Shown here: piece by piece, positions 1 through 64,000 of the stretch | Layout of the letters: each line of letters begins with the position of its first letter | Position numbering within the stretch: the first letter of the stretch is position 1 | Assembly (NCBI GenBank): GCA_013360215.1 | Contig: JABWCP010000010.1 | Span: forward strand, 34,731 to 98,730 | Reading direction: 5' to 3' | Source: a bacterium | GTDB lineage: Bacteria > CLD3 > SB21 | DNA length: 64,000 bases | The notes under the pieces: generated by a model | The model's database searches: none | What the model was told of the DNA's origin: nothing | What the model saw: the letters and a program-made list of their open reading frames with translations, nothing else | Position numbers and translations under genes: made by a program

Positions 1-314
1 ATGCCGCATGTAATAAATACGAGGTCCGTGCCGTCTAAAATCGCTTTGATCTGATCCATGTCTTCTTCGGCGGCCCGTTTGCCGAGCTCCGGATCTGCAC
101 CGGCACCAAGACCGCGTGTCAGATTTTTTCCGATCTGGATTTTGTGGTGCGCTTGATTGCGCTCTAAGGCCTGCACATCGGTATTGATCGCGACAAATTC
201 GACGCCGGACAGCGTGGACGCGATCATCGTATTGACGGCATTACATCCGCCGCCACCGATGCCGACGATGCGCATTTTGGCACCGTATTCGCGGGCTTCT
301 TCATAAGTAATCAT
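1..314 (-). CDS. ftsZ: Cell division protein FtsZ, N-terminal part (cut by window edge)
   Basis: FtsZ is the tubulin-like GTPase that polymerises into the division ring. Only the first about 104 residues lie in the window; the rest is beyond position 1. The translation begins MITYEEAREYGAKMRIVGIG and continues GGGGCNAVNTMI, then FVAINTDVQAL, the nucleotide-binding glycine-rich loop and following strand of FtsZ, and reaches the second strand LVFITCGM. The ATG at 314 is preceded by GGAGG six bases upstream, a strong ribosome binding site that fixes the start. It lies 48 bp after ftsA, the usual last position of a dcw cluster. Identification is secure from the N-terminal motifs, although the GGGTGTG tubulin signature is outside the window. 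Confidence 0.95.
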   Translation of the reverse strand, partial: MITYEEAREYGAKMRIVGIGGGGCNAVNTMIASTLSGVEFVAINTDVQALERNQAHHKIQIGKNLTRGLGAGADPELGKRAAEEDMDQIKAILDGTDLVFITCG

Positions 315-362
315 AATAATCCTCCATGGGAGAGGTTGGTGAAATGAGTATTATATTAATTT

Positions 363-1688
363 TTAAAAAAATTCTTCCGTCCAGCGTTTCATCTTTTTGG
401 AAATTTTCTGATACAAGGGCGCCTGGTATTCACCGGTTTGGCTTTGCATTTCCAAAGCGTCCGTATGCGTTTCCCCCGGATCGCCCTCCGTCGGACCTTC
501 CGGAGGTGTTTCGTCACCTTCGTCTTCCATATCGTCATCGCCCGATTTTTCTTTTTGGATACCGTAGTGAATCAATCCGATACCTGTTGCATAGATCGGG
601 CTATTGGCGGCATCCATGAGTCCGCCGAAACCGCGCGGTGAACCGATACGTACCGGCAACTGGAAAATTTCCGTTGCCAATTCCGCCGACCCTTCCAGCA
701 GCGAACCGCCGCCCGTGAGTACAACACCGGCATTCATCATACTGCGCAACTTACTTTTTTCGATAACGGAGCGCACCAGATTAAAAATTTCCATCATGCG
801 CGCTTCGATGACTTTCGAGAGAAACTGGCGATTTTCACGCCGCGCATCGCGCCCACCGACTCCCGGTATCAGAATACTTTCCGTTTCATCCACGAGCGAA
901 GCCATTGCGCACCCGTGTTTCTTCTTTATTTCTTCCGCTTTGTCATAGGGTATTTTTAAACAAATTGACACATCATTGGTCACGGCTTGTCCGGCAATAC
1001 CGAGCATATCCGTATTACGAATGCTGCCGTCAAAAAACATCGCGATATCCGTCGTACCGCCGCCGATATCAATCAGTACGACTCCCAACTCTTGCTCATC
1101 CGTTTCGAGTACGGCGTAACTTGACGCCAGCGGTTCTAACACTAAATCTTTGACTTTATATCCCGCGCGTTCGACACAACGATAAATATTTTGTGCCGAA
1201 GCGACGGCGCCCGTCACGACATGCGCTTCCACTTCAAGGCGCGTACCGGTAAGACCGATCGGATTTTGAATACCTTCTTGTTTATCAACGATAAATTCTT
1301 GCGGGATGACGTGAATGATTTCACGATCCATCGGCATATTGATGGCTTTGGCGGCATCAATCACGCGACGCACATCGTCTTCGGTGATCTCGCGATCGTC
1401 GCGACCGACCGCTACGACAGCGTGGCTATTGATTCCGCGAACGTGATCTCCGGCTATGCCGACGTACACCGATTCCGCCTGAATGCCGGCCATGAGTTCG
1501 GCCTGCTGCATGGCTTTTTTGATGGATTCGACAGTATGTTCGATATTGACCACCATACCGCGCCGGAGTCCGACCGACGGGCATGTACCGACACCTTTGA
1601 TTTTAATTTCTTTTCCGCCGACCTCGGCGATCAGCGCCGCGATTTTGGTGGTACCGATATCGAGACCAACCACAATGCGATTTTTCAT
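363..1688 (-). CDS. ftsA: Cell division protein FtsA
   Basis: FtsA is the actin-like ATPase that tethers FtsZ filaments to the inner membrane. The 441-residue protein has the phosphate-1 motif VGLDIGTTKIAAL (about 7-19), an inserted 1C/SHS2 domain (about 85-165), the phosphate-2 motif LIDIGGGTTDIAMF (about 205-218) and the adenosine motif VVLTGGGSLLEG (about 322-333). After an acidic, proline-rich linker (about 380-425) it ends in a basic-aromatic helix SKKMKRWTEEFF, matching the conserved amphipathic membrane-targeting helix. Length is normal for the family. It sits between ftsQ and ftsZ and is probably co-transcribed with them. Confidence 0.96.
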   Translation of the reverse strand: MKNRIVVGLDIGTTKIAALIAEVGGKEIKIKGVGTCPSVGLRRGMVVNIEHTVESIKKAMQQAELMAGIQAESVYVGIAGDHVRGINSHAVVAVGRDDREITEDDVRRVIDAAKAINMPMDREIIHVIPQEFIVDKQEGIQNPIGLTGTRLEVEAHVVTGAVASAQNIYRCVERAGYKVKDLVLEPLASSYAVLETDEQELGVVLIDIGGGTTDIAMFFDGSIRNTDMLGIAGQAVTNDVSICLKIPYDKAEEIKKKHGCAMASLVDETESILIPGVGGRDARRENRQFLSKVIEARMMEIFNLVRSVIEKSKLRSMMNAGVVLTGGGSLLEGSAELATEIFQLPVRIGSPRGFGGLMDAANSPIYATGIGLIHYGIQKEKSGDDDMEDEGDETPPEGPTEGDPGETHTDALEMQSQTGEYQAPLYQKISKKMKRWTEEFF

Positions 1689-1712
1689 AATATCACCTAT
1701 GTTTTATCTATG

Positions 1713-3092
1713 CTAATTCCTAAGAAAAATTTGCCCGTTGTATCGCAGATCCACTTCGCGCGTACCCTTGACCGCGTCATCTTCTTGTTTGAAGTGCTGC
1801 GCCGCCGCTGAAAGATAAACAGCCGCACGCATAAGTTCTTCGTCCTCTATGCGAAAAGCGACATGCAGTGAATTCAAAAATACCGTCATGTCTTTTTTAT
1901 TGACGACCACTTCCGATATATCGTAAAACAAAGATTCATCGGCCTCTTTAGCCTTTGCAAGAAATTGTAACGCCAGCGGCAAACGGTCATTTTTAAATTT
2001 TTTGCCCGGTTGCGCCACGCCGGTCATACCGGAAATCACCGGAAGATTGTAAATCATCCGCGCTTTCAATTTGGGCAACACAAATCCGTTCGCATCTACA
2101 GGATACAATTCGTCCATCGGCAAAAAAGCAAACGGCTCGCGTTCTTTGACCGTAATCACGACGCTGGACGGATAGTTACGGCTTACCGCCACATGCTCAA
2201 AAAGCGGATTCATTTTGATGCGATCTGCGGTTTTGGTCAGATCGATTTCCGCCAAACGCCGTCCCATATCCAGATCCGCCGCCTTGATAATATCTTCTTT
2301 ACTGCCGATCAGATTGCCTTGCACGTACACATTGCGTAACGAGAAAAGTGACGAATTAACCACCCATTCCTGCCAGTTAAAAAGCACCATAACAAAAAAC
2401 AGCAGTAACAACACCGAAACCGTTTTGACGGCAAGTTTATTGATTCGACGCGCGCGCCGCTCTTGTTTTCGGGCACGTTTGGCTTCCTCGGCTTTGATGC
2501 GCGCTTCTTCCGTCAGATAAAAACCTTCCGAAAAATCACGATTGATGATCTTCGGTTTGGCCTCTTTGGGAATAATTCCGGGTTTGGTGTGAACTTCAAC
2601 CGCTTCTTGGGATTCATCCTCAGAATTTTCCGACAGCGTGACCGCCTGCGGTTGAGGTTCTTCAGCCGCAATAGCTATAATCTCATCGTACGGTCCGGAA
2701 TTTTCTTTCACCTCTTCCGCTGCCGCCGGGATGGCATCGGCTTCCGCTTGTTCGGTCCGACCAAACACTTTATCCAGGCTGATCTCTTCCGTCGGTTGGC
2801 TAACCGATGCACGAATGGATATCTCTTCCGCTGTCACTTCATCGCGTTTGTGAATTTCGCGCACCGCGTTTTCAGTGGACTCGTCTTTTTTATGTTCGGC
2901 GGTTCCGTTAAATTCGCCCATCAGAATCGGATTTTTAAACGTCCGCTCAATTTGAATCTTCTTGATCACGGTTTCTTTGTTTTCGGTGTGTCCTGTTTCG
3001 GCCGATTTAGACAAAAACGAAGGTTCCTCCGGAAGGATATTTTCCTTCACAAACAAATCGACCTGTGCCACTTCGCGTTTTTTTCGTATCAT
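1713..3092 (-). CDS. ftsQ: Cell division protein FtsQ/DivIB with a long cytoplasmic N-terminal extension
   Basis: FtsQ is a bitopic division protein that links early and late divisome components. There is one membrane segment (about 221-240), then a POTRA domain (about 250-318, SLFSLRNVYVQGN to VVITVKEREP) and the FtsQ beta domain to residue 459. The unusual part is the first about 220 residues: a hydrophilic, Glu-rich, low-complexity cytoplasmic region ending in a basic stretch (RARKQERRARR) just before the membrane. Typical FtsQ proteins have only a few dozen residues there. Family assignment rests on the POTRA region, the single membrane anchor and the position between murB and ftsA. The role of the extension is unknown. 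Confidence 0.88.
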   Translation of the reverse strand: MIRKKREVAQVDLFVKENILPEEPSFLSKSAETGHTENKETVIKKIQIERTFKNPILMGEFNGTAEHKKDESTENAVREIHKRDEVTAEEISIRASVSQPTEEISLDKVFGRTEQAEADAIPAAAEEVKENSGPYDEIIAIAAEEPQPQAVTLSENSEDESQEAVEVHTKPGIIPKEAKPKIINRDFSEGFYLTEEARIKAEEAKRARKQERRARRINKLAVKTVSVLLLLFFVMVLFNWQEWVVNSSLFSLRNVYVQGNLIGSKEDIIKAADLDMGRRLAEIDLTKTADRIKMNPLFEHVAVSRNYPSSVVITVKEREPFAFLPMDELYPVDANGFVLPKLKARMIYNLPVISGMTGVAQPGKKFKNDRLPLALQFLAKAKEADESLFYDISEVVVNKKDMTVFLNSLHVAFRIEDEELMRAAVYLSAAAQHFKQEDDAVKGTREVDLRYNGQIFLRN

Positions 3093-3123
3093 AGTTTAGG
3101 TACGTTTGCGCATCGCTGCGCCG

Positions 3124-4053
3124 TTAATCCGTAATCCCGTCTAATTCTTCGTGATTAAATCCGACAAACTTAACTTCCGTTTCCAGACGAATACCATTGC
3201 GCTGTGCAATCGTTTGTCGAATGTGTTTAATAATTTCGAGAACATCGGCAGCTTTCGCTTTGCCTTCATTGACTATAAAATTGGCATGTTTTTCCGATAC
3301 ACTTGCCCCGCCGATTCGAAACCCTTTGAGCCCGGCTTCTTCGATCAATCGCGCCGCATGATGACCCGCCGGGTTTTTAAAAACACTGCCGCTGCTGGGC
3401 AAATTGATCGGCTGCGTCAGGCGCCTTTTCTCCATATATGCTTTTCGTTTTTCAGCCAACGCTTCTTTATCACCATACTCCAGAACCATCTTACCTGATA
3501 CGATCACCGTGTCCGGCTTTTCCAATGTCTCGACATGACGGTACGCGTATCGAACATCCGATTTGCTGCGCGTGACTAAAACATTGTCTTCGAGAGTAGT
3601 TACCTCTGTCAGCACGTCAAACATTTCTTTGCCGTGGCAACCCGCATTCATCCGTATCGCGCCACCGACAGTTCCGGGAATCCCCGCAAACATTTCGATT
3701 CCTGCGAGTCCCTGACGTTCACACTCAAGCACCAGCTTGGGCATATATACACCTGCGCCGACGGTTACCTGTGTTTTTTCAAATTGTGTAAAAGAACATG
3801 CTTTTTCGAGATCTATCACGATCCCTGAAATACCGCGATCACTGACTAACAGATTACTGCCTTTGCCGTGCACAAAAAAACCGATGTTATTTTTTTTGCA
3901 CATGCGCAGCAAATATTTGAGATCTTCTATATCATCCGGTTCGCACCATGCTATACATGGTCCACCGATTTTGTACCAAGTTTTATCCGAGAGTAAAACG
4001 TTTTCCGTCCAGCGTCCGCGAAATCCGGAACGCATATCCTCTGTCGTTTTCAT
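3124..4053 (-). CDS. murB: UDP-N-acetylenolpyruvoylglucosamine reductase MurB
   Basis: MurB reduces UDP-GlcNAc-enolpyruvate to UDP-MurNAc with NADPH and FAD. The FAD-binding segment is visible as GKGSNLLVSDRGISGIVI (about 63-80) and GIPGTVGGAIRMNAGC (about 124-139). The catalytic serine lies in SSGSVFKNP (about Ser223) and the late conserved glutamate in LETEVKFVG (about 290-298). At 309 residues it has the length of the short (type II) MurB enzymes. Its ATG overlaps the murC stop in an ATGA tetranucleotide, indicating translational coupling. Confidence 0.96.
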   Translation of the reverse strand: MKTTEDMRSGFRGRWTENVLLSDKTWYKIGGPCIAWCEPDDIEDLKYLLRMCKKNNIGFFVHGKGSNLLVSDRGISGIVIDLEKACSFTQFEKTQVTVGAGVYMPKLVLECERQGLAGIEMFAGIPGTVGGAIRMNAGCHGKEMFDVLTEVTTLEDNVLVTRSKSDVRYAYRHVETLEKPDTVIVSGKMVLEYGDKEALAEKRKAYMEKRRLTQPINLPSSGSVFKNPAGHHAARLIEEAGLKGFRIGGASVSEKHANFIVNEGKAKAADVLEIIKHIRQTIAQRNGIRLETEVKFVGFNHEELDGITD

Positions 4054-5411
4054 ACGCCGCGCACCATCTGACGCCCAATGTGCGTAATGTCCCCCGCACC
4101 CATCGTGATCACGATATCACCCGGTTTTGCCGCTTTACGAATGGCCTCTGATAGTTTGGCTTTATCGCCGACGAACGTGACATGCGCATGATTTTTTTTC
4201 GTTGTTTCGTACAATTTCTCTCCGGTGATGCCCGGTATCGGCATTTCACGCGCCGGATAAATTTCCGTCAGTATCACTTCGTTGGCTGCCGTAAATGCCG
4301 ACGCAAAATCTTCAAAATAATCCCGTGTGCGCGAAAAAAGATGCGGTTGAAACACAGCGATGATTTTTCGTCCGCCGGCGCCGTCCCGCGCACCTTCAAG
4401 CGTTGCGCGTATTTCCGTCGGATGATGCGCATAATCATCAATAAAAAGAACTCCGTCTTTTTCCCCGAGCCGCTCAAATCGCCGTCCAGTCCCGCCAAAC
4501 TTGGCCAGACTTTCAGCGATACGCGCTACAGGCACTTCGCACATCAAACCGGCTGCGATACACGCCAGTGCATTCTTAATATTGTGCGTGCCGCTCATCG
4601 GCAACATCATGCGTTCGATCTTTTTTGATTGTAAAAGAACATCAAAATGTAATTCGCAAAATTTTGTTTCGATATTTGCCGCGCGAAGATCAGCCGCTTC
4701 CGATAAACCGAAAGTCATCGTACGTTTACCGCACTGCCTTAGCACTTCCACGACGACCGGATCATCCGCATTGCCGATCACCGCACCCAAAAACGAAGTC
4801 TGTTTAGCAAACTGCGTAAACGCGCCCGTGATATCGTCCAGATCGCGGTAGATGTCAAGGTGATCCGATTCGATATTATTGATCACCGCGATATGCGAAT
4901 GCAATTCTAAAAACGAGCGATCATATTCATCCGCTTCAACCACCACCCAAGCCGAGTCGGAAAGTTTAGCATTGGTGCCCAGCTGCCGGACTACACCGCC
5001 AATGAACATGGTCGGGTCCAATCCTGCATACTCCAGCATCATGCCGATCATGGCACTGGTCGTCGTTTTACCGTGCGTTCCGGCTACCGCGACTCCTTTT
5101 TTTCCGCGAAGAAATTCACCCAACAGCGCCGACCTTTTGATCATCGGAATATGCTTTCGCCTGGCTTCGATGATCTCGGGATTATCTTCATGCACGGCCG
5201 CGGTGTATACTACAAGATCGGCGTGCACTTGTTCCGCACGATGCCCTTCATAACACGTAACGCCTAATTTCTGAAGGTGCGCCGTTTGTTCATTGAAGGC
5301 CTTATCCGATCCGCTCACTTTATAACCCTGACGGAATACCACTTCGGCAAGTCCGCTCATGCCGATGCCGCCGATGCCGATGAAGTGAATATGTTGTATC
5401 GGTCGAATCAC
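4050..5411 (-). CDS. murC: UDP-N-acetylmuramate--L-alanine ligase MurC
   Basis: MurC adds L-alanine to UDP-MurNAc in an ATP-dependent reaction, the first step of stem-peptide synthesis. The Rossmann motif is FIGIGGIGMSGLAE (about 10-23), the ATP loop VAGTHGKTTTSA (about 109-120), followed by VEADEYDRSFL, NIESDHLDIY and DDYAHHPTEI, all Mur ligase signatures. The start is GTG at 5411, overlapping the murG stop as GTGA. At 453 residues it has normal length. It lies between murG and murB in the dcw operon. Confidence 0.97.
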   Translation of the reverse strand: MIRPIQHIHFIGIGGIGMSGLAEVVFRQGYKVSGSDKAFNEQTAHLQKLGVTCYEGHRAEQVHADLVVYTAAVHEDNPEIIEARRKHIPMIKRSALLGEFLRGKKGVAVAGTHGKTTTSAMIGMMLEYAGLDPTMFIGGVVRQLGTNAKLSDSAWVVVEADEYDRSFLELHSHIAVINNIESDHLDIYRDLDDITGAFTQFAKQTSFLGAVIGNADDPVVVEVLRQCGKRTMTFGLSEAADLRAANIETKFCELHFDVLLQSKKIERMMLPMSGTHNIKNALACIAAGLMCEVPVARIAESLAKFGGTGRRFERLGEKDGVLFIDDYAHHPTEIRATLEGARDGAGGRKIIAVFQPHLFSRTRDYFEDFASAFTAANEVILTEIYPAREMPIPGITGEKLYETTKKNHAHVTFVGDKAKLSEAIRKAAKPGDIVITMGAGDITHIGRQMVRGV

Positions 5412-6520
5412 GCACGAACTCCTTCTAGACTAAACATGTGCCGTACAATGTTTTGTGCCGCATCCGGTTGGCGCAGTGCATAACTGGCTTCAGCCATCGC
5501 ACGGCGATATGCTTGATCTTGCATCATCTTTCGCAACGCCGGTAAAAGTTGTTCATTCAGATCGGTTTGCAATAGCGTCATCGCCGCGCCGCGATCCGAT
5601 AAGGAGCGGGCATTATATTCCTGATGATTGTCCGCCGCAAAAGGATACGGCACAAGTACGGCCGGCAAACCCATCATAGTGATCTCTGATAACGTCATGG
5701 CACCCGCCCGGCATAAAACTGTATCCGCCGCCGAATACGCGCCGATCATATTGTCAATGAAAGCATGTACCTGCACTTGCGAATAGGGTTTCATCGTATC
5801 CCGTACATTTTCATAATCCGGTTTTCCCGTTTGCCAAAGAACCTGTATGTTATCGTCTTGCAATAACGTATCCATGATTTTAAGTAATGCCGCATTTACC
5901 GCACGGGCGCCGAGGCTTCCGCCCAGTACAAGCAATGTGTTTCTTCCGCTGTCCAATCCCAACGCCGCACGGGCGGCCGCCATATCCTGACGGGCAAATC
6001 CTTTGCGCAAAGGGTTACCGCTCATCATAAGTTTGCGTTTGGGATCAAAAAACCGTTGCGCATCTTCGTACGTGAGATGAATCGCGTCAGCCCAACGCGC
6101 AAGACTCAGTGTCGTTCGGCCGGGACGGCTGTTTTGTTCCTGCAAAATTATTTTTTTACGAAACAGCGCCGCCAAAAGCACTATCGGCCCGGTCACGTAA
6201 CCGCCGCATCCGATCACGACATGCGGGCGAAACGTCCACATCACGGTTATTGATTGAAGCAGCCCGAATAACACTTTGAACGGCATCACCAGATTTCTAA
6301 GAACATCGCGCGGATGCAAACTGCGTTGCACGCCGCTCATCACTATCGTTTTCAATCTAAATCCCGCAGCCGGAATGACGCGCTCTTCCAAACCGCGATT
6401 CGTACCGATAAACAAAATTTCCGTCTCCGGTTTTTGCGCCCGGATTTCTTCACCGATGGCCAGCGCTGGAAATACGTGTCCGCCGGTGCCACCGGCCGCT
6501 ATGATCACACGCGACGCCAT
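5408..6520 (-). CDS. murG: Lipid II synthase MurG (GT28 glycosyltransferase)
   Basis: MurG transfers GlcNAc from UDP-GlcNAc to lipid I, giving lipid II on the inner face of the membrane. The N-terminal loop AAGGTGGHVFPALAI (about 8-22), GCGGYVTGPIVL, the QEQNSRPG loop, LVLGGSLGARAVN and the C-terminal CRAGAMTLSEITMMGLPA and PYPFAADNHQ motifs define the GT28 family. Length (370 residues) is typical. Its ATG shares one base with the ftsW stop (TGATG). It is tightly coupled to both neighbours. Confidence 0.97.
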   Translation of the reverse strand: MASRVIIAAGGTGGHVFPALAIGEEIRAQKPETEILFIGTNRGLEERVIPAAGFRLKTIVMSGVQRSLHPRDVLRNLVMPFKVLFGLLQSITVMWTFRPHVVIGCGGYVTGPIVLLAALFRKKIILQEQNSRPGRTTLSLARWADAIHLTYEDAQRFFDPKRKLMMSGNPLRKGFARQDMAAARAALGLDSGRNTLLVLGGSLGARAVNAALLKIMDTLLQDDNIQVLWQTGKPDYENVRDTMKPYSQVQVHAFIDNMIGAYSAADTVLCRAGAMTLSEITMMGLPAVLVPYPFAADNHQEYNARSLSDRGAAMTLLQTDLNEQLLPALRKMMQDQAYRRAMAEASYALRQPDAAQNIVRHMFSLEGVRA

Positions 6521-7809
6521 CAGGACATGTCCATACCGACGATATTGGTGCGAACGGCTTTTTTCGCCGGTGCTTTTTTTGTCGGTACCGGTGTCGTATC
6601 GGTCGAATATTCTTCCTCTTCGCCGATTTCACCGCCGACATTAAAATTTTCCGTGAATCGGCTTCGCATCGCATATTCCGGCGCCGTTGCTTTCATCGCT
6701 TCATCTTTGCTCACCGTTTGCGAAGAAATATTTAACAATACACCCACGAGAAAACAGGTGAAGAGCAACGAAGTACCGCCGTAGCTGATAAAGGGCATCG
6801 GTAAGCCCGTGGTCGGAAATACACCTACCGCCACACCCGCATTGACCAGTGCATACACGACAATGCTGATGATAATACCTGTCGCTAAATAAAAGCCGTA
6901 CATATCGGGCGCTGTGCGTGCAGTTTTGATCGCACGGAAAAGAAAAACAATAAACAATCCGAGCACCAGTACAGCGCCGATGAACCCCATTTCTTCGCCG
7001 ATGATCGAATAAATAAAATCCGTAAACGGTTCCGGCAAAAATAACAACTTCTGCTGACCTTGCCCTACGCCGACCCCCGTGAGCCCGCCATTGGCAAAAC
7101 TGATGAGCGACTGTTTGATCTGATAACCGCTGCCTTGCATGTCAGCCGTCGGATCAAGGAAAGCCATCAATCGTGCGCGGCGATACGGACTGAGTATGAC
7201 CGTCAGTAGCGCAACCGGAATCGCCACGGCCGCCATCATTCCCAAGTGTTTGATGTCCATGCCCCCGATAAAGAGCATCAGGATAACCATACCCATGACG
7301 ACGGCAGCCGTACTGAAATTGGGCTGCAGAATAATCGCAACAGCAAATACGCCGGCCATGATGAGCGGCGGTAAAAGACCGTTTTGGAAATCACGAATGC
7401 GGTCGCCTTTGCTATCCATATAACCCGCGACATAAAACACGAGTGCGATTTTGGCTATTTCCGAAGGCTGAATACCGAACCCGCCGACTTGCAACCATCG
7501 GGCGGCTCCTTTGAGCTGACCGAGCGTGAGCACCACGGCACAAAGCACTCCCGCGATGAGAAGCATCATCATCGTGTGCCGTTTATAATTATGATAATCG
7601 TATTTGGCGGCAAACATCAGGATCACGATTCCCATCATCGCACGCAAAAACTGATTGACCAGAAAATGCGTACTGCTGCCAAATTTTTGTTCGGCAATCA
7701 CATTGCTCGCACTGTACACCATCACGATGCCAAACAGCATCAGCGTCAGCACGATCAGAAAAAGCCCTTTATCAATGGTTTTGCGGGGCGTCAATGTTTC
7801 TGTAGTCAT
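6520..7809 (-). CDS. ftsW: SEDS peptidoglycan glycosyltransferase FtsW
   Basis: FtsW polymerises lipid II at the septum as partner of the class B transpeptidase FtsI. The protein is polytopic with the SEDS signatures ARWLQVGGFGIQPSEIAK, GVGVGQGQQKLLFLPEPFTD and the late PMPFISYGGTSLLF. After the last membrane segment there is a hydrophilic tail of about 65 residues ending in a Lys/Ala/Pro-rich piece, slightly longer than usual. Its position between murD and murG supports FtsW over RodA. Length is 429 residues. Confidence 0.95.
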   Translation of the reverse strand: MTTETLTPRKTIDKGLFLIVLTLMLFGIVMVYSASNVIAEQKFGSSTHFLVNQFLRAMMGIVILMFAAKYDYHNYKRHTMMMLLIAGVLCAVVLTLGQLKGAARWLQVGGFGIQPSEIAKIALVFYVAGYMDSKGDRIRDFQNGLLPPLIMAGVFAVAIILQPNFSTAAVVMGMVILMLFIGGMDIKHLGMMAAVAIPVALLTVILSPYRRARLMAFLDPTADMQGSGYQIKQSLISFANGGLTGVGVGQGQQKLLFLPEPFTDFIYSIIGEEMGFIGAVLVLGLFIVFLFRAIKTARTAPDMYGFYLATGIIISIVVYALVNAGVAVGVFPTTGLPMPFISYGGTSLLFTCFLVGVLLNISSQTVSKDEAMKATAPEYAMRSRFTENFNVGGEIGEEEEYSTDTTPVPTKKAPAKKAVRTNIVGMDMS

Positions 7810-7812
7810 AAT

Positions 7813-9165
7813 TTATTTCAAACCTTCCACGGCTACTTTAAACTGGCGGCCGCGATCTTCATAATTTTTGAACATATCATAACTGGCACAGGCCGGCGAA
7901 AGTAAAACAACATCACCGGGCGTGGCCGTCTGTTTAGAAATTTCCACCGCTTCTTGCATGGATGCGGCGCGCTGCACACGGGTCACGGCACCGAGATCAC
8001 CGGCGATAATGTCCGCCGCTTGCCCGATCAGTACGAGGCTCTTCACCCGCGCTTCCACGAGCGCTTTCAAAGGTGTGTAAGGCGAACCTTTATGTTTTCC
8101 CCCGGCAATCAAAATTACTTTTTCTTTCTTAAAACTATCCAATGCGACATAGGTCGAATCCACGTTCGTAGCCTTGGAATCATTGTAATAGCGCACACCT
8201 GATTTTTCCGCGACAAATTCCAAACGATGTTCTACACCGCGAAATGATCGCAGTGTTTCGGCCATCACCGATGTCTTTACATCAAGTGCTTTTGCAGCCA
8301 AAACGGCTGCCATGGCATTGTACAGATTATGCCGGCCGATAATACCGATATCACCGGTGGCTATTACCGGTTCAGGTTTTCCATTTATTTTCATCATTAA
8401 CATATCATTTTCTACGTACGCGCCGTTTTCCGGAATACTTTGTAACGAAAACGTCCATCGCTGCGCCTTCGAATCGTCGATCAGTTGCATGAGCGTCGCA
8501 TCATCCTGATTAACCACCAGTACATCCGACGCTGTTTGATTTTTGATTATATTTTTTTTGGCTGCATAATAAGCCTCTACACCGCTGTACCGATCCAAAT
8601 GATCGGGCGACAAATTGAGCATGATGCCGACTTGCGGATGAAATGATTCAAACCCTTCGGCTTGGAAGCTGCTCACTTCCACGACGGCTACACCGTCTTT
8701 GGGCAACGTCTCCGTGCAATCCGAAAGCGGCGTGCCGATATTACCTGCGACAAGTGTCGTACGACCGGCGTGTTTAAAAATCTCACCGATCAATGTTGTC
8801 GTCGTCGTTTTGCCATTACTGCCTGTGATCGCGACGATCGGCGCCGGGATCCACCACGATGCGATTTCCACTTCGCTATACACCGGGATATTCCGCGCAT
8901 ACAGTGTTTGCAGAACGGGAATGTCGGATGGCACGCCCGGACTCACGACAGCCCAATCGCAATCCGTCGCTCGTTCGGTGTGACCGCCAAACTCAGAGGC
9001 GATATGTTCGTTTTGTAAAAGAACTTTGGCTTCGTTTTTCTTTTCTTCCGAAGCGAATTCGCTGACAAAAACCGATGCACCTTTGTGCTTAAGCAAGCGG
9101 GCGGCGGCGATACCGCTGGACGCCGCGCCGATGACCGTTATTTTTTTTCCTTTCACATCCCGCAT
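7813..9165 (-). CDS. murD: UDP-N-acetylmuramoylalanine--D-glutamate ligase MurD
   Basis: MurD adds D-glutamate to UDP-MurNAc-L-Ala. The visible signatures are the N-terminal GAASSGIAAARLLKHKG, the ATP loop AITGSNGKTTTTTLIG, LNLSPDHLDRYSG, YNDSKATNVDSTYVAL and IAGGKHKGSPY, then SPACASYDMFKNYEDRG near the C-terminus; the order and the last motif are specific to MurD. Its start is only 4 bp from the mraY stop and its stop 3 bp from ftsW. Length is 450 residues. Confidence 0.97.
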   Translation of the reverse strand: MRDVKGKKITVIGAASSGIAAARLLKHKGASVFVSEFASEEKKNEAKVLLQNEHIASEFGGHTERATDCDWAVVSPGVPSDIPVLQTLYARNIPVYSEVEIASWWIPAPIVAITGSNGKTTTTTLIGEIFKHAGRTTLVAGNIGTPLSDCTETLPKDGVAVVEVSSFQAEGFESFHPQVGIMLNLSPDHLDRYSGVEAYYAAKKNIIKNQTASDVLVVNQDDATLMQLIDDSKAQRWTFSLQSIPENGAYVENDMLMMKINGKPEPVIATGDIGIIGRHNLYNAMAAVLAAKALDVKTSVMAETLRSFRGVEHRLEFVAEKSGVRYYNDSKATNVDSTYVALDSFKKEKVILIAGGKHKGSPYTPLKALVEARVKSLVLIGQAADIIAGDLGAVTRVQRAASMQEAVEISKQTATPGDVVLLSPACASYDMFKNYEDRGRQFKVAVEGLK

Positions 9166-9169
9166 ACGC

Positions 9170-10276
9170 TCAACGCACTTTAAATGTAGTCAACGTGAGC
9201 AGGGCACATAAAATAGCCATGATCCAAAACCGCGTCACCACTTTGGTTTCATGCCAACCTTTGAGTTCAAAATGATGGTGTAATGGTGCCATTAAAAAAA
9301 TCCGGCGCCCTTCGCCGTATTTTTTCTTCGTGTATTTGAAGTACATCACCTGCGCAATGACGGAAATATTTTCTGCGACCAACACCGCGCCGATGATCGG
9401 CAAAAGCAATTCTTTTTTGATCAAAACAGCCAACGTACCGAGCGCACTGCCGATGGCCAAAGCGCCGGTATCGCCCATAAATACCTGAGCGGGATATGCG
9501 TTGTACCAAAGGAAACCCAAACCCGCGCCCACCATGGCCGTACAGAAAATCGTAAGTTCGCTCGCTTGCGGAATGTACAAGATATTAAGATAGTCGCTGA
9601 AGTTGACATTGCCCGTCACATAGCACATTACCGCAAAGGCCGTCATCGCGATCGAAACGACGCCGATCGAAAGGCCGTCCAACCCGTCCGTAAGATTGGT
9701 GGCGTTGGATGTCGCCGTAATTACAAATATCACCATCGGTATATAAAAATATCCAAAATCAAAATTGAGATCTTTGACAAAAGGTATCGTTGTCACCGTT
9801 GCAAAACGCTCAAACTCCGGTGTCATGATCATTACCAAACCGACGATCAATCCGAGAGAAATCTGGCCCGCCGTTTTATAGCGCGCAACGAGGCCTTTTT
9901 TCATTTTTTTAATCGCTTTGAGGTAATCATCAATAAAGCCTACCACACCCATCCACGCCGTTGCCAGCAATACGAGCAATACATACGTATTGGACAAATC
10001 CGCCCAAAGCATCGTCGGTATCAATGTGGATGCTAAAATGATCAGACCACCCATCGTCGGCGTGCCGGCCTTGGATAAATGCGACTGCGGTCCGTCGAGA
10101 CGAATTTCCTCGCCGATCTGCATTTCGCGCAGTTTGCGAATGATAAACGGTCCGACAAAAAGACTGATGGCCAACGCCGTTACCGCCGCCATCGCCGAAC
10201 GAAACGTGATGTAGCGGAAAAGATTGGAACCGGTAATCCCGGAATCCGCAAATATTTGATATAAAAAATAAAACAT
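9170..10276 (-). CDS. mraY: Phospho-N-acetylmuramoyl-pentapeptide transferase MraY
   Basis: MraY is the inner-membrane enzyme that makes lipid I from UDP-MurNAc-pentapeptide and undecaprenyl phosphate. The 368-residue polytopic protein carries KAGTPTMGGLIIL, the aspartate pair in FIDDYLKAIKK, NATNLTDGLDGLSIG, FMGDTGALAIGS and the substrate-binding LMAPLHHHFELKGW. All catalytic aspartates and the HHH motif are present. It lies 11 bp from murF. Confidence 0.97.
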   Translation of the reverse strand: MFYFLYQIFADSGITGSNLFRYITFRSAMAAVTALAISLFVGPFIIRKLREMQIGEEIRLDGPQSHLSKAGTPTMGGLIILASTLIPTMLWADLSNTYVLLVLLATAWMGVVGFIDDYLKAIKKMKKGLVARYKTAGQISLGLIVGLVMIMTPEFERFATVTTIPFVKDLNFDFGYFYIPMVIFVITATSNATNLTDGLDGLSIGVVSIAMTAFAVMCYVTGNVNFSDYLNILYIPQASELTIFCTAMVGAGLGFLWYNAYPAQVFMGDTGALAIGSALGTLAVLIKKELLLPIIGAVLVAENISVIAQVMYFKYTKKKYGEGRRIFLMAPLHHHFELKGWHETKVVTRFWIMAILCALLTLTTFKVR

Positions 10277-10287
10277 AAAATTTTTCG

Positions 10288-11655
10288 CTATGCTAAAATT
10301 GCCTGTACAATATCTTCCATTTTCATACCGCGCGAACCTTTTACTAAAACCACATCGCCGGGTTTCACGGCTTCTTTCAACATCTCTATCAATCGGGCTT
10401 TATCTTCAAAATAAAACTTGTTCTTCATACCTTGTGCACCGTTCATTGCATGGGCGGCCAACGGACCCGTGAGATACAACGCATCCACCTTTTTTTCTGC
10501 GGCATATGCGCCCATGTCGGTGTGTTCGCTATCCGCCATCGCCCCAAGTTCCAACATGTCCGCCAATACCGCGATTTTGCGCCCGGATGTTTTTATGCTC
10601 ATCAGTGTGTCCATTGCCGCGCGCATGGAATTGGGATTTGCATTATAGGTATCATCCATCACGGTAATCCCGTTTTTCTCTTTAAAACTTACACGATTCG
10701 ACGGTTGACGATACGCTTCTAAAGCTTGTACTATCGCTTCATCCGGCATCGGCATGTGTTTGGCCACCGCTACCGCTGCAAGAACGTTATATGCATGATG
10801 CAAACCCGGTACACCCAGCCGAATATGCATCACCGGTGATTTGTCTTCTTCGATACCCAGTGTGATGCATCCTTTGTCGCTGACCTCATGTATCGTTCCA
10901 CGAAACTGCGCAGATTGCTTCATGCCGTACGTAACAAGATCGCCAGCCAATTCAGTTTGATCGCGTAAAAAAGGGTCGTCCGTATTTACAAACCGTACGC
11001 CATGATCAATCAAATGCCGGTACAATGCCGTTTTTGTTTCCGCTACGGCTTCGACGCTGCCAAAGCGTTCGATGTGCGCTTTACCGATATTGGTGACAAT
11101 ACCAAAATCGGGCCTTACGATACGACACAGCGTTTCGATATCACCCGGGCGATCCGCACCCATCTCAATAACCGCAACCTGCGTATCCGCTTCCAATTTC
11201 AAAAGTGTCAAAGGAACGCCGATTTCATTATTCAGGTTACCTTCGGTTGCTTGCGTGATAAATGTTTTGCTCATCACGGCTTTGAGCATTTCTTTGGTCG
11301 TTGTTTTTCCGTTGGAACCTGTAACGCCGATTACTTTGGCGCGGGATTTTTGGCGATGGTTCTCGGCCAGTCGTTGCAATGCATTCAGCGTATCTTGAAC
11401 GATCACTAACGGCAACTTTTCCCAAGCCGACGCATAACGCGCAAAAGCCTCCGCCGTCACGACGCATACGATACCCCGCAACGCGACATCGCGGACAAAT
11501 GCGTGCGCATCAAAGCGGGCACCTTGTAATGCAAAGAACATTTGGGATGTTTGTACATCCCGGCTATCCGTCGAAACGCCCGATGCCGACCACGTGTCTA
11601 AAATATTTCGGCATTCGCCGATGGCTTTCAGATCCGCCGGTGTGAATACGGGCAT
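10288..11655 (-). CDS. murF: UDP-MurNAc-tripeptide--D-alanyl-D-alanine ligase MurF
   Basis: MurF adds the D-Ala-D-Ala dipeptide to UDP-MurNAc-tripeptide. Signatures are the ATP loop VTGSNGKTTTKEML, NIGKAHIERFG and MDDTYNANPNSMRAA; the N-terminal domain with DSRDVQTSQMFFAL is that of MurF and related MurE-type ligases, but the DTYNANP motif is specific to MurF. Length is 455 residues. The preceding gene should by convention be murE but here is a 62-codon ORF. No strong ribosome binding site is visible before the ATG at 11655. Confidence 0.95.
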   Translation of the reverse strand: MPVFTPADLKAIGECRNILDTWSASGVSTDSRDVQTSQMFFALQGARFDAHAFVRDVALRGIVCVVTAEAFARYASAWEKLPLVIVQDTLNALQRLAENHRQKSRAKVIGVTGSNGKTTTKEMLKAVMSKTFITQATEGNLNNEIGVPLTLLKLEADTQVAVIEMGADRPGDIETLCRIVRPDFGIVTNIGKAHIERFGSVEAVAETKTALYRHLIDHGVRFVNTDDPFLRDQTELAGDLVTYGMKQSAQFRGTIHEVSDKGCITLGIEEDKSPVMHIRLGVPGLHHAYNVLAAVAVAKHMPMPDEAIVQALEAYRQPSNRVSFKEKNGITVMDDTYNANPNSMRAAMDTLMSIKTSGRKIAVLADMLELGAMADSEHTDMGAYAAEKKVDALYLTGPLAAHAMNGAQGMKNKFYFEDKARLIEMLKEAVKPGDVVLVKGSRGMKMEDIVQAILA

Positions 11656-11661
11656 AACGAA

Positions 11662-11850
11662 TTACTGATCCTTTTTGGGAAACAGTTTATAATTGGTTTC
11701 GTCAAAATATTCTTTGGAATGCACATCCAGTTTGTCGGGATTATTGCGAATATCCGACAACAACTCATTGTGTGAAAAAACACCGGGCTCAAACGTCTTA
11801 GGATCGAAATGGCGAAATCCCAATTCTTCTTTTTTCTTTTCAAAATCCAT
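11662..11850 (-). CDS. Small hypothetical protein in the murE position
   Basis: A 62-codon ORF lies between ftsI and murF. It starts 16 bp after the ftsI stop, with the purine-rich GGGAGAGG three bases before its ATG, and stops 6 bp before murF, so it is placed like a real operon gene. The product is charged and hydrophilic, starting MDFEKKKEELGFRHFDPKTF and ending LFPKKDQ, with no membrane segment or signal peptide. It shows no resemblance to any part of MurE. I do not recognise the family. An overlapping 85-codon ORF in another frame (11628-11885) lacks such a site and is less likely. Confidence 0.55.
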   Translation of the reverse strand: MDFEKKKEELGFRHFDPKTFEPGVFSHNELLSDIRNNPDKLDVHSKEYFDETNYKLFPKKDQ

Positions 11851-11866
11851 ACGCCTCTCCCTTCAC

Positions 11867-14059
11867 TTAGAGGTTGGGTTTGCACTGAATGATGACCGAT
11901 TCACCGTTTTTGGCGACGGCGCCGGCACGCGGGTATTGAGCGATCACGTAACCGTTGCCTTTTATTTTAACATCAATTCCCGACTCATATAACTTATTCA
12001 TCGCCATACGCATACTCAGGCCGCGCACGTCGGGGATTCGTTTCTTGCGAAAGTCCAACGTATCGGATTCACTGACCGTAACGGCATTTCCGGTCGTCAG
12101 CAAAAGAATGTTCTGTTTCAATTTCGGGTCGTATGTCCATTCTTGTGCCGTCACCATATCACCGGTTCCCGCGATACGAAATTCGAGATTCATACGATCC
12201 AACACATTTTTGGCTGCAGCGATATTGAGATATTTCACATCCGGTGCAGTCATCGCGGCGTCACCGGCTGTCGTATCCTGATCAAGATCCGCCAAAACAC
12301 GATTGACGTGTTTGGCAAAATCATCCGACGAATTGATAATTTTTTCGAGAATCTGCCTGGTCGCATTCGCTGCGGAGGCTTCGCCCCAAATGCTTCGGCG
12401 CGGATTGTCCACCGTTACGATAAATGCAACCTGCGGATTTTGTACGGGAAAAAATCCCGCAAACGAAGCCACATAGGAATTCGGCGCATAACGTCCGGTA
12501 TTCACATCAATTTTTTGGGCCGTTCCGGTTTTTCCGGCTACTTCGATACCTTTGATCGCCGCCCGATGACCAGTTCCGCCTTCGACGACTTCTTTGAGCA
12601 TACGGCTGACACGCTGCATGGTCTCTTGCGAAGCCACCGTACGGATCAACTGCGTTTCATGTTCAGTTTGTGTTCGCTCCAGCGGATCGTACACACCTTT
12701 GATGATATAAGGTTTGTACAGCGTACCGCCGTTGGCTATCGCGCTGTACGCCGTCACCATCTGCAGCGGCGTCACCCCGATTTCCTGACCGATGGAAATC
12801 ATCGGACGCGAAAGGCCCGACCATGTGCTGGGATGGCTCAGCAATCCGCGCGTTTCGCCTTCGAGATCTACGCCGGTTTCGTTGCCAAATCCGAACGCAC
12901 GCACATATTGATAAAGTTTTTCCGAACCGATCAGATCGGTCGTTTTGATAATGCCGATATTGCTGGATTTCTGAACAACCTCGGTAAATGAAATCGTGCC
13001 ATGCTTTTTAGTGTCGTGTATGACATGTCCGTACAATGTCATTTTTCCCCATTCGCAATTTATCCGGTCTTCCGGATTGCGCACTTTTTCTTCCAACGCC
13101 GCTACTGCAGAAAAGGCTTTGAATGCCGACCCGGGTTCATACAAATCCGTAATGGCGCGATTGCGCAGCAGCTCGGCATCAAACGTTTCCGGAGCATTGG
13201 GATCCAATCCGGGATAATTGACCATTGCAAGAATTTCGCCTGTTTGCGGAGACAACAGGACGGCTGTCGCGTTATCGGCGTTGTAGTCTTTGACGGTTTT
13301 TTCGAGTACCTGATAGGCGGCCATTTGATAATTCATATCCACCGTCAGCACCACATCTTTACCGTTGACGGGATCTTCGTGCGGGTAATCGGGATTGGGA
13401 TACAAACGTCCGAGAGCATCGGCTTGTAAGATCGCCCAACCGTCTTTCCCGCCGAGCGTGGCCTGCTGATCCAGCTCAATACCGGCCGAACCTTCGTTAT
13501 CAATATTCGTCATGCCGAGAAGCGCAGCGCCCGCTTTACCAAACGGATAGTGGCGCCGCAGAGATTGCAATTTGATCAATCCTTTGACCGAATCATTGAC
13601 TTTTTCAGCTACCTGATCGTTGACGCGCCGCTCCAGCCAAACAAACGCACCGGGTTTGTTGAGTCGTTTTAAATATTCGTTCTTCGGTTTACCGAAAACG
13701 CGGGAAAAATTTTCCGCAACGCGCGCTTTGTCCTGTTCATTCATAAAACTCGGATCGGCGGCGAAGGAATAGTTGATCAGGTTGACGGCGATTTTCTGCA
13801 TGTTGCGGTCATAGATTACACCGCGTTCGGCTTCCAACACCGCCCGGCGCTCATACTGCCGCTTGGCCATCGCCTCGTAGTCGCCGATATTGGCCACTTG
13901 TACAAAAAATAAGCGCCCCACGATGATCAGCGCAAACGCCACTAAGCCAAACGCCAAAATACGCAGACGCTCTACGCGCGTTTTTACAAAAGTCGCGTGA
14001 TCTGTTTTAGGCTGGATTTTAGGTTCGGGTTTAGGGGTCATATTTTTTTGCTTCGGCAT
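11867..14059 (-). CDS. ftsI: Class B penicillin-binding protein FtsI/PBP3 with two PASTA domains
   Basis: This septal transpeptidase cross-links peptidoglycan with FtsW. A single membrane anchor (about 32-54) is followed by the dimerisation domain (from about 60) and the transpeptidase domain, with the active-site tetrad SAFK (Ser311-Lys314), the SSN motif (365-367) and KTG (510-512). Two C-terminal PASTA repeats follow (about 606-662 and 673-730, the latter starting IPDVRGLSMRMAMNKLYESG), an arrangement seen in SpoVD-like and many FCB-group enzymes. It overlaps the ftsL-like gene by 29 bp if the first ATG is used; a second ATG six codons in (14041) would reduce the overlap. Confidence 0.95.
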   Translation of the reverse strand: MPKQKNMTPKPEPKIQPKTDHATFVKTRVERLRILAFGLVAFALIIVGRLFFVQVANIGDYEAMAKRQYERRAVLEAERGVIYDRNMQKIAVNLINYSFAADPSFMNEQDKARVAENFSRVFGKPKNEYLKRLNKPGAFVWLERRVNDQVAEKVNDSVKGLIKLQSLRRHYPFGKAGAALLGMTNIDNEGSAGIELDQQATLGGKDGWAILQADALGRLYPNPDYPHEDPVNGKDVVLTVDMNYQMAAYQVLEKTVKDYNADNATAVLLSPQTGEILAMVNYPGLDPNAPETFDAELLRNRAITDLYEPGSAFKAFSAVAALEEKVRNPEDRINCEWGKMTLYGHVIHDTKKHGTISFTEVVQKSSNIGIIKTTDLIGSEKLYQYVRAFGFGNETGVDLEGETRGLLSHPSTWSGLSRPMISIGQEIGVTPLQMVTAYSAIANGGTLYKPYIIKGVYDPLERTQTEHETQLIRTVASQETMQRVSRMLKEVVEGGTGHRAAIKGIEVAGKTGTAQKIDVNTGRYAPNSYVASFAGFFPVQNPQVAFIVTVDNPRRSIWGEASAANATRQILEKIINSSDDFAKHVNRVLADLDQDTTAGDAAMTAPDVKYLNIAAAKNVLDRMNLEFRIAGTGDMVTAQEWTYDPKLKQNILLLTTGNAVTVSESDTLDFRKKRIPDVRGLSMRMAMNKLYESGIDVKIKGNGYVIAQYPRAGAVAKNGESVIIQCKPNL

Positions 14060-14582
14060 CCTGAAGCATTTTTTGTTTTTCTGTATCTAAAAAAATCACA
14101 CCTGGTTTTTCTGTTGCCGGTTTCATTTTCAATTGCTCTTTGGCGATTTTGGCAATGCGTTCATAATTGGACAACCGCGTGATTTCGGCTTGTAAACTCT
14201 CATTAGCCTTTTGCGCCTCAAGCTGTTTGTCTTTGAGTTGTTCCAACATGAGCATTTCCTGACGTACCGTCACGGACATCCATACCCACACCAACATGAG
14301 TATAGCCACTACGACGAAAGCGAGAAACATCCGAAGCGGTGTGATACCTTTTTTGTTGGATGCCTCGACCGCCGCCGACGCTACTGTTTCTTGTACGGCC
14401 GGCTTGGTTTCAACGCGCACGGTTTCGGTTTCACGCGCAGATGATTTTACCGGCGCTTTGGAATACCGCGCGTAACGGTCTTCCGTTTTTGTGCGCTCCG
14501 TCGGCGAAACCGGTGTTTCCGTCGTTTTTTTCTTTCGGCCGGAAAAATCCACGCCGACAATATTTCCACTGTATGTTGACAT
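14031..14582 (-). CDS. FtsL-like bitopic division protein
   Basis: The 183-residue protein has a basic, Thr/Pro-rich cytoplasmic part (about 1-85), one membrane segment (about 92-112, MFLAFVVVAILMLVWVW) and an extracytoplasmic coiled coil (about 115-150, with regularly spaced Leu and Glu). This is the topology of FtsL, the small partner of FtsQ and FtsB, and the gene sits between rsmH and ftsI where ftsL normally lies. Sequence conservation in FtsL is too low for direct recognition, so the call rests on topology and position. The cytoplasmic part is longer than in typical FtsL, as is that of FtsQ in this genome. Confidence 0.72.
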   Translation of the reverse strand: MSTYSGNIVGVDFSGRKKKTTETPVSPTERTKTEDRYARYSKAPVKSSARETETVRVETKPAVQETVASAAVEASNKKGITPLRMFLAFVVVAILMLVWVWMSVTVRQEMLMLEQLKDKQLEAQKANESLQAEITRLSNYERIAKIAKEQLKMKPATEKPGVIFLDTEKQKMLQDAEAKKYDP

Positions 14583-14609
14583 GATATTTTATTTCAAAAA
14601 ATATTTTTT

Positions 14610-15533
14610 CTATATCCGCTCCGCCACACGCAGTTTGACACTGCGCGCACGCGGATTTTGTTGTATTTCTTCGTCCGTCGCTTCATAAGGTTTTTTTGTA
14701 ATGACTTTCAGTCGCGGCGTTTTGGGTTCGGACAGTTCGGGGTAGTGCGTATTGAGTATTTTATCCATCGCTTCATCTCTGAAGAAATCTTTGACGATAC
14801 GATCTTCTAATGAATGGTAACTCATCACCACGATACGCCCGCCAGTCGCAAGTATCGCCGTCGCATCGGCTAATGCCTGACGCAGATTATTCAGTTCGTC
14901 ATTGACCTCGATACGGATTGCCTGAAAAATGCGTGACAGCGTTTTATTGGCGTGACGCTCCGGTATGATGCGCCGTATCAAGTCTGCCAAATCTTTGGTC
15001 GTCTGAAGCGGGGCCGTCGTTCGCTGTTGTACGATCGTACGCGCGATACGCCGGGATTGCTGCTCTTCGCCGTAATGAAAAAAAATACGGGCGAGCTCTT
15101 GTTCAGAATATCCGTTGACTACGTCACGTGCCGTGAATGCGGCGTCATCGGCCATAGCCATCGTGAGCGGCGCTTCGAACCGATAGCTGAATCCTTTGTC
15201 GGACCAATCCAGCTGATGCGAAGAAACGCCAAGGTCAAGTAGGATGCCATTGATCTGTGTGATACCCCGAGCCGCTAACGCCGAACGCACATGACGAAAA
15301 TTATCATTGATGAGCGTCGCGCGATCACCGTATTCCGCAAGGCGAATACCCGCCGCTTTTATGGCATCGCGATCCATGTCAAATGCGAACAAACGACAGG
15401 AATCGTTTTGCTGAAGAATAAAAGCGCTGTGCCCTCCGCCGCCCAGTGTACCGTCAACGTAGAACCCGTCGGGACGAATCTGAAGAAAATCAATACAGGA
15501 TTGTAAAAGAACAGGTATGTGATAATCCGGCAT
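14610..15533 (-). CDS. rsmH: 16S rRNA m4C1402 methyltransferase RsmH (MraW)
   Basis: RsmH methylates N4 of C1402 in 16S rRNA using S-adenosylmethionine. The start HIPVLLQSCIDFL, the SAM loop DGTLGGGGHSAFIL (about 28-41), LLDLGVSSHQLD and the late VVMSYHSLEDRIVKDFF are all family signatures; IRIEVNDELNNLRQAL is also present. The segment usually reading PLDMRMD reads PLTMAMAD here, so the conserved arginine of this loop is replaced. Length is 307 residues. It lies 3 bp after mraZ. Confidence 0.96.
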   Translation of the reverse strand: MPDYHIPVLLQSCIDFLQIRPDGFYVDGTLGGGGHSAFILQQNDSCRLFAFDMDRDAIKAAGIRLAEYGDRATLINDNFRHVRSALAARGITQINGILLDLGVSSHQLDWSDKGFSYRFEAPLTMAMADDAAFTARDVVNGYSEQELARIFFHYGEEQQSRRIARTIVQQRTTAPLQTTKDLADLIRRIIPERHANKTLSRIFQAIRIEVNDELNNLRQALADATAILATGGRIVVMSYHSLEDRIVKDFFRDEAMDKILNTHYPELSEPKTPRLKVITKKPYEATDEEIQQNPRARSVKLRVAERI

Positions 15534-15536
15534 GGA

Positions 15537-15974
15537 TTAAAACTTTACAAATTTCGCGGCGGTCGTTTCGAGGTCAAACCCGTTGTGCGCCGTATCATAC
15601 TGTTTGGGATTCCACGCTTCCATACGTTCGAGCGCGCCGATGATGACGATTTCCTTTTCGATCCCTGCAAATGAAAGTAGCGGTTGGGGAATGATCACAC
15701 GGCCTTGTTTATCAAGTTCGCACTCTTGTGCAAAACCCATCAGCAAACGAACGAGTTTTCGCGCGTCGGAATCCATATTGGATAATTGACGCAACTCATC
15801 CTCACGGCGCAACCATTCCGAATATGGATACATGTAAATGCACTGTTCAAACCCGCGTGTAAGGATCACCGTATCTTTATCCTCGGGAACAAACGCGCTG
15901 CGCATCTTCGCCGGAATGTTGAAGCGGTTTTTGGAATCCAATATGTGGTTGTACGTGCCTTTAAACGAAGGCAT
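15537..15974 (-). CDS. mraZ: Transcriptional regulator MraZ
   Basis: MraZ is the ring-forming DNA-binding repressor of the dcw operon. Two SpoVT/AbrB-type half-domains are visible: YNHILDSKNRFNIPAKMRSAF (about 7-27) and LDKQGRVIIPQPLLSFAG (about 88-105). At 145 residues the length is typical. It is first in the operon and the TGGG repeats just upstream (16001-16030) fit the known MraZ operator, implying autoregulation. Confidence 0.96.
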   Translation of the reverse strand: MPSFKGTYNHILDSKNRFNIPAKMRSAFVPEDKDTVILTRGFEQCIYMYPYSEWLRREDELRQLSNMDSDARKLVRLLMGFAQECELDKQGRVIIPQPLLSFAGIEKEIVIIGALERMEAWNPKQYDTAHNGFDLETTAAKFVKF

Positions 15975-16000
15975 ACACTTTAAACCCTGTTATTCCTTAA

Positions 16001-16030
16001 TAAACCTTTTTAACCCACTATAACCCACTT
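16001..16030 (-). promoter_or_regulatory. MraZ operator-like TGGG repeats
   Basis: Read on the minus strand, GTGGGTTAT and GTGGGTTAA are spaced exactly 10 bp apart (TGGG at 16024-16027 and 16014-16017), followed by a degenerate third repeat AAAGGTTTA (about 16001-16009). Known MraZ proteins bind short direct TGGG-containing repeats at 10-bp spacing upstream of mraZ. The match in spacing, motif and position supports an autoregulatory operator. Confidence 0.75.
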
Positions 16031-16037
16031 TCCTACT

Positions 16038-16066
16038 AAATTCAACTAAAACAAGCTCAATGTCAA
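16038..16066 (-). promoter_or_regulatory. Possible sigma-70 promoter of the dcw operon
   Basis: On the minus strand TTGACA (16061-16066) is followed after 17 bp by GAATTT (16038-16043), a weak -10 element. Transcription would start just upstream of the MraZ operator repeats, where a bound repressor could block it. The -35 is perfect but the -10 is poor, so the exact promoter is uncertain. Confidence 0.4.
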
Positions 16067-16372
16067 GCGAATTTTTGTTATTTCTTACGCTCCGGATATT
16101 GACGCTTCGCAAAAAAATGTGACCTGCAATACAGACATTAAGAGTGGAATTTCTTTCTTTTCAAGGTTCCATGGCTAGACCTGTTAAGGGCATACTTCAG
16201 AGAAATCGAATCATGTATAATTTTTGATAAAGCTCCGATGACGAAATAACACGCGCTGCGTGTTTAAAAAGCAAAAAAGTGCATAGAGACATTCAAATTT
16301 TTTACAAACTATTTCCAGTTATTACACTCTTAAATAGAGATCCGCATACATCAAAATTAGATATATGATTTG

Positions 16373-16401
16373 TTGACATGCTAGCTCTGTTGAAGTATAT
16401 T
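16373..16401 (+). promoter_or_regulatory. Sigma-70 type promoter for the giant T9SS gene
   Basis: TTGACA (16373-16378) and TATATT (16396-16401) are separated by 17 bp, close to the sigma-70 consensus. Transcription would begin about 65 bp before the ATG at 16473. The ribosome binding site GGAG (16462-16465) is seven bases before that ATG. Confidence 0.65.
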
Positions 16402-16472
16402 TTAAGGTAATTTCTCCTCATGAAAATTCGTAATAAATTCATTCTTACTTATAAACAAACCGGAGTCACACG

Positions 16473-19400
16473 ATGAAACGGTTCATGTACGATTTTCTCA
16501 AGAAAAACGCGGTGATGTTATGCGTTTTATTGTGCTGTAGCGCGAGTCTTTTCGCTCAGAACAATGCTTTGACACTCAACGGTACGTCGCAGTATGCTTA
16601 CTATGGCGGTTCGTTATCTACTTACGAAGACGTTACCATGGAAGGTTGGTTCAAGTGGGATGGAAGCACCGGAAGCAACCAGTTGCTGATGTACGACGGG
16701 CACACTTCGCTCAGCGGTTTTGGGCTTATGCTTGATGCATCCGCAAGCAACAATCTGATCATTCTTGCCGGTGGTTATCAGGTCACTTCCGTGAGTCGCG
16801 GATTAGACATAGGCGAATGGTCACACATTGCCCTCGTTAAGAAAGGGAACTTTTTTAGTCTTTATATCAATGGGGATCCGGAGATCGCTAAGGCTATGAC
16901 TTACGCCTATCCTTCGGGCTCCTATATGGTCGGCGGCAACTCGCTCAATAATTCAGAATTCTTTAAAGGCGCCATTGACGAAGTGCGTCTGTGGAATAGA
17001 GCATTATCTTACAATGAAATTTTTACAGCAGCCGCCACGCCCATGACCGGCGCGGAGACAAACTTAGTAGCGTCCTATCGTTTAGACAATAGCGCCGATG
17101 GCTTAACGGGCGATCAAACAGTTAACGGTTATAATCTGACTTTAGTTGGCACTCCCACATTTACCGCTTCGTCTTCGGACAGCGTGATGATTCGCCAACA
17201 GACGAAATCGTTATATACCGGCGGCACATCGGTATCCGTGGGTTGGCATGCCGATCCACATAGCTTTGTCACCGGCTACATTGTTTACGCAGATACATCC
17301 GATGCCGTAAGGACGCAGGTCGGCACTACCTCGGCCCGCACCGATACGACGTTTACTGTCACGGGACTTCTTCCCAATACGGTGTATTATCTCACGGCGC
17401 GCGCTGTTACCGCCACGGACACCAGCGATTATTATCGGTTGGCCGTGGTTTCCACATTCGAAAGCGGCGGACGTGCGGCTATGTTTTCGGATAACAACTA
17501 CTATGCCGCGCCATTTAATGAAAACATCCCCATCGGAAGCAGCGCCTATACTATCGAAGCCTGGATCAAACCAAACTCGATGGGCGTACACGGTATTGTG
17601 GGTTGGGGACAATATGGTTACAGTTATCAAACGAATGCATTGCGACTTACCGACGACGGTATTATTAACTATTGGTGGAACAATGATATCTCTATCTCCA
17701 CGGGTAATATCGCCGGAAGCTGGCACCACGTAGCAGCGACCTATGACGGTACGACGCGTAAAATGTATTTCGACGGTAAACTCATGGCGTCGGAAAATGT
17801 TGTGTACAACCCTGAGATTCCCTTTTCTCACAACTTCACCATCGGCGTTACCAACTATACTGAATATTTCAACGGAGAAATTGACGAAGTACGCATCTGG
17901 AATGTTGCGCGTTCGGAATCTGAAATCGTTTCATTAATGTTTTCACCGGCGACAGGTTCGGAAAACGGGCTCGCATCGGTATATCATTTTGACGAAATCG
18001 GCGGCAATTATGCCGGCGATTATGTCGGCGCCAACCACGCCGAAGCAACCGGCGGAACCCCGCAAAGAACATTATCGGATGCCATGTTGCCGTTCATGCC
18101 GGCTCGTTTGCAAGCCATAGCCGGTGACGGCCAGGTCGAATTGCGTTGGGAAAAATCCATTCATCCCGATTTTGCGAGCTACACATTGATGGCTGCAACC
18201 GATATCGAATTTACCGATATCGTAGCAACGCATTCCTCTGGCGTCGGCAATCCATCTGACACATCCCACACCGTAGCCGGACTGACTAACGGAACGCTGT
18301 ATTATTTCGCAGTCAAGATGACAACAAACTCCGGCGCAACCACACCGTTTCGTATGAATGCGGCCGTTCCTAACACCGGCGGTCCCGGCAATGCGCTTAT
18401 ATTTGATGGTGTGGATGATCAGATCATACTGGAAGACAATATCGTGCGATCACGGTCCGAAATGACCATCGAAACATGGTTTAAAACCACAACTTCCGGC
18501 GGCATTTTTGGCTATAATGACGCCTCGAATGCAGAGCATGTACCTGTAATCTATGTTGGCATGGATGGATATCTTCAATCTCAATTGTGGATCGGCGATT
18601 ATAATTCTGTCATGCGATCACTTCGACCTGTGTCAGATGGTTATTGGCATCACGTCGCGCTTACTGCCGGTAATGACAATCAATACCTATATATCGACGG
18701 CCAGCTGTGTGACTCAATTATCGGTCGACCGCTCAATCATCTAAGCATGATCAAAAACCAAATCGGTAGGGCTACTACTTCAGGTTGGCCAAATGGCGGG
18801 AATGAATACTTTAGCGGCGAGTTGGACGAATTCCGTTTTTGGGATCGCGCCCTCTCACACAAAGAAGTTTATTCTTACGCCAATCAATCTCTGCGCGGAG
18901 ATGAAAGCGGTGTTGCCCTATTGCATCATTTTAATGAGCCTTCCGGTTTGATATATACGTATGACGCCGGGCCTAACGGTTGGACGGGCGGATTAGAGAG
19001 TTTCTCCGCATCAACAACAGTGGCATCCGGAGCAATGCGGCCATTCTCACCGTATAATTTACAATCTACCAATACATTGTCTTCCATCACCTTAAAATGG
19101 AATCCCAGCAACGCCTCTGCAGTACGTGCATATTATATTTATACTTTTGACGGCGAATCCACGATGTTGTGGGATTCTACGACAGGCGGATTGACCGACA
19201 CGACGATAACATTCGGTGAATTACCGTCATTCACAAATTTCACTTATTACATATCGACCGTTGATGCATCGGGCTCCGAGTCGGAAAAATCTAACCCCAT
19301 TTTCGTGACGACGACTTCCTTTAAAGAAGTTACCGGAACGAATTTTTCACAAGTCGTTGACGGAAAATTCCAATGGGCGGATTATGATAACGATGGCGAT

Positions 19401-22400
19401 TATGACGTATTAGTCGCCGGTTCGGAAAATAACGACTACTATCCTCCCTATCAAAACGGAACGATCAAACTGTATCGCCACGATAACGGCGGAACATTTA
19501 CTTTAGTTGACGTGGGCCTAGCTCAGGAAATTCATCGCGGTACGGCGGCTTGGTGCGACTATAACAATGACGGACTTCCGGACATCTCCTATATGGGAAG
19601 CGGCGGCAGCGGAACGCGCCCGTTTAAATTATATAAAAATGACGGCGATGGTACTTTTACAGAAATCCTAAATAATATCCAAGGCGCCATTTTCGGTGCA
19701 ATGGCTTGGGGTGACTATGACAACGACGGTGATCAGGATGTGTTTGTCATGGGTTCGATAGGAAGCGAAGGCGGGGATAACTATTCCATGCTTTTCAGAA
19801 ATGACAGAAATGATCTGTTTACTCAAATAGACATCGGTCTCATCGGATACTCCGGAGGTTCAGCGGCTTGGGGCGATTATGATCGAGACAACGATCTTGA
19901 TCTTTTGATTTTAGGTTCAACCAACGGTAGTTATAGCGGCGGTAATCTCCATGTTTATCGCAATGACGGTAATGATGTGTTTACCGAGCCCGGGGAAGGC
20001 GGCTATCGAAGCGGGCTTCATCGCGGTACTGCGATATGGGCGGATTATAACAACGACGGTTATTTAGATATCGTATACAGCGGCGCTATCGGCGGCGGTT
20101 CCCGTGATGCGGGCGTTCTTAAAAATCTAAGCGGAACCGGTTTTACCGGATTTGAATCCAATCCTTTTATCGGTCTTTCTGAAGCTTCCGTCTCTGCGGG
20201 TGATTTTGATAACGACGGCGATCTTGACTTTTTCTTCGCCGGTAATCATGCCGGTGGTGAAGGTTCCGCCGATATACGCTCCATCCTTATGCGTAATGAC
20301 GGCGAAGATACTTTTACCGAATTACAAACCGGTATTAATCCTATTGCAGGAAGCTCATACGCCCAAGCCGCATCGGCAATGGTTGATTACGACCGCGACG
20401 GTGATTTGGATATCATGATCGAAGGTATTTACGACGACGGTTTTGGCAATACATCCTTTGTCACGAAACTCTATAACAACGATTGGGCAACAGCCAATAC
20501 ACCACCATCCGATCCTAACGGACTGAGCGCTGTGACCGTCATGGATACAGTCACGATGAATTGGAATAAATCAACGGATGCCGAAACACCTCAGGATGGT
20601 TTGACTTACAATATCCGCGTAGGTAAAACCTCCGCCGGTGTGGACGTAATGTCTCCATTGGCCAAAGTCGTAGGTAGTGGCAACGCCGGAGGATTCCGCT
20701 ATGTACAGGAATCCGGCAACACAAGTCATAATAATTCATGGCGCTTATCCGGTCTATCCGATGGCACCTACTACTGGAGTGTCGAAGCGATTGATCAAGT
20801 TTATCGCAATTCCAAATTTCAATCGGCGGCTCAATTCACGATTGACGGCGCTCCTTCTGCACCGGACAGTCTTAGCGTTACTTCCGGCGTCAATTCCGTT
20901 ACTTTGATGTGGGGTTCAACAAACAAGTCGGATGTAAGCAAATACTTCATTTATGTCAGCGCGGATAACGAAGGCTATACACTTGTTGACTCTACCACGA
21001 CCGGAATTTTTGGTACGACCAAAACGGTGACCAAAGGTCCTTCGGGCGGCATACTTCAAAACGGTTCCATCTATTATTTCCGCGTCGAAGCCATGGATCA
21101 CAATGGTTATGTAGGCCCGTATTCAAACTATGTAACAGCAATACCATCCGCCACACCCGGTAAGTGGTTTGTTGTAAATACAGATGACTCCGGTCCCGGA
21201 TCATTACGTTCAGCTATTGATTCGACCAATCTTTCAACACAGAAAGATACCGTTGTGTTCCTCATACCCATCGGTTCCAGTATTACATTAAATTCAGAAC
21301 TTCCCGCGATCTCGACAGACTATACCGTGATTGATGCGGACAGCAACGATGACGGCAAACCGGATATCTCGATCTCACCGGAGGGCGAAGGCGGCGGATA
21401 TTTTACGGGGTTGTCAATCCAATCATCCAACAACGTCATTCGCGGGCTCGTGATCGGTGGTTTCGGCGATTATTATTCGGGCGGAGGATCCCTCTTTATC
21501 AACGGAGACAATAACCGGATTCTTGGTAACTATATCGGCGTTTCAGCCGACGGTATGTCAACTCATGGTAACGCCCATGGCATTTTGATCAATGGCGGCT
21601 CCAGCGGTAACTGGATCGGCGACGGCACAGGAACCGGTAGAAATATCATTGGCGGAAATCAACAATACGGAATTTATCTCAACGGCGCTTCCACGTCCGT
21701 GAATAACACGAAGATTCTCGGCAATTATATCGGTATCGCTACAGACGGTTTAACGGCACTTCCCAATTCGGGTCCCGGTATATCCATCTATAACAGAGCG
21801 CTTAACACAATAATCGGCGACGGCACGGCCGAAGGCCGCAATATTATTTCAGGAAATAGCAGCGACGGTATATCGTTGACCGACAACAACGGACACATTG
21901 AAGGAACTTCGATACTGGGCAACTATATCGGTACGGATGTTACCGGCAATGTCGGCGTGGGCAACAATAATCACGGTATCTTTTTTAACACTCTAACCGG
22001 CGAAGGCGCCTCCATCGTAAATAACACCATCGGTGATGGTACGGCCGGCGGACGCAATGTTATCTCCGGAAACGCCGGTAGCGGTATTAATTTTTACTAC
22101 TACCAAGTACATGACAATACTATCAAAGGAAACTATATTGGAATAACAGCCGACGGTTCCACGGCTCTCGGCAATGGTATGTACGGAGTGAATATTGAAC
22201 ACAGCAATAATAATATCATTTCCTCCAATACAATATCAGGAAACGCCTATGACGGTATCATGATTAATGGCTCGTATGGTGAAGCTAACAACAATGTGGT
22301 AACCGGTAATTACGTAGGAACCAACCCTACAGGATCATTTGCCATAGCTAACGGTCAACGCGGTATCTATCTTCAAAACGGCGCTTCTTATAACCAAATC

Positions 22401-25400
22401 GGTGGTACGGCAGCCGGCGAAGGTAATATCATTTCCGGTAACCTCAACGGAGGTATCGGTTTTGGTTATGCTTATACACCCACCGTATCTAATCAGATTC
22501 TTGGCAACAAGATAGGAACCGATGCATCCGGTATGTTTGGTATTCCCAACAAAGAATCCGGTATTTACATCAACGGCTCGAATCACAATTATAACTATAT
22601 CGGCGATGGTACTACCGGTGGTCGTAATATTATTTCCGGAAACGACGGCGATGGTATCTATATCAACGGCGATGCCTCTGATAATTTTATTTTAGGCAAC
22701 TATATCGGCGTTGATGCAACCGGTAATACCGGATTAGCCAATGATTCCAACGGTATCGCGATTTACAACTCCGGTCACATTCTGATCGGCGATGAAACGG
22801 CCGGCGGTCGTAATATTATCTCCGGTAACGGTAAAGAAGGTATTGCTGTTTATGCGCAAAGCTCGGAGATAATTATCGGCGACGGTCAAGGCGGCGGCGG
22901 TGAAGCATTAATCATTGAAGGCCGCGGCGGCGACAAGGCGGAGCGTCCCGGCGCAAATGACATTGACATTCGTGGTAATTATATCGGGGTCGGCGCGAAT
23001 GGAACAACCGCCATAGGCAATAGCGGTGCCGGTATTGAAATCGAAGCTGTTTTCGAAGGATTTTTTTCTGAATACGATTCGATCACGGCCAATATTATTG
23101 CGTACAATACCGACGGTGTCGAATTGGTTGGCAACGGTGTTTTCTCGACCTACCTTCATAACAATACGATATACGGAAACACTTCCGAAGGTATCGTGAT
23201 CGAAGAAGGTGCTCAAAACGGGATCACGGCTCCGTCTATTACATCTGTTTCCAATTTCGTCATCAGCGGTACGGCTTCGGTTGGCGCCATGGTATATGTT
23301 TACCAGGACACCGGAAATCAGGGACGCTACTACCTCGGTTCTTCCGCGGCTGACGGCGAAGGTTCATGGTCATACAACGGACTTTACTTGCCCGGTTATA
23401 ATGTAACAGCAACGCAATTTTTAGATAAACAATCTTCGGCGTTCTCTGCACCATTCGCTACACCATCCGGCACTGTACATGCTACGACCACATCGCTTTC
23501 TTACGGCAATGTCTTAGCCGGTGATAGTGCCACACTAACCACGCGCATTTATGCCATAGGTAATCCTGTGGTAATGAATAGCGGTTCGTTAGTATTGGGA
23601 ACGAATGCACAGATGTTAGCTACGTTAGGAACCGACACCCTCTTTATGACGGATACGATCACGGTACAGGTTCGTTTCAAACCGGTTAACTTTGGATTTC
23701 TTACCGATACACTCCGTATTTATTACGGTGAAGGTAATGTGTTTGATATTCGTATCGGTGGAACCGGAACGTCCGGTACAATAGCAGCCAGCAGCATCGG
23801 ATTTGCGATGGAGACACTCAATGGCGACAGCACAAGCGTTCCTATCCAGATGTACACGACAAGCGGTTGGGTAGAAATCACATCAGCTATATTCGGTCAG
23901 AACAATTATTTCACTTATTCGATCGACAAAACGTTACCTTACATATTGAAGCCCGGCGATACAGCCGATGTGACGGTTACATTTAAACCGACAACATTTA
24001 CCAGTTCCGCCGACACGCTATACTTTGCAAACAATTCATCCGATGGCATGCTGGAATTGATGTTTAGCGGTTTGCCGCTCCCGGGTACGGTAGCGACGAA
24101 TCTTGCATCCCAAGATTTTGGTAATGTTCTATTGGGCGATAGCTTGGAATTGACGACAAAGATTTACGCTCCGTCAGGCCGGGTCGAAATCACATCCGTC
24201 ACACTTTCCCAAGGTGATGTACTTTCGATGACGGTAACGCCGGCATTACCTTTTACGTTGAATGCAGGGGACACCATCCTCGTGAAAACGAAATTTATTC
24301 CGTCTGATTTTAACTCGTTTAACGACACCATTACGGTTTTAAGTAACGCCTCCAACGGAACCGTTACTGTGTCGTTGTCCGGACAATCTTTGCCCGGAAT
24401 CATTTCGTCTGCCGCTTCGGCGTTCGATTTTGGTAATGTGTTAGTAGGTGACAGCGCTCAAACCTCAACCCGTTACTACGCCACAGGCGGTCCCGTTCAA
24501 ATAACCGGTTCTTCACTGGTAACAAGCGGTGAAACAAGTGTCAGCTTTACACCGTCATTGCCCTATTTACTGCACGTAGGAGACTCTGTTGTCGTTACCG
24601 CCAAATATAAGCCGTTAACATTTGCGGCGATGAGCGCTGACACGATCCACCTGATCAGTAACGCATCAAACAGCGGCAAACTGAGCATCCCGATGAGCGG
24701 TTTCGGTCAAACCGGTACGTTGGCCTTTAATACTACACCGGCTAATTTCGGTTCGATTCGCGTTGCCGATAGCAGCACGGCCCAAATCGTCAAGGTATAC
24801 AGCAGCGTAGGTCAAATCCCTCTTACAGGATATACCATCGGCGCTCATTTCAAAGCGACGACTTCGACCGTATTCCCTATCACCATCAAATCCGGTGATA
24901 CGGTTACGTTAGCTGTTAAATTTAAACCGCAGACCACCGGCGCTCTTTTAGACACCATCAAAATCGGAAACGTACGTATTCCGCTTGCGGGCACCGGTTT
25001 AGAAAACGTGGCGCCTACGCTTACGCTCGGCGTGACAAGCGTCATTGCACTCAAGCAGTACCTTGGTATTTACATGTATAGCAGCGAGGCGTTGAGCGCT
25101 AGATCTGCCGCATTTAAATTTAATGATGTCAGTGTCACCGCTCCGACATTTGATGCCGTATCCGGCGTTAATAACCTGTACTATGCGCAGTACAAATTAT
25201 CCGCAGCCGGTTCCCTCAAGATCGACGCTACCGGTACGGACATTGCCGGAAACATCGGTACGCGTTCCAAAACGTACACGATCGGTTCATTGACCAAAGA
25301 TCAAACTTTGGCTGTCGAAGCGGAAGGTCTGCGTATCAACGGCACTAAAGGCGCTATCAGTGAAAGCGGTTTTATGATTATTACCAAATCGCAAACCTAT

Positions 25401-26003
25401 GACGGCGACCCTGTCGGTTTATCGAAAGGTACGTCCAAGTCGGCGACCGATTTTGCGAATGCCAATATCCAATCATGGGACATCATCAGCACCGTAGCGC
25501 TTGAGAAATCCGTGACGCTGACGGCCGTTTATGATGAAACATGGATCAACACATTACAAACGCAATACGCCAACTTCGACGAACGTAAAATCGGTTTCTA
25601 CCGCGAAGAAAACGGTTCATTGGTTTATCTGGGCGGGGAAGGTCGCAACGGTAGCGTTGCACTTCAAACCAAATCGCTTGGTAAAATCGTGATTCAGTAC
25701 AATGACGAACATCGTTACTTGCCTTCAGAAATTACGTTGGCGCAGAACTATCCCAATCCGTTCAACCCCACGACGACGATCGAATTCGGTCTTCCCGAAG
25801 CCTCGCACGTCAAACTGGTCGTCTATAATATCCTCGGGCAACGCGTCGCTGAGCTTTTCAACGGTCAGCGCAACGAAGGATATCATAAATTCGTATGGAA
25901 CGGACGCAATGCACAAGGTGCCACGGTGGCCAGCGGCGTGTATCTGTATCGCCTCGAAACCAATAAAGGCAACGTGACTAAGAAAATGATGTTTATCAAA
26001 TAA
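16473..26003 (+). CDS. Giant modular T9SS-exported surface protein (LamG, Fn3, VCBS/FG-GAP, beta-helix, T9SS domain)
   Basis: This 3176-residue protein is predicted to be exported by Sec (signal peptide about 1-29, ending SASLFAQ) and then by the type IX system. Domains in order: LamG-like lectin fold (about 30-210, ending in IDEVRLWNRAL); Fn3 (about 235-325); second LamG (about 330-530); Fn3 (about 545-640); third LamG (about 645-860); Fn3 (about 870-950); seven FG-GAP/VCBS calcium-binding repeats (about 955-1335, each with a DYDNDGDxD-like loop); two Fn3 (about 1345-1555); a long right-handed beta-helix (about 1562-2250) of repeats such as NYIGTDVTG and RNIISGN; five or so 'choice-of-anchor D' Ig-like repeats (about 2335-2840, each with FGNVLxGDS); and the C-terminal T9SS sorting domain (about 3087-3176) with AQNYPNPFNPTTTIEFGL and ending GVYLYRLETNKGNVTKKMM. 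No catalytic residues are apparent. Adhesion or surface-layer function is an inference. Confidence 0.9.
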   Translation: MKRFMYDFLKKNAVMLCVLLCCSASLFAQNNALTLNGTSQYAYYGGSLSTYEDVTMEGWFKWDGSTGSNQLLMYDGHTSLSGFGLMLDASASNNLIILAGGYQVTSVSRGLDIGEWSHIALVKKGNFFSLYINGDPEIAKAMTYAYPSGSYMVGGNSLNNSEFFKGAIDEVRLWNRALSYNEIFTAAATPMTGAETNLVASYRLDNSADGLTGDQTVNGYNLTLVGTPTFTASSSDSVMIRQQTKSLYTGGTSVSVGWHADPHSFVTGYIVYADTSDAVRTQVGTTSARTDTTFTVTGLLPNTVYYLTARAVTATDTSDYYRLAVVSTFESGGRAAMFSDNNYYAAPFNENIPIGSSAYTIEAWIKPNSMGVHGIVGWGQYGYSYQTNALRLTDDGIINYWWNNDISISTGNIAGSWHHVAATYDGTTRKMYFDGKLMASENVVYNPEIPFSHNFTIGVTNYTEYFNGEIDEVRIWNVARSESEIVSLMFSPATGSENGLASVYHFDEIGGNYAGDYVGANHAEATGGTPQRTLSDAMLPFMPARLQAIAGDGQVELRWEKSIHPDFASYTLMAATDIEFTDIVATHSSGVGNPSDTSHTVAGLTNGTLYYFAVKMTTNSGATTPFRMNAAVPNTGGPGNALIFDGVDDQIILEDNIVRSRSEMTIETWFKTTTSGGIFGYNDASNAEHVPVIYVGMDGYLQSQLWIGDYNSVMRSLRPVSDGYWHHVALTAGNDNQYLYIDGQLCDSIIGRPLNHLSMIKNQIGRATTSGWPNGGNEYFSGELDEFRFWDRALSHKEVYSYANQSLRGDESGVALLHHFNEPSGLIYTYDAGPNGWTGGLESFSASTTVASGAMRPFSPYNLQSTNTLSSITLKWNPSNASAVRAYYIYTFDGESTMLWDSTTGGLTDTTITFGELPSFTNFTYYISTVDASGSESEKSNPIFVTTTSFKEVTGTNFSQVVDGKFQWADYDNDGDYDVLVAGSENNDYYPPYQNGTIKLYRHDNGGTFTLVDVGLAQEIHRGTAAWCDYNNDGLPDISYMGSGGSGTRPFKLYKNDGDGTFTEILNNIQGAIFGAMAWGDYDNDGDQDVFVMGSIGSEGGDNYSMLFRNDRNDLFTQIDIGLIGYSGGSAAWGDYDRDNDLDLLILGSTNGSYSGGNLHVYRNDGNDVFTEPGEGGYRSGLHRGTAIWADYNNDGYLDIVYSGAIGGGSRDAGVLKNLSGTGFTGFESNPFIGLSEASVSAGDFDNDGDLDFFFAGNHAGGEGSADIRSILMRNDGEDTFTELQTGINPIAGSSYAQAASAMVDYDRDGDLDIMIEGIYDDGFGNTSFVTKLYNNDWATANTPPSDPNGLSAVTVMDTVTMNWNKSTDAETPQDGLTYNIRVGKTSAGVDVMSPLAKVVGSGNAGGFRYVQESGNTSHNNSWRLSGLSDGTYYWSVEAIDQVYRNSKFQSAAQFTIDGAPSAPDSLSVTSGVNSVTLMWGSTNKSDVSKYFIYVSADNEGYTLVDSTTTGIFGTTKTVTKGPSGGILQNGSIYYFRVEAMDHNGYVGPYSNYVTAIPSATPGKWFVVNTDDSGPGSLRSAIDSTNLSTQKDTVVFLIPIGSSITLNSELPAISTDYTVIDADSNDDGKPDISISPEGEGGGYFTGLSIQSSNNVIRGLVIGGFGDYYSGGGSLFINGDNNRILGNYIGVSADGMSTHGNAHGILINGGSSGNWIGDGTGTGRNIIGGNQQYGIYLNGASTSVNNTKILGNYIGIATDGLTALPNSGPGISIYNRALNTIIGDGTAEGRNIISGNSSDGISLTDNNGHIEGTSILGNYIGTDVTGNVGVGNNNHGIFFNTLTGEGASIVNNTIGDGTAGGRNVISGNAGSGINFYYYQVHDNTIKGNYIGITADGSTALGNGMYGVNIEHSNNNIISSNTISGNAYDGIMINGSYGEANNNVVTGNYVGTNPTGSFAIANGQRGIYLQNGASYNQIGGTAAGEGNIISGNLNGGIGFGYAYTPTVSNQILGNKIGTDASGMFGIPNKESGIYINGSNHNYNYIGDGTTGGRNIISGNDGDGIYINGDASDNFILGNYIGVDATGNTGLANDSNGIAIYNSGHILIGDETAGGRNIISGNGKEGIAVYAQSSEIIIGDGQGGGGEALIIEGRGGDKAERPGANDIDIRGNYIGVGANGTTAIGNSGAGIEIEAVFEGFFSEYDSITANIIAYNTDGVELVGNGVFSTYLHNNTIYGNTSEGIVIEEGAQNGITAPSITSVSNFVISGTASVGAMVYVYQDTGNQGRYYLGSSAADGEGSWSYNGLYLPGYNVTATQFLDKQSSAFSAPFATPSGTVHATTTSLSYGNVLAGDSATLTTRIYAIGNPVVMNSGSLVLGTNAQMLATLGTDTLFMTDTITVQVRFKPVNFGFLTDTLRIYYGEGNVFDIRIGGTGTSGTIAASSIGFAMETLNGDSTSVPIQMYTTSGWVEITSAIFGQNNYFTYSIDKTLPYILKPGDTADVTVTFKPTTFTSSADTLYFANNSSDGMLELMFSGLPLPGTVATNLASQDFGNVLLGDSLELTTKIYAPSGRVEITSVTLSQGDVLSMTVTPALPFTLNAGDTILVKTKFIPSDFNSFNDTITVLSNASNGTVTVSLSGQSLPGIISSAASAFDFGNVLVGDSAQTSTRYYATGGPVQITGSSLVTSGETSVSFTPSLPYLLHVGDSVVVTAKYKPLTFAAMSADTIHLISNASNSGKLSIPMSGFGQTGTLAFNTTPANFGSIRVADSSTAQIVKVYSSVGQIPLTGYTIGAHFKATTSTVFPITIKSGDTVTLAVKFKPQTTGALLDTIKIGNVRIPLAGTGLENVAPTLTLGVTSVIALKQYLGIYMYSSEALSARSAAFKFNDVSVTAPTFDAVSGVNNLYYAQYKLSAAGSLKIDATGTDIAGNIGTRSKTYTIGSLTKDQTLAVEAEGLRINGTKGAISESGFMIITKSQTYDGDPVGLSKGTSKSATDFANANIQSWDIISTVALEKSVTLTAVYDETWINTLQTQYANFDERKIGFYREENGSLVYLGGEGRNGSVALQTKSLGKIVIQYNDEHRYLPSEITLAQNYPNPFNPTTTIEFGLPEASHVKLVVYNILGQRVAELFNGQRNEGYHKFVWNGRNAQGATVASGVYLYRLETNKGNVTKKMMFIK

Positions 26004-26044
26004 CGTACGGTATATAAAAAATTATATAACAAAGGATCATGATT

Positions 26045-26605
26045 ATGAAACACTTCAAAGTATGGCTGGCCGGCGCACTGATGATCGCGCTCAGCACAGG
26101 ATGCAGCGAGGATCCGGCGACCGACCCTCTCGGGGATGCATGGCAGCTTTTTATAAACGGTCAATACACTGAAGCACAAACCAGTTTTGAGGCCCTTATC
26201 GAAACGCAACCCGGTCAAGCTTACGCCGGACTCGGGTGGACGGCCATGAAACTGGACAATATCCCGGCATCGGTGGATTATTTCGAACTGGCCGCGGGTG
26301 ATTCACTTGTGCATGGTTACGCAGGCTGGGCTATTGCGTCATGGGCTAATAAAGATTTTACGCATATCGTCGAACGTGCAGGTTTTGTAATACGCAAAGA
26401 ACCGACATTCGAATTTGAATTCTACAAAGATATTACCATCAGCACCATGCGTCTTATGCAAGCCTACGGTTATTATCATACAGGCAATATGTCAGCCTGT
26501 CTTGCCCGCATTCAAGAGTTGGATGGTGGTTTTGCCAGTACAACTGACCCGGCATTATTGCTGGCAAAACTTGACGCTTTAAGCGCAACCGCTTCCGGAT
26601 TATAA
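26045..26605 (+). CDS. TPR-like lipoprotein paired with the T9SS protein
   Basis: A lipoprotein signal (MKHFKVWLAGALMIALSTGC, lipobox LSTGC) precedes about 165 residues with TPR-like helical repeats (AWQLFINGQYTEAQTSFEAL, then AYAGLGWTAMKLDNIPASVD). The start at 26045 is preferred over the in-frame ATG at 26039 because AAAGGA is eight bases upstream of it, against two for the earlier one. It follows the giant gene by 41 bp. A second protein of the same architecture follows the second T9SS gene (39104-39688). Its role is unknown; it may be an outer-membrane or periplasmic partner of the surface protein. A bidirectional terminator follows. Confidence 0.82.
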   Translation: MKHFKVWLAGALMIALSTGCSEDPATDPLGDAWQLFINGQYTEAQTSFEALIETQPGQAYAGLGWTAMKLDNIPASVDYFELAAGDSLVHGYAGWAIASWANKDFTHIVERAGFVIRKEPTFEFEFYKDITISTMRLMQAYGYYHTGNMSACLARIQELDGGFASTTDPALLLAKLDALSATASGL

Positions 26606-26622
26606 AGCGAACTTTTTATAAC

Positions 26623-26655
26623 AAAAAACCGCAGCCTAAAAACTGCGGTTTTTTT
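26623..26655. terminator. Bidirectional intrinsic terminator
   Basis: AAAAAACCGCAG and CTGCGGTTTTTTT form a stem with a seven-base loop and a T-run on either strand. It lies between two convergent genes (lipoprotein ending at 26605 and Omp85-like gene ending at 26689) and can serve both. Confidence 0.85.
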
Positions 26656-26688
26656 ATGTGTAATTTTTGCAGAAGCATCTTTTTTTCA

Positions 26689-28515
26689 TCAAAACGTACC
26701 TATAAAACCAAAGTGGATTTTCCCCTCCGACGGACGATCGTTTTGACCGAGACCATAGTCCAGAGCAAACTGCCCAAGCCGCGTTCCAAATCGCATACCA
26801 AAACCATAACCCCATGGGAAACCGTCTTGTTTATTAATTTTCGTACGTTCTAAATCAGCATATACTCTGCGGTAATAATAACCTTGATCGTAAAATACAA
26901 ACAATCGTGAAGCGCGCCCTGTAACATAACGCAACTCCAAATTGTTCCAACCTACGCGCGTTCCGCTAAAAAAGCCTTCGGTATAACCGCGCAGGGTTTT
27001 TAGCCCGCCAAATAAAAACTGTTCACTCAGCGGCGCCACATCACGACCGGGCCTGAACACTGAAAAATGTAACCCGTTTGCAATAACCCAGCGACGGACC
27101 GGTTCACGGTAAATTTCCAAATCCATTCGCCATGTTTGTGTGCGGATGGATTGGGAAAACGAACGTATGATTTTTTGCTCGCCGCCATAGGTGATCGTAT
27201 CCGTACCGTCGGATGACAGAGTCCAATTTTTTTCCCGTGTACGTCCATACGAAAAAACCGTATGATAATATAAACCATTGCGGGGATTGATTTGTTCGTC
27301 ACGCATATCCCCGGTCAAGCCGCCATTCCATGCGTAACCATCGCTCTGCGGTGTATTAAATATAAATGCTGTTTTCGGATCGGCGGGTTCCACCGTCTGT
27401 AAACGCACCCCCGCTAAAACTGACCAATCGTGGGTAATTTCAGTTTGCAATTCCATCTCCCAGGCGCTGCGCGAATACAACGAATCTTCGATTTGCTGTT
27501 GCACGGCTATGCGTCCGTTGACAGGCCATCCGACCAACCACGGTTCGGTGTACTGCAGCATCAAATCCTGTGAAAGGCGATTTTTCTTTTGCCAGCGCAT
27601 ACTCAACTGCCGCGCCGTTCCAAAAAGATTATAAAACGATACATGAATCAACCCGGTGAAGTATCCTTTTTCATCACGCGCCGCATCACGCGGGACATAA
27701 CCGATAATCCCGTCCATTGTATTGGCACGATCTTCCTCGACATCCAGCCATACCGTCAACAGGGAATCCGGTCTCATTGTAACCGACGTAAGCTCCGCAT
27801 TGCGAATAAAAGGAAATCGTCGGATACGCGTAAGACCGTCTTGAATGGCGCGGTGATCATAACCGCGGGGTAATCTCATGCGCATTTCACGCGTCAAAGT
27901 CAGCGGTTTGGTGCTTTCGTTTCCCCGAACGATAAATTCACCGACCGGTTTGACGATACGTCTTTTGATATGCAACAGGACATCAATTATAAAATCAGAC
28001 TCCGCATCACGCCGCATCCAGACCGAATCAAGCGCTATATGTACAAACGGCGCACCGTTGTTTTCAAACCAGTCCAGCATGCGATTTACCGATGCCGTCC
28101 ACTGATCCGGTGAGAACATATCACCTGTTTTCCATCGCATAACTTCCGTAATCTGCGAAGCTGAAATATCCGATTCGCCGCTTATGCGCACAGAACCAAG
28201 CTTAGCTTGTTTTTCTTCGGATAGAAAAAAAATCAATTGTATGCCGCCTGCGCCTTCGGTTGGTTTTTGTTGAATGGAATCAATGGACGACGCCAAATAA
28301 CCCTGATCGCGATAGTATTCTAAAATACGCATCGCATCATTGCGAGATTGTTCCTGATCAAAAACGGAACCGGGTTTGTGATAGAGCAGAGATAAGATTG
28401 TTTTGTCATTCACGATACGATTACCGTGAATGGAAACAGAAACAATACGCTCTGTTGCGGTTTGTGCACAAAGCGTAGTAGTAAATAAAAATATAAACCA
28501 GCGCATAAATTTCAC
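26689..28515 (-). CDS. Omp85/BamA-family outer membrane protein
   Basis: The 608-residue protein has a signal peptide (about 1-20, ending LCAQ), POTRA-like domains (about 24-250; RIVSVSIHGNRIVNDKTI starts the first and KRRIVKPVGEFIVRGNEST the last) and a 16-stranded barrel-type C-terminal half with the loop-6 motif LRGYTEGFFSG (the VRGF/Y-type motif) and a terminal phenylalanine. This is the architecture of BamA, TamA and related surface antigen D15 proteins. It is shorter than BamA, with fewer POTRA domains, so TamA-like or another Omp85 subgroup is more likely than the essential BamA. The GTG at 28515 overlaps the preceding stop as GTGA; an ATG three codons later is an alternative start. 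Confidence 0.85.
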   Translation of the reverse strand: MKFMRWFIFLFTTTLCAQTATERIVSVSIHGNRIVNDKTILSLLYHKPGSVFDQEQSRNDAMRILEYYRDQGYLASSIDSIQQKPTEGAGGIQLIFFLSEEKQAKLGSVRISGESDISASQITEVMRWKTGDMFSPDQWTASVNRMLDWFENNGAPFVHIALDSVWMRRDAESDFIIDVLLHIKRRIVKPVGEFIVRGNESTKPLTLTREMRMRLPRGYDHRAIQDGLTRIRRFPFIRNAELTSVTMRPDSLLTVWLDVEEDRANTMDGIIGYVPRDAARDEKGYFTGLIHVSFYNLFGTARQLSMRWQKKNRLSQDLMLQYTEPWLVGWPVNGRIAVQQQIEDSLYSRSAWEMELQTEITHDWSVLAGVRLQTVEPADPKTAFIFNTPQSDGYAWNGGLTGDMRDEQINPRNGLYYHTVFSYGRTREKNWTLSSDGTDTITYGGEQKIIRSFSQSIRTQTWRMDLEIYREPVRRWVIANGLHFSVFRPGRDVAPLSEQFLFGGLKTLRGYTEGFFSGTRVGWNNLELRYVTGRASRLFVFYDQGYYYRRVYADLERTKINKQDGFPWGYGFGMRFGTRLGQFALDYGLGQNDRPSEGKIHFGFIGTF

Positions 28516-29144
28516 ACTGAGATCACCGTAGCACGGCCACGGGTCTGATGAATTATCGCATCGCAGAAGTGCAAAACTTCATTTTTGCGAATCGCAACAT
28601 CCATCGTGGCTTGCTCTGCATATACAGTGTCCCCTGCTTTCCCGCCGGCATGATGTACACAGCGCATGATCGTATTGATTTCATCGTATGGAAACTGTAT
28701 CCGAAGGTTTTCATAGATCAGCCGCTGTTCTGCACGGCATCGCGAAAGAACTTCCGCGGCCGAATCACCGTACGCACGTACAAGTCCGCCCGTGCCAAGC
28801 TTGGTGCCTCCGAAATATCGAACGACGATGACGATAATATCCGTCCAGTTTTTAGCCGTTATGGCCTGCAGAATCGGTTTACCCGCCGTACCGGAAGGTT
28901 CGCCGTCATCGCTGAGGCGAACCAAAACATGAGGTATTAAACCCACTTGGTAAGCGAAGCAGTGATGCGTGGCATCAAAATAATTTTTACGAATAGATTG
29001 CAAAAACTGTTCGGCGCCGTCTTTATCTTGAACCGGCGCGGCATACCCGATAAATTTCGAACCTTTAACTTTGATTTCGGAAGTACATGATTCGGCGATC
29101 GTGTAGTATTCATCCGGTGTCATGCGTTTTTCCGAGGAAATCAC
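28512..29144 (-). CDS. YigZ/IMPACT family protein (UPF0029)
   Basis: The first half contains SEIKVKGSKFIGYAAPV and the conserved stretches DATHHCFAYQVG, RLSDDGEPSGTAGKPIL and VVRYFGGTKLGTGGLVRAYG, which define the IMPACT/YigZ family. A C-terminal DUF1949-like ferredoxin-fold domain follows. The cellular role in bacteria is not established, with links to translation control. The GTG start at 29144 overlaps the pyrC stop as GTGA; the ATG at 29123 is an alternative. Length is 210 residues. Confidence 0.9.
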   Translation of the reverse strand: MISSEKRMTPDEYYTIAESCTSEIKVKGSKFIGYAAPVQDKDGAEQFLQSIRKNYFDATHHCFAYQVGLIPHVLVRLSDDGEPSGTAGKPILQAITAKNWTDIIVIVVRYFGGTKLGTGGLVRAYGDSAAEVLSRCRAEQRLIYENLRIQFPYDEINTIMRCVHHAGGKAGDTVYAEQATMDVAIRKNEVLHFCDAIIHQTRGRATVISV

Positions 29145-30442
29145 GATGCGTAGAAAATTTTTCCGTTATGTATAACGCCGACGGCTTTGCCTTTCATCGC
29201 ATAATCGTGATACGGTGTGTTGATTGATTTCGAACACGTCTGATGCACGTCGTATTTCCAGCGCATTTCCGTATCGAGAATGGTCAGATTGGCTTGCGCA
29301 CCGATGACAAACTCCGGCAGCGGAAGATGCAGAAGTTTACGGGGTGCGATAGCCAATTTGTACAAGGCCGACTCCAGCGAAATCACGCTTTTATGTACGA
29401 GATCATTGAGCGTAATACCGACGCATGTTTCCAGACCGGTGATGCCAAACGATGCTTCGTCCATCGTACATTCTTTATCTTCGATCGTATGCGGCGCATG
29501 ATCGGTGGCGATAATATCAATCGTACCGTCTTGCAAACCCAACTTGATTTCTTCGATATCTGCAGATGTGCGTAGCGGCGGATTCATCTTAGCGAAGGTA
29601 TTGTAGTTTTCCACCGCTTCGTCTGTCAATGTAAAGTGATGCGGGCACACTTCACAAGTCACTTTGAGGCCGCGTTGTTTCGCTTGGCGTACCAGACGCA
29701 CGGTTCCGCCCGTTGAAATGTGTGCGATGTGAACCGGAGCATCCGTATATTCCGAGAGTAAGATATCCCGCGCCACAATGACCTCTTCAGAAATGCTCGG
29801 AATCCCTCTCAACCCTAATCGCGTACTGGTAAATCCTTCATTCATCGAACCGCGATTAGAAAGTTGTTTATCCTCTGCATGCTCGATCACAGGGATATTA
29901 AACATCTTCACATACTCCAGCGCACGACGCATGATTTCCGCATTGTACACCGGGTCGCCGTCATCTGTAATTCCGACCGCGCCGGCTTCGACCAAACTTC
30001 CGATTTCTGCTAATTCTTTACCTTCACGTCCCTTGGTGACACACCCCACGGGATGCACATCCACCAGATGGCCTTGCGCTTTATGTTTTACGTACTGTAC
30101 GGTATCGGCGGTATCTATCGGCGGCGTTGTATTGGGCATACAAGCAATAGCCGTAAAGCCGCCCACCATCGCTGCGTTAGCTCCGGTCCAAACGGTTTCT
30201 TTATCTTCGCGACCGGGTTCACGCAAATGTACATGCATATCCATAAGACCGTGCGTAACGATTTTGCCGGAGAGATCAATCACTCTATCCGCAGGATCAT
30301 CGCATTTACCGATGCGCACATAGCGGCCATCGGCGACAAGTATATCCACGACCTGATCCGATTTATGTATCAGATCCAAAAGTCGAACATTTTTGAGTAG
30401 CAGTGTTTGCGGTAATTTTTCTGCTTTGACGTCGCGCGCCAT
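29141..30442 (-). CDS. pyrC: Dihydroorotase (class I) PyrC
   Basis: Dihydroorotase interconverts carbamoyl-aspartate and dihydroorotate in pyrimidine synthesis. The metal-binding DMHVHLREPGRED (His70, His72), GITDDGDPV, IEHAED, VHIAHISTGGTV and the catalytic-site IIATDHAPHTIEDKE motifs are all present, so this is an active-type enzyme and not a pseudo-dihydroorotase. Length is 433 residues. It begins 1 bp after the stop of the lipoprotein gene at 30444 and is likely co-transcribed with its neighbours. Confidence 0.95.
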   Translation of the reverse strand: MARDVKAEKLPQTLLLKNVRLLDLIHKSDQVVDILVADGRYVRIGKCDDPADRVIDLSGKIVTHGLMDMHVHLREPGREDKETVWTGANAAMVGGFTAIACMPNTTPPIDTADTVQYVKHKAQGHLVDVHPVGCVTKGREGKELAEIGSLVEAGAVGITDDGDPVYNAEIMRRALEYVKMFNIPVIEHAEDKQLSNRGSMNEGFTSTRLGLRGIPSISEEVIVARDILLSEYTDAPVHIAHISTGGTVRLVRQAKQRGLKVTCEVCPHHFTLTDEAVENYNTFAKMNPPLRTSADIEEIKLGLQDGTIDIIATDHAPHTIEDKECTMDEASFGITGLETCVGITLNDLVHKSVISLESALYKLAIAPRKLLHLPLPEFVIGAQANLTILDTEMRWKYDVHQTCSKSINTPYHDYAMKGKAVGVIHNGKIFYAS

Positions 30443-30443
30443 G

Positions 30444-30839
30444 TTAGTGTTTTTCCTGTGAAAATTCGTAAATAATATAAACCATAATGACTAAAATCAG
30501 ACTGAATACAAGGGTTTTCATTTCACCGCCTTGTACATCATATTTTATTCCGCTGATGTCCGATAATTCGAAATCGCGAAACGAATCGTAGATGCGCATG
30601 GAAACGATACCGTCCATGTACGAATAAAACACGCCGCGGTGCATATCACCGTTGGTCGTACGAATTTGGATCACGTAACCGGGTTTTATTTTGTACATAA
30701 ACACCGATTCTATTTCTTTGCGGCGTTTTTCTTTTTCCGTTTCATCTTTCGGTTCATCGGACCGCATATAGTAATTATGCGAACATCCGACGAACATCAT
30801 CCATCCGAACAGCATCACCCACAGTAAGCGTTGCGACAT
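30444..30839 (-). CDS. Small hypothetical lipoprotein with C-terminal membrane segment
   Basis: A 131-residue protein with a lipobox (MMFVGC, Cys about 19), a highly charged segment (about 28-42), a small beta-rich domain (GYVIQIRTTNGDMHRGVF, reminiscent of an SH3/Sm-like fold) and a hydrophobic C-terminal segment (about 108-125). I do not recognise the family. It is translated just upstream of pyrC and downstream of the globin gene. Confidence 0.7.
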   Translation of the reverse strand: MSQRLLWVMLFGWMMFVGCSHNYYMRSDEPKDETEKEKRRKEIESVFMYKIKPGYVIQIRTTNGDMHRGVFYSYMDGIVSMRIYDSFRDFELSDISGIKYDVQGGEMKTLVFSLILVIMVYIIYEFSQEKH

Positions 30840-30856
30840 AGAGACTCCGTTTCTTA

Positions 30857-31258
30857 TTAATGCGGTTGGTTACGCATGGCATCAGCGACCATGTAAAAAA
30901 ACTCATTGAGCAAATCAATCATCCCCGGCTCATGCAACTGTTCACGCATAGCTTGCCCCATACAAGCCATCCACTGGTCGCGGGCGTTTCCATTGATCGG
31001 AAACGGCGCATGACGCATGCGCAATGCCGGACTGCCTCTTTTTTCCATATAGACCGGCGGCCCGCCGAAACGACCCACCAAAAACATAAACAATTTATCC
31101 CGCGATTCGGTAAGATCGGTCGGGTGCATCGCACGTATTTCACGTGCTGAGGAATCGGTATCCATTATATCATAAAAACGATCAACTAATTTCCTCAAAC
31201 CTTCTTCACCGATAACGGAATACAACGTACCAATAACGGCTAACTTATCCTGATCCAT
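30857..31258 (-). CDS. Group II truncated haemoglobin
   Basis: A 133-residue globin. The proximal histidine is in RMRHAPFPI (His83), a hallmark of group II (O-type) truncated haemoglobins, with the B10 tyrosine in RFYDIMD (Tyr29) and the G8 tryptophan in DQWMACM (Trp96). The distal region around LFMFLVGRFGGPPVY also fits. Members bind oxygen or detoxify nitric oxide and peroxide. It lies between two lipoprotein genes with short gaps. Confidence 0.93.
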   Translation of the reverse strand: MDQDKLAVIGTLYSVIGEEGLRKLVDRFYDIMDTDSSAREIRAMHPTDLTESRDKLFMFLVGRFGGPPVYMEKRGSPALRMRHAPFPINGNARDQWMACMGQAMREQLHEPGMIDLLNEFFYMVADAMRNQPH

Positions 31259-31264
31259 ACCGCT

Positions 31265-33004
31265 TTATTTTTTCTTACCTTTGCCTTTAGTTTTTTCTTT
31301 TACCGGATCACGCGGCAAGTCTTTTTCTTGCGGTTTATTTTGCTTTTGTTCTACGGCAGGCGACATCGATTGGCCTAAAAAATTAACATTTTCGACGACA
31401 AACGGAAGCTCGACGCCTTCGACATCATCATGGATATGAATATTGATCGTTCCGCGTTTGGGCACGGCGGCATTCAGATTCAGCACCATCGTCGTAGATT
31501 CTTCAGTGTACGTACTGATATACCGATCCGATATACCAACCGGATTACCTTTTTCGTCAAGGATATCCATTTTATTCAATTTGAAATCCGGCAAGCCTAC
31601 ACGAATGACCATCTGATGCGTATATTCATCATCCTGAATATCTTCAATCACCGTACCGTATTGATTGCCTTCGGCGCCTTTTTCAAACTTTCGAATACCG
31701 GGATCCACGACACTTGTGGAAGTGCTGCGCATAGCATACACCGTTCCCTCGACACGTTTGATGCCTTTGGCGGTAGCATCCGGTACAGCCAATGTCAGCG
31801 TCCAACGTAAAAAATCTTTTTGTTTGGACATTTCGACGTAGTTGGTTTCGCGGTACCATTCGCTTTCATGCAAAAGATTTTGTCCGTTGTCGGCGATGGC
31901 ACCGGTAACTACGGCACGTTCCGTTTTGACGATCGCGCCCGGCAACGCACCCGTAAATGTTACCTGATAACTTTGATCCGTACCAAACTGGAAATAGTCC
32001 GGATCTTCGACATTGGAATAGGTAATGCGGGTGATTTTGACCCAATCAAAAGTCCCACCTTGATAGCTCTGGACGGCACGTTCGGACTTTGAAGACTCCA
32101 TCGTAGTCGAAGATTCGGTTTGATTGAGTCCGAGACGTTCGATCATCGCATCATAACCGGCTTTGGCCGCAGAAACTTCGGCGTCGTAATTAAATTGAGG
32201 CGCTGTTTTACCGCTCACCACGGCACGCACCGGGCCTTTTTGACCGAAAAGTAATTCGTTGACCGCATCGCCGGACGGCGGATTGTCTTTGATATTGGCG
32301 CCCGCCCGCGCTTGCTCTTTAAGCCAATTTTCGTCGGCAAACAATTTATCTAATACCTGAATGAACTTCTCGCCGGTAAAGGAAACCTGATACGAACCGT
32401 CGGCCTGTTGGGTCATATTATTAGACGACTGTGCTTTGCCGGGCAAACGAAAATTCATTTCGCTTTTCATCGTGCCCATAATCGCCAACAGCATCGGACG
32501 CATTTGGTTATAACCGTTTTTTTGTTCTTTTACGGCTTTGGTTATTTCCGCATCGGTGGTCGGTATTTTTTCTGAACCGGATTTGGCTTTATCGGATTTT
32601 TTTGAGGGGTTCGTTGCCAATTCCAGTACCCAGTTCTTTTGTGCATCCTGATATACGACGATGCTGTCTCCGGCTCCGGCATTCTTAAATTTTACATTGG
32701 AAATATTTTTGAAATACGCTGTGCCTTTGAAATAATTGCGTCCGTCGTCGAGTACCCGGAATTCAACATCTTTCCATGTGTCTACACCCGTCGCTTGCTG
32801 AATAATTTCGCGCGCTGTTTTGGAACCATCCGGTGTTTTACCGTTCATATTACCCATCATGCCATCCATGCCGGCGGTCGTTACTTCGACCGTCACTTTT
32901 CCTGAACCGTCGGGATTGATCGTATAATCGGCTTTGGTTTCAAAGCAACCGCTCCATACGATCGTAGCCAAAATCATCAGTAATAAAGGCATCAAGCGCT
33001 TCAT
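31265..33004 (-). CDS. Hypothetical lipoprotein, 579 residues
   Basis: A lipoprotein signal (MKRLMPLLLMILATIVWSGC, Cys20) is followed by DYTINPDGSGKVTVEV, which resembles the start of a family of bacterial lipoproteins with beta-rich periplasmic or surface domains. The last about 35 residues are Lys/Pro-rich. No catalytic motif can be seen. It ends 6 bp upstream of the globin gene and is preceded by GGAGAA. I cannot assign a function. Confidence 0.75.
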   Translation of the reverse strand: MKRLMPLLLMILATIVWSGCFETKADYTINPDGSGKVTVEVTTAGMDGMMGNMNGKTPDGSKTAREIIQQATGVDTWKDVEFRVLDDGRNYFKGTAYFKNISNVKFKNAGAGDSIVVYQDAQKNWVLELATNPSKKSDKAKSGSEKIPTTDAEITKAVKEQKNGYNQMRPMLLAIMGTMKSEMNFRLPGKAQSSNNMTQQADGSYQVSFTGEKFIQVLDKLFADENWLKEQARAGANIKDNPPSGDAVNELLFGQKGPVRAVVSGKTAPQFNYDAEVSAAKAGYDAMIERLGLNQTESSTTMESSKSERAVQSYQGGTFDWVKITRITYSNVEDPDYFQFGTDQSYQVTFTGALPGAIVKTERAVVTGAIADNGQNLLHESEWYRETNYVEMSKQKDFLRWTLTLAVPDATAKGIKRVEGTVYAMRSTSTSVVDPGIRKFEKGAEGNQYGTVIEDIQDDEYTHQMVIRVGLPDFKLNKMDILDEKGNPVGISDRYISTYTEESTTMVLNLNAAVPKRGTINIHIHDDVEGVELPFVVENVNFLGQSMSPAVEQKQNKPQEKDLPRDPVKEKTKGKGKKK

Positions 33005-33050
33005 ATATTTTTCTCCTGTTGTATATTCTGAATGTAAAACAATTACGATC

Positions 33051-34253
33051 TTACATCAATTGGAAATACACTGTTTTAAGATACAGCGTTTCCGGAATCT
33101 GAAGCATCCACGGATGATCGGGTGGCTGATAGGTAATATTGACTACGCGCATCGAAACACCATTGTCCGCGGAAGCAAACCGTGCGGCCTCGAGCATCAG
33201 GTCCACCGGCATGTGATACGCGCAAGATGAAAGTACGATATGCCCGCCCGGATTAAGAAGTTGGATCGCTTGGTGAAGCAACTTCCAATAGGCCCACTTC
33301 AGTTTTTCGATGCCTTCTTTACGTTTAGCAATGGCCGGTGGATCAATAACGATCACATCGTATTTTTTCACCTTGTCCGGCGCCGAAGTTTTGAGAGCAA
33401 CCTGCTCTTCCATGTACTTGAATACATCGGCGTGGATAAATTGTAACCGCTTTTCGACATTATTACGACGCACATTGGCCCGGCCACCTTCCAGAGCGAC
33501 AGCATCTTGATCCACGGCGGTCATGCGCACACCGGATTGGGCTAAAGCCACAGCAAATCCGCCGGTGTAGGAAAAAAGATCCAGTCCGGTTTGATTAGGT
33601 TTGACCAAAGTACGTACATACGCGCGGTTTTCACGTTGATCCAAATAAAAACCGGTTTTATGTCCGCGATGAATATCTACATGAAACAACAAATCATTTT
33701 CCGATATGACGATTTCTTCCGGTATCGCACCATACACAACACCCGAAAAAGGCTCCAACCCTTCTTCTTCACGCGATTCCATGTCGCTGCGATCATAGAT
33801 ACCTTTGGGTTTAACGACTTCGACCAAAGTTTCTAATATTTCAGTACGAAATTTTTCCATCCCCAGCGAGCGAAATTGCACTACAAGATATTCGCCGAAT
33901 TGATCCACCATCAAACCGGGCAGGCGATCACCTTCGGCATGAATCAACCGCCGTGCGTCCGATGACAACGCCAATTGCGTACGAAAATCAAAGGCCCGTT
34001 GAATACGCTGCTTAAAGAAATGTTTGTCTATCGTACGATTTTTCCGATCGAGCACCCGCACGACAATATGAGATAACGCGTTATAATAACCCACGGCAAG
34101 AAACTTATCCTCCGCATCGGCGATTTCGACGATAGCGCCATTGGGAATATCACCGCGATCTTTGAATTGCGTGGCGATATCATCGCGAAATATCCACGGG
34201 TACGCATTGCGAATTTTCTTTTCTTTGCCGGATTTTAGACGAATACGATGCAT
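33051..34253 (-). CDS. RlmI-like 23S rRNA methyltransferase (PUA + SAM domain)
   Basis: The first about 75 residues form a PUA-like domain (RLKSGKEKKIRNAYPWIF), followed by a central domain and a Rossmann methyltransferase with GLDLFSYTGGFAVALAQ (SAM loop), DVIVIDPPAIAKRKEG (motif with the NPPY-equivalent DPPA) and HIVLSSCAYHM (Cys nucleophile candidate, SSC). This is the layout of RlmI, which makes m5C1962 in 23S rRNA. The longer reading frame begins at 34289, but the ATG at 34253 is the start favoured by family alignment (MHRIRLKSGK). No strong ribosome binding site is visible. Confidence 0.88.
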   Translation of the reverse strand: MHRIRLKSGKEKKIRNAYPWIFRDDIATQFKDRGDIPNGAIVEIADAEDKFLAVGYYNALSHIVVRVLDRKNRTIDKHFFKQRIQRAFDFRTQLALSSDARRLIHAEGDRLPGLMVDQFGEYLVVQFRSLGMEKFRTEILETLVEVVKPKGIYDRSDMESREEEGLEPFSGVVYGAIPEEIVISENDLLFHVDIHRGHKTGFYLDQRENRAYVRTLVKPNQTGLDLFSYTGGFAVALAQSGVRMTAVDQDAVALEGGRANVRRNNVEKRLQFIHADVFKYMEEQVALKTSAPDKVKKYDVIVIDPPAIAKRKEGIEKLKWAYWKLLHQAIQLLNPGGHIVLSSCAYHMPVDLMLEAARFASADNGVSMRVVNITYQPPDHPWMLQIPETLYLKTVYFQLM

Positions 34254-34693
34254 GAAGCAGTCCAAGAAATAGCTTACACAGATTTGCAACGCAATTTACA
34301 TGAGGAAACGCAGAATATCAAAAGATTTAGAATAAAGAATAAGATTACTAATCAAACATTTCCTGTATAACATCATTAAATAACATTATTACATCGCCTA
34401 CATATTTATGTAGGTTAATTTCAAATCATTATAAAACATATTGTTGAATAAACATTCAACAAATTTTGACGCTATAAATCCTCTTCAAGTGTGCGTTGGA
34501 TCACATACCGGACAAAAAAATTAGTTTATCATCATTGGTTATGAAGCTTTTTTGTAAAAAAAACATTGCTCTGCCATCGTTTTATAATAGCTTTATGATA
34601 AATACTTTTCGCAGCTCATTTTCTAATAAACATACTTTACTTATTTAATAGGTTTTAAAATCATACATTTCATTAAACCAAAGGATTATTTCT
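34254..34693. other. AT-rich intergenic region with two perfect inverted repeats
   Basis: About 440 bp without a gene between divergent genes. It holds CCTACATA/TATGTAGG with a 2-base loop (34397-34414) and TTGTTGAAT/ATTCAACAA with a 4-base loop (34441-34462). Neither is followed by a T-run, so they may be regulator binding sites. A ribosome binding site AAAGGA precedes the rightward ATG at 34694. I see no clear promoter. Confidence 0.5.
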
Positions 34694-35704
34694 ATGCGTA
34701 AACTTATGACGATGATTGCCTTATTAGCGCTTTGTAGCGTACAGACTTACGCCAAAACATGGACCGTGGATCAGAGACCGGGCGCTAATTTTCAGACTAT
34801 TGCCGCGGCCGTTGCTTCATCTTCCGTACTTGCCGGAGACACGATCCTTGTATCAGGTTCATCCATTGCGTATGCCGGATTTAGCTTTAACAAAAAACTC
34901 ACGATCATCGGTCCCGGATATTTTTTAGGCGAAAACACCAACTTACAGGCCGATACCAATTCAGCAAAAATCAACACGCAGGTGACGATTCAAGGAGGCG
35001 CTCAGGGTTCCGTGCTGATGGGCTTACACTTTCTGACATCGCTATATGTGGATGCGGACAATGTGCAGATTTTACGTAATCGTTTTCAAATAACTTCTTT
35101 GTACGACTATGGTATCTACGTATACGCCCAAGACAGTGTAGTTATTCATCAAAATTTTATGACACAAACAGCTGCATGGTACCACTGTATTACCATAGCT
35201 AGTAATAACACACAATTGTCCATTAAAAATAACTTTATGGAATATACCGGAGGAAACGCATCGTATGGTGCTTTGAGCATCCAATCCGATGTAACTGGTG
35301 ATGTATCGAATAATATCATATACGGAAACGTCAACATTAGTAACGGAGCCCTAATTTTCAACAACAATATTCTGCGTTCAGGGAAATTTACAAGCGTAGG
35401 CATTACCCCATACAATAATATAGCTGCAGACACCGCCTTCGCAAGCTGGACAGCTAACGGCAATCAAAGCAACATCAGCATGTCGAGTGTTTTCGTATCT
35501 TCCGGCACATCTGACACGAAGTGGCAAATCGCTACGGAAGGCCCGGCCGATAACAATGGCTTCGGAGGTGTTGATTGCGGTATGTATGACAATAGCGCCG
35601 GCAGAGCTTATATCCCGTCGGGTATTCCACCGATTCCGTCTATTTATCAATTTGATGCCTCGGATCTCAATAATGTCACCGTCAAAGTGAAATCACATAA
35701 CTAA
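34694..35704 (+). CDS. Secreted beta-helix protein
   Basis: A signal peptide (about 1-20, ending QTYAK) is followed by VDQRPGANFQTIAAAVASS, typical of pectin-lyase-like right-handed beta-helix proteins, and a run of Asn-rich coils such as LRNRFQITS, IHQNFMTQT, IKNNFMEYT and SNNIIYGN (about 120-235). The C-terminus IPPIPSIYQFDASDLNNVTV resembles the end of similar FCB-group beta-helix proteins. It lacks a T9SS C-terminal domain, unlike the next gene. Length is 336 residues. Function is unknown; surface polysaccharide binding or processing is possible. Confidence 0.78.
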   Translation: MRKLMTMIALLALCSVQTYAKTWTVDQRPGANFQTIAAAVASSSVLAGDTILVSGSSIAYAGFSFNKKLTIIGPGYFLGENTNLQADTNSAKINTQVTIQGGAQGSVLMGLHFLTSLYVDADNVQILRNRFQITSLYDYGIYVYAQDSVVIHQNFMTQTAAWYHCITIASNNTQLSIKNNFMEYTGGNASYGALSIQSDVTGDVSNNIIYGNVNISNGALIFNNNILRSGKFTSVGITPYNNIAADTAFASWTANGNQSNISMSSVFVSSGTSDTKWQIATEGPADNNGFGGVDCGMYDNSAGRAYIPSGIPPIPSIYQFDASDLNNVTVKVKSHN

Positions 35705-35762
35705 TTCTATCTGCAAAAATGCGCATCGAATTAGTTCAACCTTCATTTGAACGGGAGTTAAT

Positions 35763-38700
35763 ATGAAATTTTTTACAGCCCTTATCGGGCTATGGCTCAG
35801 TGCCACATCTTTATTCGGGCAAAGCCCGCCGGATGTGCACTCTGTCGAGTACTTCATAGATACCGATCCCGGATTTGGCTTAGGCACTTCTGTAGCACCA
35901 AGTGCAGCTACTTCGGGTTCGGATAAAACATTTGTATTTACCGTATCTACAACCGGATTACCATCGGGGTTTCATACGCTGTATGTTCGTTCACGGGATA
36001 ACAACGGGGGTTGGTCTCAAGCAACAGCAAAAGCCTTTTATGTTATGCCCGGCGAATCGGGTTCGTTTGCAGCTGCGGTGCAGCGCGTAGAGTATTTTAT
36101 TGATACGGATCCCGGCTTTGGCAACGGAATAGCGATGGGATCCCCCTCGTCGGGAGATGCGACAGTGACCGGCATGATCGACATTTCTGCGCTCCCCGGC
36201 GGTTTTCATACATTGTACGTACGGGCACGCGACGGATTTCATAAGTGGTCCGTACTCAATAGCCGCGCTTTTTACAAATCGGTAGTATATACCCCCCCGA
36301 CGGATCCGCAAGTCACATACATCGAATACTTCGTAGATAAGGATCCGGGGTATGGTAACGGAACATCCGTTCCGGGATTTACGGCTTCGTCGGATATCAC
36401 ACACAATTTTTTAGTGGATATCGGCGCACTTTCAGGCGGATTTCATACATTGTTTATTCGCACCAAAGATGCCAATGGTAATTGGTCTATCGCATCTACG
36501 AAAGCCTTTTATAAACCACACAACTATGTTGCTCCGTCTGATCCTCAGATCACGGCGATGGAATATTTCATCGACACCGATCCGGGTTTCGGCGCGGGTA
36601 CGGCCTTGAGCTTTACCGCTTCATCGGATGTGACGGTCAACGGCGTGGTAGATATCACTTCCGTCAGCGGGGGTTTTCATACGCTCTATTTGCGCAGCAA
36701 GGATGCCAATGGAAACTGGTCTGTCACGCAGGCGCATGCTTTTTACAAAGCGCATACCGTCTCCAATACATCGTCTAACATCACAGCCATCGAGTATAAT
36801 TTTTACAAATCCGGATCATCGACACCGGTACGGATATTTACGGCTTTTACTCCTTCAACGGATGTTCAGACAACGTTTCTGGCTGATCTATCAGGTCTTA
36901 CCATCGACAGCACCTACGATATGCGCGTTACGGCGATTGACGCGACAGGACGTCGCAGCATTACGGCTACGGCATCCACCGTCATCATCGAACGCCCTAA
37001 TCATGCGCCGGAAATTAAATCATCGGTTGCCGATGTGACCGTCAATGAAGACTTTGATAGCCTGATCGTCGCGTCGCTCGACACGGTGTTTCATGATTCG
37101 GATATGACCACCGTGGGCGATCATTTGCAATTCAACGTCTCGGTCAACGGCTCAGCCGTAACTTCTGTGTTGCGCGGTTCGCAGCTGGTAATTTTTTCTT
37201 CTCCGGATATATTCGGATCCGCCGAAGTGATCATCACGGCTACCGATGACAGCAGCGCATCGGTCAGCGACACGATACATGTTACCGTGAATTCCGTTAA
37301 CGACCGGCCTGTGGCAACCTACGATGTCGCGCAATCCAATGCGGGATATACGGCGTATGTCCAACCGCTCAAAAACGATACGGATATTGACGGGGACGCC
37401 CTCGTCATCGCAGCGATCGTCGCGATGCCGCAACACGGAACAGCTACGGTAGTAAGCCCGGCGGATACGTTGATTTCCTATACGCCGACAGTAAGTTATA
37501 GCGGTATAGACTCGATCCAATATGCCGTAAGCGATGGGCTCGGAGGCCTTGATACAGCGATCATTTATCTTCAGGTCAACGGTTATATCAATTCAGCCCC
37601 TCAGCGAAACAACACCATTGCCGATGTTACCGCAGCGGAAGATTTCGGCGTTATCGCATTAGCACAACTCAATTCGGTATTCGGCGATAATGATATAGCG
37701 CTCAACAACGATAGTTTGCGGTATTCCGTTTCCGTACAACCGGCCATCGTTGCATTAAGTTTGCGGCACGATACGGTGGTTGTCAATTCGATCGCTAATC
37801 AATTCGGCATCGCGGAAGTTATCGTTACGGCGACCGATGACAGCGGCGCTACGGCCAGCGATACATTGACTGTTACCGTTAATTCCGTCAACGATGCACC
37901 GTTCACACAAAACGACGCGGTTTCAACGACGGGTATTCAAACGGTCGTAGCGCATCCTTTGAATAATGACACCGACGTCGAGAGCCAAACGCTTACGATC
38001 GCGGCCATCATAACGTCACCCCAGCATGGTTCGGCGACGATCCCGTCCGGTGATACGACGATCGCTTATACCGCAACCATCGGTTACAGCGGCAACGATT
38101 CGCTGACGTATTCGGTCAGCGATGGGAACGGCGGTTTGGATACAGCTAAGCTCGTCATTACGATACAAGCTCCGGCGCCGTTGAGTCTGAGTACATCGGT
38201 CCACCAAAATCCGGCTTTGGCACAATACGCCGACGTCTATGTCATCGCGGATACGGCGCTCATCGGGTTGCCCGACGTCAAAATGTTTTTGGGAAGCGAT
38301 TCGACCGCGCTGACGATGACTGTATCTACATCGCGGGTATATCGCGGACAATTTGAATTTGCAAGCAGCGGCGCTTATACGATTCGTACACGCGCTACGG
38401 CCGCCACCGGCGCACAGGCTGTGAACTTCCGTTCCTTTACGGCGACTTTGGCCAAACCCGGCGTGACGACAAACGTCGCTTCGACCGACGCCCAGGCCCA
38501 GCTTTTGGTGAAATCGAAAGCCATTGTTTCGCCGACGTACATCACGGTTGCGACGGATGCATCTATGAACGGCACGGCGTACCAATTCGCACCCGCATTG
38601 ACACTGCAGGAACCGTCGGAAATAACGATACGGTTTGAACCTTCGCAGTACGAAGATGCCGGTAAAATTTTTATCGAAAGCGAAACGGACGGTCGTATCG

Positions 38701-39095
38701 TACGTTTGCAAACCGGCGTCTATCCGGAGCAACGTATGGCCAAAGCCAAGATCACTTCGCTCGGTAAAGTGCGCATCGTGTATGATCCGTCGTTCACCGG
38801 TTCCAATACCGTTCCGACAAATTTTTCTCTGAAAGCCAATTATCCGAATCCGTTTAATCCGTCCACCACGATCGCTTACGATCTGGCGAAAGAAGGTCTG
38901 GTGACATTGACGGTGTACAACGTACTCGGACAAAAGGTCAAAACACTGGTGCATGGTCATGCACCTGCAGGTTCGTACAAATTGCTGTGGGATGCCACCG
39001 ATGAACGCGGCAAACGCGTTTCTACCGGCGTGTATTTTTATCGTTTAGAAACGCCCGGCTTTGTACAAACCCGTAAAATGCTTTTGATGAAGTAG
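35763..39095 (+). CDS. Modular T9SS-exported surface protein with VEYFIDTDPG repeats
   Basis: After a signal peptide (about 1-19, ending SLFGQ) there are four clear repeats of about 75 residues (about 23-330), each with EYFIDTDPGFG and FHTLYVRxxDxxGxWS, and a fifth degenerate copy (about 335-415). Next come two tandem copies of a roughly 190-residue unit (about 418-800) that pairs a DVTVNEDF Ig-like domain with a cadherin-like domain (PLKNDTDIDGDAL, SYSGIDSIQYAVSDGLGG). A linker of about 220 residues precedes the T9SS C-terminal domain (about 1018-1110; KANYPNPFNPSTTIAYDL). The ATG has GGGAG six bases upstream. It is probably a surface adhesin-like protein; no enzymatic motif is visible. Confidence 0.88.
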   Translation: MKFFTALIGLWLSATSLFGQSPPDVHSVEYFIDTDPGFGLGTSVAPSAATSGSDKTFVFTVSTTGLPSGFHTLYVRSRDNNGGWSQATAKAFYVMPGESGSFAAAVQRVEYFIDTDPGFGNGIAMGSPSSGDATVTGMIDISALPGGFHTLYVRARDGFHKWSVLNSRAFYKSVVYTPPTDPQVTYIEYFVDKDPGYGNGTSVPGFTASSDITHNFLVDIGALSGGFHTLFIRTKDANGNWSIASTKAFYKPHNYVAPSDPQITAMEYFIDTDPGFGAGTALSFTASSDVTVNGVVDITSVSGGFHTLYLRSKDANGNWSVTQAHAFYKAHTVSNTSSNITAIEYNFYKSGSSTPVRIFTAFTPSTDVQTTFLADLSGLTIDSTYDMRVTAIDATGRRSITATASTVIIERPNHAPEIKSSVADVTVNEDFDSLIVASLDTVFHDSDMTTVGDHLQFNVSVNGSAVTSVLRGSQLVIFSSPDIFGSAEVIITATDDSSASVSDTIHVTVNSVNDRPVATYDVAQSNAGYTAYVQPLKNDTDIDGDALVIAAIVAMPQHGTATVVSPADTLISYTPTVSYSGIDSIQYAVSDGLGGLDTAIIYLQVNGYINSAPQRNNTIADVTAAEDFGVIALAQLNSVFGDNDIALNNDSLRYSVSVQPAIVALSLRHDTVVVNSIANQFGIAEVIVTATDDSGATASDTLTVTVNSVNDAPFTQNDAVSTTGIQTVVAHPLNNDTDVESQTLTIAAIITSPQHGSATIPSGDTTIAYTATIGYSGNDSLTYSVSDGNGGLDTAKLVITIQAPAPLSLSTSVHQNPALAQYADVYVIADTALIGLPDVKMFLGSDSTALTMTVSTSRVYRGQFEFASSGAYTIRTRATAATGAQAVNFRSFTATLAKPGVTTNVASTDAQAQLLVKSKAIVSPTYITVATDASMNGTAYQFAPALTLQEPSEITIRFEPSQYEDAGKIFIESETDGRIVRLQTGVYPEQRMAKAKITSLGKVRIVYDPSFTGSNTVPTNFSLKANYPNPFNPSTTIAYDLAKEGLVTLTVYNVLGQKVKTLVHGHAPAGSYKLLWDATDERGKRVSTGVYFYRLETPGFVQTRKMLLMK

Positions 39096-39103
39096 GAGTA
39101 ATC

Positions 39104-39688
39104 ATGAAAAATAAAATTATCTTTTGCGCACTGGCGATCGTGTTGTTATCGAGTTGCGGTCCCGATCCGGGAACATCTGAAGATTATGCGGCCACGGTAG
39201 CCGAAGGCTGGACTTTTTTTGAAACCGGTTCGTATCCGCAAGCGAAAGAACGTTTTCGCGCGGCCATCGCGATAGACCCTGCTTTTTCAGAAGCCTTTAC
39301 CGGTTTGGCATGGTCACAGATGAAAACGGACAGCTTAGATGAAGCCGTCACCGTTTTTAGCTTTGGTTCGGCTACGTCTGACGTCACCGCCGATTTGTGG
39401 GCGGGATGGGCGTTTACGGAACATGCGCTAAAGCAGTACACCGCTTCCAATGGTCGCATCACAAATGCCCTTGCCGCGGATGCGAACTGGATATTTAGTC
39501 ATACCGCAGGATTATCGGTCAGCGATCTTCGCGTTTTGACGGCGGAAAATCACTTTGCACTCGGCAGTTATGCGGCCAGTCTTTCGGCCGTTCAGCAACT
39601 CAATGCGGCTTTTACCGCGGATGTGACGACCACCGCCGGTCAGTCTGCGCTCGCCGCTGAGATTGAGCGATTGAAGGGAATAAACTAA
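39104..39688 (+). CDS. TPR-like lipoprotein paired with the second T9SS protein
   Basis: A lipoprotein signal (MKNKIIFCALAIVLLSSC, Cys18) is followed by TPR-like helices (AEGWTFFETGSYPQAKERFR, then AFTGLAWSQMKTDSLDEAV). The architecture, length (194 against 187 residues) and position 8 bp after a T9SS cargo gene match the lipoprotein at 26045-26605; both share the A/G-WxxF-x-x-G-x-Y-x-x-A and GLxWxxMKxD patterns, so they are paralogues. It ends just before a strong terminator. Confidence 0.85.
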   Translation: MKNKIIFCALAIVLLSSCGPDPGTSEDYAATVAEGWTFFETGSYPQAKERFRAAIAIDPAFSEAFTGLAWSQMKTDSLDEAVTVFSFGSATSDVTADLWAGWAFTEHALKQYTASNGRITNALAADANWIFSHTAGLSVSDLRVLTAENHFALGSYAASLSAVQQLNAAFTADVTTTAGQSALAAEIERLKGIN

Positions 39689-39708
39689 GTCTTTATCTCA
39701 AGGGTCAT

Positions 39709-39742
39709 AAAAAAAGGCGAAGTGCAACACTTCGCCTTTTTT
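39709..39742 (+). terminator. Intrinsic terminator after the T9SS/TPR operon
   Basis: GGCGAAGTG and CACTTCGCC pair across a three-base loop and are flanked by an A-run and a run of six T. It ends the plus-strand operon and marks the last clearly native feature before the cassette array. Confidence 0.88.
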
Positions 39743-39750
39743 ATTTTCAG

Positions 39751-39873
39751 GATGTGATTTGCGATGGGCGGGAAGCTTTAGTACAAATATTGATGCGGAG
39801 AACCAAACTTTGATTTACCACAAATGTGTCTGCGGAGCACTAAACCGCCACTTTTGCCGGACCCGTGTTGTGC
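39751..39873 (-). other. attC-like site A (distal end of array; one core degenerate)
   Basis: The right core is GTTGTGC (39867-39873), six bases before the stop codon of the membrane-protein cassette. The right arm (GCACTAAACCGCC, about 39837-39849) pairs with the left arm (GGCGGGAAGCTTTAGTAC, about 39767-39784). The left core expected near 39751 is not recognisable, so this end may be a decayed site or the junction with chromosomal DNA. Confidence 0.5.
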
Positions 39874-39878
39874 GTTCT

Positions 39879-41393
39879 TTATTTTTCATATCCAAACCAA
39901 TTTCCTTTATCGTCAAACTTCCATTCCTTTGGAAGGTTTTGTATTTGATAAAGGTTTATGTATTCAGATTTGTACGTCTGGTTCGCATCAGATGGTATCA
40001 CTATGTCACTGAGCATATAATTGTATCTTTGTGTGGCTTCATTCGAGTTGCCGGGTAAACTCATACTTTCTTCTGTGGGGTTTAAAATAAAAACCCGCTC
40101 ATATTTTTGCAAATCGTTATTATTAAACGAGGTAATTAAACAAGATTTTGTGCCAAGAAACCAGTTACTAATGTGTTCCGCGCCATTTCTTGTTATTATT
40201 AAATCGTTATTGTTAAAACCTACTGCTGATTTCATTTTCATCAAATCCAGATAAGTCTCATCATTACTTTCTCTGTTTCGGGTTAAATTCGAGATATCAC
40301 CAACTGCGATGAGGATTGTACCAAACAAGACCAGCCCGATAACCGACTTTTTTATCCACGGCTTGGATATATTATATTGAACCATAAAAAGCAGCACAAA
40401 GATTATGGGTAAACATATGTAGTTTGCAAATCTCGCCATTAACAAGAGTTCGTAGATGGGAAATACGAGTAGGTAACAGAACAAGATATTGGATATCCAA
40501 AATATACTATTTTCTTCATCAGGTTTTGTCTTGGTATTTCTGTACCAATAGTAGAAAATTGCTATCACACCCAAAGGAAAAATAAGTATAAATAACGAAG
40601 CAAATTTATCTGGGTCATTAGCCGAAAAAACCATTCCCAAACTTGAACTGTCAAATATTCGGTTTATATAAAAACCTACTCGTTCAAATCTTTGTATGTC
40701 TAATAAGTAAAATGCAAGTAATGCAATTCCTAACCCAATAAATAAGCTAAAAACAAGCTTAAGCGACAATCTTTTTCTTGTGTGAATTAACAAAGACAGC
40801 ATCAACGATGCAGTGTATAAAAGAGCTGTCGCTGTACTTCCGAAATGACTAAGTACCATTAAGATAAATACAAGAAAAATTATAAAGAAGCGTTTGACAT
40901 TCAGATTATCAAGTGCCGATTTTGACTGTTGCATAATGATGGCTAACAAGAGCAAGCCTAAAGCGTTTTTTTGTAAAAATTCAGGCATATACAAAATGCT
41001 CAAAGGATAAAATGCACTGGCAAAAACGAATACCCACATCCAATTAGGCAAGGTCTGTTCTTTAAAAATACTTTTTATAGTAGCATAAACCGGAATGGGT
41101 AATAAAGAAGGAATCAGGCACATCCAAAATCTTGTTGCTGACACAATGGCTACATGATTTTCAACTCCAAACCAACTTAAAACTTTTGCTGTAAAAGCAT
41201 AAATATAGAAAAGCAACGGCATATCGGGAAAAGGTAGTGCCCCATTTTCAAGCAAACCTTTGGTTTGAACATAATAATAGTAGGTATGATTGAACCATCC
41301 TACAAATTCAGGTCTTCCAATCCAAATCACAAAAACACGAACAAGAAATGCAATAAAAATAAGGATTAAAAGAAGTTTTGAGTTTTGTTTCAT
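39879..41393 (-). CDS. Polytopic membrane protein, possible GT-C type glycosyltransferase
   Basis: About 504 residues with 10-12 predicted hydrophobic segments and a hydrophilic C-terminal about 110 residues. An acidic pair is absent from the first loop (GRPEFVGWFNHTYYYYV), but overall layout resembles GT-C glycosyltransferases or related polysaccharide-processing membrane proteins. The start is placed at the ATG at 41393 (MKQNSKLLLI); the longer frame from 41456 runs into the neighbouring attC-like site and is unlikely. It is the most distal cassette. Function unknown. Confidence 0.7.
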   Translation of the reverse strand: MKQNSKLLLILIFIAFLVRVFVIWIGRPEFVGWFNHTYYYYVQTKGLLENGALPFPDMPLLFYIYAFTAKVLSWFGVENHVAIVSATRFWMCLIPSLLPIPVYATIKSIFKEQTLPNWMWVFVFASAFYPLSILYMPEFLQKNALGLLLLAIIMQQSKSALDNLNVKRFFIIFLVFILMVLSHFGSTATALLYTASLMLSLLIHTRKRLSLKLVFSLFIGLGIALLAFYLLDIQRFERVGFYINRIFDSSSLGMVFSANDPDKFASLFILIFPLGVIAIFYYWYRNTKTKPDEENSIFWISNILFCYLLVFPIYELLLMARFANYICLPIIFVLLFMVQYNISKPWIKKSVIGLVLFGTILIAVGDISNLTRNRESNDETYLDLMKMKSAVGFNNNDLIITRNGAEHISNWFLGTKSCLITSFNNNDLQKYERVFILNPTEESMSLPGNSNEATQRYNYMLSDIVIPSDANQTYKSEYINLYQIQNLPKEWKFDDKGNWFGYEK

Positions 41394-41411
41394 ATTAATT
41401 TTAATTATAAC

Positions 41412-41568
41412 CCACAACGGTTTCGGGCTTTGCGTTCGGGCGGGTTTTCGGAGCACAAAGCATCAATTTATTACTCAAGTTTATTAGAATCTCTAAATTC
41501 CAAGTTTGCACGCGGCATGCTGAATTTGTTGAAGCATCGCCTCGCTTGACGCAAAACGGATGTCAGCG
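41412..41568 (-). other. attC-like site B
   Basis: Cores are CCACAAC (41412-41418) and GTCAGCG (41562-41568, a degenerate GTTRRRY). The arm GGCTTTGCGTTCGGGCGGG (about 41426-41444) pairs with CGCCTCGCTTGACGCAAAAC (about 41539-41558). At 157 bp it is the longest of the set. It ends 22 bp from the stop of the acetyltransferase gene. Confidence 0.68.
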
Positions 41569-41590
41569 GTTCGTTGTTTTTTGTAAACCA

Positions 41591-42145
41591 TTACTTTTTT
41601 CTATCGTCCCATTCTCTTTTTAGCATGGCAAATTGAAATTCACTTCCCCATTTTCCTTTAAAAAATATGTTTTCTATAAAGTGTCCTTCTTGTCTAAAAC
41701 CGATGCTTTTTAATAGGTTCACGGAAGCCCTGTTTTCTGCGTCCGAAATTTCAACTACTCTGTGTATTTTTTGGGTGTCAAACAGAAACGACAAAATCCC
41801 AATTAACGCTTCTTTTGCAAAACCTTTTTTTTGTTCAAGATGCGAAATTGTAATTCCAATTTCTGCAATTCTTATGTCGGATTGATCAAGCTTAATTGCA
41901 CAGTCGCCAATAATTTTTTTCGTTTCTTTATTTTCAATGCCGTACTGCACCCATTCTCCGGCTTTTCCAAAGTGTCTTGCTGAATTGTCTTTAATAAATT
42001 CTTCGGCTTGTTCCATTGTCATAGTATCAAAACTTTGATATTTAACAACTTCCGGATTAGAACGATAAACATGAAAATCAGGCAAATCAGATAATCTGAG
42101 ATGCCGAATTTTAAGCCTAGTCGTTTCTATATTTGATACTTCCAT
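41591..42145 (-). CDS. GNAT family N-acetyltransferase (RimJ/RimL-like)
   Basis: The 184-residue protein begins with TTRLKIRHLRLSDLPDF and contains IGDCAIKLDQ, IAEIGITISHLEQKKGFAKEAL (acetyl-CoA binding loop region) and RVVEISDAENRASVNLLKSIGFRQEG, the GNAT signatures of the RimJ/RimL group. Related enzymes acetylate protein N-termini or small molecules, sometimes antibiotics; the substrate cannot be told. It occupies a single-gene cassette between sites B and C. Confidence 0.9.
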   Translation of the reverse strand: MEVSNIETTRLKIRHLRLSDLPDFHVYRSNPEVVKYQSFDTMTMEQAEEFIKDNSARHFGKAGEWVQYGIENKETKKIIGDCAIKLDQSDIRIAEIGITISHLEQKKGFAKEALIGILSFLFDTQKIHRVVEISDAENRASVNLLKSIGFRQEGHFIENIFFKGKWGSEFQFAMLKREWDDRKK

Positions 42146-42189
42146 TGCCTAAATTTTTTTGGATATGTATCGTTGTCTTTTACGAAGCC

Positions 42190-42284
42190 CGCTAACGTTC
42201 CCGCGCTTTGCGTTCGGGCGGGTTTCGGAACACAAAGCTCCAAGTTTGCACGTAAATCCGCCTGACTCAAAACCCGTATTACCT
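42190..42284 (-). other. attC-like site C (short)
   Basis: Cores are CGCTAAC (42190-42196) and ATTACCT (42278-42284, degenerate). The arm CGCTTTGCGTTCGGGCGGG (about 42204-42222) pairs with TCCGCCTGACTCAAAACCC (about 42257-42275). At 95 bp the loop is shorter than in the others. Its left arm is nearly identical to that of site B, showing common ancestry. Confidence 0.65.
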
Positions 42285-42293
42285 GCCGTTTTT

Positions 42294-42890
42294 TTATGTT
42301 TTAGCAAAATCAATCAAAGGCTTAATATCACCAGAATCTGCTTGCCTTATCGCAGTCAAATAAACTGATCTCGCTTCTCCCTTTTTATTTAGATTTGTGC
42401 TATTCCAAGTAAATATCGGTTTTCCAAATAATTGACTAATAATGATATCTGCTATTAATCTTGAATGCCTACCATTACCGTTTGGAAAACAATGTATTTT
42501 AACAATTCTATGTTTGAATCTTATTGCAAATTCCTCATCAGTATATGTTTTATTCTTTAACCAATAGAGACTATCATCCAATAATTGTTTTAAAGAAAAT
42601 CCTATTTGATGCTTATCGACTCCAATATTTTTGTTTGTCTTTCTAAAATTACCTGCCCAAGACCAGACTTCGTTAAACATTCTTTTATGAAGTTCCTTTA
42701 CAAAAATTTCGGATAGGATATACTCAGGTTTCCATTTTTTTCCAATAGTCCACTGTACAGATTTTTCTATATTTAATTGTTCGAATTCGTCTAATTCACC
42801 ACGCGTTGTGATTGATTTTATTAACAGCCCCTCTTTCTCATCTTCATCTAAAGGTGTTTGCCCTTCAATATATTCTATTTCTAATCCCAT
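42294..42890 (-). CDS. Mobile mystery protein B (Fic domain)
   Basis: A 198-residue Fic/DOC protein. The active loop reads HCFPNGNGRHSR (about 150-161), with the catalytic histidine and the GNGR anion hole intact and Asn at the position usually Asp/Glu. The start IEYIEGQTPLDEDEKEGL and MFNEVWSWAGNFRKTNKNIGV match the family named mobile mystery protein B, which nearly always accompanies mobile mystery protein A, here overlapping upstream by 10 bp. Fic enzymes usually transfer AMP to targets; this pair is thought to be a mobile toxin/antitoxin-like or regulator module but its biology is not established. Confidence 0.9.
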   Translation of the reverse strand: MGLEIEYIEGQTPLDEDEKEGLLIKSITTRGELDEFEQLNIEKSVQWTIGKKWKPEYILSEIFVKELHKRMFNEVWSWAGNFRKTNKNIGVDKHQIGFSLKQLLDDSLYWLKNKTYTDEEFAIRFKHRIVKIHCFPNGNGRHSRLIADIIISQLFGKPIFTWNSTNLNKKGEARSVYLTAIRQADSGDIKPLIDFAKT

Positions 42891-43345
42891 AAATACTTTG
42901 GCATTTTAGTTTTGATTTCTTCAGCTCTATTTTTTATTGCTTTTTCTATACGAATTTTCGAATTCTCCTGATCCTCAAGTTGCATTGTGTATGAAGTTCT
43001 CATTACAATATCCTTTGCAATGTCTAAAGCTCTTTTTTCAATCATTTCTTCAATACTTTGTCCTTTTGGTATAAACCCATAAACAAGTTTCATATCAAGT
43101 ACCGCTCCAACTTCCCTAAGGCCTTTTATTGTAATTGAACCATTGGCCTCACGTTCCTCAATCTCTTTTACACTTTGAGGAGATATTTTTAAACGATTAC
43201 CCAATTGTCTCAACGACATTTTTAAAGCAATGCGTATTGTATGTATCCATCCTTTGGGGGGTATTGAAAATGAACTCAAAGGTCTGAACAATGCCAATTT
43301 TCTATCAGCTTGTTCAATAATTAGTCGTTGTTTTGAAATATCCAT
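42881..43345 (-). CDS. Mobile mystery protein A (HTH regulator)
   Basis: The 154-residue protein has an Xre-type helix-turn-helix (about 35-85): IRIALKMSLRQLGNRLKISP followed by SVKEIEEREANGSITIKGL. This matches mobile mystery protein A, the partner of the Fic protein encoded immediately downstream. It probably regulates the pair and may neutralise the Fic protein. Starting ATG at 43345; first gene of the two-gene cassette between sites C and D. Confidence 0.9.
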   Translation of the reverse strand: MDISKQRLIIEQADRKLALFRPLSSFSIPPKGWIHTIRIALKMSLRQLGNRLKISPQSVKEIEEREANGSITIKGLREVGAVLDMKLVYGFIPKGQSIEEMIEKRALDIAKDIVMRTSYTMQLEDQENSKIRIEKAIKNRAEEIKTKMPKYLWD

Positions 43346-43449
43346 CAGGTTATATCCTAAAATTATTTACTAAAATTAAGGTTATAATATGAAATATCAA
43401 GATGTTTTTTAAGGTTAAAACCTGACGAAATGTTGTTTTAAAAATGGGG

Positions 43450-43581
43450 AGATAACGTTTTGGGGCTACAAGAAGTTGGCGCTTTCGGAGCACAAAACTG
43501 TCTGCCAGCACCAATGTTTATTAATTGCTCAAATGTTTGTATTCGCACTGCCCGCCCACTAATGCAAAACCCGTGTTGAGC
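43450..43581 (-). other. attC-like site D
   Basis: Cores are AGATAAC (43450-43456) and GTTGAGC (43575-43581, a good GTTRRRY). The right arm GCACTGCCCGCC...GCAAAACCCG follows the same pattern as sites B, C and F; the left arm pairs less well (CGTTTTGGGGCT...GTTGGCGC). Length is 132 bp. The right part overlaps the truncated czcD reading frame. Confidence 0.62.
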
Positions 43582-43649
43582 CAAAATGCTACAGTTATAT
43601 TACCAGTTGAATTGTTGTTATTATGGTCGTGTGAATGATTATGTCCCAT
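43521..43649 (-). pseudogene. Truncated N-terminus of a CDF cation transporter (czcD remnant)
   Basis: Starting one base after the DUF3703 stop, the minus strand encodes MGHNHSHDHNNNNSTG followed by NITVAFWLN, the typical His-rich start and first membrane strand of CzcD-like cation diffusion facilitators. The frame then runs into attC-like site D (cores at 43575-43581) and stops at 43521 after 42 codons, without the remaining about 250 residues. No continuation exists to the left, where the mobile-mystery pair begins. The metal operon therefore lost its last gene at the cassette boundary. Confidence 0.8.
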
Positions 43650-43650
43650 T

Positions 43651-44019
43651 TTATTTTCTTGTTGCTTTAATTATTATTTTAAGGTCTTCGGGTATTTCCA
43701 TGGGCTGTAGTGGTGGAACATTTGCACCTCCAGTATTCCCTAGTGGGATGTTACCGACAAAGGATTTTACTCCACCGACTAATAAGCGGGGAATTTGTCC
43801 GATTACTTCTTTTGGATTTTTAGTTTTGATGCCGAAAATCAACATTTTCCAGTGAACATAGGAATGTGCAAAAGGATAGGGCTGTCCAAGTATGTGTGCT
43901 CTTTCTAAGTGTTGCCAACTTTGTTGCAAATATCCTTTAGAAAAGGCATTTACAGCTTCGCTTATTTCCTTTTGAAAGTATGGTTTTAGTGCTGTCGGCA
44001 TTGATGTGTTAAATTTCAT
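43651..44019 (-). CDS. DUF3703 family protein
   Basis: A 122-residue soluble protein (LKPYFQKEISEAVNAFSKG, SWQHLERAHILGQPYPFAH, HWKMLIFGIK) matching DUF3703, a family found almost only in heavy-metal efflux operons next to CDF and RND transporters. It lies 11 bp after the efflux adaptor gene and ends 1 bp before the czcD remnant. Biochemical role unknown. Confidence 0.85.
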   Translation of the reverse strand: MKFNTSMPTALKPYFQKEISEAVNAFSKGYLQQSWQHLERAHILGQPYPFAHSYVHWKMLIFGIKTKNPKEVIGQIPRLLVGGVKSFVGNIPLGNTGGANVPPLQPMEIPEDLKIIIKATRK

Positions 44020-44030
44020 AGCTTAAATTT

Positions 44031-45302
44031 TTAATGTTCGTGTGCCTCTCCTTTGTTGTTCATTTTAGCCAATATAAAAAATGCTCCGTTAACTACTACT
44101 TTGCTATTAGCGGGAATTTCCTTTAGCAAAGTAATCTCGCTGTAACCTATATCGGTTGTGCCTTTGCGAATAGGAATTTTTTCAAAGGTTGTTCCTTCTT
44201 CGGCGGGTTCGGGTTCCTCCTTTTCGCTGTGTTCGTGTCCGTGTTCATCGTGTTTATGCTCAGCAGTTGTGGTTTCGCTATGGTGTTCTACTTCCTTGTG
44301 AGCATCGGTAACGATAAAAATATAGTCCTGCCCTTCGTGGTTTACAATGGCGTTGGTAGGCACTGCATCAACGGTTGCATTTTCTAAACTTACTAGTGCG
44401 GTAATACTCATCCCGTCAATCAGTCCTTGTTTGTTGCCTTTTACCATTGCGTGAACGGCAATGGCTTTGGTGTTTGCTTCAAATGTGTTGCTAATAGCGT
44501 AAACATCGGCATCGTATTCTTTACCCGGATTGTTGGTAAGGGTAAAATGTATGGTTTGTCCAATTTTTAGTTTTTGTAAATCTTTTTCATACACATACAA
44601 ATCCAAATGCAGTTGGTTGTTGTCCACAATTTCGGCTATGGGATTATCGGCATCTACATAGCTGCCAATGTTAACCATTACATTGCTGATTGCCCCGCTG
44701 ATTGGGCTTGTGATACTAACGGCAGACTGAATATTATCTGAAGTAAGCGTTTCGGTATTAATGCCGATTAGCTCTAATTGCTTTTTCAGACTTGCTCGTC
44801 TTGCTTTTAATGTTTTAAGTTCTGCTTCGGCTGATTGCAGATTTTTTAGTGCTGTTGCGTTGCCTTGTTGCAATTCCTTTTGTCGGTTAAATTCTAATTG
44901 TGCCAATTCTGCTTTTGAAGAAATGCTTAAAAATTCTTCCTGTAAAGTGATGAATGAATTATTGGTGATGGTGGCAATTATCTGTCCTTTGCTAACAGTG
45001 TTGCCCGTTTGCACTAAGATAGATGTGATTACTCCGCCCAATGATGCCGTTGCATTGGCTTTATTCTGATTTGGCACTTTCAAAATTCCATTGGCTTTGA
45101 GGGAAGCTGTGAGTTGTTTTTTTTCAACACTACCGAACTCAATTTTTATTGATTTCATTTGTTCGGCTGTGAGCATTGACGTGTTGGAGTTTTCGTGTTC
45201 ATCGTGATGCTCGTTTTCCTCTCCGTGCGTTTCTTTTTTGCTGTTGCAGGATGCAAATACTATTGATGTTGCAATGGTTGCTATGAGGATTATATTTTTC
45301 AT
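44031..45302 (-). CDS. RND efflux periplasmic adaptor (CusB/CzcB-like) lipoprotein
   Basis: A lipoprotein signal (MKNIILIATIATSIVFASC, Cys19) and a His-rich stretch (about 25-41) precede the adaptor: barrel-sandwich hybrid halves (GGVITSILVQTGNTVSKGQ and SPISGAISNVMVNIGSYVD) around a coiled-coil hairpin (about 130-185), then the beta-barrel. A second His/Glu-rich insert lies near 340-375. His-rich segments are typical for metal-efflux adaptors. It follows the transporter gene by 11 bp. Length is 423 residues. Confidence 0.92.
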   Translation of the reverse strand: MKNIILIATIATSIVFASCNSKKETHGEENEHHDEHENSNTSMLTAEQMKSIKIEFGSVEKKQLTASLKANGILKVPNQNKANATASLGGVITSILVQTGNTVSKGQIIATITNNSFITLQEEFLSISSKAELAQLEFNRQKELQQGNATALKNLQSAEAELKTLKARRASLKKQLELIGINTETLTSDNIQSAVSITSPISGAISNVMVNIGSYVDADNPIAEIVDNNQLHLDLYVYEKDLQKLKIGQTIHFTLTNNPGKEYDADVYAISNTFEANTKAIAVHAMVKGNKQGLIDGMSITALVSLENATVDAVPTNAIVNHEGQDYIFIVTDAHKEVEHHSETTTAEHKHDEHGHEHSEKEEPEPAEEGTTFEKIPIRKGTTDIGYSEITLLKEIPANSKVVVNGAFFILAKMNNKGEAHEH

Positions 45303-45313
45303 GTTTTGAAATT

Positions 45314-48300
45314 TTATTTGTTGATTAAGAAATTGATGTTGATGATGGATTGATTGATTTGGTTAACCGATTGCAGATAACTCAACTGCACATCAGTAGC
45401 GGTTTGCAAGGCTTGTAAGTATTCAATGTAACCAATGTCGCCACTTTTGAAACCAAGCGTTGCGGTGCTGATTATTATGTCAGCATTGGGCAAAGCGGTG
45501 GTTTTGTAATAATTGTATTGCGACAAATTCTGGTTGTATTGCTGAAAAGCATTTTGCAACTGGTTTTGTAAAATCAGTTTTCCGTTATCGGCTACTTTTT
45601 GCAATGCTTGTTGTTTGTAGTCAAGCGATTTTATTTTTGCAGCGTTGCTGAAAAAAGTAAGCGGAATGCTGATACCTATGTTGAAGCCTTGAAAACGTTT
45701 GCTGCGGTCAAAGAATACATCAGAGCCGTTAATAGTTTGCACCCCAATAAGCGACTGATTGAAGTAACCTACACTATAGTCGGGAAGTGTAGAGGCGGTT
45801 TCTAACTTTTTGTTTTGTTCTGCAATTATTGCTTGCTGATACAACACCTTTAGCGATGGGTTATTTGCTATTAGCGTTGTGTCAAACGAACTGCTTAAAA
45901 CAAGCGGTTGCAAATTTTCACTTACCGAAATTGTAAAATCTTCGCTTGTATTCATTAACGATTTAAGCGAATTGTAAGCCGTTGTAAATTCCGTTTCGTT
46001 TTGTTTAAGTAACTGAGAAAGTTGTCCCCGTTTGGTTTCGGCTGTGGTTTTTTCCAACAAATTGGTTTCGCCTGTTTTGTAACGCAAGGCGGCAGCATTC
46101 ACAAAATCGTTATACAAACTGTCAAGAGATTGCAGTTGCTTTTTTGTGGTTTGTAAATATTGCAACTGATAAAACCAGTATTGCACCTGTGCTTTTATTT
46201 CGTTGGCGGTGGCTTGCTGCTGCAACTCACTACTTTGCAATTCGGCTTTATACAAACCTGATTTAGCGGTGTAATAAGTAGGAAAGGGAATACTTTGTGA
46301 AACCTGAAATGCCTTATCCTGATTGATGCTGTTAAATTGCCCAAACTGAAAATTGACATCCGTTTTTGGTAATTCAAACACCGATTTTTTCAAGGTTGCA
46401 GAAGATTGCACATTGAGTTGTTGCGATTGCATTTCTAAATTGTTTTTCAATGCTGAACTTATGGCATCTTCAACCGAAATGGTTTTGGCTGTTGGCGTTT
46501 GAGCATTTGCAGCATTGAATGAAAGCAACGCAAAAACTACAATAGCCGTTGCAGATATTTTGCGTATTGGCTTTTTGATTTTTGAAAACATCAAATACAA
46601 CAACGGCAAAACAATTAGGGTTAAAAAGGTTGCTGTTATCAATCCGCCAATTACAACAGTTGCCAAAGGTTTTTGCACCTCTGCACCTGCACCATGCGAA
46701 AGTGCCATTGGTAGAAACCCCAACGATGCAACAGTGGCAGTCATCAGCACAGGTCGCAAACGGATTTTCGTTCCTTCTTTTATGCGTTGGATAATGTCGG
46801 TCATTCCGTCTTTCTCCAATTGGTTAAAAGTTCCAATCAGTACAATGCCGTTTAAAACCGCTACGCCAAACAAGGCAATAAAACCAATACCTGCCGAAAT
46901 GCTGAAAGGCATATCACGAATGAGCAAGGCGAATACTCCGCCTATTGCACTCATTGGAATTGCGGTGTAAATAAGTGTTGCTTGTTTTACTGAACCAAAT
47001 GTGAAATAAAGCAACATAAAAATGAGTGCTAAAGCTACTGGTAATGCAATCATTAGGCGTTTGCTCGCTGCTTGCAGATTTTCAAATGTTCCACCATAAG
47101 TGTAATAATAGCCTTCAGGCAATTTTACTTTTTCGTTCAATTCCTTTTGAATATCAGTAACTACACTTGCTACATCTCTACCTGAAATATTGAAACCTAC
47201 AACAATTCTGCGTTTACCATCTTCACGGCTTATTTGTGCAGGACCCAATTCCATTTTTATTTCTGCTACTTGTGATAATGGTATTTGAGTTCCGTTTGTA
47301 GTTGGAATATACAAATGACTTACATCGTCAATGTTGTTTCGGTGTGTGCTGTCCAAGCGAACAACCAAATCAAATTTGCGTTCGTTTTCATAAACTACAC
47401 CTGCCCCACCACCTGCAAAAGCGGTGCTTACAATGTGGTTTATATCCTCAATGTTCAAACCATAGTTGGCAATTTGCGAACGGTTGTATTTGATGACGAT
47501 TTGCGGAAGCCCTGCAACCCGTTCAACGCTTGGTTCGGTTGCACCGTCCACACTTTGCACAACTGAATTTACCTTGTTTGCATAAGCCAAAAGTGTGTCC
47601 ATATTTTCACCGAAAATTTTAACGGCAACATCTTGACGAATACCTGTCATGAGTTCGTTGAACCTCATTTGGATGGGTTGGTTTTTTTCAAAGAAAACCC
47701 CAGGAATTGTGCTTAGTTTTCTTTCTATTTCTTCTGCCAGTTCATCATACGTAACATCCCGTTTCCATTCGGAAGGCTGTTTAAGTATTATCATCATGTC
47801 TGTTGCTTCGGGGGGCATTGGGTCGGTGGGAACTTCGGCTGCACCTGTTTTTCCAACTACCATTTTTACCTCGTCAAATTCTTTGATTATGCGGGATGCC
47901 TGCATGGATGTTTCCAAACTTTGTGAAAGTGATGTGCCTTGCGGTAATATGCAATGGAAAGCAAAATCGCCTTCCTGTAATGTAGGTATAAATTCACCTC
48001 CCAATTTTGAAAACAGGAAAACAGAAACCACAAAAACGGCAACCGTTATGCCAACAATTACTTTTTTGAAACGAATGGCTTTATCTAATAGTGGTGCATA
48101 GATGCGTTGAAATAAATTCATCATTCTATCGCTAAAAGTTTGCTTGTGTGAAATGGTTTTTGGTAAAAACGCTGCACACATCATTGGAATATAGGTAAGC
48201 GATAAAATCAATGCCCCGAAAATGGCGAAACCAACAGTTTGAGCCATTGGGCGAAACATTTTTCCTTCAATACCTATAAGGGTAAGAATTGGTATATAAA

Positions 48301-49675
48301 CTATCAGGATAATGATTTCGCCAAACGCAGCACTGTTGCGGATTTTTGAGGCGGATTGAAAAACTTCCTCGTCCATTTCATTCTGTGTTAGCTTTCCAAT
48401 TGATTTTCGCAAACCCAAATGGTGCAAGGTGGCTTCTACTATAATTACCGCACTGTCCACAATCAAACCAAAGTCAATTGCACCTAAACTCATAAGGTTT
48501 GCACTTACGCCAAATACATTCATTAAGCCCAATGCAAAAAGCATTGATAATGGAATTGCAGAGGCTACAATAAGTCCTGCCCGGAGGTTCCCAAGAAATA
48601 TGACCAAAACGAAGATTACTATTAATGCACCTTCAATTAAATTTTTTTCTACTGTGCTGATGGCTCGGTTTACTAAGTCTGTTCTGTCTAAGTATGGTTC
48701 TATTACTACATCTTTGGGTAATGATTTTTGAATGGTTTGCATTTTATCTTTAATTCTGCCAACCACATCGGCACTATTCGCCCCTTTTAGCATCATTACC
48801 ACTCCACCTACTGCATCTACTTCACCGTTGTAAGTCATAGCACCATAACGAACGGCACTGCCTAAGCAAACTTCGGCAACATCTTTTATCAAGATAGGAA
48901 TGCCGTTAGGATTGGTTTTTACAACAATATTTTTGATGTCGTCAAACGAACCAATCAAGCCAACGCCACGAATGAAATAAGCGTTTGGTTTTTTGTCAAT
49001 GTAGGCACCACCCGTGTTTTCGTTGTTCTTTTCCAATGCGGTAAAAATTTCGGGAATGGTAATTCCCATTGCAATTAAACGGTCAGGATTTACGGCAACT
49101 TCGTATTGTTTGAGTTGCCCGCCAAAGCTGTTTACTTCTGCAATTCCTGGTGTGCCATAAAGTTGTCGGGCAACAATCCAATCTTGCATTGTCCGCAAGT
49201 CCATTGCTGTGTATTTACTTTCACTGCCTTTTTTCGGGTGAATAATGTATTGATACACTTCGCCCAAACCTGTGCTAACGGGTGCTAATTCAGGTGTTCC
49301 AACACCTTTTGGGATTTTGCTTTCGGCTTCTTTAAGTCGTTCGTTTATGAGTTGTCGTGCAAAGTAGATGTCCACTTTGTCGTGAAAGACAACGGTAATT
49401 ACCGAAAGTCCGAAACGGGAAATGCTTCGCAATTCCTCTAAGTCGGGAAGGTTGGCAATGCTTTGTTCTATAGGATAAGTTACCAACTGTTCCACCTCTT
49501 GTCCTGCAAGGGTAGGGCAAACGGTGATGATTTGCACCTGATTGTTGGTAATGTCGGGAACTGCGTCAATAGGCAGTTTTGTAGCACTCCACACTCCCCA
49601 AACAATGAGTGCAAGCGTCATCAATGCAATGATGAATTTATTTTTTATGCTGAAAGCAATTATTTTGTCTAACAT
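45314..49675 (-). CDS. CzcA/CusA heavy-metal RND pump fused to a TolC-like outer membrane domain
   Basis: The first about 1030 residues are a heavy-metal RND pump with two sets of membrane segments and periplasmic loops; TM4 carries GAIDFGLIVDSAVIIVE (Asp401, Asp407), which resembles the Zn/Co/Cd-type (HME1-like) motif more than that of Cu/Ag pumps. After a linker comes an internal hydrophobic signal-like stretch (about 1036-1056, TAIVVFALLSFNAANAQ), then a TolC/CusC-like outer membrane channel (about 1060-1453) with long coiled helices. Such fusions occur in Bacteroidota. The single ORF thus supplies both inner pump and exit duct; cleavage after the internal signal is possible. Metal specificity is uncertain. 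Confidence 0.92.
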   Translation of the reverse strand: MLDKIIAFSIKNKFIIALMTLALIVWGVWSATKLPIDAVPDITNNQVQIITVCPTLAGQEVEQLVTYPIEQSIANLPDLEELRSISRFGLSVITVVFHDKVDIYFARQLINERLKEAESKIPKGVGTPELAPVSTGLGEVYQYIIHPKKGSESKYTAMDLRTMQDWIVARQLYGTPGIAEVNSFGGQLKQYEVAVNPDRLIAMGITIPEIFTALEKNNENTGGAYIDKKPNAYFIRGVGLIGSFDDIKNIVVKTNPNGIPILIKDVAEVCLGSAVRYGAMTYNGEVDAVGGVVMMLKGANSADVVGRIKDKMQTIQKSLPKDVVIEPYLDRTDLVNRAISTVEKNLIEGALIVIFVLVIFLGNLRAGLIVASAIPLSMLFALGLMNVFGVSANLMSLGAIDFGLIVDSAVIIVEATLHHLGLRKSIGKLTQNEMDEEVFQSASKIRNSAAFGEIIILIVYIPILTLIGIEGKMFRPMAQTVGFAIFGALILSLTYIPMMCAAFLPKTISHKQTFSDRMMNLFQRIYAPLLDKAIRFKKVIVGITVAVFVVSVFLFSKLGGEFIPTLQEGDFAFHCILPQGTSLSQSLETSMQASRIIKEFDEVKMVVGKTGAAEVPTDPMPPEATDMMIILKQPSEWKRDVTYDELAEEIERKLSTIPGVFFEKNQPIQMRFNELMTGIRQDVAVKIFGENMDTLLAYANKVNSVVQSVDGATEPSVERVAGLPQIVIKYNRSQIANYGLNIEDINHIVSTAFAGGGAGVVYENERKFDLVVRLDSTHRNNIDDVSHLYIPTTNGTQIPLSQVAEIKMELGPAQISREDGKRRIVVGFNISGRDVASVVTDIQKELNEKVKLPEGYYYTYGGTFENLQAASKRLMIALPVALALIFMLLYFTFGSVKQATLIYTAIPMSAIGGVFALLIRDMPFSISAGIGFIALFGVAVLNGIVLIGTFNQLEKDGMTDIIQRIKEGTKIRLRPVLMTATVASLGFLPMALSHGAGAEVQKPLATVVIGGLITATFLTLIVLPLLYLMFSKIKKPIRKISATAIVVFALLSFNAANAQTPTAKTISVEDAISSALKNNLEMQSQQLNVQSSATLKKSVFELPKTDVNFQFGQFNSINQDKAFQVSQSIPFPTYYTAKSGLYKAELQSSELQQQATANEIKAQVQYWFYQLQYLQTTKKQLQSLDSLYNDFVNAAALRYKTGETNLLEKTTAETKRGQLSQLLKQNETEFTTAYNSLKSLMNTSEDFTISVSENLQPLVLSSSFDTTLIANNPSLKVLYQQAIIAEQNKKLETASTLPDYSVGYFNQSLIGVQTINGSDVFFDRSKRFQGFNIGISIPLTFFSNAAKIKSLDYKQQALQKVADNGKLILQNQLQNAFQQYNQNLSQYNYYKTTALPNADIIISTATLGFKSGDIGYIEYLQALQTATDVQLSYLQSVNQINQSIININFLINK

Positions 49676-49708
49676 TATTTTTTAATCAATTTAATGAATG
49701 AATACACG

Positions 49709-49770
49709 ATTACTTGCGGTGCGTTAGCACCGTAAGTAGTTTTGTTTTGTTCCGCTGAAGGCGGAACCTC
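49709..49770 (-). other. Two stable hairpins before the RND pump gene
   Basis: TTACTTGCGGTGC/GCACCGTAAGTAG with a 4-base loop (49712-49740, one mismatch) and GTTCCGC/GCGGAAC with a 5-base loop (49751-49769) lie between the DUF6660-like gene and the efflux pump. There is no T-run, so a role in mRNA stability or attenuation is more likely than termination. Confidence 0.45.
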
Positions 49771-49779
49771 ATAAATTCA

Positions 49780-50103
49780 TTAACTGATTTTAGGCGGCTG
49801 CCAAATAGATAAATACACCTCTGAAACAAAAGAGGCGTTGTAAACAAGAAAGTCTTGAGATGCAAAAGGTGTCAGGTTGTATAATGCAGTCGGGTAGAAA
49901 ATGTTGGTCATAGATTGTCCGCAACAAGCACACATACAAGAAGGTGAGCAATTCTCGGTGTCGCTGTCGTGGTCTGAGTGGTCGGTTGTGGCGAAAGTAG
50001 ATTGTTCTGAACCATGATATTTACAGTCGTCCTTGTCGCTGCAAGGCATAACCGCCAAAGCCAACAAGTAAAAACTGAATATGAGTGTCAAAATTTTTTT
50101 CAC
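49780..50103 (-). CDS. Small DUF6660-like metal-operon protein
   Basis: About 107 residues: signal peptide (VKKILTLIFSFYLLALAVMP), a short Cys/His/Asp-rich segment (CSDKDDCKYHG, HSDHDSDTENCSP), a CMCACCGQ cluster and the C-terminal YLSIWQPPKIS. The start is GTG at 50103; the longer frame upstream has no support. The family (I believe DUF6660) accompanies Bacteroidota RND metal pumps. The same final motif ends the Cys-rich protein at 54877-55248, so the two are related. Likely a periplasmic metal-binding or sensor accessory protein. Confidence 0.75.
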   Translation of the reverse strand: MKKILTLIFSFYLLALAVMPCSDKDDCKYHGSEQSTFATTDHSDHDSDTENCSPSCMCACCGQSMTNIFYPTALYNLTPFASQDFLVYNASFVSEVYLSIWQPPKIS

Positions 50104-50161
50104 GGAGCAAATGTAAGGAAGTCCGCCGAATGTTACAATACCGAAATGCGCGGTATAACTT

Positions 50162-50679
50162 TTAGGTGCTGTTATAACCAGTACGGCGTACATTGCTTAC
50201 GTTTTCCTTATGTGTCTGCATAACCATTTTAAACTGAGTTGTCAATACTGGTAATAACGAAATGATTAAACTAATGACGAAAATACTGTCGTAGCGAATG
50301 TCATTGTATCTCAAGACCCTTGTCCCGTCGTCACAGGCAGTGCATTCAAGTAGTTTAATTGAACTGTCAAAATAGAAATACAACATTACTGTTACTGGAA
50401 AAATTAATATAGCTAATACACAATTAATTAATCTTTGTCTTGGTGTCTGCTTAAAGATGAAATAGGAAAACAGAGTCGTGTAGAGTCCGAAAGAGATAAC
50501 AAACAAGTCACTTGCGAAATGGAAGTATTTACGAGGATGCTAAATGAAATTTTATAATTTGTCAGCGAACAATATAAATGCCTGATTGTTTTTTGATAAG
50601 TGTCCTCGAAGTAAAACGAAAGTCCAGCCGTCACGACAAATATTAAGAAGAGAATAATTATGGTTTTCAACTTTGTCAT
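50162..50679 (-). pseudogene. Frameshifted small membrane protein gene
   Basis: Two overlapping minus-strand frames look like the halves of one gene. Codons from 50679 give MTKLKTIIILFLIFVVTAGL to ...SLTNYKISFS. A shift of frame near 50530 continues as HPRKYFHFASDLFVISFGLYT and on to 50162 (...RRTGYNST). Joined, they make a roughly 170-residue protein with four hydrophobic segments and DTxxxxxxxLxC-type motifs between them. It may be decayed, or two small genes; a sequencing error is also possible. No function assigned. Confidence 0.5.
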
Positions 50680-50708
50680 TTAATTGTCCGGGTCTGTCTG
50701 CCGTATTG

Positions 50709-50842
50709 GTTATAACGGTTCTCGGCTTTGCGTAGTGGCGGACTTAGAAGTACTTCACTGTCAGCCTACCACAAATGCTGATTAGATGCACAAAGTTACA
50801 ATTTTGCACTGAGCCCGCCATTACGCAAAACCGATGTTGTGC
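50709..50842 (-). other. attC-like site F (best paired)
   Basis: Cores are GTTATAAC (50709-50716) and GTTGTGC (50836-50842). The arm GGCTTTGCGTAGTGGCGGAC (about 50724-50743) pairs almost throughout with GCCCGCCATTACGCAAAACC (about 50813-50832). Length is 134 bp. It lies after the multicopper oxidase gene, separated by about 130 bp of AT-poor spacer that holds a TTGCCAAGT/ACTTGGCAA inverted repeat. Confidence 0.75.
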
Positions 50843-50975
50843 CTTCGTTGTTCTTTTTCGTCTGTTATGTTGTCGGTCAATACTGTCAGCATTGGGAAAG
50901 CTATACTCTTTGCCAAGTTTTGGTTTGCGTGTCGGCTCGTGCGACTTGGCAATGTGTATGGCTTGTGGGTTGGAT

Positions 50976-53207
50976 TTAATAATTAAGTGTCAGTCCTATT
51001 CCAAAACCCATATCACTGTCGTAATGTGTTCTGAACCCTAAGTTTTTACTTGCGATATAATTTAGTCCAAACATATATTCTTTGTCTGTATTTACCATAA
51101 ATGAGGCTCTAAACCTTTTTGAAAGCGGAATGTCTTCACGTCTTAATTGTACTCTTACATTTCCATCGTGATAGACTTCTGTTTGTAAAATTACAAGCAT
51201 TGGTAAAGTATAAGCCACCCCTAAACTAAATTGTGTCCGATTGTCTTTGGTGTTTGTCTGCCCAAAAATATTTTTTTCAAATTCCCCATCTTGTTTTCTG
51301 TATCGCCAATCAAAACCAACAAATGGCATTAGCCATTGGTTTCTGCCAATGTATCGTCCTATGTGGGTTTCAGTTTCATAACCGTGTCTGTCGTGATAAC
51401 CTAATCGCCATTCTGTGCCAAAACTCCAACGGGTATTTTGTAACATAGTCATTCCGTCATTACCATTGGTTGCAAAGTCGTTTTGGAACATAAAATGTAG
51501 TTCATTGCTTTCCCGTTGTAATTTTTTGTAAGCCCATTTTTTATCAGGCAGCAAGGGATTGGGTTCTTGGTTTTCTGTGCTAAAAACTCGGTTCATTCCT
51601 GCCATCATATGGTAGAGAATATGACAATGAAAAAACCAATCGCCATCTAAATTGGCTTCAAATTCTATAACATTGGTTTCCATTGGCATTATGTCCAACA
51701 CATTTTTAAGTGGTGCATAATCACCTTGTCCGTTTATAACCCTAAAATCGTGTCCGTGCAAGTGCATTGGGTGTCGCATCATTGAATTGTTGTAGAGTGT
51801 TATTCTTACAATTTCACCTTTTTTGATTAGAATTTTATCAGTTTCTGCAAGCACTCGGTTGTCCATACTCCACACATAGCGGTTCATATTGCCTGTTAAT
51901 TCAAACCTTAATTCTCTGATAGGTGCATCTTTTGGTAAAGTGGTTTTGGTGGGTGATTTCAGCATTGCGTAGTTTAATGTAACAATGTCATTGCTTGGCA
52001 TTGTATGATTGCTATGGTCTGAATGTTGAGATGATTTTGGTTTATTTTCTCCTGTAATTTCATGGTACATTACCGTATTCATATCCATTTGTTGAAGCGA
52101 CATATCCATTCCCATATCGTTCATTTTGCCGTTCATTTTCATCATATCATTCATCATCTTCATTCCTTCAAAATATTTCAGTTTGGGCAATGGACTTACT
52201 AACTGTTTGATACCTGAACCAATATAAATTGATGCCGATTTGGTGCGGTCTTCGGGTGTTGCCAAAAATTCGTAAGAAGTATTTTCTGCGGGAATGGTAA
52301 CAATTACGTCATACGTTTCTGAAACCCCGATTATCAGTCTATCTACCACAACAGGCTCAACATCATTGCCATCATTGGAAACTACTGTAATTTTTCCACC
52401 TGCGTAGGTGAGCCAAAAATAAGATGATGCACCACCGTTTGAAATTCGCAATCTTACTTTATCGCCTGCTTTGAATTGAGAAAGTTGACTTTCAGATGTT
52501 CCGTTAATCAAAAATTTATCATAGTACACATCACTCACATCCATTGCCAACATTCGTTTCCATTCGTTGGTTAATTTGGTTTTGAAATGCCCTGCTTTTA
52601 TGGCTTCTCCATAACTCTGAACGGTGTTTTTCTTGATGGCAAACCAATCATTGGCATTGTGTAACATTCTGTGAACATTGTCAGGATTATAGTCTGTCCA
52701 TTCGCTTAAAATAATTGGAACAGTCGGCAAATCGTCAATCCCTTTTCTGAAAGTAGGGTCGTCTGTTCTTTTAAGAAGAACCATTGAGCCGTACATTCCA
52801 ATTTGTTCTTGTAGTCCGCTATGACTGTGATACCAATGTGTGCCGTTTTGAATTATCGGGAAACGATAAATGTGCGTGGTATTAGGTTCTATCGGCATTT
52901 GGGTCAGGTACGGAACGCCATCTTCTTTATTAGGCAAATACAAACCGTGCCAATGCAAAGATGTACTTTCTTTAAGCCTATTGTGTACGTGTATTTCTGC
53001 TGTGTCGCCTTCTGTAAACGTAAGTGTAGGCATTGGAATTTGTCCGTTTACGGCAATGGCTCGTTTTTCTTTACCTGTAAAATTTACGATAGTGTCTTTT
53101 ACAAAAAGGTCATATCGGACTACTTTTTGGGCGATAGTGTTTGTGGTTGCCAATAGTAAAACAACTATCGGCAACAGTTTTTTATAAATATTTTTTTGAT
53201 TATCCAT
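50976..53207 (-). CDS. Multicopper oxidase (CopA-like) fused to a CopB-like outer membrane domain
   Basis: A signal peptide (about 1-27) precedes three cupredoxin domains with all copper motifs: HWHG (85-88), HWYHSH (124-129), HPMHLHGHDF (near 480) and HCHILYHMMAGM (near 525). A Met-rich segment (MMNDMMKMNGKMNDMGMDM) lies between domains, as in CopA/PcoA oxidases that detoxify Cu(I). After about residue 570 the protein continues with about 170 residues of alternating, aromatic-rich strands ending FGIGLTLNY, resembling the beta-barrel of CopB/PcoB. In most bacteria these are separate proteins. First of a two-gene unit with the methyltransferase. Confidence 0.9.
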   Translation of the reverse strand: MDNQKNIYKKLLPIVVLLLATTNTIAQKVVRYDLFVKDTIVNFTGKEKRAIAVNGQIPMPTLTFTEGDTAEIHVHNRLKESTSLHWHGLYLPNKEDGVPYLTQMPIEPNTTHIYRFPIIQNGTHWYHSHSGLQEQIGMYGSMVLLKRTDDPTFRKGIDDLPTVPIILSEWTDYNPDNVHRMLHNANDWFAIKKNTVQSYGEAIKAGHFKTKLTNEWKRMLAMDVSDVYYDKFLINGTSESQLSQFKAGDKVRLRISNGGASSYFWLTYAGGKITVVSNDGNDVEPVVVDRLIIGVSETYDVIVTIPAENTSYEFLATPEDRTKSASIYIGSGIKQLVSPLPKLKYFEGMKMMNDMMKMNGKMNDMGMDMSLQQMDMNTVMYHEITGENKPKSSQHSDHSNHTMPSNDIVTLNYAMLKSPTKTTLPKDAPIRELRFELTGNMNRYVWSMDNRVLAETDKILIKKGEIVRITLYNNSMMRHPMHLHGHDFRVINGQGDYAPLKNVLDIMPMETNVIEFEANLDGDWFFHCHILYHMMAGMNRVFSTENQEPNPLLPDKKWAYKKLQRESNELHFMFQNDFATNGNDGMTMLQNTRWSFGTEWRLGYHDRHGYETETHIGRYIGRNQWLMPFVGFDWRYRKQDGEFEKNIFGQTNTKDNRTQFSLGVAYTLPMLVILQTEVYHDGNVRVQLRREDIPLSKRFRASFMVNTDKEYMFGLNYIASKNLGFRTHYDSDMGFGIGLTLNY

Positions 53208-53867
53208 TTAAGAAATTTCATTTTTTGTTGCATTGAAATAGGAAAATGTGCCAATTGCTGTATTGATAGATTTTGTTACCAAAACATTGTCAAAACCTGC
53301 TTTTGTAATAAAATCGGGCATCAATCCTTTTACATTATCATTCGTGGTTTTGAAACCATCTAACAATTGAACCAATCTAAAAGTAAATCGCATTAACTTG
53401 TTCTGTGCTTTTCCCCAATCGGCAATAATGAGTTTACCGTTAGGTTTCAAAACCCGATGCAACTCTTTAAGACAATTCAATTTTGTTTCAGCATCTAATT
53501 GATGAAAAACCAAACAATTGTAAACTTTATCAAAAGTGTTATCGGTAAAAGGTAAAATACCACCATCGTATAAATGCAATGGAATTGAAGTATTATTTTT
53601 TGCCAATTTATGTTCGGCAATCGCCTTTACTTTGGGGTCTATATCCAATCCTTCTAATTTTGTTTTTGGATTTTTCTTATGTGCCAAAATCAAATTTTGT
53701 CCTGTACCAAAGCCAAATTCTAAAATCTTTTCGTTCGCTTGTGGATTGATTTCTTCAACCAAAAGTCTTCTGAATTTTTTTTCGGGCATAGTAATTTTAA
53801 TTGCCAAATCATAATAGGCAGTTAAAAAATCGTAACCCAATGCTGGAATATATTTTTTATTTTCCAT
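53208..53867 (-). CDS. Class I SAM-dependent methyltransferase (UbiE/MenG-like)
   Basis: The 219-residue protein has the SAM loop KILEFGFGTGQNLIL (about 43-57), GLDIDPKVKAIAE, DKVYNCLVFHQL and LHRVLKPNGKLIIADWGKAQ, a small-molecule methyltransferase of the UbiE group. Its stop abuts the multicopper oxidase start. Such enzymes are often found beside copper oxidase genes in Bacteroidota; the substrate is unknown. Confidence 0.85.
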   Translation of the reverse strand: MENKKYIPALGYDFLTAYYDLAIKITMPEKKFRRLLVEEINPQANEKILEFGFGTGQNLILAHKKNPKTKLEGLDIDPKVKAIAEHKLAKNNTSIPLHLYDGGILPFTDNTFDKVYNCLVFHQLDAETKLNCLKELHRVLKPNGKLIIADWGKAQNKLMRFTFRLVQLLDGFKTTNDNVKGLMPDFITKAGFDNVLVTKSINTAIGTFSYFNATKNEIS

Positions 53868-53882
53868 TTGTTTTTTCGTTTA

Positions 53883-53917
53883 AAAAATGGTGTAGCCAAA
53901 TAGGCTACACCATTTTT
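53883..53917 (-). terminator. Intrinsic terminator after the HMA/DUF3347 gene
   Basis: ATGGTGTAGCC and GGCTACACCAT form an 11-bp stem with a 5-base loop, flanked by A/T-runs. On the minus strand it follows the stop of the gene at 53920 and precedes the methyltransferase start, so it separates two transcription units or attenuates read-through. Confidence 0.85.
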
Positions 53918-53919
53918 GG

Positions 53920-54783
53920 TTATTCAATTGTTTCTACCGTTTTACCACAAGTAAGCATTTTAGAACCGTAATAAGGGTTTTTAACTGCATTTTCCTTGCT
54001 CAACCAATTAGCACCTTTGCCATTGTTTGCCATTGGGCAATGTTGGTAATAAGTAGGCGTTTCTTGTTTAGAAACTTTCAAGAGTTGATACATATTATCT
54101 GACAAAGTATTGAAATGGTCTCTTTGATGTCCCGTATCTTTGGTTTCTTCGATGTGTTCGGTATCAAATTTCAAGTCTTTCATTACTTTCATCCAAACAG
54201 TATGCTCTTCATTTGAAAGTTTATTCATCTGTACCGCATTAAGAGCATTGAGCAATTCTTTTGCTTTGGAAGAAGCTAGATTTCCGTCAGACTTTACCAA
54301 AGCATCTTTTAGAGCGAAGTAATTTTCAAAAACTGATGATAGTTGATTTACTTCTTGTTTTGTTTCAGTTGGCTTGTCTGTTGCTCCACCGTGATTGTGA
54401 TTAGTATGGTCGTTAATCGTTTCTGATTTCACAATTTCCGTTTTTTTTGCACGGTCGTATTGGCAACAATTAGGAAGTTTGGCATACGCATCATCAGGTG
54501 CAAGAAATTGGTCGCTATCGTAACCTGCCAATGCAATCCGTTTTAAGATTTCGTCTTGACTGGTTTTACTTGGGTCGTATGTAAGCGTAGCCATTTTGGT
54601 ATCTTTGTTCCAATCTACTTGGGCTACTTTCTTAACATTTCCTGTTTTTTCAATGGTGCTTTCGCACATTCCGCAGTTACCATATATTTTTACGCTTTCG
54701 GTTTTGGCGTTTTTTATTTGAGCGTTACACGCTGTGAACGATAGCAATAGGGTAATTGCCATCAATATTTTTATTGATTTCAT
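53920..54783 (-). CDS. Secreted HMA-domain protein with DUF3347
   Basis: After a signal/lipoprotein-like N-terminus (MKSIKILMAITLLLSFTAC) comes a heavy-metal-associated domain with GNCGMCESTIEK (metal-binding CGMC) and AGYDSDQF, then CC in LPNCCQYD and a DUF3347 domain (from about 145) with the typical C-terminal YQHCPMANNGKGANWLS and NPYYGSKMLTCG motif also found at the CusB metal-binding region. It is predicted to bind copper or a similar ion in the periplasm and hand it to the efflux system. Length is 287 residues. Confidence 0.88.
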   Translation of the reverse strand: MKSIKILMAITLLLSFTACNAQIKNAKTESVKIYGNCGMCESTIEKTGNVKKVAQVDWNKDTKMATLTYDPSKTSQDEILKRIALAGYDSDQFLAPDDAYAKLPNCCQYDRAKKTEIVKSETINDHTNHNHGGATDKPTETKQEVNQLSSVFENYFALKDALVKSDGNLASSKAKELLNALNAVQMNKLSNEEHTVWMKVMKDLKFDTEHIEETKDTGHQRDHFNTLSDNMYQLLKVSKQETPTYYQHCPMANNGKGANWLSKENAVKNPYYGSKMLTCGKTVETIE

Positions 54784-54876
54784 CTTTTTTTAAATTAAAT
54801 GTTTAACGAATAATTGAATTTGAAAGCAAGAAAAATGCTTTCAATTAGACAGACCTATGGCTGTCAAGGCAAAAAA

Positions 54877-55248
54877 TTAGCCTATTTTGGGCGGTTGCCA
54901 AATAGAAAGGAAACCTGATGAATAATAGGTATCTTGATAATAAAAGTTAAGCTTACTAACGATTATTGTAATTCCTGAAAATCCGTCAAAAAAAGGAATT
55001 GTAAAGTTTGTGCAATTAGTAGGACAATGACAAGCTGGATTACCGCATTTCCCATCACAATCTTTACCGTGTTTACCACATTGTCTTTTTTCTGTGTTGC
55101 AACAATCTTTTTTTTCTGTCTTCGTATTAGATTGTTTGGTGCTAGTATTTTCTATGTTTTCAGAATTTGACCCACAAGCATAAGAGTCTGTTGGTGTCAA
55201 AAAGAAACCAATCAGGGTTAATAATGCTATGTAAAAAAATCTAGTCAT
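54877..55248 (-). CDS. Cys-rich secreted protein sharing the WQPPKI C-terminus
   Basis: A signal peptide (about 1-24, ending SYAC) is followed by a Cys-rich cluster (DCCNTEKRQCGKHGKDCDGK and CGNPACHCP) and ends SSGFLSIWQPPKIG, nearly identical to the end of the DUF6660-like protein at 49780-50103. Both genes are preceded by TACATTTGC, which contains the Bacteroidota -7 element TAnnTTTG. Probable metal-binding accessory protein; 123 residues. Confidence 0.78.
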   Translation of the reverse strand: MTRFFYIALLTLIGFFLTPTDSYACGSNSENIENTSTKQSNTKTEKKDCCNTEKRQCGKHGKDCDGKCGNPACHCPTNCTNFTIPFFDGFSGITIIVSKLNFYYQDTYYSSGFLSIWQPPKIG

Positions 55249-55388
55249 ATTCTTTATAACTGCAAATGTACAAATTTTATTCTGTCAAGCGTTGGTAAAA
55301 AACAGCTCTTTTGGTTTTTCAGCGTTGGCTTTATGTGTCGGCAAAAAACCAAATGTGCTGTTTGTGCGGTCGGCTTTTCTACAATGAG

Positions 55389-55521
55389 GCACAACGGTTT
55401 GGGTATTGCCGAAGGCGGGGACTTTTAGCACTGAACTTCAATAGAATTACTAAAGTTCAAATAAAGCAAAAAAGTTCAATAGAAGAACTTTAGCCCCGCT
55501 TTTGGCAATACCTTGTTAGCC
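55389..55521 (-). other. attC-like site G (different arm sequence)
   Basis: Cores are GCACAAC (55389-55395) and GTTAGCC (55515-55521). Arms: GGGTATTGCCGAAGGCGGGG (about 55400-55419) pairs with CCCCGCTTTTGGCAATACC (about 55494-55512). Its arm sequence is unrelated to that of sites B-F but the pairing and length (133 bp) are the same. The right core overlaps the stop codon of the next gene. Confidence 0.75.
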
Positions 55522-56205
55522 ATAGTTTTTTATTAACCCGTTTAGGTTGTTTTCTTTTAATAATTTGTCAATATACTTTCCTCTACTACTTGTTTTTCTT
55601 TGGTATGGAGCAAATAAAGAAGTTACTTGATTAAATTCTTCGTTAAGTTTTAGAAGTTCATCTCTGTTAGTTTCGTTTAAAGTACTATTTCCATACTTTT
55701 GATTAAATTCAATAAGTTTTTTAATGACGATTTCCTTTTCTACAATTTCTTTTTCAGAAGCATTTAAAGTGCATATTCCGTAAATTCCATTACAATAATG
55801 TTTCCATTCTGTTTCAAAAACTTCATTTAGTAACCTATCTATTTCTTCCGTTTTATTTATGAATAGATTGTCATACGCAAATTTATTTTCGTTGTGATTC
55901 TTTAAATTTTGAACGAAATTTTGTTTAAATGTTTCTTTTATTTCTTCTGGTTTTTTCTTGAAATTCTTGTAGTCGTTTAACTTTTCAATATGACTTTTTG
56001 AAAAATATTTTTCGTATTTAGTATTTACTAATTTGTCGGATAAAGGCGAAGTTATTATTTCTTGTTTCTCAATAGAATAGGAGTAATTAGGAATAATCTC
56101 CTTTTCTATTAGCTCTAAAATTTCGGTTTCAGAGAATCCTGTTTTTTCAGACAATTCTTTTAATTCAATAAAATTTTCTTTTATGTATTGCGTATCTGTT
56201 TTCAT
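55516..56205 (-). CDS. Hypothetical protein, DUF6058-like
   Basis: A 229-residue soluble protein rich in Lys, Glu and Asn. It begins with an HTH/MerR-like stretch (LKELSEKTGFSETEILELIE) and has a central motif HYCNGIYGICTLNAS that I associate with DUF6058. Its stop codon lies within the attC-like site G and it forms a single-gene cassette with site H upstream. Function unknown. Confidence 0.6.
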   Translation of the reverse strand: MKTDTQYIKENFIELKELSEKTGFSETEILELIEKEIIPNYSYSIEKQEIITSPLSDKLVNTKYEKYFSKSHIEKLNDYKNFKKKPEEIKETFKQNFVQNLKNHNENKFAYDNLFINKTEEIDRLLNEVFETEWKHYCNGIYGICTLNASEKEIVEKEIVIKKLIEFNQKYGNSTLNETNRDELLKLNEEFNQVTSLFAPYQRKTSSRGKYIDKLLKENNLNGLIKNYG

Positions 56206-56220
56206 TTTTGTTAAAATTAT

Positions 56221-56350
56221 GGCTAACGGTCGAGTGTATGTGCCGTAAGGGATTGCGGAGTAGTTCCCTGTCCACCGACACGAAAGTTTGAGCGGGCTAC
56301 AATGCTTAAATACCCACTGAAACCCTTATGGCATATACACTTTGTTGTGC
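56221..56350 (-). other. attC-like site H (different arm sequence)
   Basis: Cores are GGCTAAC (56221-56227) and GTTGTGC (56344-56350). The arm AGTGTATGTGCCGTAAGGG (about 56233-56251) pairs with CCCTTATGGCATATACACT (about 56323-56341) with only about two mismatches. Length is 130 bp. Arms differ in sequence from all other sites. Confidence 0.75.
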
Positions 56351-56634
56351 GTTCGGCTTTTATTTATTTCATTTTCTTATTGTAAATTTAAGCAAAGTTA
56401 CTAATTTTGCATTCAATTATTTAGGTTTTTTTCATTATGTATTACAGCAGACCTTGGACGACTATCTAAGTGATAGACAGTCCCAAATAAATTTTCCATA
56501 ATCTTTTTGGCAAGACAAACAGCCTATGTTTTGGTGTGTCGTCATTTTTAATGAAGGCATTTCTTTGTCATAGTTGCTCTGTCAGGTAATACTGTCTTTC
56601 ACATCGCTACGATTTGAATTCAAGTATTCACCCT
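56351..56634. other. AT-rich leader of the erm/IS30 cassette
   Basis: About 284 bp between attC-like site H and the IS30 left end hold the promoter above and no open frame of note. It probably was the upstream region of erm before the IS inserted. Confidence 0.45.
56379..56409 (+). promoter_or_regulatory. Bacteroidota-type promoter reading toward IS30 and erm
   Basis: ATTG (56379-56382) and TAATTTTG (56402-56409) are 19 bp apart, matching the -33 TTTG / -7 TAnnTTTG promoter of Bacteroidota sigma factors. It points to the right, toward the erm gene, with the IS30 insertion now between them. Probably the original promoter of the cassette gene. Confidence 0.45.
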
Positions 56635-57778
56635 TGAGTTCAACTTGTAAATGCAACTTTTAATTTATGATTGTTGCATAGGAATAGATACAATATTTTT
56701 TCAGAGAGGAAAGAGAGAGTTACTCTCCTTCGCTCTGCTGAATGGATAAATATTACTATCTTCGCCTGTGTCCGTCCAAAGATTTAGTTGTAGATATGAA
56801 ACATTTAACCGTAGAACAAAGATATACCATTTTTGCGATGTTGCAAATAGGTTATACACAAATAGAGATAGCAAAGACTATCGAAGTAGATAAAAGTACT
56901 GTAAGCCGAGAGTTAAGGCGTAATTGTGATATGCGTAGTGGTAAGTATATTATGGATTTAGCACAGCGCAAAGCAGATAAACGCAAGGCAGATAAGAGAC
57001 GTAAAGAGCTATTTACCTTACAGATGCAGCGTAGGGTTAAGAAGCTCTTAAAAAGAGGTTTTAGCCCTGAACAGATTGCAGGTAGGAGCAAGAATGAGGA
57101 TAAGCCAATGGTCTCTCACGAAACTATTTATCGCTGGATATGGGAGGAGAAGCGAAAAGGTGGCACGTTACACAAGTATCTAAGGCGGCAGGGACGTAAG
57201 TATGCTAAACGTGGCTCAAAGAACGCAGGACGTGGATTTATCCCTAACAGAGTAGATATTGATGAGCGTCCAAATGTGGTTGATAACAAAGAGAGATTTG
57301 GAGATTTAGAGATAGATACAATAATAGGTAAGAATCACAAGGGTGCAATTCTTACCATTAATGATAGACTAACAGGTAGGGTTTGGATACGAAAACTACA
57401 AGGGAAAGAAGCCATCCCAGTAGCTAAAGTAACCGCTTGGGCTCTACGAAAAGTAAAGAACTTAATTTATACTATTACGGCTGATAATGGAAAAGAATTT
57501 GCAAAACACGAGGAAATAGCACAAAAGTTAGAACTAGATTTCTACTTTTGTAAGCCATATCATTCTTGGGAGAGAGGTGCTAATGAGAATACTAACGGAC
57601 TAATTAGGCAATACATTCCAAAGGGTACGGACTTTAGTGAGATAACCAATAAGCAGATTAAAAGGATAGAAAATATCCTCAATAATCGACCTCGTAAAAG
57701 ACTTGGATACCTCACACCAAATGAAAAATTTAAACAAATTATTAACCAGAATTCAGTTGCATTTGCAAGTTGAATTCA
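56635..57778 (+). mobile_element. IS30-family insertion sequence
   Basis: Left end TGAGTTCAACTTGTAAATGC (56635-56654) and the complement of the right end (TGAATTCAACTTGCAAATGC, about 57755-57778) are inverted repeats with few mismatches. They enclose one transposase gene whose stop lies in the right repeat. CACC flanks both sides and may be the target duplication. The element is about 1.14 kb, normal for IS30. Confidence 0.85.
56796..57773 (+). CDS. IS30-family transposase
   Basis: The product starts MKHLTVEQRYTIFAMLQIGY with the helix-turn-helix of IS30 (AKTIEVDKSTVSRELRRN), followed by SHETIYRWIWEEK and an intact DDE catalytic core: DLEIDTIIGKNHKGA, TADNGKEFAKHE and YHSWERGANENTNGLIRQY. 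The ATG at 56796 is preferred over the upstream one at 56742, which adds 18 unlikely residues. About 325 residues, apparently intact. Confidence 0.92.
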   Translation: MKHLTVEQRYTIFAMLQIGYTQIEIAKTIEVDKSTVSRELRRNCDMRSGKYIMDLAQRKADKRKADKRRKELFTLQMQRRVKKLLKRGFSPEQIAGRSKNEDKPMVSHETIYRWIWEEKRKGGTLHKYLRRQGRKYAKRGSKNAGRGFIPNRVDIDERPNVVDNKERFGDLEIDTIIGKNHKGAILTINDRLTGRVWIRKLQGKEAIPVAKVTAWALRKVKNLIYTITADNGKEFAKHEEIAQKLELDFYFCKPYHSWERGANENTNGLIRQYIPKGTDFSEITNKQIKRIENILNNRPRKRLGYLTPNEKFKQIINQNSVAFAS

Positions 57779-57797
57779 GCACCTGTAAGAAGTCATA

Positions 57798-58598
57798 ATG
57801 AATAAAAATAAATTGCCTGTAAGATTTACAGGTCAGCACTTTACAATTGACAAAGTGCTAATTGAAGATGCAATAAAACAATCAAGAATTAATCAAAACG
57901 ATACGGTCTTAGATATTGGTGCAGGAAAAGGATTTCTAACTGTACATCTACTACAAAAGGCAAAATTAGTCATTGCGATTGAGAATGATTTTGAGTTAAT
58001 AACGCATCTAAAACACAAATTTAAACAAACTCAAAACATTCAAGTTTTTGGATGTGATTTCAGAAATTATAAAATTCCTGATTTTTCGTTTAAGGTTGTT
58101 TCTAACATACCATTTGGTATAACATCAGAAATTTTAAAAATATTGATGTTTGAAAATATGGAAAGTTTTCAGGGCGGTTCAATTTTCCTGCAATTAGAAC
58201 CTGCTAAAAAGTTATTTGTAGACAAAATCTTTAATCCTTACACTATCCTATATCATACATTTTATAGTTTGAAGATAGTTTACGAAATAAATCCTAATAG
58301 TTTTATACCTCCTCCAACTGTTAAGTCTGCTTTTCTTAAAATTGAACGAAAACCTTTACATATTGATTTTAATCAGAAAGTCAAATATTTAAATTTTCTA
58401 TCCTTTCTGTTACAAAAACCTAATTTACCTGTCAGAACGGCTTTAAAATTAATATTCAGAAAAAGTCAGGTTAATGAGATTTCCGAAAAATTTGGAATTA
58501 ATTTGAACTTAAAAATCGTGAATCTATCTCCAAGTCAATGGGAAGATTGTTTTATTGAAATGCTGAAAGTTGTCCCTGAAAAGTTCCACCCTTCATAA
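57798..58598 (+). CDS. erm: Erm(F)-like 23S rRNA adenine-N6 methyltransferase
   Basis: Erm enzymes dimethylate A2058 of 23S rRNA and give resistance to macrolides, lincosamides and streptogramin B. The 266-residue product has NDTVLDIGAGKGFLT (SAM motif I, about 35-49), VFGCDFRNYKIPDF and VSNIPFGITSEILK (motif IV), and ends FIEMLKVVPEKFHPS. The start (KLPVRFTGQHFTIDKVLI), end and length are those of Erm(F), the Bacteroidota class, though not identical to it as I remember it. It is oriented opposite to the other cassettes and starts 20 bp after the IS30 right end. Frame and motifs are intact. Confidence 0.93.
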   Translation: MNKNKLPVRFTGQHFTIDKVLIEDAIKQSRINQNDTVLDIGAGKGFLTVHLLQKAKLVIAIENDFELITHLKHKFKQTQNIQVFGCDFRNYKIPDFSFKVVSNIPFGITSEILKILMFENMESFQGGSIFLQLEPAKKLFVDKIFNPYTILYHTFYSLKIVYEINPNSFIPPPTVKSAFLKIERKPLHIDFNQKVKYLNFLSFLLQKPNLPVRTALKLIFRKSQVNEISEKFGINLNLKIVNLSPSQWEDCFIEMLKVVPEKFHPS

Positions 58599-58657
58599 TC
58601 ACTTCTTTTATATTAAGGTGGTATTTCCATTATCGGGGTCTTGTCTTTTAAGCTGAC

Positions 58658-58664
58658 GCACAAC
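58658..58664 (-). other. Single attC-type core at the recombinase end (attI-like junction)
   Basis: GCACAAC lies 90 bp after the recombinase stop and reads GTTGTGC on the minus strand, the same core as in sites A, F and H. No second core or pairing arm follows to the right, so it looks like the primary insertion point (attI-like) where the newest cassette joins the platform. Confidence 0.55.
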
Positions 58665-58754
58665 GTGTTTATATCGCAACCTTTAGTTTATCAATCTAAC
58701 CAAAATATGGGGATTGGTACACCTTTGGTATGCTTATCGGTTCATAATATTTTT

Positions 58755-59894
58755 TTATAGATCATCGAAAGGGCTTTTAATCTGTTGTAAATTTTTCGTG
58801 CTGACATGGGTATATATTTCTGTAGTTCGGCTGCTGCTATGTCCCAATATTTCTTGAATATACCTCAAATCGGTTCCGTTTTCCAATAAATGTGTCGCAT
58901 AACTATGTCTCAGCCAATGCAGACTCACCGGTTTTCTGATTCCTGCGCTTTCCACGCTCATTTTTAAAACCTTTCCAAGGCTTTGTTCGCTATATTGTTC
59001 TTCTTTATTTTGCCCTTCAAACAGCCATTTTTTTGGCTTGTACGAAAGATAATATTCTCTCAGAAGTTGTAATATTTTCAAACCTAATGGGACGACCCGG
59101 TCTTTTTTCCCTTTAGACTGTTTTATGATGACCAAACCTCTCTTCGAATCAATATCTGTAATTTTTAAATTTAGTAATTCGCTTCTTCGTAAACCGCAAC
59201 TGTATATCAAGCTCAACATCGCTTTATGCTTGATATTTTTAGGTGCATCTAAAATGGCTTTAACCTCTTGCTTACTTAGTACATTGGGTAATAACTTTTC
59301 ACGTCTTGGCCTATGGACGCTTTTCAAATCCAAAACGGTGTTTTCAATTTTGCTGAAAAATAATTTTACGGCGTTGACAACCTGATTTTGAAATGCCGCC
59401 GAATAATGTCCCTTTGCAATATACTCGACATTAAACTTAATAATGTGATCATTGGTGATTTTATCAGGAGGTACACTATGATGAAATCGTAAAAATGTTC
59501 GTAAAGCATCGGTGTAGGTTTTGATCGTGTTTTCACCGTATCGTCTTGATTGCAACCACTCCCCAAATTGCTCAAGCTTTCTTAGAACTTCCTCATTCAA
59601 CTGTTTCGGTAAAATCATCTTAGCGTGGGCATCTTTTCGCGCCGGTTTATTTTCCGTTTTTTGGGATTTCAATGCACTGTAATCAATCCACGCTTTACCC
59701 CTAAAAAGCAAAAAAATGCGATTAACATTTTCTTTGGTATTAGGCATTTGCCATGCCTTATCGGCAGAGTCCCATCGGATGTCCGGAAGTTGTTTTACAA
59801 GAGCTATCAGTCCCTCATCAAAACCAAATCTGATCAAAACACGATTTTCCTTGTTGCGGATAGTCGCATCTAAACGAATTACTTTATCGTGCAT
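58755..59894 (-). CDS. XerC/D-like tyrosine recombinase beside the cassette array
   Basis: A 379-residue tyrosine recombinase. The catalytic set is complete: Arg236 (GLRRSELL), Lys near 261 (SKGKKDRVV), His326-x-x-Arg329 (HWLRHSYATH), His352 (LGHSSSRTT) and Tyr361 (EIYTHVS). The SAM-like N-terminal DNA-binding domain (about 105-190) is preceded by a roughly 95-residue extra domain (VLIRFGFDEGLIALVKQLPD, KAWQMPN). The additional segment that integron integrases carry between the lysine region and the HxxR box is missing: here the two are joined by a short LSYKPKKWLFEGQNKEEQYS linker. The C-terminal IKSPFDDL resembles the RSPLDAL of IntI. It reads toward the cassettes. It is the obvious candidate enzyme for moving them. 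Confidence 0.9.
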   Translation of the reverse strand: MHDKVIRLDATIRNKENRVLIRFGFDEGLIALVKQLPDIRWDSADKAWQMPNTKENVNRIFLLFRGKAWIDYSALKSQKTENKPARKDAHAKMILPKQLNEEVLRKLEQFGEWLQSRRYGENTIKTYTDALRTFLRFHHSVPPDKITNDHIIKFNVEYIAKGHYSAAFQNQVVNAVKLFFSKIENTVLDLKSVHRPRREKLLPNVLSKQEVKAILDAPKNIKHKAMLSLIYSCGLRRSELLNLKITDIDSKRGLVIIKQSKGKKDRVVPLGLKILQLLREYYLSYKPKKWLFEGQNKEEQYSEQSLGKVLKMSVESAGIRKPVSLHWLRHSYATHLLENGTDLRYIQEILGHSSSRTTEIYTHVSTKNLQQIKSPFDDL

Positions 59895-60178
59895 ATTGCT
59901 ACGCCTAACATCAAAAATATAAGTTAACTAAAGAACCCTTCGAGACGTGGCATACCAGACGGGATAGATGCGTAAGTATATATGTACCCGTTTCATTTGT
60001 CAATGACTATTTGTAGAAACGCGATCGAGAAAAAAGCTTTTCAAACATCATTTTGATACAGCCGAACCGTACCGATTTTCAAAAGAGAAACGAACCCGCG
60101 CTTTATTGCAGCCGCGTGTCATGTTTGATACCCTTCAGAAGATAACATACCCTTCAGATCAGTCAACGCGCATTGGGG

Positions 60179-60631
60179 CTATCCGACGGATGAAGATTTT
60201 CCCATAATCCGCGGATACAATAACCCATTGGCCACGGCGACGATACCAAACGTAATCACACTGTCTAACATAGTATAGACGTAAAACATTTTAGTATGCG
60301 CGTAGTGATTCATATAGATCGCACTGACGCTTACAAATAACAACCACGGCAGAAAAAATATCTTAACGCTTTTGATGATCCATTTGCCGCCGACGACCGG
60401 GGCCATGCGATGAAAAATAAAAACACTTACCGTCCAGAGGATAAAATTATACACATACGATGTGATCCAGTCTCCGGTAGTAAAACTCACATTAAACACA
60501 CCCGGCGCGGACTCCATCGCACCAAAAAGTCCCGGAAAAACGAGCATCATCTCCATAGGAAACGCGGCGATATACCGGACGACATTGAGCAGCAGTACAA
60601 GTAAAAGAAATCGGACGATTGTATGATTCAT
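60179..60631 (-). CDS. Small polytopic membrane protein
   Basis: A 150-residue protein with four hydrophobic segments (about 5-25, 50-70, 85-105, 118-138), no recognised family. AGGAG lies about six bases before the ATG. It follows the histidine kinase gene by 36 bp and is likely in the same operon. Function unknown. Confidence 0.7.
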   Translation of the reverse strand: MNHTIVRFLLLVLLLNVVRYIAAFPMEMMLVFPGLFGAMESAPGVFNVSFTTGDWITSYVYNFILWTVSVFIFHRMAPVVGGKWIIKSVKIFFLPWLLFVSVSAIYMNHYAHTKMFYVYTMLDSVITFGIVAVANGLLYPRIMGKSSSVG

Positions 60632-60667
60632 ACCTATCTCCTCAAATAAAATTAATGGCAGGGACGA

Positions 60668-62035
60668 TCAAAAACGTAATGTAAAAACGGTTTTCACATG
60701 CGGCTTGGACTGGACGGTGATGGAGCCGCGATGCAGACGCATAATCTGACGCGAAAGACTGAGTCCTATGCCGCTGCCGTCGGGTTTGGTCGTAAAAAAC
60801 GGAATAAAAATTTTATTGAGCGCTTCTTCGATAATACCGTACCCATTATCGGTGACGTGAATGCACACGCGCCCGTTTTCGTCCATATCCGCGCGAAGCC
60901 AGATTTCCGGACGCGATTGGCCTTCGACGGCATGCATCGCATTGACCAGCAGATTGATGAGTACCTGCTCGATCAGGATGCTGTCGGCGGTGATTTCGAG
61001 CGATTGGGGGTCTATGGATTTACTGAAAAGAATTTTTTTCTCCGCCATACGCGGGCGCATCAGATGTTCGATCCGGGCAAAAAGTTCCTCCACCGTCACT
61101 AAGCGAAACGTAGGTTTAGGAATTTTGGTCAGATTGCGATACGCATCCACAAAATGGATCAGTCCCTGGCTGCGGTTTTGGATCGTCGTCAAAGCGCCGT
61201 GAATATCCGAAAGCGTGTCGGAGTCCGGCTTGTTTTGGTTTTCATTTTCATAAGTTTTGGTTATGAGATCATTGACGGTGGATGCGAGCGAAGAAATCGG
61301 CGTTACCGAATTCATAATCTCATGCGTCAGTACGCGAATCAGATTCTGCCACGCTTCCATTTCTTTTTCTTCCAATTCCGTCTGGATATTTTGGAGGGAA
61401 ACAAGGCGATAGAGCTGCTCGCGCAGTCGAAACTCCGTGGCTTGCACCATCAGCTGCATAAATTCGCTCCGCATTTCCACTTTGATGATGGCTTTATCCC
61501 CTGTTTTCAGGTTGATAAACGCATCGGCCAGCGACGGGCTCAATGTTTTGATACTGTGGATATTTTTCAGATCCACGGTCGGAAGCCATTGCCCTGTCCT
61601 GAGAAGCCGGCGCGCCGCCGTATTCATCAGCTCGACCGTACCGTCGGAGGTAAACGCGATCAAACCCACACCGATATGCTGGACGACCGTTTGCAGATAG
61701 CGGAAATGTTCTTCTTTTTCGGCGCGTGTCTTGCGAAAATTGGTAATAATTTCGTTAAACGCGGATTTCAGTTCATCAAACGACGAACCGAGACCGGCGC
61801 CGGCAAACGTCTGCGTAAAATCCTCATGACGAACGGCTTCCAGAAATCGCCGGAGGTCGCGATTGGTTTTTTCGACATACACGATCATACTGCCGATCTG
61901 GTACACCACGATCACGGCGAGCAGCGCCATAGTGACATACAGCTCCGTCGCCCGCATGACATAAATCCACACATTGATCGTCGCTGTCAATAACAGGATA
62001 CGCACGATCACCATGAGTCGAAATTTAGATACCAT
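60668..62035 (-). CDS. NtrY-like sensor histidine kinase
   Basis: The 455-residue protein has two N-terminal membrane segments (about 7-25 and 30-53), a HAMP-like linker, a PAS-type domain (about 110-220) and a kinase core: phospho-acceptor His238 in VLTHEIMNSVTPISSL, the N box INLLVNAMHAVEG, G1 DNGYGI and F/G2 IFIPFFTTKPDGSGIGLS. This layout is typical of NtrY-like kinases partnered with NtrC-type regulators. It overlaps the regulator gene by 11 bp. The signal is unknown. Confidence 0.92.
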   Translation of the reverse strand: MVSKFRLMVIVRILLLTATINVWIYVMRATELYVTMALLAVIVVYQIGSMIVYVEKTNRDLRRFLEAVRHEDFTQTFAGAGLGSSFDELKSAFNEIITNFRKTRAEKEEHFRYLQTVVQHIGVGLIAFTSDGTVELMNTAARRLLRTGQWLPTVDLKNIHSIKTLSPSLADAFINLKTGDKAIIKVEMRSEFMQLMVQATEFRLREQLYRLVSLQNIQTELEEKEMEAWQNLIRVLTHEIMNSVTPISSLASTVNDLITKTYENENQNKPDSDTLSDIHGALTTIQNRSQGLIHFVDAYRNLTKIPKPTFRLVTVEELFARIEHLMRPRMAEKKILFSKSIDPQSLEITADSILIEQVLINLLVNAMHAVEGQSRPEIWLRADMDENGRVCIHVTDNGYGIIEEALNKIFIPFFTTKPDGSGIGLSLSRQIMRLHRGSITVQSKPHVKTVFTLRF

Positions 62036-63398
62036 GTTTCTCCAAACGGCGGTAAAGCGACGTGCGTGTAAGCCCCAGTTCTTTGGCGGCCTGGCTGATA
62101 TTGCCGTTGTGTTTTTCGATCACTTTGTGAATCAGCGCTTTTTCGATTTCTTCGAGATTATAATCATCGACTTGTAAGGGCTCCGTACGCGTGCGACCTA
62201 ACTCCAACGCAAAATCATCCGCGGTCATAAGCTGGGCATCGCATAAAATCACGGCACGCTCGATGGTGTGCTGCAGTTCGCGCACATTACCCGGCCACGG
62301 GTAATTTTCCAGTTTATGGATAGCCGACGGGCTTAGTGTGTGCGCGGGTTTCTGATATTTTTTTGCATAGAGTTTGACAAAATGATCCGTCAATAAATGA
62401 ATATCCGGCTTCCGTTCGCGCAGCGGCGGCAACTGGATTTCGATCGTATTGATGCGGTACAATAAATCCTGGCGAAAAGTTTTTTCCTCCGCCATTTGTT
62501 TGATCGGCATATTGGTTGCGCAGATCAGGCGCGCATTGACCGCGATCGGTTTGTTCGAGCCGAGGCGGGTGATTTCATTTTTTTGAATGGCCGTCAACAA
62601 TTTGGATTGCAAGGCCAACGAAAGATTTCCAATCTCATCCAAAAACAATGTGCCGCCGCCGGCCACTTCAAAACGGCCCACACGATCTTCTTTGGCATCG
62701 GTAAAAGCGCCTTTTACATGACCGAACAGTTCGCTTTCAAAAAGCGTTTCACTGATGGCGCCGAGATCGACGGTGATAAAAGGTTTGTCTTTGCGGTGGG
62801 AGCGATGATACAAGGCGCGTGCGACCAATTCTTTACCCGTCCCGTTTTCACCGAGGATCAGCACATTGGCATCGGTCGCGGCGACTTTTTCGATCGTGGC
62901 GAAAACTTTTTTCATCGCCTCACTTTGACCGATAAACTCCGCCATCGGCGACTCCATCGCCTGCACCAATTGTTTTTCGCGATCACGCAATTGATCGGCC
63001 TCACGCCGCGAAACGCGCAGTCGTACAGCCGCGGATAACGTCGCTAAGAGTTTTTCGTTTTGCCAGGGTTTGAGAACAAAATCCATCGCCCCCGCTTTGA
63101 TCGCCCGCACGGCCATATCGACATCCCCGTAGGCCGTGATCATGATCACGACGGCATCCGGTTTGATTTGCAAAATACGCTCAAGCCACTGAAAACCCTC
63201 GATTCCGCTGCTCACATCGCGGGTAAAATTCATATCCAAAAAAATCACATCCCACGCTTCTTCTTTGAGCAAGTGCGGGATGCGCTCCGGATTTTTTTCC
63301 GTACGAACGGTTTCCACGTGTTGCTTCAGAAAAAGACGCGCGGCCAAAAGCACGTCTTCGTCGTCATCTATGATCAGAATTTTGGAAGAAGCGAGCAT
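62025..63398 (-). CDS. Sigma-54 dependent response regulator, NtrC family
   Basis: A receiver domain (Asp55 in FLDMNFT; Lys110) is followed by the AAA+ ATPase with Walker A GENGTGKE (183-190), the sigma-54 contact loop GAFTDA (230-235) and GGGTLFLDEIG Walker B (247-257), and a Fis-type HTH (about 418-457, NGNISQAAKELGLTRTSLY). It activates sigma-54 promoters upon phosphorylation, presumably by the kinase encoded downstream. About 457 residues, complete. First gene of a three-gene operon. Confidence 0.95.
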   Translation of the reverse strand: MLASSKILIIDDDEDVLLAARLFLKQHVETVRTEKNPERIPHLLKEEAWDVIFLDMNFTRDVSSGIEGFQWLERILQIKPDAVVIMITAYGDVDMAVRAIKAGAMDFVLKPWQNEKLLATLSAAVRLRVSRREADQLRDREKQLVQAMESPMAEFIGQSEAMKKVFATIEKVAATDANVLILGENGTGKELVARALYHRSHRKDKPFITVDLGAISETLFESELFGHVKGAFTDAKEDRVGRFEVAGGGTLFLDEIGNLSLALQSKLLTAIQKNEITRLGSNKPIAVNARLICATNMPIKQMAEEKTFRQDLLYRINTIEIQLPPLRERKPDIHLLTDHFVKLYAKKYQKPAHTLSPSAIHKLENYPWPGNVRELQHTIERAVILCDAQLMTADDFALELGRTRTEPLQVDDYNLEEIEKALIHKVIEKHNGNISQAAKELGLTRTSLYRRLEKHGI

Positions 63399-63675
63399 AA
63401 CTGTAATTTTATTTTCAGGTTGATTATCGATGCATTTCTAACGATTTGTAAGGTGTTGGTCTAAAGAACCGTGGCCGCATTCACAAAATATTTATTACCA
63501 AAAAACCGTTTCGTTCGTTTTTACAGAAACACATTTACATACGCATGGCGCGCTGTTTTGTTTGTTTTTAATTTCCGTGAAATGTGCGAAAATTAATAGT
63601 TAATACGAATAACTACATTGGAACAACCGTTTTAAACCATCAAATCCATACTTAAAGATGCAACGTCCTGTTTTT

Positions 63676-63804
63676 AGTGGGTTCCCGCTTTCGCGGGAAC
63701 GACATGCTTTCACGGGAACGACACGCTTTCGCGGGAACGACATGCTTGCACGGGCGTGGCCGCGTGAAGTTATTCGTATTGCCTCACCCGCGTACGCGGG
63801 TGTC
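63676..63804 (+). repeat. Composite palindromic repeat, copy 1
   Basis: The unit starts with the hairpin TTCCCGCTTTCGCGGGAA, continues with three 19-bp tandem units (CGGGAACGACATGCTTTCA type), the linker GCGTGAAGTTATTCGTATTG and ends with the perfect palindrome CACCCGCGTACGCGGGTG (63784-63801). The same order recurs at 63853-64000. A short open frame across it is not a gene. Confidence 0.85.
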
Positions 63805-63852
63805 TATGTGACCACAGGTTTAGCATTGTGGTTAACGAATTTATTTCTTCAC

Positions 63853-64000
63853 AGTGGGTTCCCGCTTTCGCGGGAACGACATGCTTGCGCGGGAACGACA
63901 TGCTTGCGCCGGAACGACACGCTTTCGCGGGAACGACATGCTTTCACGGGCGTGGCAGCGTGAAGTTATTCGTATTGTCTCACCCGCGTACGCGGGTGTC
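63853..64000 (+). repeat. Composite palindromic repeat, copy 2 (runs to window edge)
   Basis: Same arrangement as copy 1 but with four 19-bp units instead of three, and single-base changes between units. The final palindrome lies at 63981-63998. It is followed by the window end, so further copies may exist. REP-like elements of this kind may bind nucleoid proteins or mark transcript ends. Confidence 0.85.

What the first reader, a model, noticed from the sequence alone, without database searches (positions are those of the whole stretch)
39751..58664. Integron-like array of seven attC-like sites separating unrelated cassettes
Seven sites (39751, 41412, 42190, 43450, 50709, 55389, 56221) each have inverted cores of RYYYAAC...GTTRRRY type enclosing long pairing arms; five of the seven are 130-157 bp or close to it. 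Genes between them are unrelated, nearly all on the minus strand, and each site begins at or just past a stop codon on the left side. That is the geometry of gene cassettes. The whole stretch is AT-rich against both flanks. Core motifs and arms are seen directly; function as attC is inference from known integron biology.
Basis: partly seen in the sequence, partly recalled or inferred. Interest (0 to 1): 0.92.

Follow-up and report, generated by a model that had tools for sequence, protein, structure and literature searches.

The report
Integron with a non-IntI integrase
This stretch is a gene-capture array, an integron, run by an enzyme outside the known integron-integrase family; the same system is common across Bacteroidota and holds well-known antibiotic-resistance genes such as tet(X), aadS and erm(F) as its cassettes.

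Summary
A covariance model trained only on other genomes finds all seven sites in the 64 kb window, on one strand, and nothing else (E 3e-25 to 0.002; next 0.5). Layout: integrase, attI, seven cassettes, one direction. The three proximal sites fold as hairpins; the four distal ones are decayed.

Cassette 1 (erm(F)-like gene plus attC) recurs ~99% identical in a Saprospiraceae genome, identity ending exactly at the G^TT cores on both sides. So cassettes move as units.

The integrase lacks the IntI-specific domain, forms a clade apart from IntI, and has a HARP-like N-terminal domain. Relatives with conserved attI and same-orientation arrays are widespread in Bacteroidota: 41 of 44 integrase-bearing sampled genomes have the sites (Fisher 1e-12). 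Paenimyroides aquimaris has an intact version with tet(X), aadS and erm(F) cassettes; blaVEB cassettes start at the same core here and in class 1 integrons. No description of this system was found in the open library. Recombination itself is inferred, not assayed.

The parts
58755..59894 (-). Tyrosine recombinase (379 aa), the integron's integrase: HARP-like N-terminal domain (res. 1-72), SAM-like core-binding domain, catalytic domain; no IntI-specific domain
58655..58754 (-). attI-like region between integrase stop and first cassette; ...GATATAAACACG^TT with junction G at 58664
   Evidence: family consensus TATAAACAA|GTTR in 69 of 85 loci, median 99 nt after the integrase stop; identity with L041 starts exactly at GTT
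56227..58663 (-). Cassette 1: erm(F)-like gene in antisense (57798-58598, +) plus attC; shared with L041 to the exact core at both ends
56742..57773 (+). IS30-family transposase (77% DNA identity to IS4351), a secondary insertion in cassette 1 (about 56633-57779); absent at that point in L041
56220..56351 (+). attC-like site 7 (bottom strand)
   Evidence: R1 2.3e-16; fold z -2.4; near identical in L041
55516..56205 (-). Cassette 2 gene: DUF6058 protein
55388..55522 (+). attC-like site 6 (bottom strand)
   Evidence: R1 2.5e-24; fold z -6.5
50976..55248 (-). Cassette 3 genes: multicopper oxidase (50976-53207), methyltransferase (53208-53867) and two further ORFs
50709..50843 (+). attC-like site 5 (bottom strand)
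   Evidence: R1 3e-25; fold z -3.9
43651..50679 (-). Cassette 4 genes: CusA/CzcA-type RND heavy-metal efflux (45314-49675) and neighbours; 7.3 kb, possibly several fused cassettes
   Evidence: no further site inside
43449..43582 (+). attC-like site 4, mosaic stem
   Evidence: R1 1.1e-11; fold z 0.7
42294..43345 (-). Cassette 5 genes: mobile mystery proteins B (Fic) and A
   Evidence: TIGR02613 and TIGR02612 over cut-off
42189..42285 (+). attC-like site 3, decayed
   Evidence: R1 9e-10; fold z 0.3
41591..42145 (-). Cassette 6 gene: GNAT acetyltransferase
41417..41563 (+). attC-like site 2, decayed
   Evidence: R1 5.3e-10; fold z 1.2
39879..41456 (-). Cassette 7 gene: membrane protein, weak EpsG-like match (ORF as listed from its furthest start)
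   Evidence: E 0.0007, under the cut-off
39761..39857 (+). attC-like site 1, last of the array, outer core lost
   Evidence: R1 0.0017; fold z 0.4

Best explanation
The region is an integron: a site-specific recombinase inserts circular gene cassettes at attI, about 100 bp past its own stop codon, so the array grows leftward from 58664 and the oldest, most decayed cassettes lie furthest away. Each cassette is one or more genes followed by a roughly 125-135 nt attC-like site. The site is probably recombined as a single-stranded bottom-strand hairpin: cores AAC/GTT, an asymmetric 5:1 spacer, a 19-bp stem, and a conserved G.T pair that is an A.C mismatch on the top strand and so marks the strand. 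Exchange is between G and TT of the core. Cassettes lie in the same direction as the integrase and are probably expressed from a promoter at the integrase's 3' end. The integrase is not IntI; its HARP-like domain may read the folded site in place of the IntI-specific domain. Shown: anatomy, covariation, exact cassette boundaries, repeated transfer, co-occurrence. Inferred: catalysis by this enzyme, single-stranded substrate, promoter activity, HARP role.
For: Held-out model finds 7 of 7 sites and nothing else. Stem covariation in 41 relative sites: 94% of cells paired against 66% shuffled and 36-48% slid, all 19 stem pairs with compensatory change. In 80 integrase loci about 155 sites lie almost all downstream of the integrase and on the bottom strand. 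attI consensus in 69 of 85 loci. Cassette 1 shared with L041, identity ending at G^TT on both sides. tet(X) in five contexts starts at the same G^TT with unrelated DNA before it and an attC after it. Homology ends between arrays fall on the core in 13 of 49 cases against 1.6% expected. 41 of 44 integrase-bearing Bacteroidota genomes have sites against 95 of 252 without it, p 1e-12. Bottom strand folds better in 34 of 41, p 2.5e-5. TAnnTTTG just after the integrase stop in 42 of 78 against 2.9 shuffled.
Against: No recombination assay exists. Four of the seven window sites no longer fold well. The window's own integrase end lacks the TAnnTTTG motif. Training sites were found by arm similarity, so pairing percentage alone is partly built in. 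HARP matches are weak (Pfam 1e-3 to 2e-4, under the cut-off; Foldseek E 0.06). Many attC-bearing genomes lack a detected integrase (95 of 136).
Confidence: 0.93

Rival explanations
1. The array is a cluster of attC sites of an ordinary IntI integron, and the adjacent recombinase is an unrelated Xer-like enzyme.
For: Cross-talk is real: blaVEB cassettes sit behind attI1 of a class 1 integron, behind a canonical attC, and behind an attI of this family with the same boundary.
Against: No TIGR02249 match over the cut-off in this genome. Ten genomes with canonical IntI have almost no R1 sites (2 weak hits). The sites lie directly behind this recombinase in dozens of unrelated genomes and co-occur with it.
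Confidence: 0.04
2. The sites are repeats spread by homologous recombination or transposition (for example palindromic miniature elements) and the genes between them are incidental.
For: Some sites are mosaic (site 4 joins halves of two site types; sequence), and repeats can recombine.
Against: Stems differ freely in sequence with compensatory change, so they are not copies; transferred units are gene plus site with ends at the core; polarity is fixed relative to the integrase.
Confidence: 0.02
3. A fossil: the layout is an integron as in the best explanation, but it is now inactive in this genome (this does not exclude the best explanation of what it is).
For: Distal sites are decayed, cassette 1 is interrupted by IS30, the promoter motif is missing.
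Against: Integrase is intact with catalytic residues conserved; proximal sites fold well; cassette 1 is ~99% identical to a copy in a distant lineage, so its acquisition is recent.
Confidence: 0.3

Closest known systems
Integrons with IntI integrases (class 1-3 and chromosomal integrons, Vibrio superintegrons)
   Same: Recombinase gene, attI beside it, tandem one-direction cassettes, attC hairpins with AAC/GTT cores, exchange at G^TT, bottom-strand folding bias; nearest solved fold is VchIntIA 2a3v.
   Different: Integrase lacks the IntI-specific domain (0 of 27 against 20 of 20) and forms another clade; HARP-like N-terminal domain; cassettes run in the same direction as the integrase with attI past its stop; 5:1 spacer and conserved G.T in the site.
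Treponema denticola type integron with integrase co-directional with cassettes (own knowledge)
   Same: Integrase and cassettes in the same direction.
   Different: That enzyme is counted as IntI; not compared here.
XerA / NF040815 tyrosine recombinases (PDB 5hxy, 4a8e)
   Same: Catalytic domain; NF040815 over cut-off, best sequence match in the PDB.
   Different: XerA acts on dif-like sites (own knowledge) and has no HARP-like extension or cassette array.
tpnF/TnpF next to tet(X3) on Acinetobacter plasmids (PMC7722449)
   Same: A truncated member of this integrase family; its attI and the tet(X) cassette are still in place.
   Different: Truncated; the literature describes ISCR2-mediated movement, and that paper does not mention integrons.

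Membership tests
Canonical integron (IntI family) | Integrase with the IntI-specific additional domain (Messier and Roy 2001, cited in PMC9668308) | tested here: not met
   present in 20 of 20 IntI, absent in the window's and all other HARP-family integrases
Canonical integron (IntI family) | TIGR02249 integron integrase over its curated cut-off | tested here: not met
   204.7 bits against 265; true IntI score about 290-490
Canonical integron (IntI family) | Integrase within the IntI clade | tested here: not met
   IntI clade (support 100) excludes the HARP clade (support 97); sister relation not rejected, AU 0.63
Integron in the functional sense | Tandem gene cassettes separated by attC-type sites in one orientation | tested here: met
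Integron in the functional sense | Conserved attI beside the integrase, with G^TT junction | tested here: met
Integron in the functional sense | Cassettes transfer as units bounded by the cores | tested here: met
Integron in the functional sense | attC recombined as a folded single (bottom) strand | tested here: inconclusive
   Covariation and strand-biased folding fit; needs an assay
Integron in the functional sense | Integrase catalyses attI x attC recombination | not testable with these tools
   No assay possible
HARP domain (PF07443) | Match over the Pfam gathering score | tested here: not met
   19-21 bits against 25; SMARCAL1 HARP 4o66 is Foldseek rank 2-3, E 0.06: HARP-like only

The most novel reading that the evidence does not exclude
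A second, parallel lineage of integrons whose recombinase recognises folded attC DNA with a HARP-like junction-binding domain instead of the IntI-specific domain, is the main cassette system of Bacteroidota, and is the source pool of tet(X), aadS, erm(F) and blaVEB.
Probability: 0.5. Interest if true: 0.95.

Novelty: new variant of a known kind. Interest (0 to 1): 0.9.

Why it matters
Integrons are held to be nearly absent from Bacteroidota (PMC9024848 reports one complete integron there, in Salinibacter, beyond Chlorobi and Ignavibacteriae). Here 46% of 296 sampled Bacteroidota genomes carry sites of this type and about 15% the integrase, which searches that require the IntI domain would miss. 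It gives a concrete origin for the linked tet(X), aadS and erm(F) genes of Bacteroidota mobile elements and for tet(X) behind tpnF in Acinetobacter, and shows by blaVEB that its cassettes also enter class 1 integrons. It makes testable whether recognition of folded attC DNA evolved twice.

Tried and rejected
Rfam search of the region: no hit. A plain arm-pairing scan could not separate sites 1-4 from chance; the covariance model did. Searching relatives for an empty chromosomal site by the flanking genes: the two flanks lie on different contigs there and are diverged. Megablast of the metal-efflux cassette against plasmids: none. Considered and rejected: tRNA-Ala at 46656-46734 lies inside the RND gene and is a likely false positive. 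IntegronFinder's attC model could not be run.

Full report
What is there. The window is part of a 98.7 kb contig of a 3.7 Mb genome. Between 39.75 and 58.66 kb GC falls to 33-40% against 47-50% outside. Its gene ends 90 bp before 58664. To the left follow seven units, each of one or more genes, mostly on the minus strand, with a site on the left of each.

Testing the sites. A scan for paired arms between AAC and GTT showed sites 5-7 above shuffles but not sites 1-4. I therefore looked for relatives of the integrase. A genome of the same family (G003) has a 54%-identical integrase followed by an attI-like sequence and at least four similar sites between co-directional genes. A scan of named genomes gave 248 relatives, the best 80 of them almost all Bacteroidota, many on contigs that end shortly after the integrase, as repeats make assemblies do. 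Sites of uniform span (mostly 122-126 nt between cores) lie behind these integrases.

Structure of the site. I aligned 41 sites from relatives, none from the window, as bottom strands. AAC and GTT cores are invariant; the spacer is 5 nt on one side and 1 nt on the other; a 19-bp stem follows, in which every pair has compensatory changes (94.3% of cells paired; shuffles 66.1%; slid versions 36-48%; covariation score 0.668 against 0.159). One pair (columns 27/119) is G.T in 35 of 41; on the top strand it is A.C. Over all pairs G.T outnumbers A.C 70 to 13. With DNA parameters the bottom strand is more stable in 34 of 41 (p 2.5e-5). Caveat: training sites were chosen by arm similarity, so the percentage paired is partly built in; the spacer asymmetry and strand bias are not.

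Model search. Model R1 finds all seven window sites on the + strand, which is the bottom strand, and nothing else in 64 kb (two weaker opposite-strand hits are echoes of the same palindromes). In 80 loci (1.06 Mb) it finds about 155 sites, all downstream of the integrase and on the bottom strand apart from one upstream site (L078) and one cut, opposite one (L062). In ten genomes with canonical IntI it finds two weak hits only. In the window the three sites nearest the integrase fold well (z -2.4 to -6.5) and the four distal ones do not, as expected if insertion is at attI and old cassettes decay.

attI and promoter. About 99 nt after the integrase stop, 69 of 85 loci show TATAAACAA|GTTR, after which sequences diverge (loci were matched by a pattern, so the count is descriptive). 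Within 60 nt of the stop 42 of 78 loci have TAnnTTTG against 2.9 in shuffles (maximum 9), mostly about 10 nt after the stop, and 29 have a TTG at the -33 distance, inside the last integrase codons. This is the Bacteroidota promoter form (own knowledge), hence a likely cassette promoter. The window itself lacks the motif.

Cassettes move. The first cassette (erm(F)-like gene, antisense, plus attC) recurs in Saprospiraceae UBA2365 (L041). Aligned at GTT, 15-nt blocks are 15/15 identical inside and 3-9/15 outside; at the far end identity starts at GCTAAC. The integrases beside them are clearly diverged. The two copies were hit independently by an IS30 element here and another transposase there. 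Across arrays, 13 of 49 ends of shared segments fall on GTTR in both partners against 1.6% by chance (segments are not fully independent).

Known resistance genes. tet(X) in Acinetobacter, two Empedobacter plasmids, Sphingobacterium and Bacteroides fragilis has unrelated DNA up to G^TTATG(T/G)GCC, shared DNA after it, and an attC of this family behind the gene (R1 9e-16 to 2e-20; truncated in Acinetobacter). In pHH1107 the tpnF gene before tet(X3) is a truncated member of this integrase family with its attI. The chromosome of Paenimyroides aquimaris (L069) has an intact integrase followed by Tet(X), AadS, an AAC(3)-I-like gene, antisense Erm(F) and a sul-like gene, with attC sites between them; Tet(X), AadS and Erm(F) pass NCBIfam cut-offs. 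In B. fragilis tet(X), attC and antisense erm(F) follow each other. blaVEB starts at the same GTTAGCGGTAA behind attI1 of a class 1 integron, behind a canonical attC, and behind an attI of this family with a truncated integrase; its attC matches R1 at 1e-11.

The integrase. It scores under the integron-integrase cut-off (204.7 of 265 bits) and over the XerA one. Twenty canonical IntI all have the IntI-specific domain; none of the HARP-family integrases do. In the tree both are separate supported clades, both apart from XerC/XerD; a sister relation of the two is neither shown nor rejected. The predicted structure (pLDDT 88) is closest to VchIntIA and XerA. The first 72 residues form a separate confident domain; Pfam HARP matches are weak, and SMARCAL1 HARP is the second-ranked fold with XPB structures next. 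HARP in SMARCAL1 recognises branched DNA (own knowledge), so a role in reading the hairpin is an attractive guess, no more.

Spread. Of 296 Bacteroidota genomes 44 have the integrase (E 1e-100), 136 have sites (E 1e-9), and 41 of 44 have both (Fisher p 1e-12). The window's genome has one further lone site on another contig.

Literature. IntegronFinder 2.0 reports only one complete integron in Bacteroidetes proper (PMC9024848). The archaeal integron paper names the IntI-specific domain as defining (PMC9668308). A main tet(X) paper calls tpnF a recombinase and does not mention integrons (PMC7722449). I found no account of this system, but preprints and most subscription papers were not searchable.

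Verdict. It works like an integron and is not an IntI integron. New variant of a known kind.

Noticed in passing
L069:9968-16428 (Paenimyroides aquimaris NZ_FNXE01000003.1): Chromosomal integrase with tet(X), aadS, AAC(3)-I-like, erm(F) and sul-like genes separated by attC sites; tet(X), aadS and erm(F) are also linked in Bacteroides elements (own knowledge).
   Followed up: partly
L113:7049-9180, L115:5058-6679: tet(X3) and blaVEB-3 each directly behind a truncated integrase of this family and its attI on plasmids of Proteobacteria.
   Followed up: yes
L114:4912-6850 (Flagellimonas marinaquae plasmid): DHFR-like gene between two sites and an antisense erm(F), the same layout as in the window.
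   Followed up: partly
window 43449-43582: Site 4 looks like a mosaic: its two arms belong to two different site types, as if two attC recombined through their loops and fused cassettes.
   Followed up: partly
window 50109-50182 and L089:18556-18629: 74 bp 94.6% identical between the metal-resistance cassette and another array.
   Followed up: no
G000:C43:4747-4883: A lone site of this family on another contig of the same genome.
   Followed up: no
L111 (NZ_CP041688.1), L112 (NZ_CP094530.1): Full-length integrases on Chryseobacterium plasmids, L111 with six sites: plasmid-borne versions of the system.
   Followed up: partly
L069:11080-11230: Short ORF-less piece between attI and tet(X), also present before tet(X) in B. 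fragilis.
   Followed up: no
L023:9073-10185, L028:9662-10825: Distant recombinases with the same HARP-like N-terminus; no sites of this family found near them.
   Followed up: partly
window 16473-26003: Very long open reading frame (3176 aa) outside the array.
   Followed up: no

What the first reader, a model, noticed from the sequence alone, without database searches (positions are those of the whole stretch)
43456..55395. Cassettes of multi-gene size carrying whole metal-resistance operons
Between site D and site F lies a 7.3-kb segment (DUF6660-like, CzcA-TolC, CzcB, DUF3703, czcD remnant, plus a frameshifted membrane gene), and between F and G a 4.7-kb segment (Cys-rich protein, HMA-DUF3347, methyltransferase, multicopper oxidase). 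Typical integron cassettes hold one gene of about 1 kb. Either this system moves operons, or internal sites have decayed.
Basis: partly seen in the sequence, partly recalled or inferred. Interest (0 to 1): 0.62.

Follow-up and report, generated by a model that had tools for sequence, protein, structure and literature searches.

The report
Integron-like cassettes carrying whole metal-resistance operons
This stretch of DNA is a row of cut-and-paste gene packages in which a complete four-gene copper-resistance operon travels as one package; near-identical packages of 4 to 7 kb, and other metal-resistance packages of 9 to 10 kb, sit between the same kind of sites in other genomes, well beyond the usual one-gene size.

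Summary
Confirmed, with one correction. A covariance model of the sites finds seven full attC-like sites in the window, all on the gene strand, none inside the operons. F-G is one intact 4.7-kb cassette (Cys-rich protein, HMA-DUF3347, methyltransferase, multicopper oxidase). Its ends match each other. Relatives break off exactly at its core GTT, and an Ignavibacteriales MAG carries the same four genes between sites. Elsewhere, 99%-identical 7.2-kb and 4.0-kb versions sit in unrelated flanks, and a homologous 9-10-kb czc cassette occurs in two genomes. D-F is not one cassette: it is a 0.55-kb cassette plus a 6.6-kb czc operon whose upstream site (E, 50.16 kb) has collapsed and whose 3' end is truncated. 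The '53.9-kb core' is a terminator hairpin. In the SSA2 chromosome a 507-kb array holds 348 sites on one strand; 15 of 17 intervals of 5-12 kb have matching ends (6% expected), so they are single cassettes with up to 12 ORFs. The recombinase lacks the IntI-specific domain and the cores do not fit RYYYAAC/GTTRRRY: it works like an integron but is not an IntI integron. Sites occur in 109 of 198 Bacteroidota genomes. Recombination itself was not tested.

The parts
58755..59894 (-). tyrosine recombinase (379 aa) at the head of the array, same strand as the cassettes
   Evidence: NF040815 228 bits over cut-off 220; TIGR02249 (IntI) 204.7 bits under cut-off 265 and split
58655..58754 (-). attI-like region; first junction GTT|GTGCGTCA at 58662
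   Evidence: sequence; the equivalent stretch lies between an integrase end and the first cassette in L025
56225..58661 (-). cassette 1: Erm(F)-like gene (57798-58598, + strand) with an IS30-family element (about 56639-57774) inserted upstream; ends match 6/8; own attC is site H
56225..56358 (-). attC-like site H
   Evidence: 84.1 bits
55393..56224 (-). cassette 2: DUF6058 gene; ends match 7/8; own attC is site G
55393..55529 (-). attC-like site G
   Evidence: 130.8 bits
50714..55392 (-). cassette 3: whole copper-resistance operon as one 4.7-kb cassette, including its own attC (site F)
   Evidence: ends GTT-GTGCCTCA / GAAGGCAC-AAC match 6/8; homology in relatives stops at 55395-55397 and at 50714
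54877..55248 (-). Cys-rich small protein; Bacteroidota-type -7 motif TACATTTG 22 nt upstream
53920..54783 (-). HMA-DUF3347 metal-binding protein
   Evidence: PF11827 5e-28
53208..53867 (-). SAM methyltransferase
   Evidence: PF13649
50976..53207 (-). CopA-like multicopper oxidase
   Evidence: PF07732/PF07731; TIGR01480 382 bits
50714..50850 (-). attC-like site F
   Evidence: 121 bits
50157..50713 (-). cassette 4: 0.55-kb cassette with a frameshifted small membrane gene; ends match 7/8
50157..50173 (-). site E, collapsed: R'' half GGTTATAAC, 11 nt, then GTTATACC; no stem left
   Evidence: 5.1 bits, E 3.8 with filters off; sequence
43454..50156 (-). cassette 5 (damaged): czc operon DUF6660, CzcA-TolC, CzcB, DUF3703, truncated czcD; ends do not match (2/8); followed by site D
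   Evidence: intact 9-10-kb relatives in L130 and L131
43454..43589 (-). attC-like site D
   Evidence: 62.8 bits
42194..43453 (-). cassette 6: Fic/DOC protein and its partner; ends match 5/8; site C at 42194-42292
   Evidence: 44.3 bits
41416..42193 (-). cassette 7: GNAT acetyltransferase; ends match 5/8; site B at 41416-41576
   Evidence: 33.1 bits
39757..41415 (-). cassette 8: EpsG-like membrane protein; ends match 6/8; last site A at 39757-39881
   Evidence: 38 bits

Best explanation
The region is a short integron-like cassette array. A tyrosine recombinase of the Xer/XerA type, without the IntI-specific domain, sits at its head beside an attI-like junction. Each cassette starts after the G of a GTT core and ends in its own attC-like site of about 125 nt, which folds into a stem. 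The recombinase most likely excises a cassette as a circle between cores (or captures the circle at the attI-like junction), and the unit may be a whole operon. F-G is one intact 4.7-kb copper operon cassette; D-F is a small cassette plus a damaged czc-operon cassette whose upstream site has collapsed. Operon cassettes carry their own promoter, so they need not lie next to the head of the array. Shown: sites, boundaries, conserved units in unrelated flanks, matching ends, one-strand arrays headed by this recombinase family. Inferred: that this recombinase is the enzyme, the circular intermediate, and single-strand folding.
For: (1) Five relatives (L011, L013-L016) begin the operon at the same GTTGTGCCTCATT core with unrelated DNA upstream; L012 stops at the R' of site F, base 50714. 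(2) L014 has the same four genes between two sites. (3) Near-identical units in unrelated flanks: L062 and L072 99.0% over 7240 bp, L062 and L063 99.9% over 7121 bp from the same GTT, L024 and L026 99.1% over 4002 bp, L083 and L085 94.8% over 3895 bp. (4) A czc operon cassette (DUF6660-CzcA-CzcB-PEMT-P-type ATPase) lies between sites in L130 and L131, about 80% identical from GTT to the end of its attC, with different upstream sites. (5) SSA2 chromosome: 348 sites, all on one strand, over 507 kb; ends match in 15 of 17 intervals of 5-12 kb against 6.2% by random pairing (binomial 1e-16), with up to 12 co-oriented ORFs. (6) Stem: 15 of 16 pairs with two-sided changes. (7) The recombinase family heads the arrays in G039, G006, G028 and G033. 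(8) Own promoter motif TAnnTTTG 13-25 nt upstream in 12 of 13 operon cassettes.
Against: No recombination was observed; no empty site in the same strain is at hand. The recombinase lacks the domain held necessary for IntI on attC (PMC9668308), so the enzyme-site link rests on position alone; in several genomes (G011, G013, G043) no close relative of the enzyme was found. Most Flavobacteriaceae copies of the operon have no site nearby. The czc segment here is damaged at both ends. Several compared loci are MAG contigs. The core match of 6/8 in F-G is typical of the family but not unique, as GTTGTGC/GCACAAC is its commonest core.
Confidence: 0.83

Rival explanations
1. The big intervals are several ordinary cassettes run together after their internal sites decayed.
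For: True for D-F, where site E is a collapsed half-site and the ends of the czc part do not match; a few long SSA2 intervals also have unmatched ends (2 of 17).
Against: F-G and 15 of 17 SSA2 intervals of 5-12 kb have ends that match each other, which fused cassettes would not; 7.2-kb and 4.0-kb units recur whole at 99% identity in unrelated flanks; nothing above noise inside F-G.
Confidence: 0.08
2. The operons came in by another route (transposon, ICE, homologous recombination) and the sites nearby are incidental repeats.
For: The operon is widespread in Flavobacteriaceae without sites and occurs on plasmids; an IS30 element is present in the neighbouring cassette.
Against: Homology breaks fall on the core GTT at one end and on the R' of the own attC at the other, in independent genomes; no terminal inverted repeats or transposase of another element bound the units.
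Confidence: 0.05
3. The repeats are non-recombining palindromes (REP- or MITE-like elements or terminators) spread behind genes.
For: They are palindromic, lie 3' of genes and are common in the phylum.
Against: Each site's outer core matches the start of its own cassette, not of its neighbour; arrays are strictly one-stranded (348 of 348); a tyrosine recombinase heads several of them.
Confidence: 0.02
4. The sites are worked by a canonical IntI integrase elsewhere in the cell, and the neighbouring recombinase is unrelated.
For: The neighbouring enzyme fails the IntI model cut-off and lacks the IntI insert.
Against: None of seven array-bearing genomes has a TIGR02249 match over the cut-off.
Confidence: 0.04

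Closest known systems
Chromosomal (sedentary) integrons and superintegrons with IntI and attC (Vibrio, Xanthomonas)
   Same: Tandem one-strand array of cassettes headed by a tyrosine recombinase; each cassette ends in a folded site conserved in structure more than in sequence; recombination point at GTT; most cassettes about 0.8 kb.
   Different: Recombinase lacks the IntI-specific domain and has an N-terminal extension; cores do not follow RYYYAAC/GTTRRRY; sites of about 125 nt (also about 90 and 160-190); cassettes up to 12 kb and 12 ORFs (published cassettes: usually one ORF, sometimes two or none, PMC8618304); one array of about 350 cassettes.
Class 1 mobile integrons with resistance cassettes
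   Same: Plasmid arrays of one resistance gene per site, as in Riemerella, Bacteroides and Empedobacter plasmids here.
   Different: The model does not recognise class 1 attC sites (best at the aadA7 site 5.3 bits, E 2.8).
Xer / XerA-like tyrosine recombinases (NF040815)
   Same: The window recombinase passes this family's cut-off; best PDB match is an archaeal XerC-like enzyme, 4a8e.
   Different: It heads a cassette array rather than acting at dif.
attC-like fold downstream of aph(3')-IVb in Riemerella anatipestifer (PMC13148043, 2026)
   Same: An independent report of a 140-bp attC-like stem-loop behind a resistance gene that inserts without flanking homology, in this phylum.
   Different: That paper describes one gene in one species; no site family, recombinase or multi-gene cassettes in the passages read.

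Membership tests
Integron (IntI/attC definition) | Tyrosine recombinase with the IntI-specific additional domain | tested here: not met
   IntI4 (2A3V) has 59 residues between the two aligned blocks where the window enzyme has 17; TIGR02249 under its cut-off and unmatched at about 181-236 in seven genomes
Integron (IntI/attC definition) | attC core consensus RYYYAAC ... GTTRRRY | tested here: not met
   GTTRRRY in 8.3% and RYYYAAC in 7.8% of sites of the SSA2 array (6.25% by chance after GTT); only AAC and GTT with a following purine are kept
Integron (IntI/attC definition) | Recombination sites conserved as an imperfect stem rather than as sequence | tested here: met
   15 of 16 pairs with two-sided changes in 34 sites
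Integron (IntI/attC definition) | Tandem array of cassettes in one orientation next to the recombinase | tested here: met
   7 of 7 sites here and 348 of 348 in SSA2 on one strand, recombinase at the head
Integron (IntI/attC definition) | attI site beside the recombinase gene | tested here: inconclusive
   a GTT junction 93 nt from the recombinase gene begins the first cassette; function not testable
Integron (IntI/attC definition) | Recombination through the folded bottom strand, circular cassettes | not testable with these tools
Integron gene cassette | Unit bounded by its own core, start matching own R'' | tested here: met
   F-G 6/8, most others 5-7/8 in the window, 15 of 17 long SSA2 intervals
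Integron gene cassette | One, at most two, ORFs | tested here: not met
   four genes in F-G; up to 12 ORFs in SSA2 cassettes

The most novel reading that the evidence does not exclude
Bacteroidota and neighbouring phyla use an integron type of their own: a Xer-like recombinase without the IntI domain, a separate attC family, arrays of up to about 350 cassettes, and routine movement of whole operons of 4-12 kb. It would be missed by searches that require the IntI domain, and it also carries tet(X), lnu(I), blaOXA and other resistance genes on plasmids.
Probability: 0.65. Interest if true: 0.88.

Novelty: new variant of a known kind. Interest (0 to 1): 0.74.

Why it matters
Integrons are thought to move single genes, and complete ones are reported as rare in Bacteroidetes (PMC9024848). 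If this system is active, operons of metal resistance (and probably other functions) move as ready-made units with their own promoters, across phyla, in more than half of the Bacteroidota genomes sampled (109 of 198, against 1 of 150 Pseudomonadota; that one was the MAG used as the centre and already known to hold a site). It would also ask how a recombinase without the IntI domain handles folded sites, which is directly testable in E. coli K-12.

Tried and rejected
A plain inverted-repeat scan of the window did not separate the sites from background; an arm-based scan ranked F, H and G highest (20, 16, 15 against a background maximum of 13) but missed the degenerate B, C and D. The first idea that the czc operon had been inserted into one attC, E and D being its two halves, was dropped: F's start does not match D's R'' (3/8), and intact czc cassettes with their own starts and ends exist. 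The 53.9-kb place is a terminator hairpin. Rfam has no family for the sites (one chance hit). A DNA search for the czc segment in the host's own small phylum gave only weak pieces. Literature searches found no description of this system in the open-licence library, which excludes neither preprints nor subscription journals.
Full report
What was checked. The finding says that two segments between repeat sites D, F and G hold whole metal-resistance operons, too long for ordinary integron cassettes. ORFs and families confirm the genes. The sites were aligned, folded and turned into a covariance model R1 from 34 sites: three of the window (F, G, H) and 31 from other loci. The stem has 16 pairs and 15 of them change on both sides in some sequences while still pairing. 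R1 finds seven sites in the window, all on the minus strand, which is also the strand of the recombinase and of nearly all cassette genes: H, G, F, D, C, B, A. A, B, C and D were not used to build the model. The search of the host's whole genome lists one further site (contig C43). The cassette DNA has 25-40% G+C, the host flanks 48%.

F-G is one cassette. Read on the minus strand it starts after the core GTT at 55393 and runs to the R' of site F at 50714: 4.7 kb with four genes and its own Bacteroidota-type promoter. Its start and its R'' match (GTGCCTCA / GAAGGCAC, 6 of 8), and no other site lies within. In other genomes the operon is cut at the same bases: L013, L014, L015 and L016 lose homology at 55395-55397, each with unrelated DNA before GTTGTGCCTCATT, and in L011 another site ends at that same core; L012 loses homology at 50714. 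L014, an Ignavibacteriales MAG, has the same four genes in the same order between two sites. Other versions have three genes (L083, L085: 3.9 kb), six (L015 and L011; in L011 the contig ends 3' of the oxidase) or an added copper ATPase (L062, L072: 7.2 kb).

Direct signs of movement. L062 and L072 share 7240 bp at 99.0%, and L062 and L063 7121 bp at 99.9%. The shared part begins at the core GTT, and in L062 and L072 it ends at the R' of the unit's own site; the sites upstream differ in all three genomes, and the DNA downstream differs. L024 and L026 share 4002 bp at 99.1%, and L024 and L025 4006 bp at 99.4%; in L025 the unit is the first cassette after an N-terminally truncated integrase that is 76% identical to the window's.

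D-F is two cassettes. F to E is a 0.55-kb cassette with a broken membrane gene; its ends match 7 of 8. Site E at 50157-50173 keeps only its R'' (GGTTATAAC), 11 bases, and GTTATACC; the stem is gone. E to D is the czc operon. Its ends do not match (2 of 8), and a czcD start runs into site D, so its 3' part has been lost. Intact czc-operon cassettes exist: L131 (9.1 kb) and L130 (9.7 kb) hold DUF6660, CzcA, CzcB, a PEMT-family methyltransferase and a P-type ATPase between sites, start with GTTAT(A/G)CCCAATGCC, end with GGGCATAAC and differ in their upstream sites. The PEMT and ATPase families were assigned in L131; in L130 the ATPase is read from sequence similarity only, the CzcA reading frame is interrupted and the sequence has unresolved bases.

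How general are operon cassettes? In the complete SSA2 chromosome (MAG record CP058707) a profile of the sites finds 348 over 507 kb, all on one strand, with a relative of the window recombinase beyond the head of the array. Median spacing is 0.83 kb, as in ordinary integrons, but 34 of 347 intervals are 3 kb or more. Of the intervals of 5-12 kb with both cores readable, 15 of 17 have matching ends, against 6.2% in random pairing. They hold 2 to 12 ORFs of at least 90 aa, nearly all co-oriented. So long intervals are mostly true single cassettes, and decay as in D-F is the exception.

Is it an integron? It works like one. But the enzyme fails the defining test: it lacks the IntI-specific block (17 residues where IntI4 has 59), and none of seven array-bearing genomes has an IntI over the TIGR02249 cut-off. 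Seven recombinases of the same family from array-bearing genomes, and one more from the host's own genome, also lack the block. The core consensus of IntI sites is absent, and the model does not see class 1 attC sites. PMC9668308 says that IntegronFinder demands the IntI domain; that such tools would therefore miss this system is my inference. [quoted passage not shown] R1 finds sites in 109 of 198 Bacteroidota genomes but in only 1 of 150 Pseudomonadota, that one being the centre chosen because it was known to hold a site.

Limits. All evidence is comparative. The link between enzyme and sites is by position; in G032 the recombinase points away from the array, in the others examined it is co-oriented. 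The operon is also common in Flavobacteriaceae without sites (38 loci), so cassettes are one of its vehicles, not its only home. About 15 of the 80 multicopper-oxidase loci have a site within 250 bp of the oxidase stop codon (my count). Several loci are MAG contigs that may be misbinned (for example L083, labelled Chloroflexi). The absence of published descriptions is limited to an open-licence library.

Noticed in passing
L090 (Riemerella anatipestifer plasmid NZ_CP073240), 2957-9709: Seven sites of the same family separate lnu(I), a RelE/HTH pair, blaOXA, tet(X), estT, a phosphotransferase and an APH(3') gene, mostly one gene per site: a resistance-cassette array of this non-IntI type.
   Followed up: partly
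L091 (Bacteroides fragilis plasmid) 3486-5116; L092 (Empedobacter plasmid) 2919-4445: tet(X) between two sites of this family; in L091 erm(F) lies beyond the second site in the opposite orientation, like the Erm(F)-like gene of the window.
   Followed up: partly
L137-L163 (SSA2 chromosome 3.475-3.982 Mb): A 507-kb array of about 350 cassettes on one strand, more than the 1-200+ given for integrons in PMC8618304.
   Followed up: yes
window 56639-57774: IS30-family element with terminal repeats TTCAACTTGTAAATGCAACT / AGTTGCATTTGCAAGTTGAA inserted just upstream of the Erm(F)-like gene; it may drive that gene.
   Followed up: partly
window 58755-59894, residues 1-105: The recombinase has an N-terminal extension of about 100 residues before the SAM-like domain, shared by several array recombinases; Pfam names no domain there.
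   Followed up: no
L007 1-1218 (own genome contig C41): A second recombinase of the same family, 43% identical, at a contig end; no site of the R1 type on that contig at the threshold used.
   Followed up: partly
alignment A3, loop region between the arms: Many sites contain repeated GTGCTTCTAT / GTGCTAAATT-like blocks in the loop, about 25-30 nt apart, an unexplained periodicity.
   Followed up: no
window 46656-46734: ARAGORN calls a tRNA-Ala(CGC) inside the CzcA-TolC gene on the same strand; almost surely a false positive.
   Followed up: no
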